Assembly (NCBI GenBank): GCA_025200525.1
Contig: CM045762.1
Span: 23,811,374 to 23,875,373, forward strand
Reading direction: 5' to 3'
Source: Camellia lanceoleosa
Lineage: Eukaryota > Streptophyta > Magnoliopsida > Ericales > Theaceae
DNA length: 64,000 nt
A program made the position numbers and the translations under genes. This document shows positions 1 through 64,000 of the stretch, one piece after another (the first letter of the stretch is position 1; the number at the start of each line of letters is the position of its first letter). Under the pieces are notes generated by a model. The model ran no database searches and was not told the origin of the DNA. It was given only the letters and a program-made list of their open reading frames with translations.

Positions 1-959
1 ACTATCAAGATACAAGCACACAAACAACTACTAGGCCTGACCTTCAAATTCTAGGCTTATTAAAGTACTAACGTCATTTTTTAATTATCACTCATTGTAG
101 GTGGTTGTCACCAACATTCCTCAATGACCAGGATTGATATTGCCTCTGACCAAGCCAGTCAAAGTCAAGCATGATACAACAACCAATTCCAAAATTATCA
201 AGCACATTCTTCACTATTACAAAAAGATTTTTAGAGAAAAAAGCCACATCTCTATCACAAAAGTTTTAAGATCTAGGGAAATTCAATGCAAATTTACATA
301 ATAACAAGACAACAGATGCTCTGCATTGAGAATAAATGCAGGGCTTTCTTTCCTCTGCAATCTTCCCTTCCAGATTTTAGGAAAACAACAACCATAGGAA
401 GAAAGCGCACAGCTTGCCTTAGTCTCTAAGCCACTACTAACTCGGGTCAATCTAAGATATTTTAAAGAATGTGTCTTTCTTTATTTACATCGAACACACT
501 AAATCACAATGAACTTAGCACCATAGATCTACAAGTACACACCAATCTAGATGCTCAATTCTGCTAAACAGTTATTTTTTTCAAGCTTCTATGTGTCATA
601 CATTTGATTTTGTTTATTGGTTCATGCACAGATCAATATGTGGATTTTCTTACTCAAGCAATATAGAATTCTAACATACATCAACACAAACTTCTCATAT
701 GAAAATGTCTAAAACATTCTCACAATGAACATATGATATCTTTCAGAACATACAATTATTATGAAATTATGTATAATGCACTAATCACCTCCGAATAAAC
801 CAAGCAACAACTTTTCTCGTAATAAACCTGTTATAGATAACATAAGAGGCAAAACTCCAAATCCCAATTGCCAATTGCAGCATTCAATCAAAGCAATTAA
901 ACAGCTCAATTTCATATTCAACCGCTAAAAACAACCAAGCAAAAAAAAAAAAACCAAAC
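1..959. other. Non-coding; putative USP intron, copy A
   Basis: AT-rich sequence with no convincing coding potential. On the minus strand it lies immediately downstream of the splice donor that ends the USP coding exon at 960, so it is probably intron. The matching stretch in copy B is 47881-48843. No other feature was seen. Confidence 0.5.
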
Positions 960-1658
960 CTTTCCGATCATCGGTAGCATCATGATACTCGGGCTCATCC
1001 TCATCCTCCGCCGCAGAAGCCACGGAAACCACAGGCTCAGCACCGTCATTCCCACCATCTTTCTCATCCGGATACCTAACAACCACCACGGGACAAACAC
1101 AGTGCCTCACACAGTAATCGCTAACACTCCCAAGCCTCCCATTGTTCCCTCTCTTCGTCGCACCAAACCCTCGGCTCCCCATAATCACAGTACTCAACCC
1201 TAGCCTCTCAACCTCCAAACACAGCCTCTCCTTCATATCATGATCCTTCACAATATGGATCTTAAACGGTATCTGAGCCTCAACAATCGGCTGAGCTAGG
1301 TCAGAAATTTTGGTGTTCGTAAACATATCGAAATCGTCTTCGAGTTTCTGCTGAGACGCTTCGTTAGAGTCGTCGACGATGGAGAGATCGACGGAGCCCC
1401 AATCGGCGCCGTATAGAACGGAGGTAGGGCGGACGTGGAGGAGGATCACGGCGTCGCCGGGGCGGAGATAGTGGTGGACGGCCCATTTGACGGCGAAGGC
1501 GCTCTCGTCGCTGAGATCGACGGCGATTCCGATGCGGCGTTGGGCGCCGGCGGTGGGGGTGTTGGTGGCGGAGGGAGTGAAGCGTGGGGAGGATTTTACT
1601 TTGATGGCGGCGAGGAGGGGAGGTCGGAATCCGGCGGCGGCGGCGGCGGCGGCTGCAT
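960..1658 (-). CDS. Universal stress protein (PHOS32/34-like), first coding exon, copy A, frameshifted near the N-terminus
   Basis: The minus-strand exon encodes a Usp domain (Rossmann-like alpha/beta fold, usually ATP-binding and dimeric). The ATP-binding pattern G-2X-G-9X-G-S is visible as MGSRGFG ... GRLGS. The family match is to plant PHOS32/PHOS34, MAP-kinase phosphoproteins; a Ser-Pro site follows the lysine-rich N-terminus. The homologous start is the ATG at 1658, but a G-run at 1617-1620 has four G where copy B has five. That start is therefore out of frame, and the domain is open only from an upstream ATG at 1815, which would add an unlikely leader. A Ser codon is also missing relative to copy B. 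The C-terminal part, reading VVVVRYPDEKDGG, is intact, unlike copy B. The exon ends at 960 in an AAAG/GT donor (phase 1), so at least one more exon lies left of the window. Confidence 0.85.
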
Positions 1659-1826
1659 GGTGGTGGTGGAGAGAGAAAATTAGGGTTTTTTTGTTGGTGT
1701 TTGGGAGTTTGATCGTTGACAGTGGCACGAGTTTTTGGGGGCTTTTCTTTGTTTTCTTTGATGGAGGACTGTGAAAAGTGACTGAGAAAATGAGAATTTT
1801 TCCTTTTGTAGGCAAAGAAGAAGTGG

Positions 1827-1833
1827 TTTTATA
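1827..1833 (-). promoter_or_regulatory. TATA box of the USP gene, copy A
   Basis: TATAAAA on the minus strand, about 170 bases upstream of the USP ATG. The 5' UTR that follows is typical of plants: CT-rich with a CCCTAATTTTC stretch and CACC repeats just before the ATG. The same box is in copy B at 49724-49730. Confidence 0.6.
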
Positions 1834-1967
1834 TTCCCTTTGTTTTCCTGGTTTGGGCTTTTCTTTCTATGTGTGGAATGGGTTAAGGAAATTGGTGGAT
1901 TGGATAAGAGGATTGTAAATTAAAGTAAAGCCCATTATCTTTTGTGTTGTTTTCTTTTTATTTTTTT

Positions 1968-2299
1968 GTTATTTACATGGAGACTTCATAAATTATTTAA
2001 AAATATTATTTGAATTATAAAAATATATAAATGGACCTCCTAAACTATTGCAAAGTATTGCTTTATTCTCTAAATTATAAAATCATACAAATAAACTCCT
2101 AAACTATTGGCGTGTTTTCTTTTGACCCCATCGTGAGTCCAATTGGTATATTTTATAATTTAGGGTCTATTCATAAGCTTTTACGGTTTAGGTGATCAAA
2201 GTGATACTTTTAATAGTTTAGGGTCTATTTATTAAATTTTATAATTTAAGAGGTCAAAATAATCTTTTTAATAATTTTAGAGGTCTCTATGTAAATAAC
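1968..2299. mobile_element. MITE-like inverted-repeat element, copy A
   Basis: The left end begins GTTATTTACATGGAGAC and the right end is its imperfect inverse, GTCTCTATGTAAATAAC. The arms stay complementary for roughly 40 bases. The interior is AT-rich with repeated 'CCTAAACTATT'/'TAATAGTTTAGG' phrases in both orientations. No transposase is encoded. Copy B carries it at 49866-50210 with several homopolymer length differences. Confidence 0.65.
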
Positions 2300-2801
2300 T
2301 TTTTATTTTTTCTTCTCTCTCATACTAATGTTTATTTTAAAGAAGAAAATGGAAGGGTTGAATAAAACTTCTATAAATTATTGAATAAAGTTTCTTATCA
2401 ATAGAGATATCAGGAAAATATTATGATTCATGAAGATTTAGTAACGTGTTCAACAGTAATATCATAATTGGAAGCACACACATGCTTTTTGTGCATGACT
2501 TTTATTTCGGTATGTTTAAATGTGAAGACAAAATTAAATAGTTAAAGGAAGAGAATAGAAGAAAAAAAATCAGCAAGTGTTACAATCGAGACATGAATTC
2601 TTAGCCACCATCCTCTAACGAACATGCATAATTCCCCCAAACAAAGGCACTGAGGTGTTCAAGTACTTAGGCACACTCATGCTTTTCAGACTCTTGAGAG
2701 GATCTTCATTATCAAGGTACTTCGGATTGTAAGAATTATTAATTTCTTTTATAATCTAATTTTTTTGTTGATTTTTTTTTTAGTGGTGCCTCATGAAGTT
2801 A

Positions 2802-3157
2802 GAGGATTCAATTTTTAAGTGGTTTACTCTTAAAAGTTTGTATTAAATTTCATTATATACTAATCAAACCAACAATTTTCTAATTGGTCAGTGGATATAT
2901 TTATCTGATCATCACGTGTCAAACTCAGATTTAACTCTTATTGATCTTTCTGTTGTCCGAATCATACAATTAAATGAGTGTCCCTATGAGGATTCAATTT
3001 TTAAGTGGTTTACTCTTAAAAGTTTGTATTAAGTTTTATTATATATTAATCAAACCAACAATTCTCTAGTTGGTTAGTGGATATGTTCATCTATTCATCA
3101 CATATGCAACTCCGATTTAACTCATATTTGTTGTCGAATCATATAATTAAATGAGTG
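2802..3157. repeat. Two-unit tandem repeat, 186-bp period, copy A
   Basis: Two diverged direct units start at 2802 and 2988, both opening with GAGGATTCAATTTTTAAGTGG and running to an AATGAGTG phrase. They are non-coding. The same pair is in copy B (50714-51075). The rest of 2300-3482 is AT-rich with an (AAT)n run near 3228-3262 and no gene. Confidence 0.8.
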
Positions 3158-3227
3158 ATACTATCCTCAACTTTACATTTTTAAAGTGAGTTTAAAAGAT
3201 TATGGTTTAGACACGATTCTAAATTAA

Positions 3228-3261
<34 letters not shown>

Positions 3262-3482
3262 GTCAAACCAACAAAATAATAATAATAATTGTCCACTTTA
3301 AAGATTGTTAAGACTGATTAACCAAATTAGTCGGGGCTAGGTAAATCATGTGCTGACCCACAACCTTTACTTCAAAAGCGAGGCTTGGGCTTTGCAAGAT
3401 GACCATATGATATGAAACCTATTTTTCAATATTGGATTAATATATATTAAATAATATTACTGTTGAAAAACTTCCATAACAA

Positions 3483-3564
3483 GTGGACGTGCCAGAGTGG
3501 TTATCGGGCATGACTAGAAATCATGTGGGCTCTGCCCGCGCAGGTTCGAATCCTGCCGTCCACG
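3483..3564 (+). tRNA. tRNA-Ser(AGA), copy A
   Basis: An 82-nt tRNA. The 7-bp acceptor stem GTGGACG pairs with CGTCCAC at 3557-3563, with discriminator G at 3564. The anticodon stem CATGA/TCATG closes the loop CTAGAAA, giving anticodon AGA at 3516-3518 (reads UCU). A class II variable arm (GGGCTCTGCCC) and the T-arm GGTTCGAATCC are present. A T-run follows directly, as expected for a Pol III terminator. There is no intron. The sequence is identical to copy B. Confidence 0.97.
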
Positions 3565-3724
3565 CCTTTTTTTTTATTTTACTTTTTCCAAAAATGTTAC
3601 AATCATTAATAAATTAAAAATTTTAAACATATAAATTTTTATACATAAAAATGATATAGAATAATATGGTAATCACATTTTCATTAACAAAACAAAAACA
3701 TTTAGGAATACATTCTAAGACTTA

Positions 3725-4193
3725 GAGCATCTCCAACCCATTCTTCAAAATTTCAAATATAAAGGATCCTTTCTAATTTTGAACTCCAACCTATCTTTCA
3801 TTTCTTTCTTCCAAATAAAGGAAGATGGATTGATCCTTCAAATATGAAGGGAGGATAAACAAAATGAAGGAGCCTCTAAAACACTATTCACTCTACACTT
3901 CTTATTGTACTCAAAATAATTTTTAATGTGTAAATTTAATTTTATAAAATTGACATCAATAAAAGTATAAAATCATACCTTTAAAATGAGTATAATATTA
4001 AATATATTTTACAAAAATTTTAAAATTAAATATTTATTAATGAACAAAATTACTTTTTGATTGGAGTTTGAATGAAGGAAATGAAAGTTTGTGGTTGGAG
4101 TTTGAATGAGTAGTAACCTCCTCTATATTTACTTTTTGAATAAAAAAATATTATTTTCATCCTCTTGAGAAGAGGATGTGGTTGGAGTTGCTC
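3725..4193. mobile_element. Tourist/PIF-Harbinger-type MITE, copy A
   Basis: The termini are GAGCATCTCCAACC and GGTTGGAGTTGCTC, inverted repeats with one or two mismatches, flanked on both sides by TTA (3722-3724 and 4194-4196). The 3-bp TTA duplication is characteristic of PIF/Harbinger. At 469 bp it has no coding capacity. Copy B has it at 51638-52108. Confidence 0.85.
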
Positions 4194-4216
4194 TTAGCGT
4201 GAGACTTTAATATTAT

Positions 4217-4431
4217 GGCCTTGTTTGGGAAGTCGGTTAAAATAAGCTAAAATTTTTGTGTTTGGAAAGACGATTGGATTTTTTTATAATAGATGTGATG
4301 TTTGTGAGAAAAAAAGTGAAATAATTATGGGTTTGATGTGATATTTTGTCTTATTAGTCATTTTAGCTTATTTTGTCTTTTTGTGAATTTTAGCCTAAAA
4401 TTGGCTATTCTAGCCTTTGCCAAACAAGGCC
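4217..4431. mobile_element. Short MITE with GGCCTTGTTTGG termini, copy A
   Basis: A 215-bp element whose ends are perfect 12-bp inverted repeats (GGCCTTGTTTGG / CCAAACAAGGCC). The interior carries further palindromic phrases (TAAAATAAGCTAAAAT, TTTTAGCTTATTTTG). No clear target duplication was seen, so the superfamily is undecided. It sits only 20 bases from the preceding MITE. Confidence 0.75.
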
Positions 4432-4499
4432 TATATTTCAATGATACATTTGATATTTCTAACTTTATTGGATCATAACTAGTCCATTAAACATTAGAA

Positions 4500-4920
4500 A
4501 AATAATCAGCTTATTTTGTTCCATTTTTTCAAAAACACTTTTCAAAAATTCTACTTTTTATTTTCATGTTCTTTTATTTTTACTGAATTTTTTTAATATT
4601 TTAAGCAATTTTTTTTACTGTTTAGACACACCTAATATAAATACACCTAAAATGTAAAAAAAAAATCTTTTAAAAATTCACTAAATACTAAAAATACAAA
4701 AATTCAGTACATTTTTTGTATTTTTATGTATTTATTAATTTTTTAAAATAATTTTTCACAATTTTTTTATTTTTTAGATACATCTAAGTAAAGTGCATCC
4801 AAAAAAATTTTAAAAAAAATTAAAACTTTAAAAATATTCACTAAAAAAAACCCGAAAATCAAAAAACTCAATTTTTAAAAAAACTTAATCCAGAAAACTC
4901 AAACCAAACACACTGAATAT
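4500..4920. repeat. AT-rich palindromic repeat, degenerate member, copy A
   Basis: Rich in TTTTTAAAATATTTTT-type sequence and the phrase 'TTTAGATACATCTAAGTAA'. The right end (CTCAAACCAAACACACTGAA) resembles the inverse of the ends of the element at 5009-5420. I read it as a decayed relative. No coding capacity. Confidence 0.45.
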
Positions 4921-5008
4921 TTTTGTGAAACAATGTCAAAATAATTACATTATATGAACAAATCTGACACATAAAAAAGTACCTACACCTCGTGAAAATG
5001 AGATTTAA

Positions 5009-5420
5009 TGTGTTTGGTTTCAGTTTTTTGAATTCAATTTTGTGTAAATTTAGTTTTTTGTGTTTTCGTATTTTTTTGTTTTTAGTAAATATTTTTTAAA
5101 TTTTAAGCTTTTTTTTTATTTTTTTAGATGCACCTTACTTAGATGTATTTAAAAAGTAAAATATTTGTGAAAAATATTTTAAAAAATTAATAAATATACA
5201 AAAATACGAAAAATATATTGAATTTTTGTATTTTTTTATATTTTTGTTATTTAATGATTTTTTAAAAAAAAAAATTCATGAAAATTATATTTTTTTAAGT
5301 ATATTTATATTAAGTGTGTCTAAAAATATAAAAAAAAAAATCAGTAAAAATAAAAAAAATACGAAAAACAAGAAAATAAATTTTTTTGAAAAATATTTTC
5401 AAAAAACTGAAAACAAACAT
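5009..5420. mobile_element. AT-rich MITE-like element, copy A
   Basis: The left end TGTGTTTGGTTTCAGTTTTTTG is mirrored by the right end ending CAAAAAACTGAAAACAAACA, an inverted repeat of about 25 bases. The interior is almost pure A/T with 'TTAGATGTATTTAAAAAGTAAAATATTT'-like sequence, which is also found at about 22800-23190. Any open frame here is a by-product of A/T runs. Confidence 0.6.
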
Positions 5421-6182
5421 AGTGATTTTTTTTTTTTTTTTCTTCTATCAGTTTGAAATGCAATTTCTCCTTAAACATTCTCCTTAGAAAACACACACCA
5501 ATGATTTCTAGCCTTTATGTTAAACTATAAGAATTCTCCATCCAATATAATTCGAAGAAAGAGAAGAGTAGTAAATAATGAAAAAGAAGAAGAAACTGAG
5601 CACCCAATGGAACGAGAGTTGATAAAAGCAGAGAGAGAGCTTCCACTCTCTCCTCTCATATTTTTGTACTGTGTGCTGCTGCTGTTGCCTGCTAGCTGAG
5701 AGCAGCCTGTGGCAACTGTGAATTGGGAACCACTAGCAGCTTCCTAACTAATAAGCAGTAATCCATAGACTCCCTCTCTCCCTTCTTTTAAAGTTCATTA
5801 TTGTTGAAATATAAATAATAACCTTACTAATTTTTTTAATAACTTGACGGTTAACAATTTAATATTAGAACTAGCAATAGATTTTGTTTTTAAATCTCAC
5901 CATTTACATGTCTTTTGCTAGTTTATAGAGAAGAGTATGTCTAGACTTTTTGATAATATAAATAATAAAGTCATCCCTCTCTCTCTTAGATAATATTTGA
6001 TTTATTGAAATGAAAATATATTAAAATTGAATGATTTTTTCTTAGCCTCATTTTACAACGGCCATTTCCTTATACTAGTGAATGACGATTACATTTTAAA
6101 ATGTGAAAATGAACATTTTAATAGAATGACCATTCTATTTTATGAACTAAACATAATATTAAAATTTAAATTTTTAGATAAG
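5421..6182. other. Gene-less stretch, copy A
   Basis: Between the AT-rich MITE and the LINE tail. It contains a short GC-richer patch (about 5590-5745) with GA/CT runs and a small possible hairpin (GTTGCC ... GGCAAC), then AT-rich sequence with short mutual repeats of ATTTTAA. No gene is supported. Confidence 0.5.
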
Positions 6183-7682
6183 TTTTTTTTTTTTTTTTTT
6201 GATCGGCAAAAAAGAAAGAACTTTATTGATGAAATAAACAAGTACCAGGTACAGAGCAAATTATATCAATAAAAAGAAAAGGGGATGCAAAAGTATCATA
6301 ATGAGCTAAATCATCCCAACGAGGTTGGCACCATCTAACTCATCCTATCATTTGCTAGCACCCCCTGAGTTGGTGAGAGACCAACAAGAAAGAGTACCAC
6401 CCAACACGACAACAAATAAGACAAAAGCATTGGCATACACTAAACTAAATACACTCTCAACTATCCTCAGTCAAATCTTCATAATCTGGCTACTCAATCC
6501 TGAGATCACAGAGACCTGGCAATGACCATGGCTGTTTGATGCTGCCTTCTCACACAGACTTCAAACAAGGGACACCATGTACTCTTTACACCAGCAGGAG
6601 CAGAACCAGTGCCAAAGTAGCCCCAAACTGACCTAAAATAGCAACATCACAGCAAAATAGCATCAAAAATACAATGACACCCGGCCATACACCTCCGTTA
6701 CGTAGAAGCGGACCACGGTGAGAGTATCTCGCTAAAAGCAGATAAAGCAGAACACTTCCCTATCTAAGCGAGCAAATAGATCGAACCGGTGCCTGCTATC
6801 AATAGATTCGAACAAGCAGTTCCATCCTCGGTGAGACCTCCGGTGACAAGCCTCACTGAGCAAAACAGCTGCCCTTCTAAAGCAAACCATATTCCAAAGA
6901 AATCAAGGCCAAACTGATGCCGACCACCCTCCACTTTCACACCAATGCAAACCACCTTCCAGAGATTCAGACCACTCTCCAAGAAGCATGGAATTGGATT
7001 ATGGACTGGTGCAGCCAGCCTAACACTAAACAAAACCAGTCACACCAATGCAAACCATTTTCCAATGCAAACCAGCAGACCTCACACCCAGCAGACCTCA
7101 CACCAATGCAAACCATTTCCAAAGAAACACAAGGCCAAAGCTGATGCAGACCACCCTCCACTGATGAAGATAGAAACACTAACAGAAATCTTAACTCAGC
7201 CAACATCCTTAATGCAAAACCTTACCTGTTGGTAATTGAAACTGAAACCTTGCACCAAAACAATACGGCAGCAGATGGAGACTAACACCCAGCCAGAATT
7301 TCACGCCAACATACTCCAGAATTTTAGACCAGTCAAATTTACAAACCAATCTTGGTCATATAGCAGCAAAGTATCCAGACCAGGCCAAAACACATATAGC
7401 AGCAGATGTGAGAGGTTAGAGAAGCCACCTTTCAGACCAAGGCAATACAGATCACCCAAAATGAGTTCTTCCAACCCAAATGCAGACCTCCCACCTAGTT
7501 AACAACCAATCCGTACAATACAACAACACAATAGCAACCTATCTAGTCGTTAACAACCTCACAGCTGAGCCAGGCTAGTAGCAACATAACAGGACAGAAT
7601 TCACCAACTGTGATCCTAGACAACACCTGACTTGTGAAAAGTTAAACACAACATCGTTGACTGAAAATGAAGCATCCCTGAA

Positions 7683-10600
7683 CTAGGATCTCATCCAAAT
7701 TGCTAACCTCACCTTGATACATTCACACAGAACCTGGACATTGGGCTGGACTGCCTTAAACACACACTCATTTCTATAACTCCACACAGACCACAACACT
7801 ACTACTAGAAAGGCCTTCCACACCAGATTAACTTTCTTCCTAAACTTCCAACCCAACCACGAGTAAAGACCATCTATGGATGTGGGAAATACCCTTGAAT
7901 ACCCCTGTCGATAGTAGCAGACCAGATTTTCCAAGTAAAAGAACAATGTAGCATAACATGGTCTAGAGATTCTCTGACCTCATAACAGAATACACAATTT
8001 AGGACATCTTCCCCCTCTAGAATTCCAAACCTTTGTAGTAAATCTTTAGTTTTCAGTCTTCCTCGCCAAGCTAACCAAGAAATTTTTTTTGCTTTAGGTG
8101 GGGAAAAATTATTCCAGATAAGATCAACTGCTCTATGGACAGGACCATCATTGAGCATACCCCAAGCACGAGCATTAACCTTAAAAATACACTGGTGGCG
8201 ACCTTTCCAACAAGTATCGACTACATCACTTCTTAAAAAGGCGACCCCGGGCGATGGTTAATCTGACCAACTCTCCTTCTTCCCAAGCCTGAAGTGGTCT
8301 TTTGAAATTGAAAAACCACCCAGATTGACTATCTCTTCTGGCTACTTGAACATTCAAGGAAATCTCTTTATCATTTACCAACTGGAATAATCTAGGAAAT
8401 TGGCATAAAAGATTTGTTGAACCCAACCAATTATCTCTCCAGAAACTGATTCTTTGCCCATTACCTATTAAGATTTCCACATTATCCTTATAAAATTGGA
8501 GAATACTGTCATTCCTTTGGGCCACTGATAATATGTCTTTCCAAAGCTGCGATATAGGACCGTGAACATCCTTATCGGGGAACCATCTACCCCCAACTGA
8601 ACCATACTTTTCGCAAACAACCATCTTCCACAGTGCCTCATCCTCTTGCCCATATCTCCACCACCATTTTAAAAGCAAACTATCATTGGCTAGCCGGATG
8701 TTTTTGATCCCTAACCCTCTTTGTTTCAAACTCACGCACACTTCATTCCACCTAACTAGATGCAACTTCCTACTACGCTCAGAATCACCCCATAAAAATG
8801 ATGCTTGAATCTTATCCATCTCTTTTGCAACACACTCAGGTATTTTAAAAAGAGACATGTAATTCTCTACAACTAGCCTCCAAGTCAAACTCCTGCTAGG
8901 GCTGGCTCCCAGTGGTAATCCTAGATACTTCAATGGTAATTTGTTGCTTAGACAATTCAATTTCCCAGCAAACTCATCAACCTCCACATCTGCCACACCC
9001 ACCCCACACACAACACTTTTAGCAAAATTGATCCTTAGACCTGAAATTACTTTAAAACATCTAAGAATTTTTTTTATAGCCATAATTTGTGCCCCATCAG
9101 CGACACAAAACAACACTGTGTCATCGGCAAATTATAAGTGAGATATATTCAACCCATTAGCACCTACAGATACACCTCTAAACAGACCCATATCTTTAGC
9201 TCTTGATATGAGTATATTCAGACCCTCAGCTATAACATTAAACAAGAAAGGAGATAAAGGATCACCTTGCCTTAAACCTTTTTTAGGGCAAAACTCTGGT
9301 GATGGTGACCTATTAACAAGAATTGACACTCTTGCAGAGGATATGCATTCATTTATCCATTTGGTCCAGGTAGTTCCAAAACCAAAATTCTCTAACATTT
9401 GGATAAGGAAATTCCAGTTAACAGTGTCATAGGCTTTTTCAAAATCCAACTTTATGATTATCCCCTTTCTGTTAGTCTTCTTCTACCAATCCACAAACTC
9501 ATTTGCAACAAGAACACCATCCATAATATTCCTACCACTTAGGAATCTTGATTGGACTCTATCAATAATTTTTGGCAACACTAATTTCATTACATTGGCG
9601 GACCTTTAGCCACCACTTTATAGGTGAACTAATAAGGCTGATAGGTCTAAGTCTGTAATTGATTCTGGACTAACTATTTTAGGGACGAGAGTCACAAAAG
9701 AACAATTAATTCCATTACCCAATACACCATTACCATGAAACTCTTGCTTGAATTTCATGTTATCATCCTTCATAAATTTCCATCCCTTTTGGAAGCAAGT
9801 GAGATTAAATCCATCGACCCGAGCCTTGTTGCCATCGCATTCCTTGATTGCTGCCCAAACCTCTGCTCTTAAAAATTCCTTCACCAAACATGATTGAATC
9901 TGATTTTGATCAATGCTTCTAAACTCACCCCCTAGCCTTGGTCTAATCTTCCAAACTTGAGAACAATTTTAAAGTGAGCGCCCTTACTGTTTCAACTCGT
10001 AAGGTCCTCATATAAGTACCATTAATCTTCAATGAATCAAGGATGTTCTTACTATGCCTTCTTGATGCCACAATATGGAAATACGGTGTTTTTGTCCCTT
10101 TTAAGGCCCAATTCACGAATTTACGCCGAGATCCACTCTAGCCTTTTTCTAAGTTTCCACACTTCACGATCTCAATTTTTGTCTAACTTCATCTTCTACA
10201 AGATCTCTCTCTTGATTTGTTGGGTCCCACGAATGTAACTTCGGCCTCGGCTGACTTTGAGCTTGGACTCCACATGACCGAATACCTCCACATTCCAAAT
10301 CTTCAGTGCTTGTTTAAGTGTTCTCAATTTGACCATAATTCTGAAACCAGCCCACCCTTCCACTTGTGTACCAACCCAAACCTTTTCAACTTCTTTAAGA
10401 AAGCTGGGATGAAGCACCCAAGCATTTAAGAATTTGAATGGTTTGGGACCCCAATCCCTATCATCTTCCTTCAATAAAATTGGGCAGTGATCAGACAGTA
10501 TTCTAGGCAAGCCCCATAACTTATAGTTAAACCACACAAGCCATTCAGCATTTAATAGAAACCTATCAATCCTACTCCAACATGCACCTGACTGTGAATT

Positions 10601-11211
10601 ACTCCATGTATATTTCCTACCAAGCATAGGGACATCAACCAATTCAATATTATTTAAAAATTCATTGAACTCCTGCATCCCCCTATCTCTTCTCACACAG
10701 CCTTTCCTTTCTCCAATAGCTTTAATTTCATTAAAATCCCCCCTAAACACCAAGGTTTTGGAAAGGATGCTTTCAAGTTATAAAGGACCTTCCACAGTTG
10801 ATTCCTAACTCTACAATCATTAGGAGCATAGACATTACCAATAACACAATCAAAGCTATGATAAACCAGACCTGATAGCAGAATAAAATTCCTAGAGCTG
10901 CAACAATTCTTCACCTGGAACACATGAGGTTTCCATAGACATAACAAACCCCCTGCACTCCCTTCTGCATCCACTTTCATATACCCCAATTCATCTTCTG
11001 CCCATAGAGATCTAACAAATCTCTCATCAATACCTGACTTTTTAGTTTCTTGAATTATCACCATATCCACCCCTTTTGATTTTATGAAATTTCTGATCCT
11101 CCTCCTTTTCTCGAGCTTACCCAAGCCTCTAACATTCCATGATAGAACTTTCGTTATGGAACAAACTTTGACTGCAAAATCCTCTGCAAATGCAGACTTA
11201 ATCACCACCAT
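7683..11211 (-). pseudogene. LINE ORF2 (endonuclease-RT-zf-RVT), broken, copy A
   Basis: The endonuclease starts at ATG 11211, with LSWNVRGLG, IIQETK, GDFNEI and SDHCPILL motifs visible over about 10300-11140. The reverse transcriptase includes DGFNLTCFQKGW (about 9790), DFEKAYDTVNW (about 9440), KKGLRQGDPLSPFLFN (about 9270) and the FADD box (9120-9131). The C-terminal zinc-finger-like region (WLAWRGRLKTKDLL, then spaced Cys/His) lies at about 7940-8090. The RT is dead: the codon two before FADD's Ala is TAA (9132-9134), where Gln is usual, and a second stop sits at 9483-9485. Both are shared with copy B. Additional frameshifts near 9650, 10000-10250 and 8180-8250 are specific to this copy and coincide with damaged CAG/CTG sites. 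Confidence 0.93.
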
Positions 11212-11371
11212 TCACCCCTTTTTTGGTTAGTCTTTCCCATCTTGCATGTCCATCTCCGAAATTTTCTGGATAACACTCTTTTCATTAGCCCCAAATTCAA
11301 TACCCAAAACTTTCCCTACCTTCACAGTTTCTTGAGCTTCATTTCGGCTTAAAATTTGTTTATAAGCACCA

Positions 11372-11920
11372 CTACTGATTGACAGAGATGAAGACATCAC
11401 GTGTCATGACTCTAAATATAGCTCCTCTGTGAAATCCTTGGCAGAATTGATGAGTAGAATGCAATTTCCTCATTCTTTTTTGTCTTTGCCCCTTTATTTT
11501 ACTACCCGAAACTTGACCACACTCCTTCACTGTTGCTCCATTTTCCAACAATAACTGATCCCCAGTTGACCTAACAAAAGCCACAGCCACTTTCTCTCCT
11601 TTGTCTCTTCTATTTGCTAGTGATTGCGCATGAGCTGAGGGAACATGACTCTGAGGGTCCTTCTTCTCTATGTCTGATCCAAAACGAACAAGCTGTTCCA
11701 CTCCTAGGTCGACTATAGCTTCAATAGTAGCCTCTGGTTGGGCTTTTTCCCCATTATTAATAAAATCTCTCTGCTGCTCTCCATGTTCATCCCTTTCTGG
11801 TGCTTCCCCTTTACGGTTCCGATTGTTATTACCTTCCTTCCTTACAGTTACTGGCTTGTTCAGTCCCTTGTTCAACAGGGCTGTTGGGCCCACTTCTGTG
11901 TGGATAACTTGATCAAATAA
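11372..11920 (-). pseudogene. LINE ORF1 C-terminal remnant, copy A
   Basis: An open minus-strand frame of hydrophilic, Gln/Asn/Lys-rich protein (GNNNRNRKGEAPERDEHGEQ near its start) lies directly upstream of the endonuclease ORF. The position and composition fit the linker end of a plant LINE ORF1. The frame has no start of its own: it stays open up to 11920, where Helitron sequence begins. The C-terminal end differs from copy B because CAG/CTG-rich codons at about 11395-11415 are altered here. Confidence 0.7.
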
Positions 11921-12846
11921 TCTATACTATATATTAAGTAAAAGGGGTTTTTTAACCCCAAGTCTTATGGGAGCTCCAATCTCCCAATCTAAATTTTTTG
12001 ATTTTTTGATTTAAAAAAAAAAACCTTAGCATTTATTAATTTCTCTCAACCCCCAAGTCTTACCTTCATAATAACACTTTAATGCATTAAGAACAAACAT
12101 AAAAAAAATTCTTTGAAATTCAACACATATGAATTTCTTGAAAAGTCCCAACACATATAATTATTATCCCTCATAATAACACTTTAATGCATTAAGAACA
12201 AGCATAAAAAAAGTGGATTGTAAAGGCTAACACGTATGATTATTATCAAAATAGTATATTATAATATAATATAATAAAAAAAAGAAGACATTAATTCCTT
12301 GAAAAGTCTAATATATATGATTATTATCAAAATATTAAACTTTAATATAATATAAAAAATGGGGGGAAAAAAAAGACATTTAAAAAAAAACACTTAAAAA
12401 TCGCAATTCACATATATAGATAATTATCTATACTATATATTAAGCAAAATGGGGTTTTTAACCCCCAAGGCCTGTGGGAGTTTCAATATCCCAATCTGAA
12501 TTTTTTAAATTTTTTATTAAAAAAAAACTCAGCATTTATTGATTTAATCAAAATCTCTTGATCAGCATTTACTAACTTTTTTCAATCCACATGTCTTTCC
12601 ACACGCATTTATTGATTTATTCAAAATTCACGATCGACATTTAAAATCCTCATACAAATAATTATAGATACAATCATGTATAATTCTTTAGCACTTTTAA
12701 ACTTCTCTCATACACTATAATTAGTGATAAGATTGTTAAATTATTTTTATAAAAAATCTTAAAAAACATAATTTATATATTAAAAAAATTTAAAATAAAT
12801 ATAAATATCTATAATTATTTCGTGCATAGGACGAGTGATAGGCCAG
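11921..12846 (+). mobile_element. Non-autonomous Helitron(s), two 5' ends, copy A
   Basis: Two Helitron-type 5' termini, TCTATACTATATATTAAG, occur at 11921 and 12427. Each is preceded by A and followed by a GGGGTTTTT(T)AACCCC palindrome. One 3' terminus ends CCAG at 12846 before a T. It is preceded by an imperfect hairpin beginning at CGTGC (12821), as in plant Helitron ends (CTRR rule, here CCAG). Insertion between A and T is consistent. The first unit (11921-12426) lacks its own 3' end, so either one copy landed in another or the 5' end was duplicated. No Rep/helicase is encoded. Confidence 0.75.
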
Positions 12847-13630
12847 TTGTAATATAGGTAAGACAGAAGAAGTGTCACTCCTTCTTAAGTCACCCAAGAG
12901 TTTTTGACCTATTTCCAGGTTTTTATCACTATTTTGTATTACCGATTACATGGACTTTTATAATTAGTTCTTTTATCGGGAAATAAATATTAAGATATTA
13001 ATGAAAACAATAAATAACATATTATCATATATCCGGTGTTAGCAATTTGAAAATTTGGCAAAAAGTTAATTTTTTTGACTTTTTGTCAAGTTCTCCTAAA
13101 AAAAAAGTCGCATTAAAGTCACCAACAAAGCTAAAATGTGAAGAAACTAATTTTTTAGTAATTTTCCAAAACATAGCAGCATTATTTTTAACCTGATAAT
13201 TAGCTAATGTATATGTTATTGAAGAATTATATATAGTTAAAAATTAGTCAGCACAGTGTATTGTATGTTTGTATTTTAGGACAAGTTTGAGATATGTTAA
13301 AAAAGATAAAAAGTTAAAAGTTATTATTTTATTAGTCACATCATTTTATTTAAGTCATATTATTTCTTTAACAAATCACTTCAAACTCAACTCAAATCTA
13401 ACTTATATTTTATAAAAAGTTAAAAAATACATTAGTTAAATCTTCTCCAAATAACCCTAGTCAGTCTAATTTTTTATAGGGGAATTTACACAATATAACC
13501 AAAGCATTTCCTTTTACAAGTAGTCCAAAAAGAGTTTTTGATGACTCCCATAAACAGAAAGCCCACAAAGGCATTCCCGTGTTTCAGCACACACGCATAA
13601 CATAACAGAGTAAACTGCTTCATAATGACA

Positions 13631-13668
<38 letters not shown>

Positions 13669-15108
13669 TAATAATTTCAAAGCAAAAACATAAAAACAAA
13701 AACGAAAACAAATAAAAACAAATTGTAGAGAGAGATAGAGTTATGAGGGTTGCAGAAAAAGCTCCTACTGCACAACCTGTATTACCAGTTCTTCTGCCGG
13801 ATCTCTTTTTTCTCTTCAAATATGTTAATTTATACATATATTGCTGCCTTGTAGCTTCTTCTTTTTTGTCAAAAGAATTCAATATACCAATCTAAATAAT
13901 AAATGTAAAGTTATTCACTAACATAATTTTTATAGAAGACTCATTTGAAATTATGTGGTGGTGGTGTTTTAGAAATTTGGAAAAGTATGATGTATAGGAG
14001 TGAACACAACATCATTCTATATGAAAATATTTGCGTTACGTTCTTAATAAACTTTTGAGCTAACCATGTTGGGCATCTTTAAATTATACAATTCTTCTGC
14101 GAGAAAAATGAGTGGGAGCTCTAATTAGAATACTAGTGATGTGACGATGAGTCCACCCTTTGCTACGATGTATTGTGTCTATTTTTCTTCTTTTTTCTTT
14201 TTTTTTTTGGCTTTGCCACCTCATTAGTAGTGGGTTTAGAGCCACTAAATTAGTGGTCTCTAGCACCACCGTTCTTGTATATTATTGTGACATTTCAGTT
14301 GATAGTGTTTCTTGAAAAAAAAATAATAAATTAAAGGTTATGAAAAAAGATGTTACCTAAACAAACACAATTAATTTGATGTATCCTAGCTACTTAACTC
14401 TTAAAACATTTTCTTTTACAATGATTAGTATGGAAAATGTTATACAAACTAATAAATTTTATAATTTTTTTATTTACGTCATGCAATAAAGAAAAAAATT
14501 GAAATTTAAACATAATTCACTTTACTTCAATAATGTGATAACAATACATCAATGTGAATAATACAATAGTGAGAAATTCAATGAACACATTCATTTATAC
14601 AACAATGTCAAAAAAAATATTCATGAAAGTACTCAAATTTAAAATGTATATACAAAATTAATTTTAAATGTAGTACATACCATATTAAATTTTAATCTAG
14701 ACCATGGTCTACTTGTCCCAACAGTATTTTCTATTTTCTTGGACTACTTTCTTTCTATATATTTGTGTGGCAAGTAAACTAGCATCATGGATTCATCATA
14801 GAATAATAAAACAAGTATTCCCAAACCCACCACTAGTCTTTTAAAACAATGAAGATCAAATGAGAACCAATTGCATGATCACAAAATCTGGGTGAAAATT
14901 AAAGCAAGAGATCACTGACACACATTCTGAGAGAGAGAGAGAATTGGCAAGAATCAAAAACATGTATTGCTCTATTTTGGAAGTAGAAAGTAGTTTGACA
15001 AGAAAAGGGTAATGAAAAAGCTGTGTTTGGGTGCTTGGATCACATGCATTACACACAAATGTGAAAAGACAAAAAAACAAAAACAAACAAGACCCATGTG
15101 TATTGCTG
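12847..15108. other. Gene-less stretch 3' of the SPL-like gene, copy A
   Basis: AT-rich intergenic DNA with a (CT)n microsatellite (13633-13664) flanked by unique, moderately GC sequence, and a region near 14090-14270 with imperfect inverted phrases (GTGGGAGCTCTAATTAG / CTAAATTAGTGGTCTC). Near 14931 there is a (GA)n run shorter than in copy B. Open frames over the microsatellite are low-complexity. The last few hundred bases before 15109 probably include the SPL 3' UTR. Confidence 0.5.
14971..14980. promoter_or_regulatory. CArG-box-like site 3' of the SPL-like gene, copy A
   Basis: TCTATTTTGG differs from CC(A/T)6GG at one position. It lies about 130 bases beyond the SPL stop codon. In Arabidopsis, AGAMOUS was reported to activate SPL through a CArG-box-like element in its 3' region, so the position is suggestive. 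The site is unchanged in copy B (62971-62980). This is inference only. Confidence 0.35.
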
Positions 15109-16811
15109 CTAATAAGAAAGCTTGAGAGACAAATCAACAGAAGTAGAGGAGGAATCAAAACCAGTGAATGTTGTTGTTGAGGCATTGAAACAAGAACCTT
15201 GATCTGCAGCAACAACAACTGAAGCTTCTGATGAAGAAGAGCCACCTGTTAAGTCCATGTATTCCTTGGAAGAAGTGCCTCTGACACCATCTTTCCCTGG
15301 AAAGAACTCAAACTCCATGAATACATTTCCACCTCCTCCTCCTGAGCTTCCCTTCCTATGAACAGCCACAACCTCCACTTCCTACAATACTCATCAAACA
15401 AAAACCTAATCAAAATCAACTTCTATACTATTCACACAATTTAATCATACAATATTTAAAAAGTTGAGTTTCACATAATGTCATAGTACCTTGATTAATT
15501 TTGTGATCAATTTTTATGCATGTATTTTTTTTAAAGTAATGACGTATTAATTAAAAACACAAAAATTATACAAAATGATATGGTGTTAAATTTGTATTCA
15601 TCCATTTTAAATTAAAAAGCCAATCAAAATTTCTTATTATTTCAAAAGATAATACTATATAAATAGAATTTTCATACAAAACAATGTGTTTTTGTATGGA
15701 GCTCTCATTTTAGGATAAAACCATGATCATTGTAGTTTTAAAGTGCAAAAAATTCACATCATTTTATATTGAAAATTTGATTCTATTGCTTTAAAACAAA
15801 AACAAAATCATTATGCTGTTAAAAATGCTATTATCATAATATCATATCATTCTTGTTAAAAATATTAATATGAAAATTTTTGTATAAAATCAAGTTTATA
15901 CATCATCATTTTAGTGGGTTTTTTTTCTCTATAAAATTTTAGTTTTCAAATCATATTTTTTTTCAATCACAATTCTCCATAACAAACACATTACACAACT
16001 TTCAGTAATTAAACTTGATAAAAAAAAAATAAAAAAAACACTATATGTTGAGTCTCTTGCATCTGCTTAAGGCTTCTTCTTCACCTGATCAACATTGATA
16101 CCGCCATAACCCAGAGCTCCCATGCCGAGATCCTGATTCTCTCCATCGACAATTCGCTTGTTTCGTAGATTCAATCCTAGAAAATCACATCCATTGATCG
16201 GACGAGATAACCCAAAGTTTTCGCCATTAACGCGCTTCTTCTGCAACAAATCCCAAAAAGATTAGAAAAAGAAAAAAGAAAAAAAAAGGGTTTTGATTTT
16301 GAAACATTACCTTGTGGCAGAGACCACAGTGTTGATCATCAGAGTAATAATTATAAGACCTTAAGTTTGGGATTGAAGAGAGCTCTTCCACATTGAACCC
16401 ACTCTGTAAACCCAGATTCAGACCTCCAAATCCATACGAATCAGTCCCAGAGAAGCATCCATTTCGAATCCTCTGACGCATCAAAGCCTGGTTGAGACCC
16501 AACTGTGCTAACCCATTGGATGAAATCGGATTGGGGAACGAAGAAGATGGTGGAAAGAAGGGATTGAGAGATTGTGGAAGTGGGTTTGTCGTTGTTGTTT
16601 GGGTTATCTTCTTCCAGCGGTCTTGGTCTTGCAATCTGAGACGCTCGAGCTGAGCCACACCCATTCCTCTCTGTGGTTGTTTCTTCTTCTTTGGGACTGA
16701 CTCGTTAGATTTCGACTTTCTTCTTCCACTCTGTTTCGTGTTCTCGGATCTAGAGAAGTCTTCCAACTCAGCCAAGTTCTTCTCGGAACCCATGAGAACT
16801 GAGGTAGCCAT
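15109..16811 (-). CDS. SPL: SPOROCYTELESS/NOZZLE-like transcriptional adaptor (SPL/SPEAR family), complete, copy A
   Basis: Three minus-strand exons: 16311-16811, 16085-16240 and 15109-15381. All junctions are in phase 0: donors AAG/GTAATG and CAG/GTGAAG, acceptors TTGCAG/AAG and TTGTAG/GAA. Introns are 70 and 703 nt. The product is 309 aa, close to Arabidopsis SPL/NZZ (314 aa). The N-terminus starts MATS. A basic stretch (residues 29-48, GRRKSKS ... PKKKKQPQR) is a likely nuclear signal. It runs into the family's GMGVAQLERLRLQ motif (49-61). A HCGLCHKKKR motif spans exons 1-2. EFEFFPGK (242-249) and the terminal EAR motif DLSLKL (302-307) follow. Family members recruit TOPLESS through EAR, repress TCP factors and are needed for sporocyte and ovule development. 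SPEAR/TIE paralogues share these motifs. Orthology to SPL itself rests on the matching ends and length. An alternative ATG at 16847 would add 12 residues. Confidence 0.88.
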
Positions 16812-17932
16812 GCATTCAGAGACAGAGATAGGTTTTAGAGAGAGCAAAATGGGTTTGATTATGGAGAGAGAGAGAGTGAGTGTATGTTTATGCTGAGAAC
16901 CAACTAGAAATACCAGTCATGGCTTATGCCTGTGCTCTGCAGCTCTGCTTGTGTTATTCCAAGTTGATATATATATATATATTATTAGTAATTTTTGTTT
17001 TTGTTTTTTAAATATTATCCATTGATTGATATTTGCTCACCTTTTTGACTAATCTCGAAGAGAGATTATTCGTCTAGAGGTTACTATGAAACAGTGACAT
17101 TTACATTTTTTATTTTAAGGTTGTGCCAGAGACCTAAATTGTTTTATTAAAATTTTTATCAAATCTCTCGGATGATTATGAGATTCATACATATATGAGA
17201 TTGTATAAGTCTTACACCTATGTGAGAGATTTCGTAAAAATTTTAATAAATCATTGAGTTCATGACATTTTCCTTTATTTTAAGTTATTTTTATTTTGCA
17301 GGCAAATCTCCTCCAGTCCAAAATCTAAACGAGAGGGTATTATTTGGATCCTTGCAGCCCATCACAAGTACTATTTTAATGATTCGAATCATTCATTTTG
17401 TCCGGTATTTGGTATAGTTTATTCACACAAAAAATTAAATGAATTCGATAATCGTAACATATTCATTTTACCATCTTTGTTACCAAATAAATGGATGACA
17501 ATTATGTTTTTAAAAATAAATCCTATATTTTTTTTATGACAAATGCAATAAATTGAACAAATTAAAATTATTGAATCGATTTGAATTTTTTTGTGGATGA
17601 AATACACAAAGTATCAAATAAATGAACAATATAAATTATCAAAACGAGACTCATGTTGGACTATAGGCTCAAGTAACACCTTTCAATCCAAATTTTGGGC
17701 AGAAGAGATCCTCCTCCGTTTATGTTTTAACCTCCTATAAAAAGTGTGAAACCCTAAATGAAAACAAAATTGACACAATAAAATGTTATGATGAAAATTA
17801 CACAAGATACATATTTTAAAGACTAAAAATATATGCAAATTATAGTGTGAATACACACTATATAAAAATAAAAATAAAAATTAGTCTAACATCCCTCTCT
17901 AATTTTTACTAGTAGAAGAGATCTGCAATATA
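16812..17932. other. Upstream region of the SPL-like gene and intergenic DNA
   Basis: Contains a short GA-rich leader (about 16860-16880), a (TA)n run at about 16969-16982, and an imperfect palindrome at 17143-17250 (arms TTTATTAAAATTTTTA and its inverse). The (TA)n run is about 160 bases upstream of the SPL ATG and could hide a TATA box. No coding sequence was recognised. Confidence 0.4.
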
Positions 17933-18010
17933 TTTTGTATAGTGTAAGGTCCTCAGATCCATCACCCGTAATTACAGACATCAAATTTCTTCTAAATCTA
18001 TACACACAAA

Positions 18011-18012
<2 letters not shown>

Positions 18013-18047
<35 letters not shown>
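18013..18047. repeat. (CT)n microsatellite
   Basis: An uninterrupted CT run of about 35 bases, 30-odd bases before a possible start codon at 18080. CT runs are common in plant 5' UTRs. Confidence 0.9.
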
Positions 18048-18050
<3 letters not shown>

Positions 18051-18079
18051 GTATAGCAAAGCAAAAAATCAAAGCAGCA

Positions 18080-18145
18080 ATGGTTCTGTGGATGGACAAA
18101 GGTTTAGAACCTCTGACCGAAAATAAGATAGCCATCCTTTTGTGA
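18080..18145 (+). other. Possible first exon or small ORF downstream of a CT-rich leader
   Basis: ATG at 18080 opens a 21-codon frame (MVLWMDKGLEPLTENKIAIL plus one Leu) ending at TGA. Before it there is a CT-rich, leader-like stretch. An ATGGACAAAG/GT step could be a splice donor. The following kilobase is T-rich and intron-like. No family was recognised, and it may be chance. Confidence 0.2.
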
Positions 18146-21100
18146 TTTCGTTATTCGTTGTTCTAGTGGAGTTGATTTCAAGTTGTTATTTGTTCTTTAT
18201 TCATTGATTTTGATTTGATTTGTGTAAGGATTCTGATTCCGCATTAGATTTTTAGTTATGATTTGTGGTTCTCATTAGGTTTTTTATTTTAATTTGTGAT
18301 TTGGAAATTACATTTTGTAATCTTGTTGAGATTTTTGTTTTGGAACATTATTGAGTTGATTTGCAGAACATGTTAGATTTGTTCATTGATTTTGAGTTGA
18401 TTTGGCCAAAGAAAATCACGAAAAGGAATATATGATTTGGCGGAGAAAATCAACAAATTTTTCTAGCTATCACTGCGGAGAAATTGAGTCCAATTTTTAA
18501 AATGTTCACTCTAAAGGTAGAAATCTCATAATAGAGAAAATCAATATGCCAAAGAAAATTATATACATAGATTTCAAGTTGATTTGTGAAGGTGTTCCTT
18601 ATTTATTGATTTGAGTTGATTTGGCGAGAAAATTATAAGTCGAGTGTGTGATTTGGCCAAGAAAATCAACATAATAAGGGAAGAAAATCAAATTTCTCTT
18701 GTCGTCATAGAAATTTATCCCAATCTTTTAAAATGTTCACTATAAAGGAAAACAAATCCCGTGACAAATAAAATCAATATACTAGAAAATTATACACACA
18801 CAACTAGCTTGAAGAAGAAATTCAAAGGAAAGTAGTAAGTAAATTCCAAAAAAATTATAATAGGCACAAGGAAATTCGGAGAAATTTCATGTCTCAAAGA
18901 GATATTTTATTGCGGATAAATTGTAGAAAATCAACATGTTAGAGAATTTCATTTTTACAAATTTCTCTGGCTATAAATATACAAATTTGGGAGTCTAATG
19001 TGATTAGAAATTTCAAATGCCAAAGAAAATTTACTTTTACACACATACGCACCTTGCCAAAGTTATGTCATATATATATTTCTTCATATGAGTTTTCTTA
19101 TTATACTCAATTTAACTACTCCAGTTAATAAACTCAGATTCAAGCATAAATTTGAGTAAGAGCATTTTCAATCCTCAATCTCTTTTTGTGTATGTGTTTG
19201 TTGAATGTTGCCTGAAATTTCTTTGTCACAAGACACAATTTTCTCTAATTTGGTTAAAAGATAAAGAAAATTATGAGTAAATCAGAGAAAATTAGTCAAA
19301 TACAAAAGAAAATTGTGAGCAAATTAGGAGAAATTTGTGAGCAAATCAGAAAAAATTTAACTTCGAGAGAAATTTAGCAAACCAAAATTTCTCACGGATC
19401 AAAATTTCTCTAAGTCGCCAATTTCTCTGGATCGAAATTTCTCTGGAAAAATTTGAGAGATCCCAACCACTATGAAAATATTGCATGTCATTTATACTAT
19501 AAAATCTTAATACAAGAAATCTTAAAAAAATTTCCCAAAATAAAATAGTAAAATATATTTATTAAGCTAATAAAAATTTCCATTTGTCTTTCATATTTGA
19601 AAATGTTCCTCCTATACAATTTTCAAATTAAAAAAAAAAAAAATCATATTTTTCATCAAATATATTTTGCTAAAATAATCAAGTAGGCGTATTGTAGCCC
19701 CACGGTCAGCTGTAGCAAAATTAGTAACAAATCATTAGTTCTAAATTAATGCAATTTTTTTAATTTTTTATAACAAAATGGTTAGTTGTGCATATATTAA
19801 TAATTTTATAGACATAAACTCAAAATTAATCATCAAAAAAAAAAAAAAGAAAAAAAAAAAAACTTAAAATTTCTAAAAATCAAACTACATAAGCCTCCAC
19901 CTCCTGTCACATCATAAATAATAAGGTCATATTTTAAAGATATTTATTATGTCTCTAATAAATAATGCTTATCATATACAAATAAAAACTATATAGAATC
20001 AGTCACAAAAAAATTTGTTTCATTGACATTGTTCAATACATATTAAGCAGTGTTAGGGGCATAGAATTAGAATACATAATGTGTAAGGAAAATTTCTGTG
20101 TGGTTGAGATTTATTTAAATATGGCTTAGATATTCAAAATAAATTTTAACTATACAATACATTTTTTTGTGGACATTATGAGTCCTAATTTTATGCATTT
20201 AGTATTATTAATTTATATTTTTTTGTAGTAAGTTGTGTATTTAAATCTGTGTCTTTATTATTATTGCACATCAATACATAACAGTCCACAAATAGTTCTC
20301 ACCATCTTGATCATGAGAGGGTTGAGTCCATGTCAATTTATTTTATTAAATTATGGGTCAGTGTTACATATGCATAGCAATCATATAAAGTAAGATTTGG
20401 TCATTAAGATGTGAATCAGCTTTGAAATAGACTGGGTAATTTAAGAGCTGGTCATTAATTGTAAAAATTTTACGTAAATTTGCAACTGTTATTACGTTAT
20501 TAACATTTTTTTTTTTTTCTGAAGACATACATGTTTAACAGTTAAGTATTGGCATGTCTGTTAAACATATCTTCTATGTTGAAGAAGGAATTTTGTGAAT
20601 TTGACTTTTTCAGGCAATTATCTTTATCTTCTGAAAATTTTACTAAACATTAAATAAATTTGTTGACTTATATTTTCTATGAATAAAAATATCATAAATG
20701 TGAGCGTGTCAGTAAAGATTTTCAATCTTTACAGATTAAATTCAAGCCAATTATTAAGCTATTGTGTTGGTGTTCTTTTGCCTCAATGAAAAGGATTTCA
20801 AAATTGTCAAGTGTAGAAAAGAAAAATAAAGGAGCGAGAAAAAAATGATTGAGTGAATAAGCGGGTGATTGAATAAACAATCAAAATAACCATTAATTTA
20901 CTTCTACTTCTATGCTTGAAAAGGGGTGCATAAAATAAAGTGTAGAAAATTAAGTGCAAAAATATAAATGACAAGAAAAATAGAAATCAATTGTTTTTTA
21001 TTTGAGTTTTGAATCTTTTATAATGTAGCCATTAATGACTATTTTTAAAGAAAAAAATACAATAATAACTACTTAGTAACTATTAATTTCTCTCATCTTC

Positions 21101-21263
21101 ATCATTGTCTTATCATGTGTCCTTCCACTCATCCACTTTATCCTTCATGTTCTCCATAACTTTTTTTAACTTCCAAATGAATAAGAGGATGTCACGTATC
21201 TTAAAAATAATAACAATAATAATACTAATAATAAGAATATTTTATGGTGTCAACAAAATTATA
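18146..21263. other. Gene-less AT-rich stretch
   Basis: Includes the 231-bp repeat and, up to about 19460, dense AGAAATTT/AAATTTCT motifs. Beyond that it is plain AT-rich DNA with poly-A runs near 19630 and 19840. No gene, tRNA or clear element boundary was seen. Confidence 0.45.
18360..18830. repeat. Degenerate tandem repeat, about 231-bp period
   Basis: The phrases TTGAGTTGATTTGGC, AAAATGTTCACT and AAATCAATAT recur in order, with the AATGTTCACT copies at 18501 and 18732. A weaker third unit continues to about 19050. Non-coding. Confidence 0.65.
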
Positions 21264-21746
21264 GGCTGTGTTTGGTTGTGCTTTTGAAACGTGATTCTAC
21301 ACCTGTGTTTCAATATGATGTTTGTTTAGTATTTTGTAATCACGTTCAAAATATAAAAGGCTCTTGATAAATGGAATCAAATCTGTCTCAGCCGCTCTTT
21401 TGCTCTGTTTTTTTTTTTCAAAAATTTTGCTAAGGAGACGTCAAATCGGCCAAATTTGTCCAAGCTTTTTTTTTTTTTTGCAATTGATTTATATAATCGA
21501 AAAAAATATTTTCTGAAATTTTTAAAATTTTTTATGTGTTTTAAAATAATTTTGAGTTATATGTTTAGTTATGAATTGTAAATTTTGTATCACATATCAA
21601 ATGTCACATCAACAATTCTTCACTCAAATCAAAACTCTTTTCAAAACTCTTTACCAAACAAACTTTTTACACTCAAATCATAATTCTACAACACACAAAT
21701 TCAAAATACAACTCATACTTTCAAATCACATTTACAAAACACTACC
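21264..21746. mobile_element. Candidate MITE
   Basis: The left end GGCTGTGTTTGGTTGTGCTT is roughly mirrored by the right end ... AAGTGTTTTGTAAATGTGATTTG read on the other strand (GGTAGTGTTTTG). The interior has paired TCAAATC/GATTTGA phrases. No clean target duplication was seen. Confidence 0.4.
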
Positions 21747-21899
21747 ATAATATTTCATTAGTCAAGCATATAAATGCGTACAATTATTTTTTGATTTCTT
21801 TGACGAGTGTAGAAAATTAAAACCGCGTGATCCACCCAACACACAACACCTTTGTCGATACGATTTGGGTGAAGAGGAAGAAGAAAGAAAGACTGAAGA

Positions 21900-22100
21900 T
21901 TATAAGATCTCAACAATCATCTCCATAATCTTTTTAGAGAGAGAGAAACAGATATACGTATAGAGAGAGAGAAACAAACATAATATGGAGCCCAGGGTGT
22001 ACGGTAAGCGCGCCGTCCTGGGTTGGAAGGCATGAAGATCGTGACGATCCCAACCACTCGTAAACCGCCACGTAAATTCTTTGGGCTCTACCTTTTCCAT
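21900..22100 (-). CDS. Possible small-peptide gene or upstream ORF in a GC-rich island
   Basis: A 66-codon minus-strand frame from ATG 22100. The first 40 or so codons are of unusually high GC for this region (residues EFTWRFTSGWDRHDLH, then FQPRTARLPYTLGS); the tail is derived from a GA run and is hydrophobic. Upstream sequence resembles a plant leader (CTTCTCTCTC, then ACAAACAAG). On the opposite strand two short ORFs overlap as ATGA (a 16-codon ORF from 21985 and a 23-codon ORF from 22032). I recognise no family. The strand and even coding status are uncertain because the island is strongly palindromic. Confidence 0.25.
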   Translation of the reverse strand: MEKVEPKEFTWRFTSGWDRHDLHAFQPRTARLPYTLGSILCLFLSLYTYICFSLSKKIMEMIVEIL

Positions 22101-22799
22101 ATGTAGATGTCTTGTTTGTTAGTGTGTATGAGAGAGAAGTCTGGGACGACGCGTACGACGTCGTTATCTGGGGTATGTTTTTATGTTGGGGACCATCGGC
22201 CTATTTTGCTAGAGTAATGATATGAATTTTAAAAAAAATATCATGAGAGATTTTTTATTTTTAAATTATAAATATAATAAAATATTATACACTAATTAAA
22301 ATAATAAAATTATCATGAAATATTTTATGATATTTTTTTATGATCCGTAATATTAATCATTTTGTTAATTAACTGGATTGAAAATTAACTTTTTAACGTT
22401 TTGATTTTTTTAATTATATTATTTCATTTTTTTGCATATTTTTTTTTAAAAAAAACTTAAAAATTAGTTTTTAACCTACTTCTTAAAATAGGATTAAGGT
22501 TATGTTTGACATAAATTTTTTTAGCTATTTGAACCGCAAAAAAAAAAATAAAATAAGTTATAACGTCAATAAGATAAAATGTTATATTTAAACTATAATC
22601 ATTTTATTTTTTTCTCACAAAACTTAAAAAAGCTTAAAAAATTCATCTCAAACAAAATTTTTGAACTACAAATTAAAAAAATTAAAAAATCAATTCACAT
22701 AGCAAAAGAAGGATTAGTGGTGAGTCTTTGGGGTCACATTGGGTTTTTGTTCTGTTTTGTAAATAAGGCGGCTGGGGTTAAATATCGACGTGGATGGTA
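22101..22799. other. Gene-less stretch right of the GC-rich island
   Basis: Holds a palindromic ACGACGTCGT at about 22156 with a GACGTC (bZIP-type) core and an ACGCGT just before it, then AT-rich sequence. No coding sequence recognised. Confidence 0.4.
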
Positions 22800-23190
22800 C
22801 TTTAGTTTGATTTTAATTGATTTTTTAAAAATTTTAAGTTTTTTATTTTTTGTATTTTTTTTTGTTTTACATAATATCTTTTAAACTTTTAAATAGATAT
22901 TTTTATTTTATAAATATACATAACTTAGATATATTTAAAAAATAAAATATTTATGAAAAATATTTTAAAATTTAAAAAAAACAAAACAATACAAAAATAT
23001 ACTGAATTTTTATATTTTTTTATATTTGATGAATTTATAAAAGTTTTTCTATAAATATTATAGTTTTTAAGTTTATCTAAATTAGGTGTATCTAAAAAAT
23101 AAATAAATTTTTTTAAAAATTTTAAATTTTTTGACTACAAACAAAATAAATAAATAAAAACTCAATTTTATAAAAGTTAACTTAATTTTC
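22800..23190. repeat. AT-rich repeat related to the element at 5009-5420
   Basis: Shares the order TTTTAAG..., TTAGATATATTTAAAAAATAAAATATTT, ATACTGAATTTTTATATTTTTTTATATTT and AGGTGTATCTAAAAA with the MITE-like element of copies A and B. Ends are poorly defined. Confidence 0.55.
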
Positions 23191-23275
23191 TGAAATGCTA
23201 GAGTGATACGTGTGATATGCATTTTGGTAAAGAAAAATTACTAGGGTAAAACTGGAAAAATATTATGATGTGCAT

Positions 23276-23551
23276 CCCTTCAGGTCATGTTTGATTCCTA
23301 AAATTAATAGTGAAGTATTAATAATCCTATTAAATTAGTATGGTATTCACTATATCCAATTGGAATAATATCTATTGGATTAATAATCCCACCCCTACCC
23401 CATTACTAATAATCCTACAAATTTGTTGGATTAATTATCCATTTGATTAATAATCCTAAACCAAAATGTTAAACAAACATAGGATACTTGGACCCACGCA
23501 TTAATAATCCCAATCCCATGCTCTAATCCACCAATCAAATATGCCTTAGGG
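23276..23551. mobile_element. MITE with TGCAT target duplication
   Basis: The termini CCCTTCAGGTCATGTTTGATT and AATCAAATATGCCTTAGGG are inverted repeats with a few mismatches. TGCAT flanks the element on both sides (23271-23275, 23552-23556). The interior is made of repeated TTAATAATCC / GGATTATTAA phrases. 276 bp, non-coding. Confidence 0.75.
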
Positions 23552-24360
23552 TGCATATCATATTCATCCTATTACAAAATATATAATTTTATTATAAAAT
23601 TTTATAACATTAATCACAAAATGTATAATTTAAGTCACAAATTGGCGTAACAAAAATATTGTAACTAAACCACAAATTTTTGCAATATCAATTACAAAAT
23701 TTTAAACATTTTATTCGTTAATTTAAAATGAGATTATGCATTTTATAATTATTATTACGTAATTTTATAATAAAATTATAATTTTTTGTTATAGGATATA
23801 TATGTTATGCACACCATAAGATCTCCGGTAAAATTGATATGATCTTGATAATTTGACTGTCATTTTCGTTTTGTAATTTTGTCTTCATAATTATGATTTT
23901 ATGAATTTTGTTTTTCATAATGTGCCTACTTACGCAAAATTGATAACATTGTTAAGAAATATGACACAAATTAAACATAAAATAATCTATTCAAATTGAA
24001 CCTGGACTCCTCAATCACATTGAAGAGAGTTAGTAGACTATTTTTAACCTTTGATTTTAATTTAAATTTTAGAAAGACATACCAATTAGGCTAAATTAAA
24101 ATAGGTACCATTGTTGCAATTTTAAAATTGTTACACAGTATTATTGGCACGTTAGCTCTACCGTAAAACATTTAATAAATTTTTATGCTATGTTTGGTTA
24201 GAAAAAAAAATTTTAAAAAACTTGAAAATAGAAAGGAAATGAGGTATAGAACTAAATAAAATATAAATATATTTTATTCACATTTTAATTACCTTTTTTT
24301 TTCTTTTTTTTCAAATCTCTTCTCAAATTCCTCAACCCAACACAATTATAGGGTCTCAAA
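23552..24360. other. Gene-less AT-rich stretch
   Basis: Rich in TTATAAAATT-type sequence. At about 24187-24345 there is a small element-like block with ends ATGTTTGGTT and AACCCAACACA, weakly inverted. No gene. Confidence 0.4.
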
Positions 24361-24437
24361 TTTTTCGAGAGAGAGAGAGATGGGTGTTTTGTGTGGGTGC
24401 TGGTTATAGGCAGACATGGGTAGATACTGGGTTGCTG

Positions 24438-24508
24438 GGGAGGGAGATCATGCCCTGCAGAAGAATGATTGGGATTTGTGCAAATACAAAATTGATGATC
24501 TCCTTCCC
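24438..24508. other. Stem-loop with a 14-bp stem between GA and CT runs
   Basis: GGGAGGGAGATCAT (24438-24451) pairs with ATGATCTCCTTCCC (24495-24508) over 14 positions with one G-U pair and a 43-nt loop. It sits between a GA run (24367-24380) and CT/GA runs (24517-24603). It could be a small-RNA precursor or another structured transcript. I recognise no known miRNA, and pairing does not extend well outward. Confidence 0.4.
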
Positions 24509-24884
24509 ATTGATTCTCTCTCTCTCTCTCTCATCCACCTCCACCTAGAAAGTGCTTTGATTCCTATCGGGGAGAGAGAGAGGGAGAGAGAGGGAGAGAG
24601 AGGTTGGCTGGGGACCATTTCACAAGTGCTAGTAGTTCTTCTACTCTCCATGCCTTGTGTTGTCTGGTCTTGAATAGTTTTCTCGCGCCATAGACACAGC
24701 AACACCATGGGTCCAACCAAAATGCTGCTCTACAGGATTATAATGTATCATGCTCTATTTGTTTCCATTAAGAAAAAAAAAAAAAAATTACGTTCTTTTT
24801 AGTATTTGGTACAATAAAAAAAAAAAAGTTAATGAAAAATATATTTCATTATGGACACACAAAAAAAAAAGGACTTTCTTTTAC

Positions 24885-25035
24885 AATGTGTTTGATTGGG
24901 AGATTTATGAAGAAATTTGAAAAGAAAAAGAAAAAAAAGTGTGTGAAACTATATGAAATGTAAGTATATTTAATTTACATTTCATCTACTTTTACCCATT
25001 CCTTTGCTTTCCAAATTCCCGTCAAACACAGCATT
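24885..25035. mobile_element. Short MITE-like palindrome
   Basis: The ends AATGTGTTTGATTGGGAGATTT and AAATTCCCGTCAAACACAGCATT are inverted repeats with a few mismatches. About 151 bp, AT-rich interior with ATGAAATGTAA/TTACATTTCAT. No coding capacity. Confidence 0.55.
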
Positions 25036-25593
25036 AAGTGTTATACTGAAACAAACAGATGAAATTAGCCCCAATAATGCTAGATGCTCTCACAACTGCA
25101 ATCACAAAGTCATCAAACCCACCAAAATTAATCTACAGGTTGCTATAAACCGCAAGGTCAGCTTTACCATTTTTTTTTTTACCTTATTTGTAAATTCACA
25201 CAAGAAAATGTCATGCATACACGTAACATTTATCATATAAATTTATAAATGACATACAATGACAAAAGATTACAAAATTTATCCAATAGTAAAATATCAT
25301 TTTCCTTATAAAATATAAAATAAAAAATTATCGTCCATGATCTGTGAAGATAGTTGGTTCCTAGTGGTTGCTAAAAGGAAACCAGGGTATGTGAGTAACT
25401 GTTAGTTCGGCTTTATGCAACTTCTGTGAAACCTTATCTACTTCTCGCAAACTTGCCAAATATCACCCCAACCCCCTCTTCCCCTCTTGTCTGTTCTTCT
25501 ACCCACATACAGATTTAGAGAGAGAGAGAGAGAGCATATCTCAGTTCAGATTCATATCTATACAGTAATCTCCTCCAGGCACTACTGCATTGA

Positions 25594-25665
<72 letters not shown>

Positions 25666-26880
25666 TAGCATTCACACCTTCCGGACCACTTTCTCGTACA
25701 AGTTCTACACACCCCAAGCAAGCATTTTATGGGCAAACAATATCAAATATAAGGCAGTGCCCAGAATAAATCTAGGCCCTTCAGAGAAGTCTCAGAGAGA
25801 ACTATTCTCACATGTATATCCATGTGGTTTCTTTAATAACAATTTACTATTTACTATTATTTATTTATATAAGATCGTACATTTGGCTGCTGCTGCTTCT
25901 TCTTCTTCTTCTTCTTCTACTATGTATGTATGAATAACACAAACAAACAAAAAGGAGTCTCTGTCAGACTGCTCCTTTATGTGTTTGTACCACCAAATAA
26001 AAGACGGAAAATAACAAAATCTCAGAGGTCTCTCTGCCCTGCAAAGCAAAGATATATGTCCCACAGATGTCTGGCCCTCTCTGGGGATCACAGCCTAGAG
26101 GGGTTTCTGCTGCTTCATTTTTTTAATTGGTGAACATTTGGCATTACCATGAGAGATAGGTCTAGATTATCTATAAGCTAAAAATTCTACCATGTTTCGC
26201 ATATGATAAATAGTGGGATAAGATTCTTTTGAGATAGAAATTATCGGGTATTTTTGATTCACAATTAATGACTCGGGATAAGTTATTTCTGGGCTCGTTT
26301 GTCACGCACATGTAAGATTAACGTCTTCCAGGTGGTTATCCCAAAATAAGACTTTCATCACAAAATGGCTGGTTTATCCAAATATCGCATCATGTCTTAT
26401 TGCTGAATGACTTCTCTCATCTTATCCTATTCGAGGCATGACCTATTTTGATTTTTTCACAATGTAAGGCGACCTAAATCTTAATTAATTTATTTATTTT
26501 ATTTTTTTGTGGAAGTAATCAACCTCAAGCTTCTTTGCTGGCCAAGATCATTTATGATTATGTACATACACCAATTATAGATTTGTACTCACTTGGGCAT
26601 TGGGGATTGATCAAACATGAAACACGAATGTCTGAAGAAACTGATAAGATAATTTGAGCTCAAGGTTTTAGAGTTTATGGTCAGCAATTGAACAAAGGCT
26701 CTATTGTTTTTCCAGCTATTAGTACGCATCATCATTATTGTTTATTTTACATTTTTCAATTTTTAATCAGATATCACAATGAAAACTTCATAAAATTGCT
26801 ACATTTACATTGTCAACTTAATAAATATTGAAAGAATATAATTTTAATTTATAAATTGAAAATGTTATATAACAAAATTC
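25036..26880. other. Gene-less stretch with microsatellites
   Basis: Apart from the simple repeats, 25320-26120 is somewhat more GC-rich and transcript-like (CT/GA-rich, TCTCAGAGAG phrases) but shows no open frame of recognisable protein. 26140-26880 is ordinary AT-rich DNA. Confidence 0.4.
25599..25664. repeat. Compound (CT)n(CA)n microsatellite
   Basis: About 34 bases of CT followed by about 32 bases of CA. A (GA)n run lies at 25517-25534 and a (TTC)n run at about 25898-25916. Open frames across them are low-complexity and were not called. Confidence 0.95.
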
Positions 26881-27337
26881 AGGATCACTTCCATCTTTCA
26901 AATCCAAGTAACTTACATATTTGACGTTGCTTTTGAATGCCACACTCTCAGGGGAGAATGAATGATGCACACAACATCCACTTTCCGGTGCAACAAGGCG
27001 GACTCTATGCATTTCTACCTCAAATGCCACTTCTGATAATGCAATTCTTATCCGGCCATTATGAGTTCCAACACAGAATGAAATGGTACACAATCAGGAG
27101 GGAAAGAAAGAGACAAAATCAGAGCTCTATACCTAAGTCACGGGAAAGGCCAAAGTTATTCTCTACCTCCCCTTTGATGATATTGTGAGAAACATACCTC
27201 ATGAAAATCGAACTCCGGATCTTGGGCTTTTGAGAATCATAAACATAGATCTTTGGCAAGGTAATTTCTCTCTGCTTGGGCTTTGTTCTAAATATTCCCT
27301 GAATACATCTCTCTCTCTGCAATAATTGGGCAAAAAT

Positions 27338-27371
<34 letters not shown>

Positions 27372-28636
27372 ACTATTGAATGCTAATGTTGCCAAATTTG
27401 AAAATCGCAACATATTCTGTGGTTTCCATTATATACTCCATTCCTTGTATAACTTCAATACCTTCTCCACTCTTTTTATATGAGATTCAGGTAATAATTT
27501 TGAATGACTAATTATTGATCATAGCGATTTCTTTGAATCTTCAAACTCTTGCCATCAAGTTCCACATGCTGATGGAACTGAACTTTTAAATCTAAGAGAA
27601 ATGCATCGTGAAGACTGTTCACTGAATATAATCTTAATGCCTCATAAGGGTCCCCAATAAACACATCTAAAAATCCTTTTTCAAGTGATTATGAAGAGTT
27701 AACCAGAGCCCAAAAGTAGGCCATGGCAGAAGTACCTTACTCTGCTAGCCAAAATAAGAATCCTATAACTAATGTTGTAATGCTATTCCCCAGGGCTTCT
27801 GTCCCATGATAAATTCATACAAGCGTTAGCCACCTTGAAACTATATCACATCCATATGTCCTATTTAAGTAAAATACATCAATTCCTAAGGATAGAAGTC
27901 AATAAGTAATTATTACCATCTAAATCCTGTAACAATACATCACCTAGTAAGTAGCATTTAAAAATGGTAGCGCCCAGTAAAATGGAAAAGCTATACGAGC
28001 AACTCTCAATATTTAATTTCAGAATACAAAACTTCACTGCTGAAAGAAGAAGAGAATTTATGCTCTATCAGAATAATTACATACCTAGATACTCTGCAGC
28101 GTTCATTTGGCAGAACTTACCAACCACTTATTGTGATGGATTGAGCTTTTGACTCGCAAACATAGCATCAATGAACCTCCTTCCATCCATGTTAAAAACC
28201 TAGACATACAAAAAACAAAATAATTAAGCCCACATGATACAACTTAGTCCGAATGCAAGTTGCAGATATATAAATATACACACTTTCTAAATAGAAAAAA
28301 TGAATCTCTGAAAACCATTAAACAATACTTGCATGACTGGCTAAATTCATACTTCTATCTTCCTCTCAAGTTTGTTGAGAACACAATTCCTTTCCAGATA
28401 TTCAACTTGCCGAAGGGGTTTAAATCATTAGCAAATACATGTTTCACTTTTTCTTGCTGCAGATATAGCTATGAGGACAAACGCCCCAGCAAAAAACATC
28501 ACCTGTTAATAGTGAAGAGAGGAAAAAAGTATATATCATGCGAGTCAGAGACTGCAGTATGCTAGTGGAAAAACAGCAGAAAATATGATGCAACTGGAGC
28601 CAACATAAAACATACAAACAACATCATAACATGTGA
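26881..28636 (-). other. Fragment of an unidentified multi-exon gene, cut by the assembly gap
   Basis: Several minus-strand segments look like exons. One lies from about 28502 downward (acceptor CTATTAACAG; hydrophobic FFAGAFVLIAISAA, like a membrane span). Another is 28121-28199 (strong acceptor TATGTCTAG, donor GTTG/GTAAGT; one frame reads MDGRRFIDAMFASQK). A third is 27512-27666. A fourth is about 27196-27320 (donor ATGAG/GTATGT; LPKIYVYDSQKPKI). A fifth is about 26910-27090 (donor TAT/GTAAGT). Frames and joins cannot be settled, and I do not recognise the family. Upstream exons would lie in or beyond the N gap at 28637. A (GA)n run occupies 27341-27368. Confidence 0.35.
27512..27666 (-). 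CDS. Candidate terminal exon, unknown protein
   Basis: A 155-nt open segment on the minus strand after an acceptor-like TTTTTAG, ending in TAA at 27512-27514. It reads as ordinary soluble protein (DPYEALRLYSVNSLHDAF, later QHVELDGKSLKIQRNRYDQ) with balanced composition, unlike the chance frames nearby. No homologue comes to mind. It may be the last exon of the gene fragment spanning 26881-28636, or be followed by an alternative 3' end further left. Confidence 0.35.
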
Positions 28637-28736
28637 NNNNNNNNNNNNNNNNNNNNNNNNNNNNNNNNNNNNNNNNNNNNNNNNNNNNNNNNNNNNNNNN
28701 NNNNNNNNNNNNNNNNNNNNNNNNNNNNNNNNNNNN
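28637..28736. other. Assembly gap (100 N)
   Basis: Exactly 100 N, the conventional size for a scaffold join of unknown length. Left of it is the unidentified gene fragment; right of it the sequence starts inside the RNase H region of a Gypsy element. The two copies of the 16-kb duplication are on opposite sides. Confidence 1.
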
Positions 28737-31490
28737 CTTGGTAAGTAGTCAATAAGCAATGAATGAGGGATGGATACATTGCCATTGACGAGCACCGCAG
28801 GTTAAATGCGCTCTACTGTTTCCTCTATGGCATTTCTATCCTTACTATTTCAAATTTCTTGATCTCTTCTGAGTTAGAAGTCTTGGTACTTAACCATCTT
28901 GTCATATTTTTTCTTCATAGTCGCGAATTTGGTTTACGATTTGTGAGTAACTATAAACTAATAGCTCGATGGCCTTAAGTAGAATCTTTGATTTGAGACA
29001 CGCAAAGTGCTTCGTAATACTGCTTCGTTGTTTTGATCTTTGAGAAGCCAAGGTTGATTAACGCTCACAACTAGGCCATCTACCGTGAATGAGGACTATA
29101 CTGGAAGTCTGCTTAAATGCGGATTGGATATGAAATCTACAAGAGCTTCCCGTCTCTCCAACGAACAACTTCAACAAGTGAAGGGTCAGAGATGATGCCG
29201 TGGGATCAAAAGTCATTGTTTCTTCAAGGTCCATAACTAACATCGCTTCGCTATTTAGTTATTTTGAAGTCTTTTGTTTGTTGTTGAGTCTTGGCTTGGT
29301 GTAGCATAGTTCCTTGTTTATGCGTTCTTTACTCTGGTACATCTTGGGAGTCGTGAGTATCTGTACTAGAGTTTAACAATGGCATCCTTCTATCCCTAGT
29401 TTGGTTATATCGGTCGGTCATTAGCATGAGGAATATATATTGACTTCACAGGATAAATTTTTGCTGACAAAATGCACTTAAAGCTTAGGCCTATAGCAGT
29501 TACGAGGTTGAACTTGATGTCAGGTAATACGACTCTCGCCGCCCAAAAATTCGCCCGAAGGATTAAACTCTCTCCAAACAAAAAGCTTTTTTATACAGGA
29601 AAACGCTCAGAGAGGATCGACTATGGTATGGTAATGAAAGTAGTGCTTGACAACTTCCTTGAGGCCATCATTAAGAGCCAAGGCCGATTTTTCCAAAGGT
29701 GGTAAGTTCCTTTGTTTCGCTACCACAGAATGTCTTGCTAACATAAAAGATGGGCAGATGTTGGATTCCTTCCAAGATACCAATATCTGCTAATTACATG
29801 CTAAGAGATCGCTAGGTACAGGAAAAGTTCTTCTCCTGTATCGGGTGACAAGCAAAGGGTGGAGAAGACATGTATTCTTCAAACTTTACCCAGAGATGCT
29901 GGTCGCATTCTTTTCATCCCACTCGAACTTGGCTTTTAATGCTTGAAAAATGGTTCGAAGTCTGGCCCGATTTAAGCTAATGAATCGGTTGAGTGCACGG
30001 CCATGCCGGAGATGCTATACTTCTTTTTAATCGAGTTAGGCCTTTCCGCATCCTTGATAGCTTTGATCACGAAGGGGTCCCTCTATACCTCGGTTGGTTA
30101 CTGTGAAGCCTAGGAATTTTCCAATCTCACAATCGAACGCCAAGACTTAGATGCATTATAAAGCGCCAACTTGTGCCTATTCAAAACTGGAACATTTCAC
30201 TCCTAGGTCCCTTAGATGGTCGTTTCATCCTTGCTCTTGACCACCATGTCATCAATAAGCCTCCATTGTTCTCGCCTAACAACTACTCAAACATCTTGGT
30301 GACCATTCTAGGAATATTGCCTCAAGGTTTTAGGCCAAAAAGGCATGACTCAGAAAATATGCCAGATCCTCTTGGACTTGTAAGAAGGACGTGGACCTCT
30401 CCCTGGTTCTGTTTGTATAAGCGATCGATGGTAGCCTCTTAGACGATCAAGAAAGCTGAAGTCGACAGTTCCACACGTTAGGTCTACCAGTTGATCTATC
30501 CGTAGGAGAAGTCAATTTGGGCATGCTTTGTTGTCGATCGCCCTTTATAGTCGACGCAGACATCGCCATTTATTTGGCCATTTCTTGGCACCACGCATCG
30601 TTGGAAATCCATCCGTAGTGCACTCGATAGCTCTGCCTCTAGCGCATTTCCTACTTCTTCCGCTTACTATCTCTAAGGCAAGGGAGGTCGATTCCTACGA
30701 GTGCAATCAATGATTGGTCCGGGCGGATTGGATGGACATTGAGTTGGTGACAGATGAAGTTTGGATCAATGCATGGTATGTCATAGGGTGTTCAGCGAAC
30801 ACTTCGATGTTAGAGGTCAAGAATTTCAAGACCTCTAATCTCTCGGCCGACAACAACGAACCGAAAGGTAAAGAACTTATCCGAGTTTTTCATCTATTCT
30901 TACCTCTACCAAATCTTCCACCGCTTTTTGATTAGTCGCTTTTGCTTAACATCTCAGCAATTACCATTGTTCTCAAGTTCTTCCACCGAATGAATATATC
31001 CTTTGCGTGTGTCGCCATTATCATCGACAAAGCATTGCTTGACATAATTTGGTCTCCAAAGACCTCTTCAATTACCCCCGCTCGGTTGGGAATCAGACAT
31101 TACTTGATGATAGGATGAAGTTACCGCTCACATGGCATGCGTAATGTTCTTCCCAAGATTATGTTGTAGTGGAAGGACCTTCAACACCAATTCCACTTGT
31201 TTTGGTTACATTTCCGCCTGACCGAAGGATAATCTTGCCGATCGCCACTACGCATTGAGTTGATCCAATCAGTGAGGACACACTGGTGCCAAGTCTTTGT
31301 CCTCCAATTTCAGGCTTGTTTGAAGGTGTCAGAGTACATTATCTCATACGAGCTACCTCGTCGATCAAAATCCGCTTGATGTCAAAATCCTTGACTCAGA
31401 GTGACCACCAAGGCATCATTGTGAGGGCAATATATCCTCGCCAAGTCTTTATCTCGAAAAGGATATGACGCTCAGGGCCTTTGTTTCTCC
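28737..31490 (-). pseudogene. Gypsy pol remnant (protease, RT, two RNase H)
   Basis: Recognisable pieces in several frames. Protease: NDALVVTL, then DFDIKRILIDE and GSS with the active-site pattern (31310-31410). RT: VCVDY (about 30545), IDQLVDLT (about 30490), a damaged MPFGLKNAG-type block (about 30335) and IDDMVVKSKDE (30225-30260). After it come LNRFIS (about 29985) and LSPPLLV (about 29865). RNase H: VYYVSKTF-like and EKSALAL segments (29660-29750). Second RNase H: LKLFVG at about 29180 and YS.SQIVNQI near 28950. The reading frame changes repeatedly, so no functional protein is possible from this sequence as given. Confidence 0.85.
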
Positions 31491-31699
31491 CTTTTGATGG
31501 TAGGTTGAGCACTTAGTACCTCCCTTAAGTGCTCAACACTCTTCTTGATTGTTCCTCCGAGCTCACATATATCCGCCAGTTCACATACTCTATGTATCAC
31601 ATTGATCACGCCTTGAGGTAGGGCGCCGATTAGCATTTCGCTCGGGTGGTTGTCATTCTGGGGCTCGCGCTACCTCCTTTAATGTATTTGTCCAGTGAC

Positions 31700-32700
31700 C
31701 CACGCCACCAACTTCTAGATGCTGTCTCAATGGTGTACAATTTTCAATGCGGTGCCCTTTTCTTTATGGAAGATGCACCGTGATCTTTCGTCGTAGTCCT
31801 TCTGAGCCTCTCCTAGCTTGGCAGGCCATCTGACGAAAGGTTCATCACAGATCTCGCTTAGAACCGTAGATTGGCTTTTTGAATACCGTGGTAATGGCGT
31901 GTGGACTCTCAACCATCTTTATCCCGTCTTCTCCGTTGTCTACCCCGCCTCATCCGCTTTTTGTTCGGACGTTTCTACCGCTGACCTTAGCCGCCAGCCT
32001 TTTTATCTCGCATCGCGATCGTGCTAGACTTTGCTTTAGCACGGGCGCCATCCTCTTTCACCCTAATGTGCTGGTGCACTCTTTCCATTAAGGCCTCCAT
32101 CGTTAGAGGTGGCGTCATAGTGATTGAGTCCCTTAGTCCGTTCCTCAACCGAAAGGCCCCTTTTATACTGTGCGATAGCGAGATTGGTAGGACAATCCCC
32201 AATCTGGTTGAAGGTCTCCCAGTAGCAACTATTGTAGGATCTAAGTGTCTCCTTGTCGCCCATGTCAATGGAGAGAAGCTAGTCGATCTCCACTGGCGTT
32301 TTGGTGTTTGTTCTGAACCTTGTTACTTAACGCCCGCCAATTGCGCCTGTGAGGCTATGCCGTCTTCGAAGTTTTTTCGAACCAAGTCGTTTAGGTTGCC
32401 AAGGCTAGATGGGAAGAGGATGCACATCAAAAGCCTTCGCTGACGATATACCGCCATAACCCGCTAAGTGGCTCAGTGCATATAGGGATACATTTTTCCT
32501 CGCACGTGGTGAATTTGGGCCGAGGAAGCTCAAGGTAAGGGCGCTGCTGATTGCCTAACGAATCTGGCGAGGTCTGCGCCTCGCTAATGCTTTTGTCTGT
32601 TGGTTCAGAGGCATGGCGCAGTAATGGCATTCCAACCTCAACGCTTCCATGCGTCCGATGAGCCAACCGGCAGGGCGATACCCGCGAGGGTCACACACCC
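31700..32700 (-). pseudogene. Gypsy gag remnant
   Basis: Frames with retrotransposon gag similarity: LPRPKFTTCEEKC (about 32500), ETLRSYNSCYWETFNQIGD followed by AIAQYKRGL (32150-32260), RLRNGLRDSITMTPPLTME ... RVHQHI (about 32060-32150), and VLSEICDEPFVRWPAKLG, then a CxFHxxxG zinc-knuckle-like piece (31740-31870). Adjacent pieces are in different frames. The order matches gag N-to-C on the minus strand and feeds into the protease block. Confidence 0.85.
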
Positions 32701-33137
32701 TATTATCCTCCTTCCATCGCGCCCTTTCTTCCAAAGACGGTCCGTAAGTCGGATGATCTGGCAACTCCGCCTACCTAGATGATGTCTAGTGCGTGTACGA
32801 GGGCCAATAGGTGCTTCGCCAAGATATAACCTCTTAGTCTCGCTTCGGACCTAGAGCAACGAGTCCCGGAGGTTCTCGATTGACTATTGCCCGCTCGAGG
32901 CTTCTACTTTCGCTTGTAATGGTGTGGTATGCCTACCACGGCCTTCGAGTGGCGACATGTCTTGCTTTAGCGCCTCTCTGTCGCCACTCATTTTCCCTTC
33001 ATCTCGGGCGCTCATAATCTCCATGTCCGCCATCCGTCATAATTACACTGCTCCATCTTTACGTCCTCCGTAATTTTAGGATCAATCCTCCGCCTTTGCT
33101 CGTCAAGATTTTAGAACGAGAGTGACAGGGGTCATAT

Positions 33138-35650
33138 TGTGGAGAACCCAATATACAAATCAAGTAAATAATTAAATAATAATAATTTTACAATCTCAAA
33201 TATTTTGATATTGAATCTTTGAGTGCAAATTAAATATTATTGGAGGGTCTTTTAATTAATTTTAAACTTAAAATAAATTTATAGTGAAAGTATTTAATTT
33301 AGAGACAAGATTTATTATTTTAAAAAAAATAGAGGGCAAGTTAGTAAGTATATTTTGTTATAATAATAGTTATATTTTATTTAAATTTTTGGGTTAGAAA
33401 ATAAAATAATATAAAGACATAACAAACTCGAGCCTTTTGTTTAGATACATAACCCTAGGTTGCCTATCACATTCTATAGCAAGCAGTTAGAGGCACTACT
33501 TGGGAGAGAGAGATTGAGAGAAAAGAAGAAGATAAAAATGTGGTTGCAAACAAGGCGGGATTTTTGGGTGTGTACTATGTCTTTATCTTTCTTCTTCCTT
33601 AAGGTTTTGTTCTTTATCCTTACTCTATGATAATTTAGTTCATTCATGAAGAGGTTGTAGATTTATGTATTTTGTGTCTATAAATATACTGTTAAGAAAT
33701 CTGAGGAGTAAAATTCATGTACAAAGAATGGGTGTAATTCTTAGTTCAAAAATTCTGCACAGAATTGCAAAATTTAAAAATCAAGAAACCATATCAAACG
33801 AATGAATTTTGAACTGAAATTTTTACAGTAGATTAATTACATATTGAATTGCCTATATGAATTTTTTCATAATTTTTGGGAGTCAAAATCCATATAAATT
33901 GAGGTATTCAAATCTGTCCAGGAAACCAGTCACAGTAACTTTGGAAGTGTTGTTCTCTTTGGGTATAAATCCAAAAATTATCAAATCAGCGTCATTAGAA
34001 CCGGCTACGAGTCTAGTTTCTTACATTTTTAGCCTTGCATTGATTGCTCGTATATTAAGAGAACCGTTAATTTCTTTAAAGTGCTGCAGAAAAACAACCT
34101 GTTTGGATATAATAAATTGTAGATAATTATTTTGATAAGAAAATCAAGTGAAACCAATTGGGTTTGGAACTTAGGATATATTAGTTGATATCTGGAGGAT
34201 TTTAGAATTTTTGAACAACGGGAGTGAGTTTTTAATTTTCAAAGTTAGCAATAGATTGAAAAAACTTTGTTTTATCTAAAGTCACTTTAGTGAAGTTTCG
34301 ATCGAACCTATGTCTTGGGTGATTTTAGACCTTGAAGAACATGAACTTAGGTAATATTTAAGAGTAATGATGAGTTGGGTTGAGCCGTATTAGTGCGCTT
34401 TTAGTTTGGGGTTACTTAGTTCAGATTCTTTAGTATTTTTAAATTAGTAGTGACGTAGTTTTATATTGGTTCAGTGGCACTAGTTGGACTTTTATACTCT
34501 ATTCGAGGATTATATTATTTCGTTTCCAAGTAGTTTCATGCTACGTATTTTTATAAATGTTCCCTTACCCTGAACTGTTGGAAAATTAAATTGTTGTTTT
34601 AAGACTAAACTGTTTTGATAAATTATTATATTATCAATGGAATCAAATTATTTCTGAAACATGTGTGAACTTGGCACACTGTAAACTATTTATTTTGGTC
34701 TCATGTTTATAATGATGAATTACCATGTTTTGCGAAACTGATGTGTATTGATTATTGGGACCATGTGTGTATTTAGTCCAGGGAAATTATTCCATCAGGT
34801 GTGGTGACTCGCCACTAGGGAACAAATCCTGTTGGGCCGTGATGACTCTAGTGCTCAACGATTGTAAGGAAAAGACCTTAAAAACAACTAGGTGACCTTC
34901 AATCGGATTGTCTTTGAGAAAAGGCCTGTGCCACCCTCGAGGATGACTCTTAGTTCTATTAGATCCAACAGGCTTATAGCCTTGAGAACTGTGGCATATT
35001 ATTTGTTTTTCTTGGTACCTAGAAAATTATTGGTATTCATGTTATAATATGTTTTAAGTGGAAAATGTCGCTTATCATGTTCTTAAGTAGACATGAGTAT
35101 TTTAAGTGTTGAATCGTGGAACCTTCTTTTTGAAACAAATTGTATTTACCAAATTGTATGCCAATCTAGTTTCGTAATATATATCTTATTTTGGAATTGA
35201 ACCTTGTTTTCAAAATCAGATTTACTATCCATGTTGCTATTCACTAAGCTATCACCGACTTAGTTGTTTACCATTTCCGTGTGTTAGAAGGACTTAGAGT
35301 GGACTCATGGCGAAAGGTGGACTCAATTGCATGGACCTCTAGGGCATTTATTTAATTTGTTTTAGGTTGCTTTGTCAAGTTTTGTGCATACATTGTGGTT
35401 GGGTTTTATTTAGAATTATTTTATTTTATGGGCGGTTTGTGTCCCATTTAGTATATATATATTTTTAGGAAGTTGGTTATGACTTGTTTTTCACTTGTGG
35501 TACGTCACTGGATTGAGTGTTGATTTATTTATTTCTAGCCTATCATCACATTTATTCTTTATGGTTTTGGCTTCATGTTTAGGCTTATGTGTGCCTTGGG
35601 CTAAGTCCCTGTGGGCCACGGCCGGTCATGCCCGGATTTGGGGTGTGACA
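33138..35650 (-). repeat. Solo-LTR-like insertion, 2.5 kb, inside the Gypsy element
   Basis: On the minus strand it begins TGTCACACCCCAAATCCGGG (35650) and ends GGGTTCTCCACA (33138), that is TG ... CA as for LTRs. TGTCACACCCC is a common start of plant Gypsy LTRs. Its base composition (AT-rich, no frames) differs sharply from the GC-richer gag on one side and leader on the other. Flanking 5-mers (CATAT and GTTAT on the plus strand) match only partly, so the target duplication is not clean. Internal retrotransposon genes are absent. Confidence 0.6.
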
Positions 35651-36620
35651 GTTATTCCACCTCCCTCTAGCATCCCTCCTGGGGTTATGTCTGGGGCTCC
35701 AAGTCCGCCATGGGGGACAGAGGCAAACCTTCGCGCCTCCACCTCCTTCGGGTTTGTCCATCGATGGCGATCGTGGCAAATCTTCGTAGCGCCATTACTT
35801 TTTATTAGCAAGGAAAACTTAATCAAGAGGTTTTGTTCGCTCGCTTTGTTCCTCTGCATACGCCAATTGTACAGAAAGAAATAAACCTTCACGTATAATC
35901 GTTGATCAAGATGGCGCCTCCATACGACGCCGCTTTATTCCTCGAAAACACAAACGGAGCTAGCCGGGCGGTGTATGCCTGATACCTCTCCAATGCCTAC
36001 GCCGAAATAGACAAATAGACAAAAAGCTCTATGTATTCGAATCAAAGTTGTGTGTTACCTCTCCATAGGTGATGTTGTGAGCTTTTATAGGTTCTGTCTG
36101 GCACAATCCTAGTAGGACTCTTACTCTTTCATGCAAAGTCCTCCTAAGAGTCATACTCCTGAAAGATAATGCTTATCTTTCAACACTCTCCTCACTGCTT
36201 AAACCAAGTGAGATAGTTTTACCATGGTCGGACTCCAATATGACTGAGGTAAGCATGGCTATGTCAAGCAGACTAGACCGAGATAACTTTAGCTCGGCTC
36301 TTCCATTTATCGCTTACCTCGGTTTTCCTAGTGCTAACCATGGTATGTCTCGACCGATAATCAATAACGTGGTCCCGACCGATAACTTTGTGTGACGCAT
36401 CGAAGTTTACCGTGAAGCTCTTTGGGACGGAGTAACTTCTGCCTCTTTTGGACCTGAGTAACTTTAAGCTTCCTTGGACCGGAGTAACTTTAAGCCTCTT
36501 TTACTCAAATTTTCAGATCGGGCCCATAACGGCCCATTACCCATTCGCCCAATTTTCATATAAATTACCCTCTCAGACCGGTTAGTAAAAATCCCATAAA
36601 ACTACACAAAACAAGCCTAA
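35651..36620 (-). other. Probable leader and LTR of the Gypsy element
   Basis: Moderately GC-rich, coding-poor sequence directly upstream (minus sense) of the interrupted gag. It has LTR-like phrases such as GAGCTTTTTGTCTATTT and GCGTAGGCATTGGAGAGG. A possible LTR boundary TGTGTAGTTTTATGGG lies near 36605. I could not place the primer-binding site. Confidence 0.4.
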
Positions 36621-39600
36621 GATTGGCGCCTGCTGCTTTATCCATACCATTAACTAAAATAAATCAAAATGAGCTAATGAAAATCATTAAAAATGAACCA
36701 AGTGTTGTACTAAAATAAAATGACAAACTTCTGTCCACTAATTAGATTGGAAGGTTTAGTTTAGTGCTTTTGGGCCTATTTTAGGTCAATTTCTGTGATT
36801 GAACCGTCCAAATTTAGCTGAAACTACCCAATGTCTCTCTCTCTCTCCTTGCACAACTTAAGGCCCCATCTCGTTTGTAATTTTTAGTTAAAATAGTTTT
36901 AAAGTTTAAAAAAATCAAAATAAAAATTAAAATATCACATTTTACATATCAATTAATTATTTTTTCTCTTACAACTATATATTCAACTAAAAAAAATAAT
37001 TTGGGATACAAGATTTTCAACATTTGTTGGATTGGAGTGCAAAAGGTTGTGTGAAAATGTGATTAGTATAAATTGACCAAGGAAAGTGCAATGAAATTTC
37101 CTTCTTAAAGAGCTGCAACAAAATCCAAAGAAAAATGTTCTCATATGTTTCACCATCACATCGTTTTCTACTAGAATTCACAAAGAAATAAAAACAAAAG
37201 GAAATGTTATGTACTGTCTATATCCATTAATTGTGTACTTGACCTAACAAGAGAATATAATGAAGAAACAGCCACAAAACCACACATGGCTTTCAATGCA
37301 GTCCATTCCATTTCATTATCCTCAAAATGTGTATCACAGAGTATTTCACAGTACTTTCATCGTTAGCCAAAGGAAAATATAAATGGTTTGATTTCCGTAC
37401 TGTTTTCTCAATCTTCCAAACACATGGGAAAATGTTGGCTAGTGGTCATGTTAATTCAATGAACTATCAATAAGAAGAAAAAAATGTTAAAAAAATTAAA
37501 ACTTCAATAACTTTTATACATTATATACAATTTTTATATATTTTAACGTATTTTTTATACATCTATCAATGTTATTAACTGCGCAATTTTAATAACTTTT
37601 ATACATTATATACAATTTTATATATTTTAATATATTTTTTTACAGATTTATCAATGTTATTGTCTGCTCAAAGGACTGGAATTAACATTTTCTTTGTATC
37701 ATAGATGAACCGTGTTGTTAGAGTAATAGTACTATTTGCAAAAAAAACATTTTCCATAAAAACTACCGCATAATAGAGATAAGGGATGCCAACACCCTTG
37801 TGGCAAGTTGGCGTGTAATTGCAACAAGGAAAAGGTCAAGGGTTCAAGCTGATAAACTAGTAAAAGTCTCTTTAAGTAATACATTTCAGTATACTATTTT
37901 ATTAACAAACTAACAAATCTAATTTCCAAAAAAAAAAAAAATAGAGCTAAGGGATGGAACACCTTGTCTATCTTTTGTGTAAGTTTTGTTGAAAATTAAT
38001 TTTATGTGCAACTAGTATCGTGATACTTGTTATACAAAATACTCTCTTTAGTGTAGAGGTGGGGGCTCACATCCTTATCTCAATTCACCTCACCCATTGT
38101 CTCTCTTTGTTCAAATTTATGTGAAAAATTTATGTGCAAATTTAGTAGATAGTTGTAAGAGTAACAGTGTCAAAAAAATGTATCTTTATCAATAATAAAG
38201 TCATATATAGACTAATATCAAAAAATACTGATCTATATCAATAAATATTAATGTTGAAAGTTCAAAATTTCAACATATATATCAGTCGATATTTGGAACA
38301 TTGGTAGAAACCTACCTCAAAATCATCCCTTGCGACACGTGAAAATGAAATTTACGTGATTAATCTTAAAATTATGGTTACATTCACAATTACTATGACT
38401 CACTATAATTTAAAAAGTAACAAACGAGAGAAACAAAAATAATTACCCCACCTACATATATTAGTCTTACAAGTTACAAATACACAAAATACAAAAATAT
38501 CCTTATTCCAAAACTGACTTGTCAGTTTGATATCCACAATCGAATCGTTAATGTCTAGTAATTGTCCAGATTTACACTACCCTTCAGTAAGCAACAAAAC
38601 ATAACTATGAAAAGGTTCCTAAAACCATTGATTTGTTTGTCATTTTTAAAGTCAGAAGAAGAATGCACCATCTTTGATCTCCTTATTATCTGAGAGTTGA
38701 TGCCAACAATTTTTCAAGGAAGATGAACATAGGATACTTAACCATTACTTGCCAAAATATCTACTGTTTATTTGTTTCACCAAAAATGAATACTTCAAAA
38801 TTCAACCCTATTCATTTTAGGGTTTTTGGACTGACACCCAAGTTGCACCACTATTTTAAGGGTGAGGATCCTCTACAACATTTTATTTTATTTTATTTTA
38901 TTTTTGTCCAGCTATTATTCATTACTTGATCAAAATGTAATAAAATGTAATAATTAGTCGCTAAATCATGACTTTTGGATCAAGTGCTGGATAATGACCG
39001 AGTACTGAATAATGACAAGATGAAAAAAGTGATGGAGATGATTCAAAATCTTTACTTGCAATTAGCGAACAGTTATTACTTTTGTCCATAGTTTCCATTT
39101 CGTGAAAAATCATTACGTAGTTTTGGAGTATTAGATTTTTTTTTTTTTTTTTTTTGATAAATAATTTTGGAGTATTAGATAGATCTGCATTATATACATT
39201 ATGCTTTCAATAAATGAAACGACAATCTCATGGCCTTGTGGTTTAATATCATGGAAACAATACTTTGGTACTTGCAAAAGAGGAATTAGAGTTCAACTTC
39301 TACGAACTAATCTAACAATTAACAAAAAAATAAATAAATAAAATCACCTAATAAAAATACATTTTTGTTTCTCAACAACAGGTTATATGTGAACATCTTA
39401 TAACCATTTTTTTTTTTTTATAATGAATTCACTAAAAAGGTGAAAAAGAACTGATGAAAATAGACTATGCTTTTTTAGATAGGTACTATAAAATAAAAAT
39501 ATTAGGATTATCATATCAATTTAATTTTGTTAATAAATTATATACACAAAAAATCTTATGAAAAGAATAATTTAAATCATTAAAATAGACAACTTAAGTT

Positions 39601-39780
39601 CTCTCAGACTTAAATATGAACACGAGAGAAACTCAACCTTAGCAGCCCTTTAATTACTAGCACTGTAATCCTGAAAGTGTGGTTTTATTGTAATTTTCCC
39701 CCTAAACCTGGTTTATTAAACACTCCTTTGATCCCATCCCATGCAACTTCCAGGAAGGAGAATGTTCCCCCAGTTCAAAG
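36621..39780. other. Gene-less stretch upstream of the EF-hand gene
   Basis: AT-rich. Contains a two-unit direct repeat at 37506-37660 (AATAACTTTTATACATTATA at 37506 and 37591, period 85). It also has poly-T runs near 39138 and 39410. No coding sequence, RNA gene or mobile element was recognised. Confidence 0.45.
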
Positions 39781-39842
39781 TTAAAGCTCAGAGAGAGAGA
39801 GACAGAGAGATGAAGCTCATATCAACCATAATAATTCTCTCT

Positions 39843-39850
39843 TTATATAT
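39843..39850 (+). promoter_or_regulatory. TATA box of the EF-hand gene
   Basis: TTATATAT in a CTCTCTTTATATATCTCTC context, about 75 bases upstream of the ATG at 39923. The stretch between is CT-rich, as in many plant leaders. Confidence 0.6.
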
Positions 39851-39922
39851 CTCTCTCTACCCCTTAAGTTGATCTCTCATTGTCTACTCTCTGTCTCTCT
39901 CTCTCATAATAACCCTTTAGAG

Positions 39923-40282
39923 ATGTCATTACTCTCCACAATGGAATTAGCAACTGATGATCCATTTCTCTTCGAAGATTATTTTCCATCAATGATTGAG
40001 CGGTTGGGAGAGGACAGGTTCATGGGGGAGCTGTGTAATGGGTTCCGGTTGTTGATGGACGTGGAAAAGGGACTCATAACGTTCAAGAGCTTGAAGAGAA
40101 ACACTCTTCTGCTAGGTCTGCAGGACATGAGAGACAATGAACTCGTATGCATGTTGACAGAAGGAGATTTGGATGGTGATGGAGCTCTCAATCAGATGGA
40201 GTTTTGCATTCTCATGTTCAGATTGAGTCCTGGTTTGATGGATGGATCCAAGCGATGGATGGAAGAGATGGGCGTAAATTAA
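39923..40282 (+). CDS. PBP1/KIC-like single EF-hand calcium-binding protein
   Basis: Intronless, 119 aa. Matches the plant PBP1 (PINOID-binding protein 1) / KIC (KCBP-interacting) family: GELCNGFRLLMDVEKGLITF (35-54, with one residue substitutions from the family), a degenerate first EF region, then the canonical calcium loop DLDGDGALNQME (82-93) followed by FCILMFRLSPGLM (94-106). Family members sense calcium and bind the PINOID kinase or the kinesin KCBP; the cell location is cytosolic. I chose ATG 39923 because it follows the TATA and CT-rich leader. An in-frame ATG at 39941 (MELATDD) is also possible, and the frame is open upstream to 39869. Slightly shorter than Arabidopsis PBP1/KIC. The C-terminus (KRWMEEMGVN) resembles KIC more than PBP1, but I cannot assign orthology. 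Confidence 0.9.
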   Translation: MSLLSTMELATDDPFLFEDYFPSMIERLGEDRFMGELCNGFRLLMDVEKGLITFKSLKRNTLLLGLQDMRDNELVCMLTEGDLDGDGALNQMEFCILMFRLSPGLMDGSKRWMEEMGVN

Positions 40283-40640
40283 TTCTGTTTGGTTTCGTTT
40301 TCAATATCTGTTTCTTGAAAAATTTTAAAAATTAATTTAGTGAAAAAACATGTTTTTGAATCTTTAAAAATTATTTTCCCACAAAAATAAAATAATAATA
40401 ATAATAATAATGAATGTTTTAAATTTTTCATTATTTTGTCACTAAATTAATTTTTATTATTTTTTAAAAAATAGATTCTAAAAATAAAACTAGATAGATC
40501 TCGTCTACTTTTATGATTTTTATCTAATAAGGATGTCCTTTATTGGATTTTGTAACGCCCTAAAACTTTTCTTTGTCATGCAAATAAAGGTGAATGTATT
40601 TATTTATTCAGATGTCATTTTGGCCATGAATTAATAGCAT

Positions 40641-40790
40641 TCATAAATCATATTAGTCCGATTTTAAGTTAGGTCTCAGCTTTGCTCATAAATCATATTG
40701 GTCCGATTTTAAGTTAGGTCTCAGCTATGAATTAATAGCATTCATAAATCATATTGGTCCGATTTTAAGTTAGATCTAAGACCGAACTAA
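40641..40790. repeat. Three-unit direct repeat
   Basis: The phrase CATAAATCATATTGGTCCGA followed by TTTTAAGTTAGGTCTCAGCT occurs three times in a row with small changes, spaced about 50 bases apart. Confidence 0.85.
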
Positions 40791-41530
40791 TTTTTATGAT
40801 TTTAGAACCTTTGAAACTATATCTGAGTCATTTAAGTTATATAACCAAACTATAGAAATCAATTTGGTTTAGTTTCATTTTATGATTTTTCTATTTTAAA
40901 AAAATTCTAATTATCAATCAATTAAAGTTCAATTAATTCTAACAAAGCATAGCAACAACTTGGATTTAATTGATTAGAACATAAATTTAGTTGTATAAAT
41001 TGAGGATAATAATACTCGTAAAATGTAAATTTAAACTAAAATAATTATGTGTGCGCTTATAAAGAAATCTTAGTTATATAAATTTGATTTTTATTTTTTA
41101 TTTTTTTGTACATGCCCACTATGAATAGCCATTGCAATTTCAGATTTTCCTAGAAGTCATTAAGCACGAAATTTAGTTGCAGGCAATGTTGGAATAATTT
41201 TCAGAAGTTTCAAACTTTTACAATTTTAATTGTTTAGTTTAATTAAGTATTAGTTTCAATTGTTTAATTCAAATTATTATCGAGCAATTATAATTCAGTT
41301 TGGAGTTACAATTTTAACACCTTTTTATTTTTTGGCCTAATTGAAGTAAGTATTATTAGATTGTCGCAATGTTTTATTAATCATTATATTTGTGTTGTTA
41401 CATACTTATATATAAGATCATTGTTATGTTCACTCATGTTATATATTGCATTTTGAAAAACTCCATATATAAAAGGCTTTATATGGCCTTGTTTGAGAAG
41501 AATCTTCCAAATACAACATTTTAATTCTTT

Positions 41531-41675
41531 CATAATATGTGATCTAACTTCAATTGGGACCATTCACGTTTGGAAGCACCATTTTAGGGCGTGAGACACA
41601 TAGTTAGATCACATATTATGAAAATAATATGTGATCTAATATGTGAAAATAATTTTTCATAATATGTGATCTAAC
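41531..41675. repeat. Palindromic cluster of an 18-bp motif
   Basis: CATAATATGTGATCTAAC at 41531-41548 recurs at 41658-41675 and occurs inverted at 41603-41620. The block could form a hairpin and is MITE-like. Confidence 0.7.
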
Positions 41676-42780
41676 TATACATCTAATTGTGTATATATAT
41701 ATTTTTTGTTTGATATTCATTCTTTATTGTATAAAATTTATAAAGAAACATTGTTGTAACATGGTATGAGGTTATGATCCACCATGGTCCTTTAGAAAGA
41801 ATTGAACTTTTTTCTTAATTTTGTCTTCTGCTAAAACCAATCAATTTGAAATTAAACATTTATCTTGTGTTCAAGACCTAGTTTATGGACGGATTAATTT
41901 GTGGAGGAAAAAAAGGTGGGGATTCATTAAATAAAAAATAAAAAAGGAGTAAAATTAACTTCTTTTTGATTAATTATTTCACAAATTCATGATGCAATGT
42001 TAAGGAATTAAATTGAATTTTGTCACCTCTTCATCAAATAGAGTATTTATGAGAGTTGCAATATTTTGTTGGTGCATTTACTCTAAAATCTGTACTAAGA
42101 TCATCATTTCATAACGGAAGTATTACATTACATTTATGCATTGTTTCTTTTCTATTGATATGTAAATGTTATGGGTCATGAAAAACAAAATGAAGAAGAA
42201 GTAAGAATGTGGTTTACCTCCAAAACACTGATAATAACTTGGGATAGATTGCATGCTACTAATATTCCACGTATTCTCTTATAGCATATTTGGTGGGTTT
42301 TATTTTATTTTATTTTTTTTATAGAAATTTAGCCATAATCCCTCCATTAAACTCTTATTTGGTGAAAATGACAATCCAATTTATTTTGCTTCACAAACTT
42401 CTTAAGAAAAAAATGCATAATTAAATAAAGACAAAATAAAATATCTTTTGTTTTTTTTTTTTTTAACAATATTATCGAGTAACATATATTATCCAAATGT
42501 AATAACACGCTAAGATGAGACAGATAACATGTTATCGCAAGCAAAGTAACTTTTAAATAAAATAACATGTTACTATTTATATCAATTTCGACAGTAATAA
42601 CTTTTTTCGTTTTAAGAATTTCATAGTCAACATAGATCTTATTTGATAGAACTTGATGAGAAAATTCTAAAAATACTAATTTTATTCAATTTTTTTTTTT
42701 TTTTTAAGTTTTCTTTTATACAACTGAAAATAGCTATTTGGTAGTAGTAGCTCTATGCGGAATTCTAATACTCCCTGATT

Positions 42781-43570
42781 TTTATTTTTTTAAAAGTTAC
42801 CTAAAAAGTGGGTTTTCAATTTTTGAGTGAGGGTCAAGCGTGTTCTATGTTCTCTCTTTTCTTATTTAAATAATCTCTCTCTATCCCTGCCCCCACTACC
42901 CATCTCTCTATCCCCCCCTCCACTACAGTTTCCATAGCAGGCCCCACCTCCATTGAAGCCCTCTCCACCCCAGCCTCTCCTACACTGCAAATCCCCACCT
43001 CTCTGTCACCACATGCCTCCACAGAAAATAAACCAACCCCTTTCTCCACCTCAGCCCTCATACATTCGCTCACACAAACGGATATATATATATATATGAC
43101 TTAAATCTTGGTCCATTGGCCTAAATCCGCGCACTAACTGTGGGGATGGCCTGTTGATCCCTGAAGTGCTGCCCCATTGTCTCGGCCGCCTACCTGTGAG
43201 CCCGTCTAAGGTTTTGTCCAACAGTCTAGCCCGACCCAGTAGGAAAAAGCAGCCTGTTGGGCTTAGTCTGATAAGCGGGCTTGGATACCATTTTTGTTAC
43301 CTGGGACCAACCCTTGAGATCTACTAATCGTAAACTCAGTAGTCTTTGTGTTGAATTCCTATTGATGACTCTTTAACTTGATAGTTACCTGTAAGGTTGA
43401 ATGGGTTGGACCTTTATCTTTGCTCTCACCAGTTGACAGCAAAGAGTTATAACCTTGTTTGGTTACAACATTCATGAGTTCTGTACTGTTGCAGGGGGAG
43501 GTCAGACTACTGCAACATGGCAGAAAACCTAAATTTACTTAAAGGTCTCCAAACCTAAGAGTGTATGAAC
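42781..43570. other. CT/pyrimidine-rich block and GC-richer insert
   Basis: 42860-43070 is C/T-rich, low in complexity and followed by a (TA)n run (43082-43097). From 43100 to 43560 the sequence is clearly more GC-rich than its surroundings, with phrases like GCCCGACCCAGTAGG and GGATACCATTTTTGTTACC. It looks like a fragment of an unidentified mobile element. No coding domain was seen. Confidence 0.35.
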
Positions 43571-43946
43571 ATTTCTATTAATTACCAAGGAAAAAAATAA
43601 AAGGAAAAGCATAACAATTAGACATCCTTGATCATGCTCATGTAAAACAAATTAAAAGCAAAAAATAGAGGAGCAACAGATTTTTATTTTCCTACAACCA
43701 TGCAAAATGAATTTTTATACATCAGAACTAAACCCAAAATCTCATCGAGGGTATGCACATTTCTATTGATTACCAAGGAAAAAAATAAAAGGAAAAGCAG
43801 ACATAACAATTAGACATCCTTGATCATGCTTATGTAAAACAAATTAAAAGCAAAAAATATAGGAGCAACAGATTTTTATTTTCCTACAACCATGCAAAAG
43901 CTGAATTTTTATACATCAGAAAGTGCGGAACATAATAGTTTCTTGT
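43571..43946. repeat. Two-unit tandem repeat, 188-bp period
   Basis: Units start at 43571 and 43759 with ATTTCTATT(A/G)ATTACCAAGG and run through GACATCCTTGATCATGCT and GATTTTTATTTTCCTACAACC. They are about 95 percent alike by eye, with small insertions in the second. Non-coding. Confidence 0.9.
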
Positions 43947-46900
43947 AGTCCTAAACCCAGAATCTCATCAAACCATATAACAATTCAGTTAACAAATGAG
44001 AATTAGTTGGGAAGGAGAGACATAGTGAACAATCACTATTCAAATTACGTGGCTCATGATCCACCCATCAATAACATCTAATTAATTCTCAAACCACTCA
44101 GCTTAAGTTTGTCACTCAGACGCCTTTTACACTTTCTACATCACCAAAAGAAAAGCAAGAAGAAACGTCAGAAATTCACTGAAACATCAGAAACAACTGC
44201 TGCATGGAGAAGAAAGTATATCAATCAAAACAAAAACAAAAGAAGGCGGCTACAAAATGTTGTAAGCATAGGGATGCATGCATGTCTTAAACATTGGATC
44301 AATTACAAGCTCTGTTATTAGAATCGTACGATTCAATTCAATGGGTAATCAATACAAACAGGTTGTGTGAATCGCAAATAGCTATAAATCGTAAATGAAT
44401 CGGTGAACCGAATCAATAATCGTGAATCACTAAAATAGATATTTGACTTTCTTTTTTAATTTTTTATTGTTGTAAAGGGGTTCACACAACCTTTTTAAGG
44501 TCTTTAGGATTACTATATGCCATCTTTAGACTTTCTCCCTATTTACTCTCAAATACTCAAATCTTAGCCGGAAAAAATGAACTTTCTCTCTCCACAATAT
44601 TATAAGCTTACATATTCAATTTTATACAAGTACTTGCATTTACAAAATAAATTTTTTGAATGAATCAAGTGAGATTTTAGAGAGAAAAAAATTGAAGATT
44701 TTGGTTTTTTAACCTTGTAAAAAGTTAAAAAAAACATTGTTGTTGAGTTATTGTCACTTGAAAATTGAAAGTTTGTCTTTATTTGCTTTTTTTAATAAAA
44801 ATGATTGATAAGAAATGGTATCTAAAAGGGAAACTGTGAAATGGTAAATATGGGAACCCATGTTAACTTCTTACCTAGACCACATGATCATCATTTAAAA
44901 TAATATTTTCATTGATTTAAGTCTAAATATTTCATATTTATTAGATACATTTAATACCTAAGTGTGTAGATTTATTTTTCTATGTAATTTTAAAAAAAGG
45001 TGACCGAATCTTTACAATTTATGATTTGATTCGATTCTCGATTTGGAACAATACCATTTCGATTCACGATTCAAATCCCAATTTGACAACTGTGGTTACA
45101 AGCACAAGAAATTTGCCAAGAAGAAATTTGTGACATTAAAACTCATATTGCATTTACAGAAAATAAATAAAGAAAGAAAGAAAGGGAATCATACCGCAGT
45201 TAATGGAATCCAGACCTGACTCCTAGTTCCAGCTAGGTATCTGCCATTAAAAGTTGCAATTTATTAAATAATCAACTTCAGGTAAACCCAATAGAAAATG
45301 ACCAAATCTACTTCCAAAATGAAAATCTGATAAGAAGAAAGTGGTATATCAAACTGAGTAAATTATTGGTTATATTATTAATATTAATTCGATGCAACTT
45401 GAGATAAGAATATTCCTTCGAGTATATATATTTGTATACCATAATGATATATATTCATATAACATGCCACCCAGATCACTCTAGAAGGAGGGTCTCCAAA
45501 CTAGGCTAATAACCACCCTCTGGTTTTAGTAATTCAATTGCCCAAATTAGTCAACATTTGGAAACATTAAATGAAACTACTACAACTGTTAACCACACAG
45601 AATAACAGGGTTTTGCAGAGTAACCTTTAATTATACATTAGCATTCATGCAAATATGTTACTCCTGTGGATTCGTCTTCACTCCTTAGTCCCAGACTTCC
45701 AGTTAAGCATAATTGCAAAGAGACCTTTTCACAACTAATATTCCAAGATGCAAAATATCCTTAGTAAAATGGCACATTCTGTAAATAACAAGAAGTAGAT
45801 TTGTATAGATTTGTATTTTTGAAAGAAATAAATAAGATTCATATTGGCAATTCAAGAACTCTTCAACACATAGAAAAAGAACTTCATTAATTTCAACAAT
45901 GGATACTCCCACATCTCCATTCCTCAAACTTCTACTTTGTACATGATGGTCACTCAACCTATATAACTGAAAGTACACATTTTCTGAAAGTTATCATGTC
46001 AGAACCTCGAGTCTAGAGTTTATCTCACTATGCAATTTGCAACAAAGTGAACTATACACAGTACTCTTATTTTGTGCTACAAGAAAAGGAGTCATTAATT
46101 CTTGAGGGCTGACTGATTATCAATCATACCTATGGGAGTGTCAAAGAAATATTAGACAAGGGATTAAAATTGTGAAATTTATCTTTAAGCAGTGCACATA
46201 TCCAAGAGATGTAGCAACATTCCCAGGAGTGCTTCAAAGTGAGTGTCTGAACTTATTGAAGTATGCTGTGCCTCCTGCATTTAAATGCTGTCGTTGATCT
46301 GATTGCTCAAGGAAAATACTGAACTAGCATCCTCATATTTTGGAAAGTACAGCCTATTAAATGCCTAAGTAATGGGTATCTCATATCCTAATCCATAACC
46401 ACAAATGCAGAGTCCCTTAATATTCATCAACGCATACCCTACCAACAATATGCTGCTCCTTACATTCATTACCAGCTAGTGATGCCTGAAATTTAAAATG
46501 CTACTGCCCTTCCATGCAAATACCTCATTCAACTTCACAAGTTACATCCTTGCATCAAATCATTGGACACACTAGCGATGGCAGGTTTAACCTTTCCATG
46601 ATATTTAACCACTTAGGTTAGCCTTTCTCATAATGCATCACCAATTAAGCTCAAAATTTAAAAAGCCTGCTCTAGCCAACAAACATGCTAATTTTCAAGG
46701 TGCTATGAAAAAATAACAAATAAAAACGAACCCTCATGTAATTGGTTATACATGGTTTGTGTTTTCTGAAAACGTCTCTACTAATGTGATGAATTGCAAA
46801 AGAATTTTGGACCAAAAGACCAATAAGAGTGCTAAAACATGCAAAGTATGTGTATACACAACAAAGTTGACCGACTTCATTAAAATCATTAGACCATCAT

Positions 46901-47880
46901 TCGCAGCCACATTATCCACTTAAGGAGGAGAAACATGTTCAAAATGAATTAGTTTTTAGAATAGGGTATTTTAGTTAATTTCCTCTTAGGGCTCCTTTTT
47001 TGGTTGTGGGTCATTTAATTCTTATTTTTACTTTGGATTAGTTAAGTTGTTATAGAGTTTAAAAGCCATGTTTCCTAAAAAATTTTATTCTTAATAATTT
47101 CTATGTTGTCTAGTTTTCATTTGGTTTGGTTTAGAAACTACTTATTTTGTTGAATTTTGAGTCTCAGATGGTTTTTATATTGATGGGACAACTTTTAGGA
47201 TTTTTTTATTGTTTTTAGTGGTTTCTAGCATCTTTAAGGAGGGGCCTTTGCTATATTTCAAATTTAGAGTTGCTTAAAAAATATTAAAAAATCCTTGATT
47301 AAAGAATAGAGTGTTGAACTCTTCTCGCAATTCCAGAGTGAACCTCAAATAGCCCTTGTGGAGTAAAGTAATTATCTCTGTATTTATCTTTCTTATTTGC
47401 TGAATTCTTGCCAATTTAAACCGTTTGCATTACTTTGATATTCAAAATCTGAACCAAAAGCTTGCCATCCATAGATTTACAAACCCTATTCTTATTCTCA
47501 CTAAACCCACCACTTTCCTTGAAATGCAACACAACCCCAGAATACAACAAATACTAGGTTGCCCTCAAGGCCATTTTCACTATCCCAATACACTCTACTT
47601 AACTTAGGTTATTCGATCCAATTGCTATTTGACAACACCTAGTTACTCTTTGCAGTATTGCAAATTTAACCGTGTTACTCATTGTACTCCTCTATGTCTA
47701 AACATTGAATAATCATATGCAGACTACATTGACTGGTGATGTTGCTAGTACCATCCTCATCTTAGAATCAATCCACCCAAACCAGGACAATTTGCACTAT
47801 TTTCTCAATATAGAAATACACCTCACCAATATTTGGGCTGCCGTTCTCACTCAAACCTAATAGTCAGTAGAACTACAACA
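43947..47880. other. Gene-less stretch left of copy B; may include USP intron
   Basis: Ordinary AT-rich DNA with no recognised coding sequence. At 45233-45240 (minus) an acceptor-like AATGGCAG is followed by ATACCTAG. Joined to the phase-1 donor of the copy-B USP exon this would give Asp-Thr-stop, a plausible C-terminus, but the intron would be 3.6 kb. This is a guess. Confidence 0.3.
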
Positions 47881-48843
47881 ACTATCAAGATACAAGCACA
47901 CAAACAACTACTAGGCCTGAGCTTCAAAATTTAGGCTTATTAAAGTACTAACGCTATTTTTAATTATCACTCATTGTAGGTGGTTGTCACCAACATTCCT
48001 CAATGACCAGGATTGATATTGCCTCTGACCAAGCCAGTCAAAGTCAAGCATGATACAACAACCAATTCCAAAATTATCAAGCACATTCTTCACTATTACA
48101 AAAAGATTTTTAGAGAAAAAAGCCACATCTCTATCACAAAAGTTTTAAGATCTAGGGAAATTCAATGCAAATTTACATAATAACAAGACAACAGATGCTC
48201 TGCATTGAGAATAAATGCAGGGCTTTCTTTCCTCTGCAATCTTCCCTTCCAGATTTTAGGAAAACAACAACCATAGGAAGAAAGCGCACAGCTTGCCTTA
48301 GTCTCTAAGCCACTACTAACTCGGGTCAATCTAAGATATTTTAAAGAATGTGTCTTTCTTTATTTACATCGAACACACTAAATCACAATGAACTTAGCAC
48401 CATAGATCTACAAGTACACACCAATCTAGATGCTCAATTCTGCTAAACAGTTATTTTTTTCAAGCTTCTATGTGTCATACATTTGATTTGTTTATTGGTT
48501 CATGCACAGATCAATATGTGGATTTTCTTACTCAAGCAATATAGAATTCTAACATACATCAACACAAACTTCTCATATGAAAATGTCTAAAACATTCTCA
48601 CAATGAACATATGATATCTTTCAGAACATACAATTATTATGAAATTATGTATAATGCACTAATCACCTCCGAATAAACCAAGCAACAACTTTTCTCGTAA
48701 TAAACCTGTTATAGATAACATAAGAGGCAAAACTCCAAATCCCAATTGCCAATTGCAGCATTCAATCAAAGCAATTAAACAGCTCAATTTCATATTCAAC
48801 CGCTAAAAACAACCAAGCAAAAAAAAAGAGAAACACACCACAC
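47881..48843. other. Putative USP intron, copy B
   Basis: Matches 1-959 with few differences. Minus-strand downstream of the USP donor at 48843. No coding sequence. Confidence 0.5.
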
Positions 48844-49545
48844 CTTTCCGATCATCGGTAGCATCATGATACTCAGGCTCATCCTCATCCTCCGCCGCAG
48901 AAGCCACGGAAACCACAGGCTCAGCACCGTCATTCCCACCATCTTTCTCATCCGGATACCTAACAACCACCACGGACAAACACAGTGCCTCACACAGTAA
49001 TCGCTAACACTCCCAAGCCTCCCATTGTTCCCTCTCTTCGTCGCACCAAACCCTCGGCTCCCCATAATCACAGTACTCAACCCTAGCCTCTCAACCTCCA
49101 AACACAGCCTCTCCTTCATATCATGATCCTTCACAATATGGATCTTAAACGGTATCTGAGCCTCAACAATCGGCTGAGCTAGGTCAGAAATTTTGGTGTT
49201 CGTAAACATATCGAAATCGTCTTCGAGTTTCTGCTGAGACGCTTCGTTAGAGTCGTCGACGATGGAGAGATCGACGGAGCCCCAATCGGCGCCGTATAGA
49301 ACGGAGGTAGGGCGGACGTGGAGGAGGATCACGGCGTCGCCGGGGCGGAGATAGTGGTGGACGGCCCATTTGACGGCGAAGGCGCTCTCGTCGCTGAGAT
49401 CGACGGCGATTCCGATGCGGCGTTGGGCGCCGGCGGTGGGGGTGTTGGTGGCGGAGGGAGTGAAGCGTGGGGAGGAGGATTTTACTTTGATGGCGGCGAG
49501 GAGGGGGAGGTCGGAATCCGGCGGCGGCGGCGGCGGCGGCTGCAT
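48844..49545 (-). CDS. Universal stress protein (PHOS32/34-like), first coding exon, copy B, frameshifted near the C-terminus
   Basis: Starts at ATG 49545 with a poly-Pro N-terminus (MQPPPPPPPDSDLP) in frame with the Usp domain (about residues 43-195). A Ser-Pro site at 25-26 corresponds to the phosphosite region of PHOS32/34. The ATP motif is at residues 162-179. The exon is in frame as far as CVCP (residues 188-191). One base is then missing: the plus strand has GG at 48974-48975 where copy A has GGG. The frame leaves the expected VVVVRYP sequence there. The splice donor is AAAG/GTGTGG (48843-48842). So this copy has the intact start and copy A the intact end. Confidence 0.85.
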
Positions 49546-49723
49546 GGTGGTGGTGGAGGAGAGAGAAAATTAGGGTTTTTTTTTTTTGTTGGTGTTTGGG
49601 AGTTTGATCGTTGACAGTGGCACGAGTTTTTGGGGGGCTTTTCTTTGTTTTCTTTGATGGAGGACTGTGAAAAGTGACTGAGAAAATGAGGAATTTTTCC
49701 TTTTGTAGGCAAAGAAGAAGTGG

Positions 49724-49730
49724 TTTTATA
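49724..49730 (-). promoter_or_regulatory. TATA box of the USP gene, copy B
   Basis: TATAAAA on the minus strand, about 180 bases upstream of the ATG at 49545. Same context as 1827-1833. Confidence 0.6.
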
Positions 49731-49865
49731 TTCCCTTTGTTTTCCTGGTTTGGGCTTTTTCTTTCTATGTGTGGAATGGGTTAAGGAAATTGGTGGATTG
49801 GATAAGAGGATTGTAAATTAAAGTAAAAGCCCATTATCTTTTGTGTTGTTTTCTTTTTATTTTTT

Positions 49866-50210
49866 GTTATTTACATGGAGACTTCATAAATTATTTAAAA
49901 ATATTATTTGAATTATAAAAAATATATAAATGGACCTCCTAAACTATTGCAAAGTATTGCTTTATTCTCTAAATTATAAAATCATACAAATAAACTCCCT
50001 AAACTATTGACGTGTTTTCTTTTGACCCCTTCATCAGGGAGTCCAATTGGTATATTTTATAATTTAGGGGGGGTCTATTCATAAGCTTTTACAGTTTAGG
50101 TGATCAAAGTGATACTTTTTAATAGTTTAGGGGTCTATTTATTAAATTTTATAATTTAAGAGGTCAAAATAATCTTTTTTAATAATTTTAGAGGTCTCTA
50201 TGTAAATAAC
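49866..50210. mobile_element. MITE-like inverted-repeat element, copy B
   Basis: Counterpart of 1968-2299 with the same GTTATTTACATGGAGAC ends. It is 13 bases longer, mainly through homopolymer differences (for instance a G-run near 50066) and a few inserted bases near 50030. Confidence 0.65.
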
Positions 50211-50713
50211 TTTTTTATTTTTTCTTCTCTCTCATACTAATGTTTATTTTAAAGAAGAAAATGGAAGGGTTGAATAAAACTTCTATAAATTATTGAATAA
50301 AGTTTCTTATCAATAGAGATATCAGGAAAATATTATGATTCATGAAGATTTAGTAACGTGTTCAACAGTAATATCATAATTGGAAGCACACACATGCTTT
50401 TTGTGCATGACTTTTATTTCGGTATGTTTAAATGTGAAGACAAAATTAAATAGTTAAAGGAAGAGAATAGAAGAAAAAAAATCAGCAAGTGTTACAATCG
50501 AGACATGAATTCTTAGCCACCATCCTCTAACGAACATGCATAATTCCCCCAAACAAAGGCACTGAGGTGTTCAAGTACTTAGGCACACTCATGCTTTTCA
50601 GACTCTTGAGAGGATCTTCATTATCAAGGTACTTCGGATTGTAAGAATTATTAATTTCTTTTATAATCTAATTTTTTTGTTGATTTTTTTTTTAGTGGTG
50701 CCTCATGAAGTTA

Positions 50714-51075
50714 GAGGATTCAATTTTTAAGTGGTTTACTCTTAAAAGTTTGTATTAAATTTCATTATATACTAATCAAACCAACAATTTTCTAATTGGT
50801 CAGTGGATATATTTATCTGATCATCACGTGTCAAACTCAGATTTAACTCTTATTGATCTTTCTGTTGTCCGAATCATACAATTAAATGAGTGTCCCTATG
50901 AGGATTCAATTTTTAAGTGGTTTACTCTTAAAAGTTTGTATTAAGTTTTATTATATATTAATCAAACCAACAATTCTCTAGTTGGTTAGTGGATATGTTC
51001 ATCTATTCATCACATATGCAACTCCGATTTAACTCATATTTGTTGTCCGAATCATATAATTAAATGAGTGATACT
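50714..51075. repeat. Two-unit tandem repeat, 186-bp period, copy B
   Basis: Units start at 50714 and 50900, as in copy A (2802, 2988). The surrounding 50211-51395 is gene-less AT-rich DNA with an (AAT)n run near 51141-51174. Confidence 0.8.
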
Positions 51076-51140
51076 ATCCTCAACTTTACATTTTTAAAGT
51101 GAGTTTAAAAGATTATGGTTTAGACACGATTCTAAATTAA

Positions 51141-51174
<34 letters not shown>

Positions 51175-51395
51175 GTCAAACCAACAAAATAATAATAATA
51201 ATTGTCCACTTTAAAGATTGTTAAGACTGATTAACCAAATTAGTCGGGGCTAGGTAAATCATGTGCTGACCCACAACCTTTACTTCAAAAGCGAGGCTTG
51301 GGCTTTGCAAGATGACCATATGATATGAAACCTATTTTTCAATATTGGATTAATATATATTAAATAATATTACTGTTGAAAAACTTCCATAACAA

Positions 51396-51477
51396 GTGGA
51401 CGTGCCAGAGTGGTTATCGGGCATGACTAGAAATCATGTGGGCTCTGCCCGCGCAGGTTCGAATCCTGCCGTCCACG
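51396..51477 (+). tRNA. tRNA-Ser(AGA), copy B
   Basis: Identical over all 82 bases to 3483-3564. Anticodon AGA at 51429-51431, with the acceptor stem closing at 51470-51476 and discriminator G at 51477. A T-run follows as terminator. Confidence 0.97.
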
Positions 51478-51637
51478 CCTTTTTTTTTATTTTACTTTTT
51501 CCAAAAATGTTACAATCATTAATAAATTAAAAATTTTAAACATATAAATTTTTATACATAAAAATGATATAGAATAATATGGTAATCACATTTTCATTAA
51601 CAAAACAAAAACATTTAGGAATACATTCTAAGACTTA

Positions 51638-52108
51638 GAGCATCTCCAACCCATTCTTCAAAATTTCAAATATAAAGGATCCTTTCTAATTTTGAACTCC
51701 AACCTATCTTTCATTTCTTTCTTCCAAATAAAGGAAGATGGATTGATCCTTCAAATATGAAGGGAGGATAAACAAAATGAAGGAGCCTCTAAAACACTAT
51801 TCACTCTACATTTCTTATTGTATTCAAAATAATTTTTAATGTGTAAATTTAATTTTTATAAAATTGACATCAATAAAAAGTATAAAATCATACCTTTAAA
51901 ATGAGTATAATATTAAATATATTTTACAAAAATTTTAAAATTAAATATTTATTAATGAACAAAATTACTTTTTGATTGGAGTTTGAATGAAGGAAATGAA
52001 AGTTTGTGGTTGGAGTTTGAATGAGTAGTAACCTCCTCTATATTTACTTTTTGAATAAAAAAATATTATTTTCATCCTCTTGAGAAGAGGATGTGGTTGG
52101 AGTTGCTC
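51638..52108. mobile_element. Tourist/PIF-Harbinger-type MITE, copy B
   Basis: Counterpart of 3725-4193, with TTA target duplications at 51635-51637 and 52109-52111. Two bases longer. Confidence 0.85.
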
Positions 52109-52131
52109 TTAGCGTGAGACTTTAATATTAT

Positions 52132-52346
52132 GGCCTTGTTTGGGAAGTCGGTTAAAATAAGCTAAAATTTTTGTGTTTGGAAAGACGATTGGATTTTTTT
52201 ATAATAGATGTGATGTTTGTGAGAAAAAAAGTGAAATAATTATGGGTTTGATGTGATATTTTGTCTTATTAGTCATTTTAGCTTATTTTGTCTTTTTGTG
52301 AATTTTAGCCTAAAATTGGCTATTCTAGCCTTTGCCAAACAAGGCC
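52132..52346. mobile_element. Short MITE with GGCCTTGTTTGG termini, copy B
   Basis: Counterpart of 4217-4431 with the same length and ends. Confidence 0.75.
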
Positions 52347-54098
52347 TATATTTCAATGATACATTTGATATTTCTAACTTTATTGGATCATAACTAGTCC
52401 ATTAAACATTAGAAAAATAATCAGCTTATTTTGTTCCATTTTTTCAAAAACACTTTTCAAAAAATTCTACTTTTTTATTTTTCATGTTCTTTTATTTTTA
52501 CTGAATTTTTTTAATATTTTAAGCAATTTTTTTTACTGTTTAGACACACCTAATATAAATACACCTAAAATGTAAAAAAAAAATCTTTTAAAAATTCACT
52601 AAATACTAAAAATACAAAAATTCAGTACATTTTTTGTATTTTTATGTATTTATTAATTTTTTAAAATAATTTTTCACAATTTTTTTATTTTTTAGATACA
52701 TCTAAGTAAAGTGCATCCAAAAAAATTTTAAAAAAAATTAAAACTTTAAAAATATTCACTAAAAAAAACCCGAAAATCAAAAAACTCAATTTTTAAAAAA
52801 ACTTAATCCAGAAAACTCAAACCAAACACACTGAATATTTTTGTGAAACAATGTCAAAATAATTACATTATATGAACAAATCTGACACATAAAAAAGTAC
52901 CTACACCTCGTGAAAATGAGATTTAATGTGTTTGGTTTCAGTTTTTTGAATTCAATTTTGTGTAAATTTAGTTTTTTGTGTTTACGTATTTTTTTGTTTT
53001 TAGTAAATATTTTTTAAATTTTAAGCTTTTTTTTATTTTTTTAGATGCACCTTACTTAGATGTATTTAAAAAGTAAAATATTTGTGAAAAATATTTTAAA
53101 AAATTAATAAATATACAAAAATACGAAAAATATATTGAATTTTTGTATTTTTTTATATTTTTGTTATTTAATGATTTTTTAAAAAAAAAAATTCATGAAA
53201 ATTATATTTTTTTAAGTATATTTATATTAAGTGTGTCTAAAAATATAAAAAAAAAAATCAGTAAAAATAAAAAAAATACGAAAAACAAGAAAATAAATTT
53301 TTTTGAAAAATATTTTCAAAAAACTGAAAACAAACATAGTGATTTTTTTTTTTTTTTTCTTCTATCAGTTTGAAATGCAATTTCTCCTTAAACATTCTCC
53401 TTAGAAAACACACACCAATGATTTCTAGCCTTTATGTTAAACTATAAGAATTCTCCATCCAATATAATTCGAAGAAAGAGAAGAGTAGTAAATAATGAAA
53501 AAGAAGAAGAAACTGAGCACCCAATGGAACGAGAGTTGATAAAAGCAGAGAGAGAGCTTCCACTCTCTCCTCTCATATTTTTGTACTGTGTGCTGCTGCT
53601 GTTGCCTGCTAGCTGAGAGCAGCCTGTGGCAACTGTGAATTGGGAACCACTAGCAGCTTCCTAACTAATAAGCAGTAATCCATAGACTCCCTCTCTCCCT
53701 TCTTTTAAAGTTCATTATTGTTGAAATATAAATAATAACCTTACTAATTTTTTTAATAACTTGACGGTTAACAATTTAATATTAGAACTAGCAATAGATT
53801 TTGTTTTTAAATCTCACCATTTACATGTCTTTTGCTAGTTTATAGAGAAGAGTATGTCTAGACTTTTTGATAATATAAATAATAAAGTCATCCCTCTCTC
53901 TCTTAGATAATATTTGATTTATTGAAATGAAAATATATTAAAATTGAATGATTTTTTCTTAGCCTCATTTTACAACGGCCATTTCCTTATACTAGTGAAT
54001 GACGATTCTGTTTAAAATGTGAAAATGAACATTTTAATAGAATGACCATTCTATTTTATGAACTAAACATAATATTAAAATTTAAATTTTTAGATAAG
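52347..54098. other. AT-rich repeats and gene-less stretch, copy B
   Basis: Holds the degenerate AT-rich member (about 52415-52840), the AT-rich MITE-like element (52927-53337) and the stretch up to the LINE tail, matching 4432-6182 with small indels. No gene. Confidence 0.5.
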
Positions 54099-55605
54099 TT
54101 TTTTTTTTTTTTTTTTGATCGGCAAAAAAGAAAGAACTTTATTGATGAAATAAACAAGTACCAGGTACAGAGCAAATTACATCAATAAAGAAAAAGGAGA
54201 ATGCAAAAGCATCACAATGAGTTAAATCATCCCAACAAGGTTGGCACCATCTAACTCATCCTATCATTTGCTAGCACCCCTTGAGTTAGTGAGAGACTAA
54301 CAAGAAAGAGTACCACCCAACACGACAACAAATAAGACAAAGCATTGGCATACACTGAACTAAATACTCACAACTATCCTCAGTTAAATCTTCATAAACT
54401 GGCTACTCAATCCTGCGATCACAGAGACCTGGCAGTGACCATGGCTGTTTGATTCTGCCTTCTCACATAGACTTCAAACAAGGGACACCATGTACTCTCT
54501 ACACCAGCAGGAGCATGCCAAAGTCGCCCCAAACTGATCTGAAATAGCAACATCACAGCAATATAGCATCATCAAATACAAAGAACACCCACCATACACC
54601 TCCATTCTCAGAGCGTATCACTACCGAGAGTATCTCTGCTAAGAAACAGATAAAACAGAACACTTCCCCTATCTAAGCAGAGCAAATAGATCAGAACCAG
54701 CTGCCCTGCTATCCAATAGATTCCAGAGCAAACAGATTCCATCCTCCCAGTAGACCTCCCAGCAGCAAGCCTCACACTGAGCAAAACAGCTGCCCTTCTA
54801 AAGCAAACCATATTCCAAAGAAATCAAGGCCAAACTGATGCCGACCACCCTCCACTTTCACACCAATGCAAACCACCTTCCAGAGATTCAGACCACTCTC
54901 CAAGAAGCATGGAATTGGATTATGGACTGGTGCAGCCAGCCTAACACTAAACAAAACCAGTCACACCAATGCAAACCATTTTCCAATGCAAACCAGCAGA
55001 CCTCACACCCAGCAGACCTCACACCAATGCAAACCATTTCCAAAGAAACACAAGGCCAAAGCTGATGCAGACCACCCTCCACTGATGAAGATAGAAACAC
55101 TAACAGAAATCTTAACTCAGCCAACATCCTTAATGCAAAACCTTACCTGTTGGTAATTGAAACTGAAACCTTGCACCAAAACAATACGGCAGCAGATGGA
55201 GACTAACACCCAGCCAGAATTTCACGCCAACATACTCCAGAATTTTAGACCAGTCAAATTTACAAACCAATCTTGGTCATATAGCAAAGAAAGTATCCGC
55301 ATCAAAGCCAAAACACATATAGCAGCAGATGTGAGAGGTTAGAGAAGCCACCTTTCAGACCAAGGCAATACAGATCACCCAAAATGAGTTCTTCCAACCC
55401 AAATGCAGACCTCCCACCTAGTTAACAACCAATCCGTACAATACAACAACACAATAGCAACCTATCTAGTCGTTAACAACCTCACAGCTGAGCCAGGCTA
55501 GTAGCAACATAACAGGACAGAATTCACCAACTGTGATCCTAGACAACACCTGACTTGTGAAAAGTTAAACACAACATCGTTGACTGAAAATGAAGCATCC
55601 CTGAA

Positions 55606-58600
55606 CTAGGATCTCATCCAAATTGCTAACCTCACCTTGATACATTCACACAGAACCTGGACATTGGGCTGGACTGCCTTAAACACACACTCATTTCTAT
55701 AACTCCACACAGACCACAACACTACTACTAGAAAGGCCTTCCACACCAGATTAACTTTCTTCCTAAACTTCCAACCCAACCACCAGAGTAAAAGACCATC
55801 TATGGATGTGGGAAATACCCACTGAATACCCCACCAATCGATAATAGCAGACCAAATTTTCCAAGTAAAAGAACAATGTAGCATAACATGGTCAAGAGAT
55901 TCTCTAAGCTCATGACAGAATATACAATTAAGGACATCTTCCCCCTCTAGAATTCCAAACCTTTGTAGCAAATCTTTAGTTTTCAGTCTTCCTCGCCAAG
56001 CTAACCAAGAAAATTTTTTTGCTTTAGGTGGGGAAAAATTATTCCAGATAAGATCAACTGATCTATGGACGGGACCATCATTGAGCATACCCCAAGCACA
56101 GACAGCATTAACCTTAAAAATACCTGGCTGAGCAGCCTTCCAACCCAAGCTGTCAGCTACATCACTTCTTAAAAGAGGGCCTGACCCCAGAGCAGTGGTT
56201 AATCTGACCAACTCTCCTTCTTCCCAAGCCCGAAGTGGTCTTTTGAAATTGAAAAACCACCCAGATTGACTATCTCTTCTGGCTACTTGAACATTCAAGG
56301 AAATCTCTTTATCATTTACCAACTGGAATAATCTAGGAAATTGACATAAAAGATTTGTTGAACCCAACCAATTATCTCTCCAGAAACTGATTCTTTGCCC
56401 ATTACCTATTAGGATTTCCACATTATCCTTATAAAATTGGATAATACTGCCATTCCTTTGGGCCACTGATAATATGTCTTTCTAAAGCTGCGATATAGGA
56501 CCGTGAACATCCTTATCGGGGAACCATCTACCCACAACTGAACCATACTTTTCGCAAACAACCATCTTCCATAGTGCCTCATCCTCTTGCCCATGTCTCC
56601 ACCACCATTTTAAAAGCAAACTATCATTGGCTAGCTGGATGTTTTTGATCCCCAACCCTCCTTGTTTCAAACTCATGCACACTTCATTCCATCTAACTAG
56701 ATGCAACTTCCTACTACGCTCAGAATCACCCCATAAAAATGATGCTTGAATCTTATCCATCTCTTTTGCAACACACTCAGGTATTTTAAAAAGAGACATG
56801 TAATTCTCTACAACTAGCCTCCAAGTCAAACTCCTGCTAGGGCTGGCTCCCAGTGGTAATCCTAGATACTTCAATGGTAATTTGTTGCTTAGACAATTCA
56901 ATTTCCCAGCAAACTCATCAACCTCCACATCTGCCACACCCACCCCACACACAACACTTTTAGCAAAATTGATCCTTAGACCTGAAATTACTTTAAAACA
57001 TCTAAGAATTTTTTTTATAGCCATAATTTGTGCCCCATCAGCGTCACAAAACAACACTGTGTCATCGGCAAATTATAAGTGAGATATATTCAACCCATTA
57101 GCACCTACAGATACACCTCTAAACAGACCCATATCTTTAGCTCTTGATATGAGTATATTCAGACCCTCAGCTATAACATTAAACAAGAAAGGAGATAAAG
57201 GATCACCTTGCCTTAAACCTTTTTTAGGGCAAAACTCTGGTGATGGTGACCTATTAACAAGAATTGACACTCTTGCAGAGGATATGCATTCATTTATCCA
57301 TTTGGTCCAGGTAGTTCCAAAACCAAAATTCTCTAACATTTGGATAAGGAAATTCCAGTTAACAGTGTCATAGGCTTTTTCAAAATCCAACTTTATGATT
57401 ATCCCCTTTCTGTTAGTCTTCTTCTACCAATCCACAAACTCATTTGCAACAAGAACACCATCCATAATATTCCTACCACTTAGGAATGCTGATTGGACTC
57501 TATCAATAATTTTTGGCAACACTAATTTCATTCTGTTGGCCAGACCTTTAGCCACCACTTTATAGACTGAACTAATAAGGCTGATAGGTCTAAGTCTGTA
57601 ATTGATTCTGGACTAACTATTTTAGGGACGAGAGTCACAAAAGAACAATTAATTCCATTACCCAATACACCATTACCATGAAACTCTTGCATGAATTTCA
57701 TGATATCATCCTTCATAAATTTCCATCCCTTTTGGAAGCAAGTGAGATTAAATCCATCGGGCCCCGGGGCCTTATTGCCATCGCATTCCTTGATTGCTGC
57801 CCAAACCTCTGCTCTTAAAAATTCCTTCACCAAACATGATTGAATCTGATTTTGATCAATGCTTCTAAACTCACCCCCTAGCCTTGGTCTAATCTTCCAA
57901 ACTTCAGAGAACCGAATTTTAAAGTGAACTGCCACTACCTGTTTCAACTCCGTAGGGTCCTCATATAGAGTACCATTAATCTTCAATGAATCAAGGATGT
58001 TCTTACTATGCCTTCTTGATGCCACAATATGGAAATACCTGGTGTTTTTGTCCCCTTTTAAGGCCCAATTCAGTCTGAATTTCTGCAACCAGATCCACTC
58101 TAGCCTTTTTCTAAGTTTCCACACTTCATTTCTGATCTCAATTTTTTGTCTAACTTCATCTTCTACAAGATCTCTCTTCAAAAGTTAGGTCTATAACTCA
58201 AATTTCGGCCAGCCTTTGAGCTTGGACTCCACATGACCGAATACCTCCACATTCCAAATCTTCAAAGGCTTGTTTAAGTGTTCTCAATTTGACCATAATT
58301 CAAAACCAAATTTCACCCTTCCACTTAGGTACCAACCCAAACCTTTTCAACTTCTTTAAGAAAGCTGGGATGAAGCACCCAAGCATTTAAGAATTTGAAT
58401 GGTTTGGGACCCCAATCCCTATCATCTTCCTTCAATAAAATTGGGCAGTGATCAGACAGTATTCTAGGCAAGCCCCATAACTTATAGTTAAACCACACAA
58501 GCCATTCAGCATTTAATAGAAACCTATCAATCCTACTCCAACATGCACCTGACTGTGAATTACTCCATGTATATTTCCTACCAAGCATAGGGACATCAAC

Positions 58601-59166
58601 CAATTCAATATTATTTAAAATTCATTGAACTCCTCAGATCCCCTATCTCTTCTCACACACCTTTCCTTTCTCCAATAGCTTTAATTTCATTAAAATCCCC
58701 TAAACACCAAGGTTTTGGAAAGGATGCTTTCAAGTTATAAAGGACCTTCCACTTGATTCCTAACTCTACAATCATTAGGAGCGTAGACATTACCAATAAC
58801 AGAATTAAAACTATGATAAACCAGACCTGATAGCAAAATAAGATTTCTAGGGCTGCAACAATTCTTCACCTGCAACAAATGAGGTTTCCATAGTCATAAC
58901 AAACCCCCTGCACTCTTCTCGTGATCCACTTTCATATACCCCAATTCATCTTCTGCCCATAGAGATCTAACAAATCTCTCATCAATACCTGACTTTTTAG
59001 TTTCTTGAATTATCACCATATCCACCCCTTTTGATTTTATGAAATTTCTGATCCTCCTCTTTTTCTCAGGCTTACCCAAGCCTCTAACATTCCATGATAG
59101 AATTTTCATTATGGAACAAACTTTGACTGCAAAATCCCCTGCAGATGTAGACTTAATCACCCCCAT
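55606..59166 (-). pseudogene. LINE ORF2 (endonuclease-RT-zf-RVT), broken, copy B
   Basis: The endonuclease begins at ATG 59166 (LSWNVRGLGK, IIQETK) but is broken at about 58900 and again near 58620; SDHCPILL is at about 58440. The RT N-terminal part is better preserved than in copy A: a 217-codon frame (57528-58181) with NKAPGPDGFNLTCF, then a one-base frameshift before the expected RPISL block, shared with copy A. DFEKAYDTVNW is at about 57385, FADD at 57061-57072, preceded by the shared TAA (57073-57075). The second shared stop is 57424-57426. The zf-RVT region with all expected Cys/His spacing is in one 286-codon frame (55606-56466). Confidence 0.93.
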
Positions 59167-59230
59167 TCACCCTTTTTTTGGTTAGTCTTTCCTCATCTTG
59201 CCTGTCTTGCCTGTCCATCTCCGAAATTTT

Positions 59231-59887
59231 CTAGATAACACTTTCTTCATTAGCCCCAAATTCAATACCCAAAACTTTCCCTACCTTCACAGTTTCTTGA
59301 GCTTCATTTCGGCTTAAAATCTGTTTATAAGCACCACTACTGATTGACAGAGATGAAGACATCACAGCTGCCGCAGCTCTAAATATAGCTCCTCTGTGAA
59401 ATCCTTGGCAGAATTGATGAGTAGAACGCAATTTCCTCATTCTTTTTTGTCTTTGTCCCTTTATTTTACTTCCCGAAACTTGACCACACTCCTTCACTGT
59501 TGCTCCATTTTCCAATAATAACTGATTCCTAGTTGACCTAACAAAAGCCACAGCCACTTTCTTTCCTTTGTCTCTTCCATTTGCTAGTGATTGCACATGA
59601 GCTGAGGGCACATGACTCTGAGGGTCCTTCTTTCCTATGTCTGATCCAATACGAACAAGCTGCTCCACTCCTGGGTCGACTATAGCTTCTATAGTAGCCT
59701 CTGGTTGGGCTTTTTCCCCATTATTAATAAAATCTCTTTGCTGCTCTCCATGATCATCCCTTGCTGGTGCTTTCCCTTTTCGGTTCCGATTGTTATTACC
59801 TTCCTTCCTCACAGTTACTGGCTTGTTCAGTCCCTTGTTCAACAAGGCTGTTGGGCCCACTTCTGTGTGGATACCTTGATCAAATAA
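59231..59887 (-). pseudogene. LINE ORF1 C-terminal remnant, copy B
   Basis: A 209-codon frame from ATG 59860 to the stop at 59231, open upstream to the Helitron. It is longer than in copy A because CAG/CTG-containing codons near 59366 are intact. Several amino-acid differences from copy A (for example KAPARDDHGEQ against EAPERDEHGEQ) come from single-base changes. Confidence 0.7.
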
Positions 59888-60824
59888 TCTATACTATATA
59901 TTAAGTAAAAGGGGTTTTTTAACCCCAAGTCTTATGGGAGCTCCAATCTCCCAATCTAAATTTTTTGATTTTTTGATTTAAAAAAAAAAACCTTAGCATT
60001 TATTAATTTCTCTCAACCCCCAAGTCTTACCTTCATAATAACACTTTAATGCATTAAGAACAAACATAAAAAAAATTCTTTGAAATTCAACACATATGAA
60101 TTTCTTGAAAAGTCCCAACACATATAATTATTATCCCTCATAATAACACTTTAATGCATTAAGAACAAGCATAAAAAAAGTTTATTGAAAAGTCTAACAC
60201 GTATGATTATTATCAAAATATTTTATTATAATATAATATAATAAAAAAAAGAAGACATTAATTCCTTGAAAAGTCTAATATATATGATTATTATCAAAAT
60301 ATTAAACTTTAATATAATATAAAAAATGGGGGGAAAAAAAAGACATTTAAAAAAAAACACTTAAAAATCGCAATTCACATATATAGATAATTATCTATAC
60401 TATATATTAAGCAAAATGGGGTTTTTAACCCCCAAGGCCTGTGGGAGTTTCAATATCCCAATCTGAATTTTTTAAATTTTTTATTAAAAAAAAACTCAGC
60501 ATTTATTGATTTAATCAAAATCTCTTGATCAGCATTTACTAACTTTTTTCAATCCACATGTCTTTCCACATGCCTGCATTTATTGATTTATTCAAAATTC
60601 CCTGATCAGCATTTAAAATCCCCTCATACAAATAATTATAGATACAATCTGTGTATAGTTACTGCAGTACCCTTTTTAACTTCTCTCATACACTATAATT
60701 AGTGATAAGATTGTTAAATTATTTTTATAAAAAATCTTAAAAAACATAATTTATATATTAAAAAAATTTAAAATAAATATAAATATCTATAATTATTTCG
60801 TGCATAGGACGAGTGATAGGCCAG
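59888..60824 (+). mobile_element. Non-autonomous Helitron(s), two 5' ends, copy B
   Basis: Counterpart of 11921-12846: 5' termini at 59888 and 60394, 3' terminus CCAG at 60821-60824. Sites with CCTG, CTGATCAG and CTGCAG (about 60573-60670) are intact here but altered in copy A. Confidence 0.75.
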
Positions 60825-61605
60825 TTGTAATATAGGTAAGACAGAAGAAGTGTCACTCCTTCTTAAGTCACCCAAGAGTTTTTGACCTATTTCCAGGTTT
60901 TTATCACTATTTTGTATTACCGATTACATGGACTTTTATAATTAGTTCTTTTATCGGGAAATAAATATTAAGATATTAATGAAAACAATAAATAACATAT
61001 TATCATATATCCGGTGTTAGCAATTTGAAAATTTGGCAAAAAGTTAATTTTTTTGACTTTTTGTCAAGTTCTCCTAAAAAAAAAGTCGCATTAAAGTCAC
61101 CAACAAAGCTAAAATGTGAAGAAACTAATTTTTTAGTAATTTTCCAAAACATAGCAGCATTATTTTTAACCTGATAATTAGCTAATGTATATGTTATTGA
61201 AGAATTATATATAGTTAAAAATTAGTCAGCACAGTGTATTGTATGTTTGTATTTTAGGACAAGTTTGAGATATGTTAAAAAAGATAAAAAGTTAAAAGTT
61301 ATTATTTTATTAGTCACATCATTTTATTTAAGTCATATTATTTCTTTAACAAATCACTTCAAACTCAACTCAAATCTAACTTATATTTTATAAAAAGTTA
61401 AAAAATACATTAGTTAAATCTTCTCAAATAACCCCTAGTCAGTCTAATTTTTTATAGGGGTACACAATATAACCAAAGCATTTCCCTTTTACAAGTAGTC
61501 CAAAAAGAGTTTTTGATGACTCCCATAAACAGAAAGCCCACAAAGGCATTCCCGTGTTTCAGCACACACGCATAACATAACAGAGTAAACTGCTTCATAA
61601 TGACA

Positions 61606-61643
<38 letters not shown>

Positions 61644-63108
61644 TAATAATTTCAAAGCAAAAACATAAAAACAAAAACGAAAACAAATAAAAACAAATTG
61701 TAGAGAGAGAGATAGAGTTATGAGGGTTGCAGAAAAAGCTCCTACTGCACAACCTGTATTACCAGTTCTTCTGCCGGATCTCTTTTTTCTCTTCAAATAT
61801 GTTAATTTATACATATATTGCTGCCTTGTAGCTTCTTCTTTTTTGTCAAAAGAATTCAATATACCAATCTAAATAATAAATGTAAAGTTATTCACTAACA
61901 TAATTTTTATAGAAGACTCATTTGAAATTATGTGGTGGTGGTGTTTTAGAAATTTGGAAAAGTATGATGTATAGGAGTGAACACAACATCATTCTATATG
62001 AAAATATTTGCGTTACGTTCTTAATAAACTTTTGAGCTAACCATGTTGGGCATCTTTAAAATTATACAATTCTTGTACAGAAAAATGAGTGGGAGCTCTA
62101 ATTAGAACTACCACTAGTGATGTGACAGTGAGTCCCACCCACTGCTACAGTATGTATTGTGTCTATTTTTTCTTCTTTTTTTTCTTTTTTTTTTTGGCTT
62201 TGCCACCTCATTAGTAGTGGGTTTAGAGCCACTAAATTAGTGGTCTCTAGCACCACCGTTCTTGTATATTATTGTGACATTTCAGTTGATAGTGTTTCTT
62301 GAAAAAAAAATAATATATTAAAGCTTATGAGAAAAACATGTTACCTAAACAAACACAATTAATTTGATGTATCCTAGCTACTTAACTCTTAAAACATTTT
62401 CTTTTACAATGATTAGTATGGAAAATGTTATACAAACTAATAAATTTTATAATTTTTTTATTTACGTCATGCAATAAAGAAAAAAATTGAAATTTAAACA
62501 TAATTCACTTTACTTCAATAATGTGATAACAATACATCAATGTGAATAATACAATAGTGAGAAATTCAATGAACACATTCATTTATACAACAATGTCAAA
62601 AAAAATATTCATGAAAGTACTCAAATTTAAAATGTATATACAAAATTAATTTTAAATGTAGTACATACCATATTAAATTTTAATCTAGACCATGGTCTAC
62701 TTGTCCCAGCAGTATTTTCTATTTTCTTGGACTACTTTCTTTCTATATATTTGTGTGGCAAGTAAACTAGCATCATGGATTCATCATAGAATAATAAAAC
62801 AAGTATTCCCAAACCCACCACTAGTCTTTTAAAACAATGAAGATCAAATGAGAACCAATTGCATGATCACAAAATCTGAGTGAAAATTAAAGCAAGAGAT
62901 CACTGACACACATTCTGAGAGAGAGAGAGAGAGAGAGAGAGAATTGGCAAGAATCAAAAACATGTATTGCTCTATTTTGGAAGTAGAAAGTAGTTTGACA
63001 AGAAAAGGGTAATGAAAAAGCTGTGTTTGGGTGCTTGGATCACATGCATTACACACAAATGTGAAAAGACAAAAAAACAAAAACAAACAAGACCCATGTG
63101 TATTGCTG
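60825..63108. other. Gene-less stretch 3' of the SPL-like gene, copy B
   Basis: Matches 12847-15108. (CT)n at about 61609-61639. A (GA)n run at about 62918-62942 is longer than in copy A by about ten bases. No gene. Confidence 0.5.
62971..62980. promoter_or_regulatory. CArG-box-like site 3' of the SPL-like gene, copy B
   Basis: TCTATTTTGG, identical in sequence and position to copy A (14971-14980). Confidence 0.35.
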
Positions 63109-63381
63109 CTAATAAGAAAGCTTGAGAGACAAATCAACAGAAGTAGAGGAGGAATCAAAACCAGTGAATGTTGTTGTTGAGGCATTGAAACAAGAACCTT
63201 GATCTGCAGCAACAACAACTGAAGCTTCTGATGAAGAAGAGCCACCTGTTAAGTCCATGTATTCCTTGGAAGAAGTGCCTCTGACACCATCTTTCCCTGG
63301 AAAGAACTCAAACTCCATGAATACATTTCCACCTCCTCCTCCTGAGCTTCCCTTCCTATGAACAGCCACAACCTCCACTTC
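63109..63381 (-). CDS. SPL: SPOROCYTELESS/NOZZLE-like protein, last exon, copy B
   Basis: Identical in reading to the third exon of copy A: acceptor TTGTAG/GAAGTGG, then EVEVVAVHRKG, EFEFFPGK, a Ser-rich stretch and the terminal EAR motif DLSLKLSY before the stop at 63109-63111. Exons 1 and 2 would begin about 84 bases beyond the right window edge (by the copy A offset). The visible 619 bases at the right edge are intron 2. The absence of any coding difference from copy A contrasts with the damaged LINE and USP copies. Confidence 0.88.
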   Translation of the reverse strand, partial: EVEVVAVHRKGSSGGGGGNVFMEFEFFPGKDGVRGTSSKEYMDLTGGSSSSEASVVVAADQGSCFNASTTTFTGFDSSSTSVDLSLKLSY

Positions 63382-64000
63382 CTACAATACTCATCAAACA
63401 AAAACCTAATCAAAATCAACTTCTATACTATTCACACAATTTAATCATACAATATTTAAAAAAGTTGAGTTTCACATAATGTCATAGTACCTTGATTAAT
63501 TTTGTGATCAATTTTTATGCATGTATTTTTTTTAAAGTAATGACGTATTAATTAAAAACACAAAAATTATACAAAATGATATGGTGTTAAATTTGTATTC
63601 ATCCATTTTAAATTAAAAAGCCAATCAAAATTTCTTATTATTTCAAAAGATAATACTATATAAATAGAATTTTCATACAAAACAATGTGTTTTTGTATGG
63701 AGCTTTCATTTTAGGATAAAACCATGATCATTGTAGTTTTAAAGTGCAAAAAATTCACATCATTTTATATTGAAAATTTGATTCTATTGCTTTAAAACAA
63801 AAACAAAATCATTATGCTGTTAAAAATGCTATTATCATAATATCATATCATTCTTGTTAAAAATATTAATATGAAAATTTTGTATAAAATCAAGTTTATA
63901 CATCATCATTTTAGTGGGTTTTTTTCTCTATAAAATTTTAGTTTTCAAATCATATTTTTTTTCAATCACAATTCTCCATAACAAACACATTACACAACTT

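What the first reader, a model, noticed from the sequence alone, without database searches (positions are those of the whole stretch)
1..64000. A 16-kb block repeats in the same orientation 47.9 kb later, across an assembly gap
1-16001 and 47881-64000 share every landmark in order. Copy A is left and copy B right of the 100-N gap at 28637-28736, so they belong to different contigs. The simplest reading is two haplotypes of one locus scaffolded in series. The alternative is a real tandem segmental duplication with a unit of about 48 kb. The artefact model makes a firm prediction: sequence left of this window should resemble 28737-47880, and sequence right of it should resemble 16002-28636.
Basis: partly seen in the sequence, partly recalled or inferred. 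Interest (0 to 1): 0.75.

Follow-up and report, generated by a model that had tools for sequence, protein, structure and literature searches.

The report
False duplication at overlapping contig ends
A 48-kb stretch of a Camellia-like plant chromosome most likely appears twice in the assembly because the ends of two neighbouring contigs overlap and were laid one after the other, so the doubled genes here are probably not a real duplication.

Summary
The 16-kb repeat is the visible part of a 48-kb overlap. C5 23792079-23840009 ends on the last base before the 100-N gap and aligns in one piece to 23840110-23888044, which starts on the first base after it.

So the artefact reading is well supported, but not its "two haplotypes" part. 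Two unplaced contigs, C688 and C774, carry the same locus. At 32,299 clean sites, 481 SNPs split {A,B} from {C688,C774}; 12 support the other pairings. Copies A and B are one haplotype; C688 and C774 are the other. C688 runs left flank, unit, right flank with a single copy. Small indels pile up towards contig ends, as in unpolished tips.

This matches the published "homotype" false duplication at contig boundaries (PMC8081667, passages): an ordinary assembly artefact.

Two results stand against it: the other haplotype breaks and overlaps at nearly the same places, and left-hand contigs share indels with each other (110 against 12). Read depth was not available, so a real, homogenised tandem duplication keeps a few per cent.

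The parts
1..28636 (+). Part of copy A inside the window: the tail of the left contig. The overlap begins outside, at C5 23792079 (window position -19294, counting 0).
28637..28736 (.). 100-N scaffold gap between the two contigs
28737..64000 (+). Part of copy B inside the window: the head of the right contig. The overlap ends outside, at C5 23888044.
28737..37700 (.). Error-rich head of copy B: 67, 28 and 20 one-base indels per kb against A in three successive 3-kb bins
   Evidence: B-private 1-2-base indels 77, 26 and 23 per kb; positions approximate
25706..28636 (.). Error-rich last bin of copy A: 21 one-base indels per kb against B
   Evidence: position approximate
28737..36575 (.). Part of a 14.4-kb LTR retrotransposon (C5 23785612-23800028 on the A contig; 733-bp LTRs, 95.6% identical, GGACC on both sides). 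B and C688 both begin inside it.
   Evidence: domains RVT_1, RVT_3, RNase_H. The label Gypsy-type is from recall, and the Pfam gag and Tf2-1 SH3 matches were below cut-off.
928..1866 (-). Universal stress protein (USP) reading frame, copy A, one open frame
   Evidence: Pfam PF00582
48806..49763 (-). The same USP gene in copy B, split over three frames
39785..40279 (+). EF-hand gene, KRP1/PBP1 type, copy B; the A copy is at C5 23803267-23803761, outside the window
   Evidence: PF13833
16230..16916 (-). NOZZLE-like reading frame, copy A; the B copy is at C5 23875621-23876277, outside the window
   Evidence: PF08744
3483..3566 (+). tRNA-Ser (AGA), copy A
51396..51479 (+). tRNA-Ser (AGA), copy B

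Best explanation
The repeat is a false tandem duplication made by the assembly. Two contigs of the same haplotype overlap by 47.9 kb at their ends (a dovetail). They were not merged, and scaffolding laid them in series with a 100-N gap, so every gene in the overlap is counted twice on C5. The other haplotype of the locus was not placed and survives as contigs C688 and C774, which dovetail by 48 kb as well. Shown: both dovetails, the two-haplotype split, the error-rich tips, the one-copy order in C688. Inferred: that each haplotype has one locus in the plant, that the remaining A/B differences are consensus errors, and that repeats (an LTR retrotransposon on the left side) stopped the contigs.
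For: One alignment from B's first base to A's last base, both at the gap, and likewise from C688's first base to C774's terminal base. Pairing of SNPs 481: 11: 1 at 32,299 sites. The 9 large alignment breaks of A against C688 recur within 13 bp in A against C774; no indel of 20 bp or more between A and B. C688 has 929 bp of left flank, one unit and 3.7 kb of right flank, without a gap. One-base indels rise to 67 per kb in B's first bin and 21 in A's last bin, and fall to 2-8 per kb in the 9-24 kb bins; C688's head and C774's tail are error-rich too. In the 9-24 kb zone B's 21 private SNPs are bunched, 14 of them transversions, against 55 transitions of 84 for haplotype SNPs.
Against: No read depth, k-mer or Hi-C data. 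The dovetails of the two haplotypes nearly coincide (starts 929 bp apart, ends about 1.7 kb apart), and only the left side has a repeat at hand to explain it. Left contigs {A,C774} share indels against right contigs {B,C688}: 110 of one base and 30 longer, against 12 and none for the opposite pairing, and SNPs 11 against 1 (two-sided p 0.006); true paralogues would pair in this way. 10 of the 110 lie in the better-polished 9-24 kb zone. A-private SNPs in that zone are few but all transitions (5 of 5).
Confidence: 0.92

Rival explanations
1. Heterotype false duplication: A and B are the two haplotypes of one locus, scaffolded in series.
For: Dovetail at a gap, and A and B differ by 3.6% over the whole alignment. 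The other haplotype is present in the assembly.
Against: A and B share 481 of 493 two-by-two SNPs and all 9 large breaks against C688/C774; in the 9-24 kb bins they differ by only 0.2-0.3% SNPs.
Confidence: 0.03
2. A real tandem duplication of 48 kb or more present on both haplotypes, with the copies kept alike within each haplotype by gene conversion; the assembler broke at the unit limits.
For: Would explain why both haplotypes break at nearly the same places and the left/right pairing of indels. A unit longer than the 48.9 kb from C688's start to A's end could hide its junction in the gap.
Against: Copies that predate the haplotypes should differ by SNPs shared across haplotypes: 11 of 32,299 sites, 0 of the 13,340 sites between 9 and 24 kb. 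The left/right pattern is 11 SNPs to 110 one-base indels, the haplotype pattern 481 to 101, so the former looks like recurring consensus error. No contig shows a unit-to-unit junction.
Confidence: 0.04
3. A very recent tandem duplication on the A/B haplotype only.
For: A and B nearly identical where polished; C688 is single-copy.
Against: The other haplotype also appears as two contigs overlapping by 48 kb, so such redundancy is not special to the A/B haplotype. The unit limits coincide to the base with contig ends, and the tips are error-rich.
Confidence: 0.01

Closest known systems
Homotype false duplication, type 'overlapping sequences at contig boundaries' (Rhie et al. 2021, PMC8081667, passages read; Ko et al. 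2022, PMC9516828, abstract excerpt and passages read)
   Same: Same-locus sequence dovetailing at contig boundaries, scaffolded into a tandem duplication with a gap between, with unequal consensus quality and no haplotype split between the copies.
   Different: Rhie et al. say the size is often that of a corrected read; 48 kb is long for that, and the read lengths here are unknown. The other haplotype shows the same dovetail at nearly the same place.
Heterotype false duplication / heterozygous overlap (purge_dups, Guan et al. 2020 (authors recalled), PMC7203741, passages read)
   Same: Overlap kept between contigs and carried into the scaffold; alternative-haplotype contigs retained in the assembly (C688, C774).
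   Different: The two copies on C5 carry the same haplotype.
True tandem segmental duplication
   Same: Two direct copies side by side in the assembly.
   Different: No SNP divergence between left and right copies shared across haplotypes; limits fall exactly on contig ends; C688 shows one copy between both flanks.

Membership tests
Homotype false duplication | Copies dovetail at contig boundaries with a gap between | tested here: met
   One alignment from B's first base to A's last base, both at the N gap
Homotype false duplication | No haplotype-specific variants separating the two copies | tested here: met
   481 of 493 two-by-two SNPs put A with B; from contigs, not from read k-mers
Homotype false duplication | Consensus quality differs between the copies | tested here: met
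   Error-rich head of B and tail of A, judged from private indels
[quoted passage not shown]
   No reads available
Homotype false duplication | Size about that of a (corrected) read | not testable with these tools
   Overlap 47.9 kb; read lengths unknown. Described as 'often', not always
Heterotype false duplication | The two copies carry different haplotypes | tested here: not met
True tandem duplication | Left/right differences by SNPs shared across haplotypes (if older than the haplotypes) | tested here: not met
   11 of 32,299 sites, 0 of 13,340 in the 9-24 kb zone; the one-base indel excess, 110 against 12, points the other way
True tandem duplication | Unit-to-unit junction in single reads; diploid depth on each copy | not testable with these tools
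   No reads available; no contig held shows such a junction

The most novel reading that the evidence does not exclude
A real tandem duplication of 48 kb or more in a Camellia, carrying a KRP1-type EF-hand gene, a universal stress protein gene, a NOZZLE-like gene and a tRNA-Ser, present on both haplotypes with nearly the same limits and kept identical within each haplotype by gene conversion while the haplotypes drifted 2.5-3% apart.
Probability: 0.04. Interest if true: 0.45.

Novelty: not a real feature. Interest (0 to 1): 0.1.

Why it matters
Genes in this stretch are counted twice on the chromosome and up to four times in the assembly, so gene-family counts, lists of tandem duplicates and copy-number work would be misled. 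Some copies carry frameshifts that are probably consensus errors and could be mistaken for pseudogenes. The case also shows a way without reads to tell homotype from heterotype duplication where contigs of the other haplotype are kept: sort the SNPs of all copies by pairing.

Tried and rejected
Haplotypes in series: rejected by SNP pairing. Four distinct haplotypes (pool or polyploid): suggested by a first four-way MAFFT profile, but pairwise alignments showed two haplotypes plus errors. C774 as a paralogous locus: rejected as far as tested. C774 matches the locus up to 48167, then has a 4,965-bp insertion, then is colinear with C5 in the further stretches compared, 53133-60000 and 72001-82000. 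A 3-kb piece from its middle (400001-403000) hit repeats on other chromosomes and no C5 place near 23.4 Mb, so most of the 732 kb is unchecked. Four other C774 pieces (one, three) were compared only with the 164 kb of C5 held. Copy number of the contig-end sequences was not obtained, since the genome search did not complete; a local repeat scan of window 24000-32000 showed only microsatellites and short tandem repeats. How often such overlaps occur at other gaps of this assembly was not measured. A paper naming this assembly was sought in one search (25 of 287 papers listed) and not identified.

Papers: PMC8081667 and PMC7203741, passages; PMC9516828, abstract excerpt and passages; all others seen only in search listings.

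Full report
What was claimed.

Observation. The repeat is real in the assembly: 97.1% identity over 16,163 columns, direct orientation. The window is C5 23811374-23875373 of a 3.0-Gb genome in 790 contigs. With 50 kb on each side, one alignment covers C5 23792079-23840009 against 23840110-23888044. The first copy (A) ends on the last base before the gap; the second (B) starts on the first base after it. So 16001 and 47881 are only images of the window edges, and both flank predictions are met.

Other copies. A 2-kb probe gave 33 matches, of which 4 are at 97% or more and full length: two on C5, one on C688 (53,311 bp), one on C774 (732,471 bp). C688 carries 929 bp of left flank, one unit and 3.7 kb of right flank without a gap. 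C774 carries most of the unit and the left flank, with a 4,965-bp insertion in it, and is colinear with C5 in the further stretches compared, 53-60 kb and 72-82 kb; a piece from its middle gave no C5 match nearby. C774 and C688 overlap each other by 48 kb, from C688's first base to C774's terminal base.

Which copies are alleles. With A as reference, 32,299 sites were aligned in all four and lay away from gaps. Of the two-by-two SNPs, 481 separate {A,B} from {C688,C774}, 11 separate {A,C774} from {B,C688}, and 1 gives the third pairing. The rest are singletons (A 50, B 114, C688 75, C774 163) and 14 sites with three or more alleles. The 9 large alignment breaks of A against C688 recur within 13 bp in A against C774; A and B have no indel of 20 bp or more. 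Hence A and B are one haplotype and C688/C774 the other, 2.5-3.2% apart in SNPs.

Why A and B differ at all. Over the unit they show 1.06% SNPs and 639 one-base indels, 268 of them next to a like base. One-base indels per kb are 67, 28 and 20 in B's first three bins, 2-8 from 9 to 24 kb, 4-16 from 24 to 45 kb, and 21 in A's last bin. C688's head (28, 21, 15 private 1-2-base indels per kb) and C774's last 24 kb (14-40 per kb) behave alike. In the 9-24 kb zone B's 21 private SNPs are bunched and 14 are transversions. This is what unpolished contig tips look like.

Results against this reading. First, the dovetails of the two haplotypes nearly coincide: starts 929 bp apart, ends about 1.7 kb apart. 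Both starts lie inside a 14.4-kb LTR retrotransposon, and C688 starts about 76 bp from the insertion seen in C774, a plausible cause. At the other end I found only microsatellites, and genome-wide copy number could not be obtained. Second, left contigs share indels against right contigs: 110 of one base and 30 longer, against 12 and none for the opposite pairing, and SNPs 11 against 1. True left and right copies would pair so, but would also show SNPs in the usual excess over indels. The haplotype split has 481 SNPs to 101 one-base indels; this pattern has 11 to 110. None of the 11 SNPs and 10 of the 110 indels lie in the 9-24 kb zone. I take them for consensus errors that recur in weakly polished stretches; this is inference.

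Identity of the plant. The EF-hand protein is 97% identical over its whole length to a Camellia sinensis protein, and the USP frame 98% over 71%. At three places the EF-hand protein agrees with a Camellia fascicularis protein and not with the C. sinensis one. The genus is very probably Camellia; the species is not settled. In C. fascicularis the two closest entries, one from each of two annotation sets, stand for one sequence each (best 120 of 1,234 listed), which fits a single-copy gene but is weak evidence.

Comparison with what is known. The published homotype false duplication, first type, is an overlap at contig boundaries that becomes a tandem duplication with a gap after scaffolding (PMC8081667, passages). 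The purge_dups authors write that, to their knowledge, scaffolders using long-range information do not handle heterozygous overlaps (PMC7203741, passages). The three features of the homotype kind that could be tested are met; depth, k-mers and read length could not be tested.

Verdict. An ordinary assembly artefact, of the homotype rather than the heterotype kind, with the other haplotype left on unplaced contigs.

Noticed in passing
L028:8168-10000 and L030:1-3132 (C774:48168-53132): A 4,965-bp insertion on the C774 haplotype, absent from C5, with CTCG on both sides and ends TGTAGAC...GTCTACA. A 1.8-kb part of it gave 19,000 first-look candidates in the genome; of 40 scored, 39 besides itself match at 87-94%. 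Its class was not determined.
   Followed up: partly
C5 23785612-23800028 (L011/L012); copy-B part at window 28737-36575: A 14.4-kb LTR retrotransposon with 733-bp LTRs 95.6% identical and GGACC target-site repeats; B and C688 both begin inside it, and the C774 insertion sits in it.
   Followed up: partly
window 7686-11211 and 55609-58621, minus strand: LINE-like element (Exo_endo_phos and zf-RVT matches) in both copies, with frames broken differently in A and B.
   Followed up: no
window 928-1866, 39785-40279: EF-hand (KRP1-type) and USP genes appear as neighbours in other plants by locus tag: Bertholletia 11037155/11037154, Cinchona 037746/037743 and 028000/028002, Escallonia 028191/028194. 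Suggests old conserved neighbours.
   Followed up: no
window 16230-16916, minus strand: The NOZZLE-like frame is open in A and B but matches with 3 stops in C688 and 5 in C774; allelic difference or consensus error, not resolved.
   Followed up: no
window 4498-5433, 52413-53350, and 22801-23186: AT-rich segment of about 0.9 kb that matches its own reverse complement at about 71%, with related pieces at 22.8-23.2 kb; possibly a long palindromic element.
   Followed up: no
unit position about 39.15 kb (window about 19.85 kb): The C688/C774 haplotype has about 1 kb that A and B lack, the largest of 9 large haplotype differences in the 48 kb.
   Followed up: no
L033:1-301 (C774:120001-120301): Matches C5 near 23761541-23761841 at 97.7%, a place that C774:79094-82000 also covers; perhaps a repeat, not checked.
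   Followed up: no
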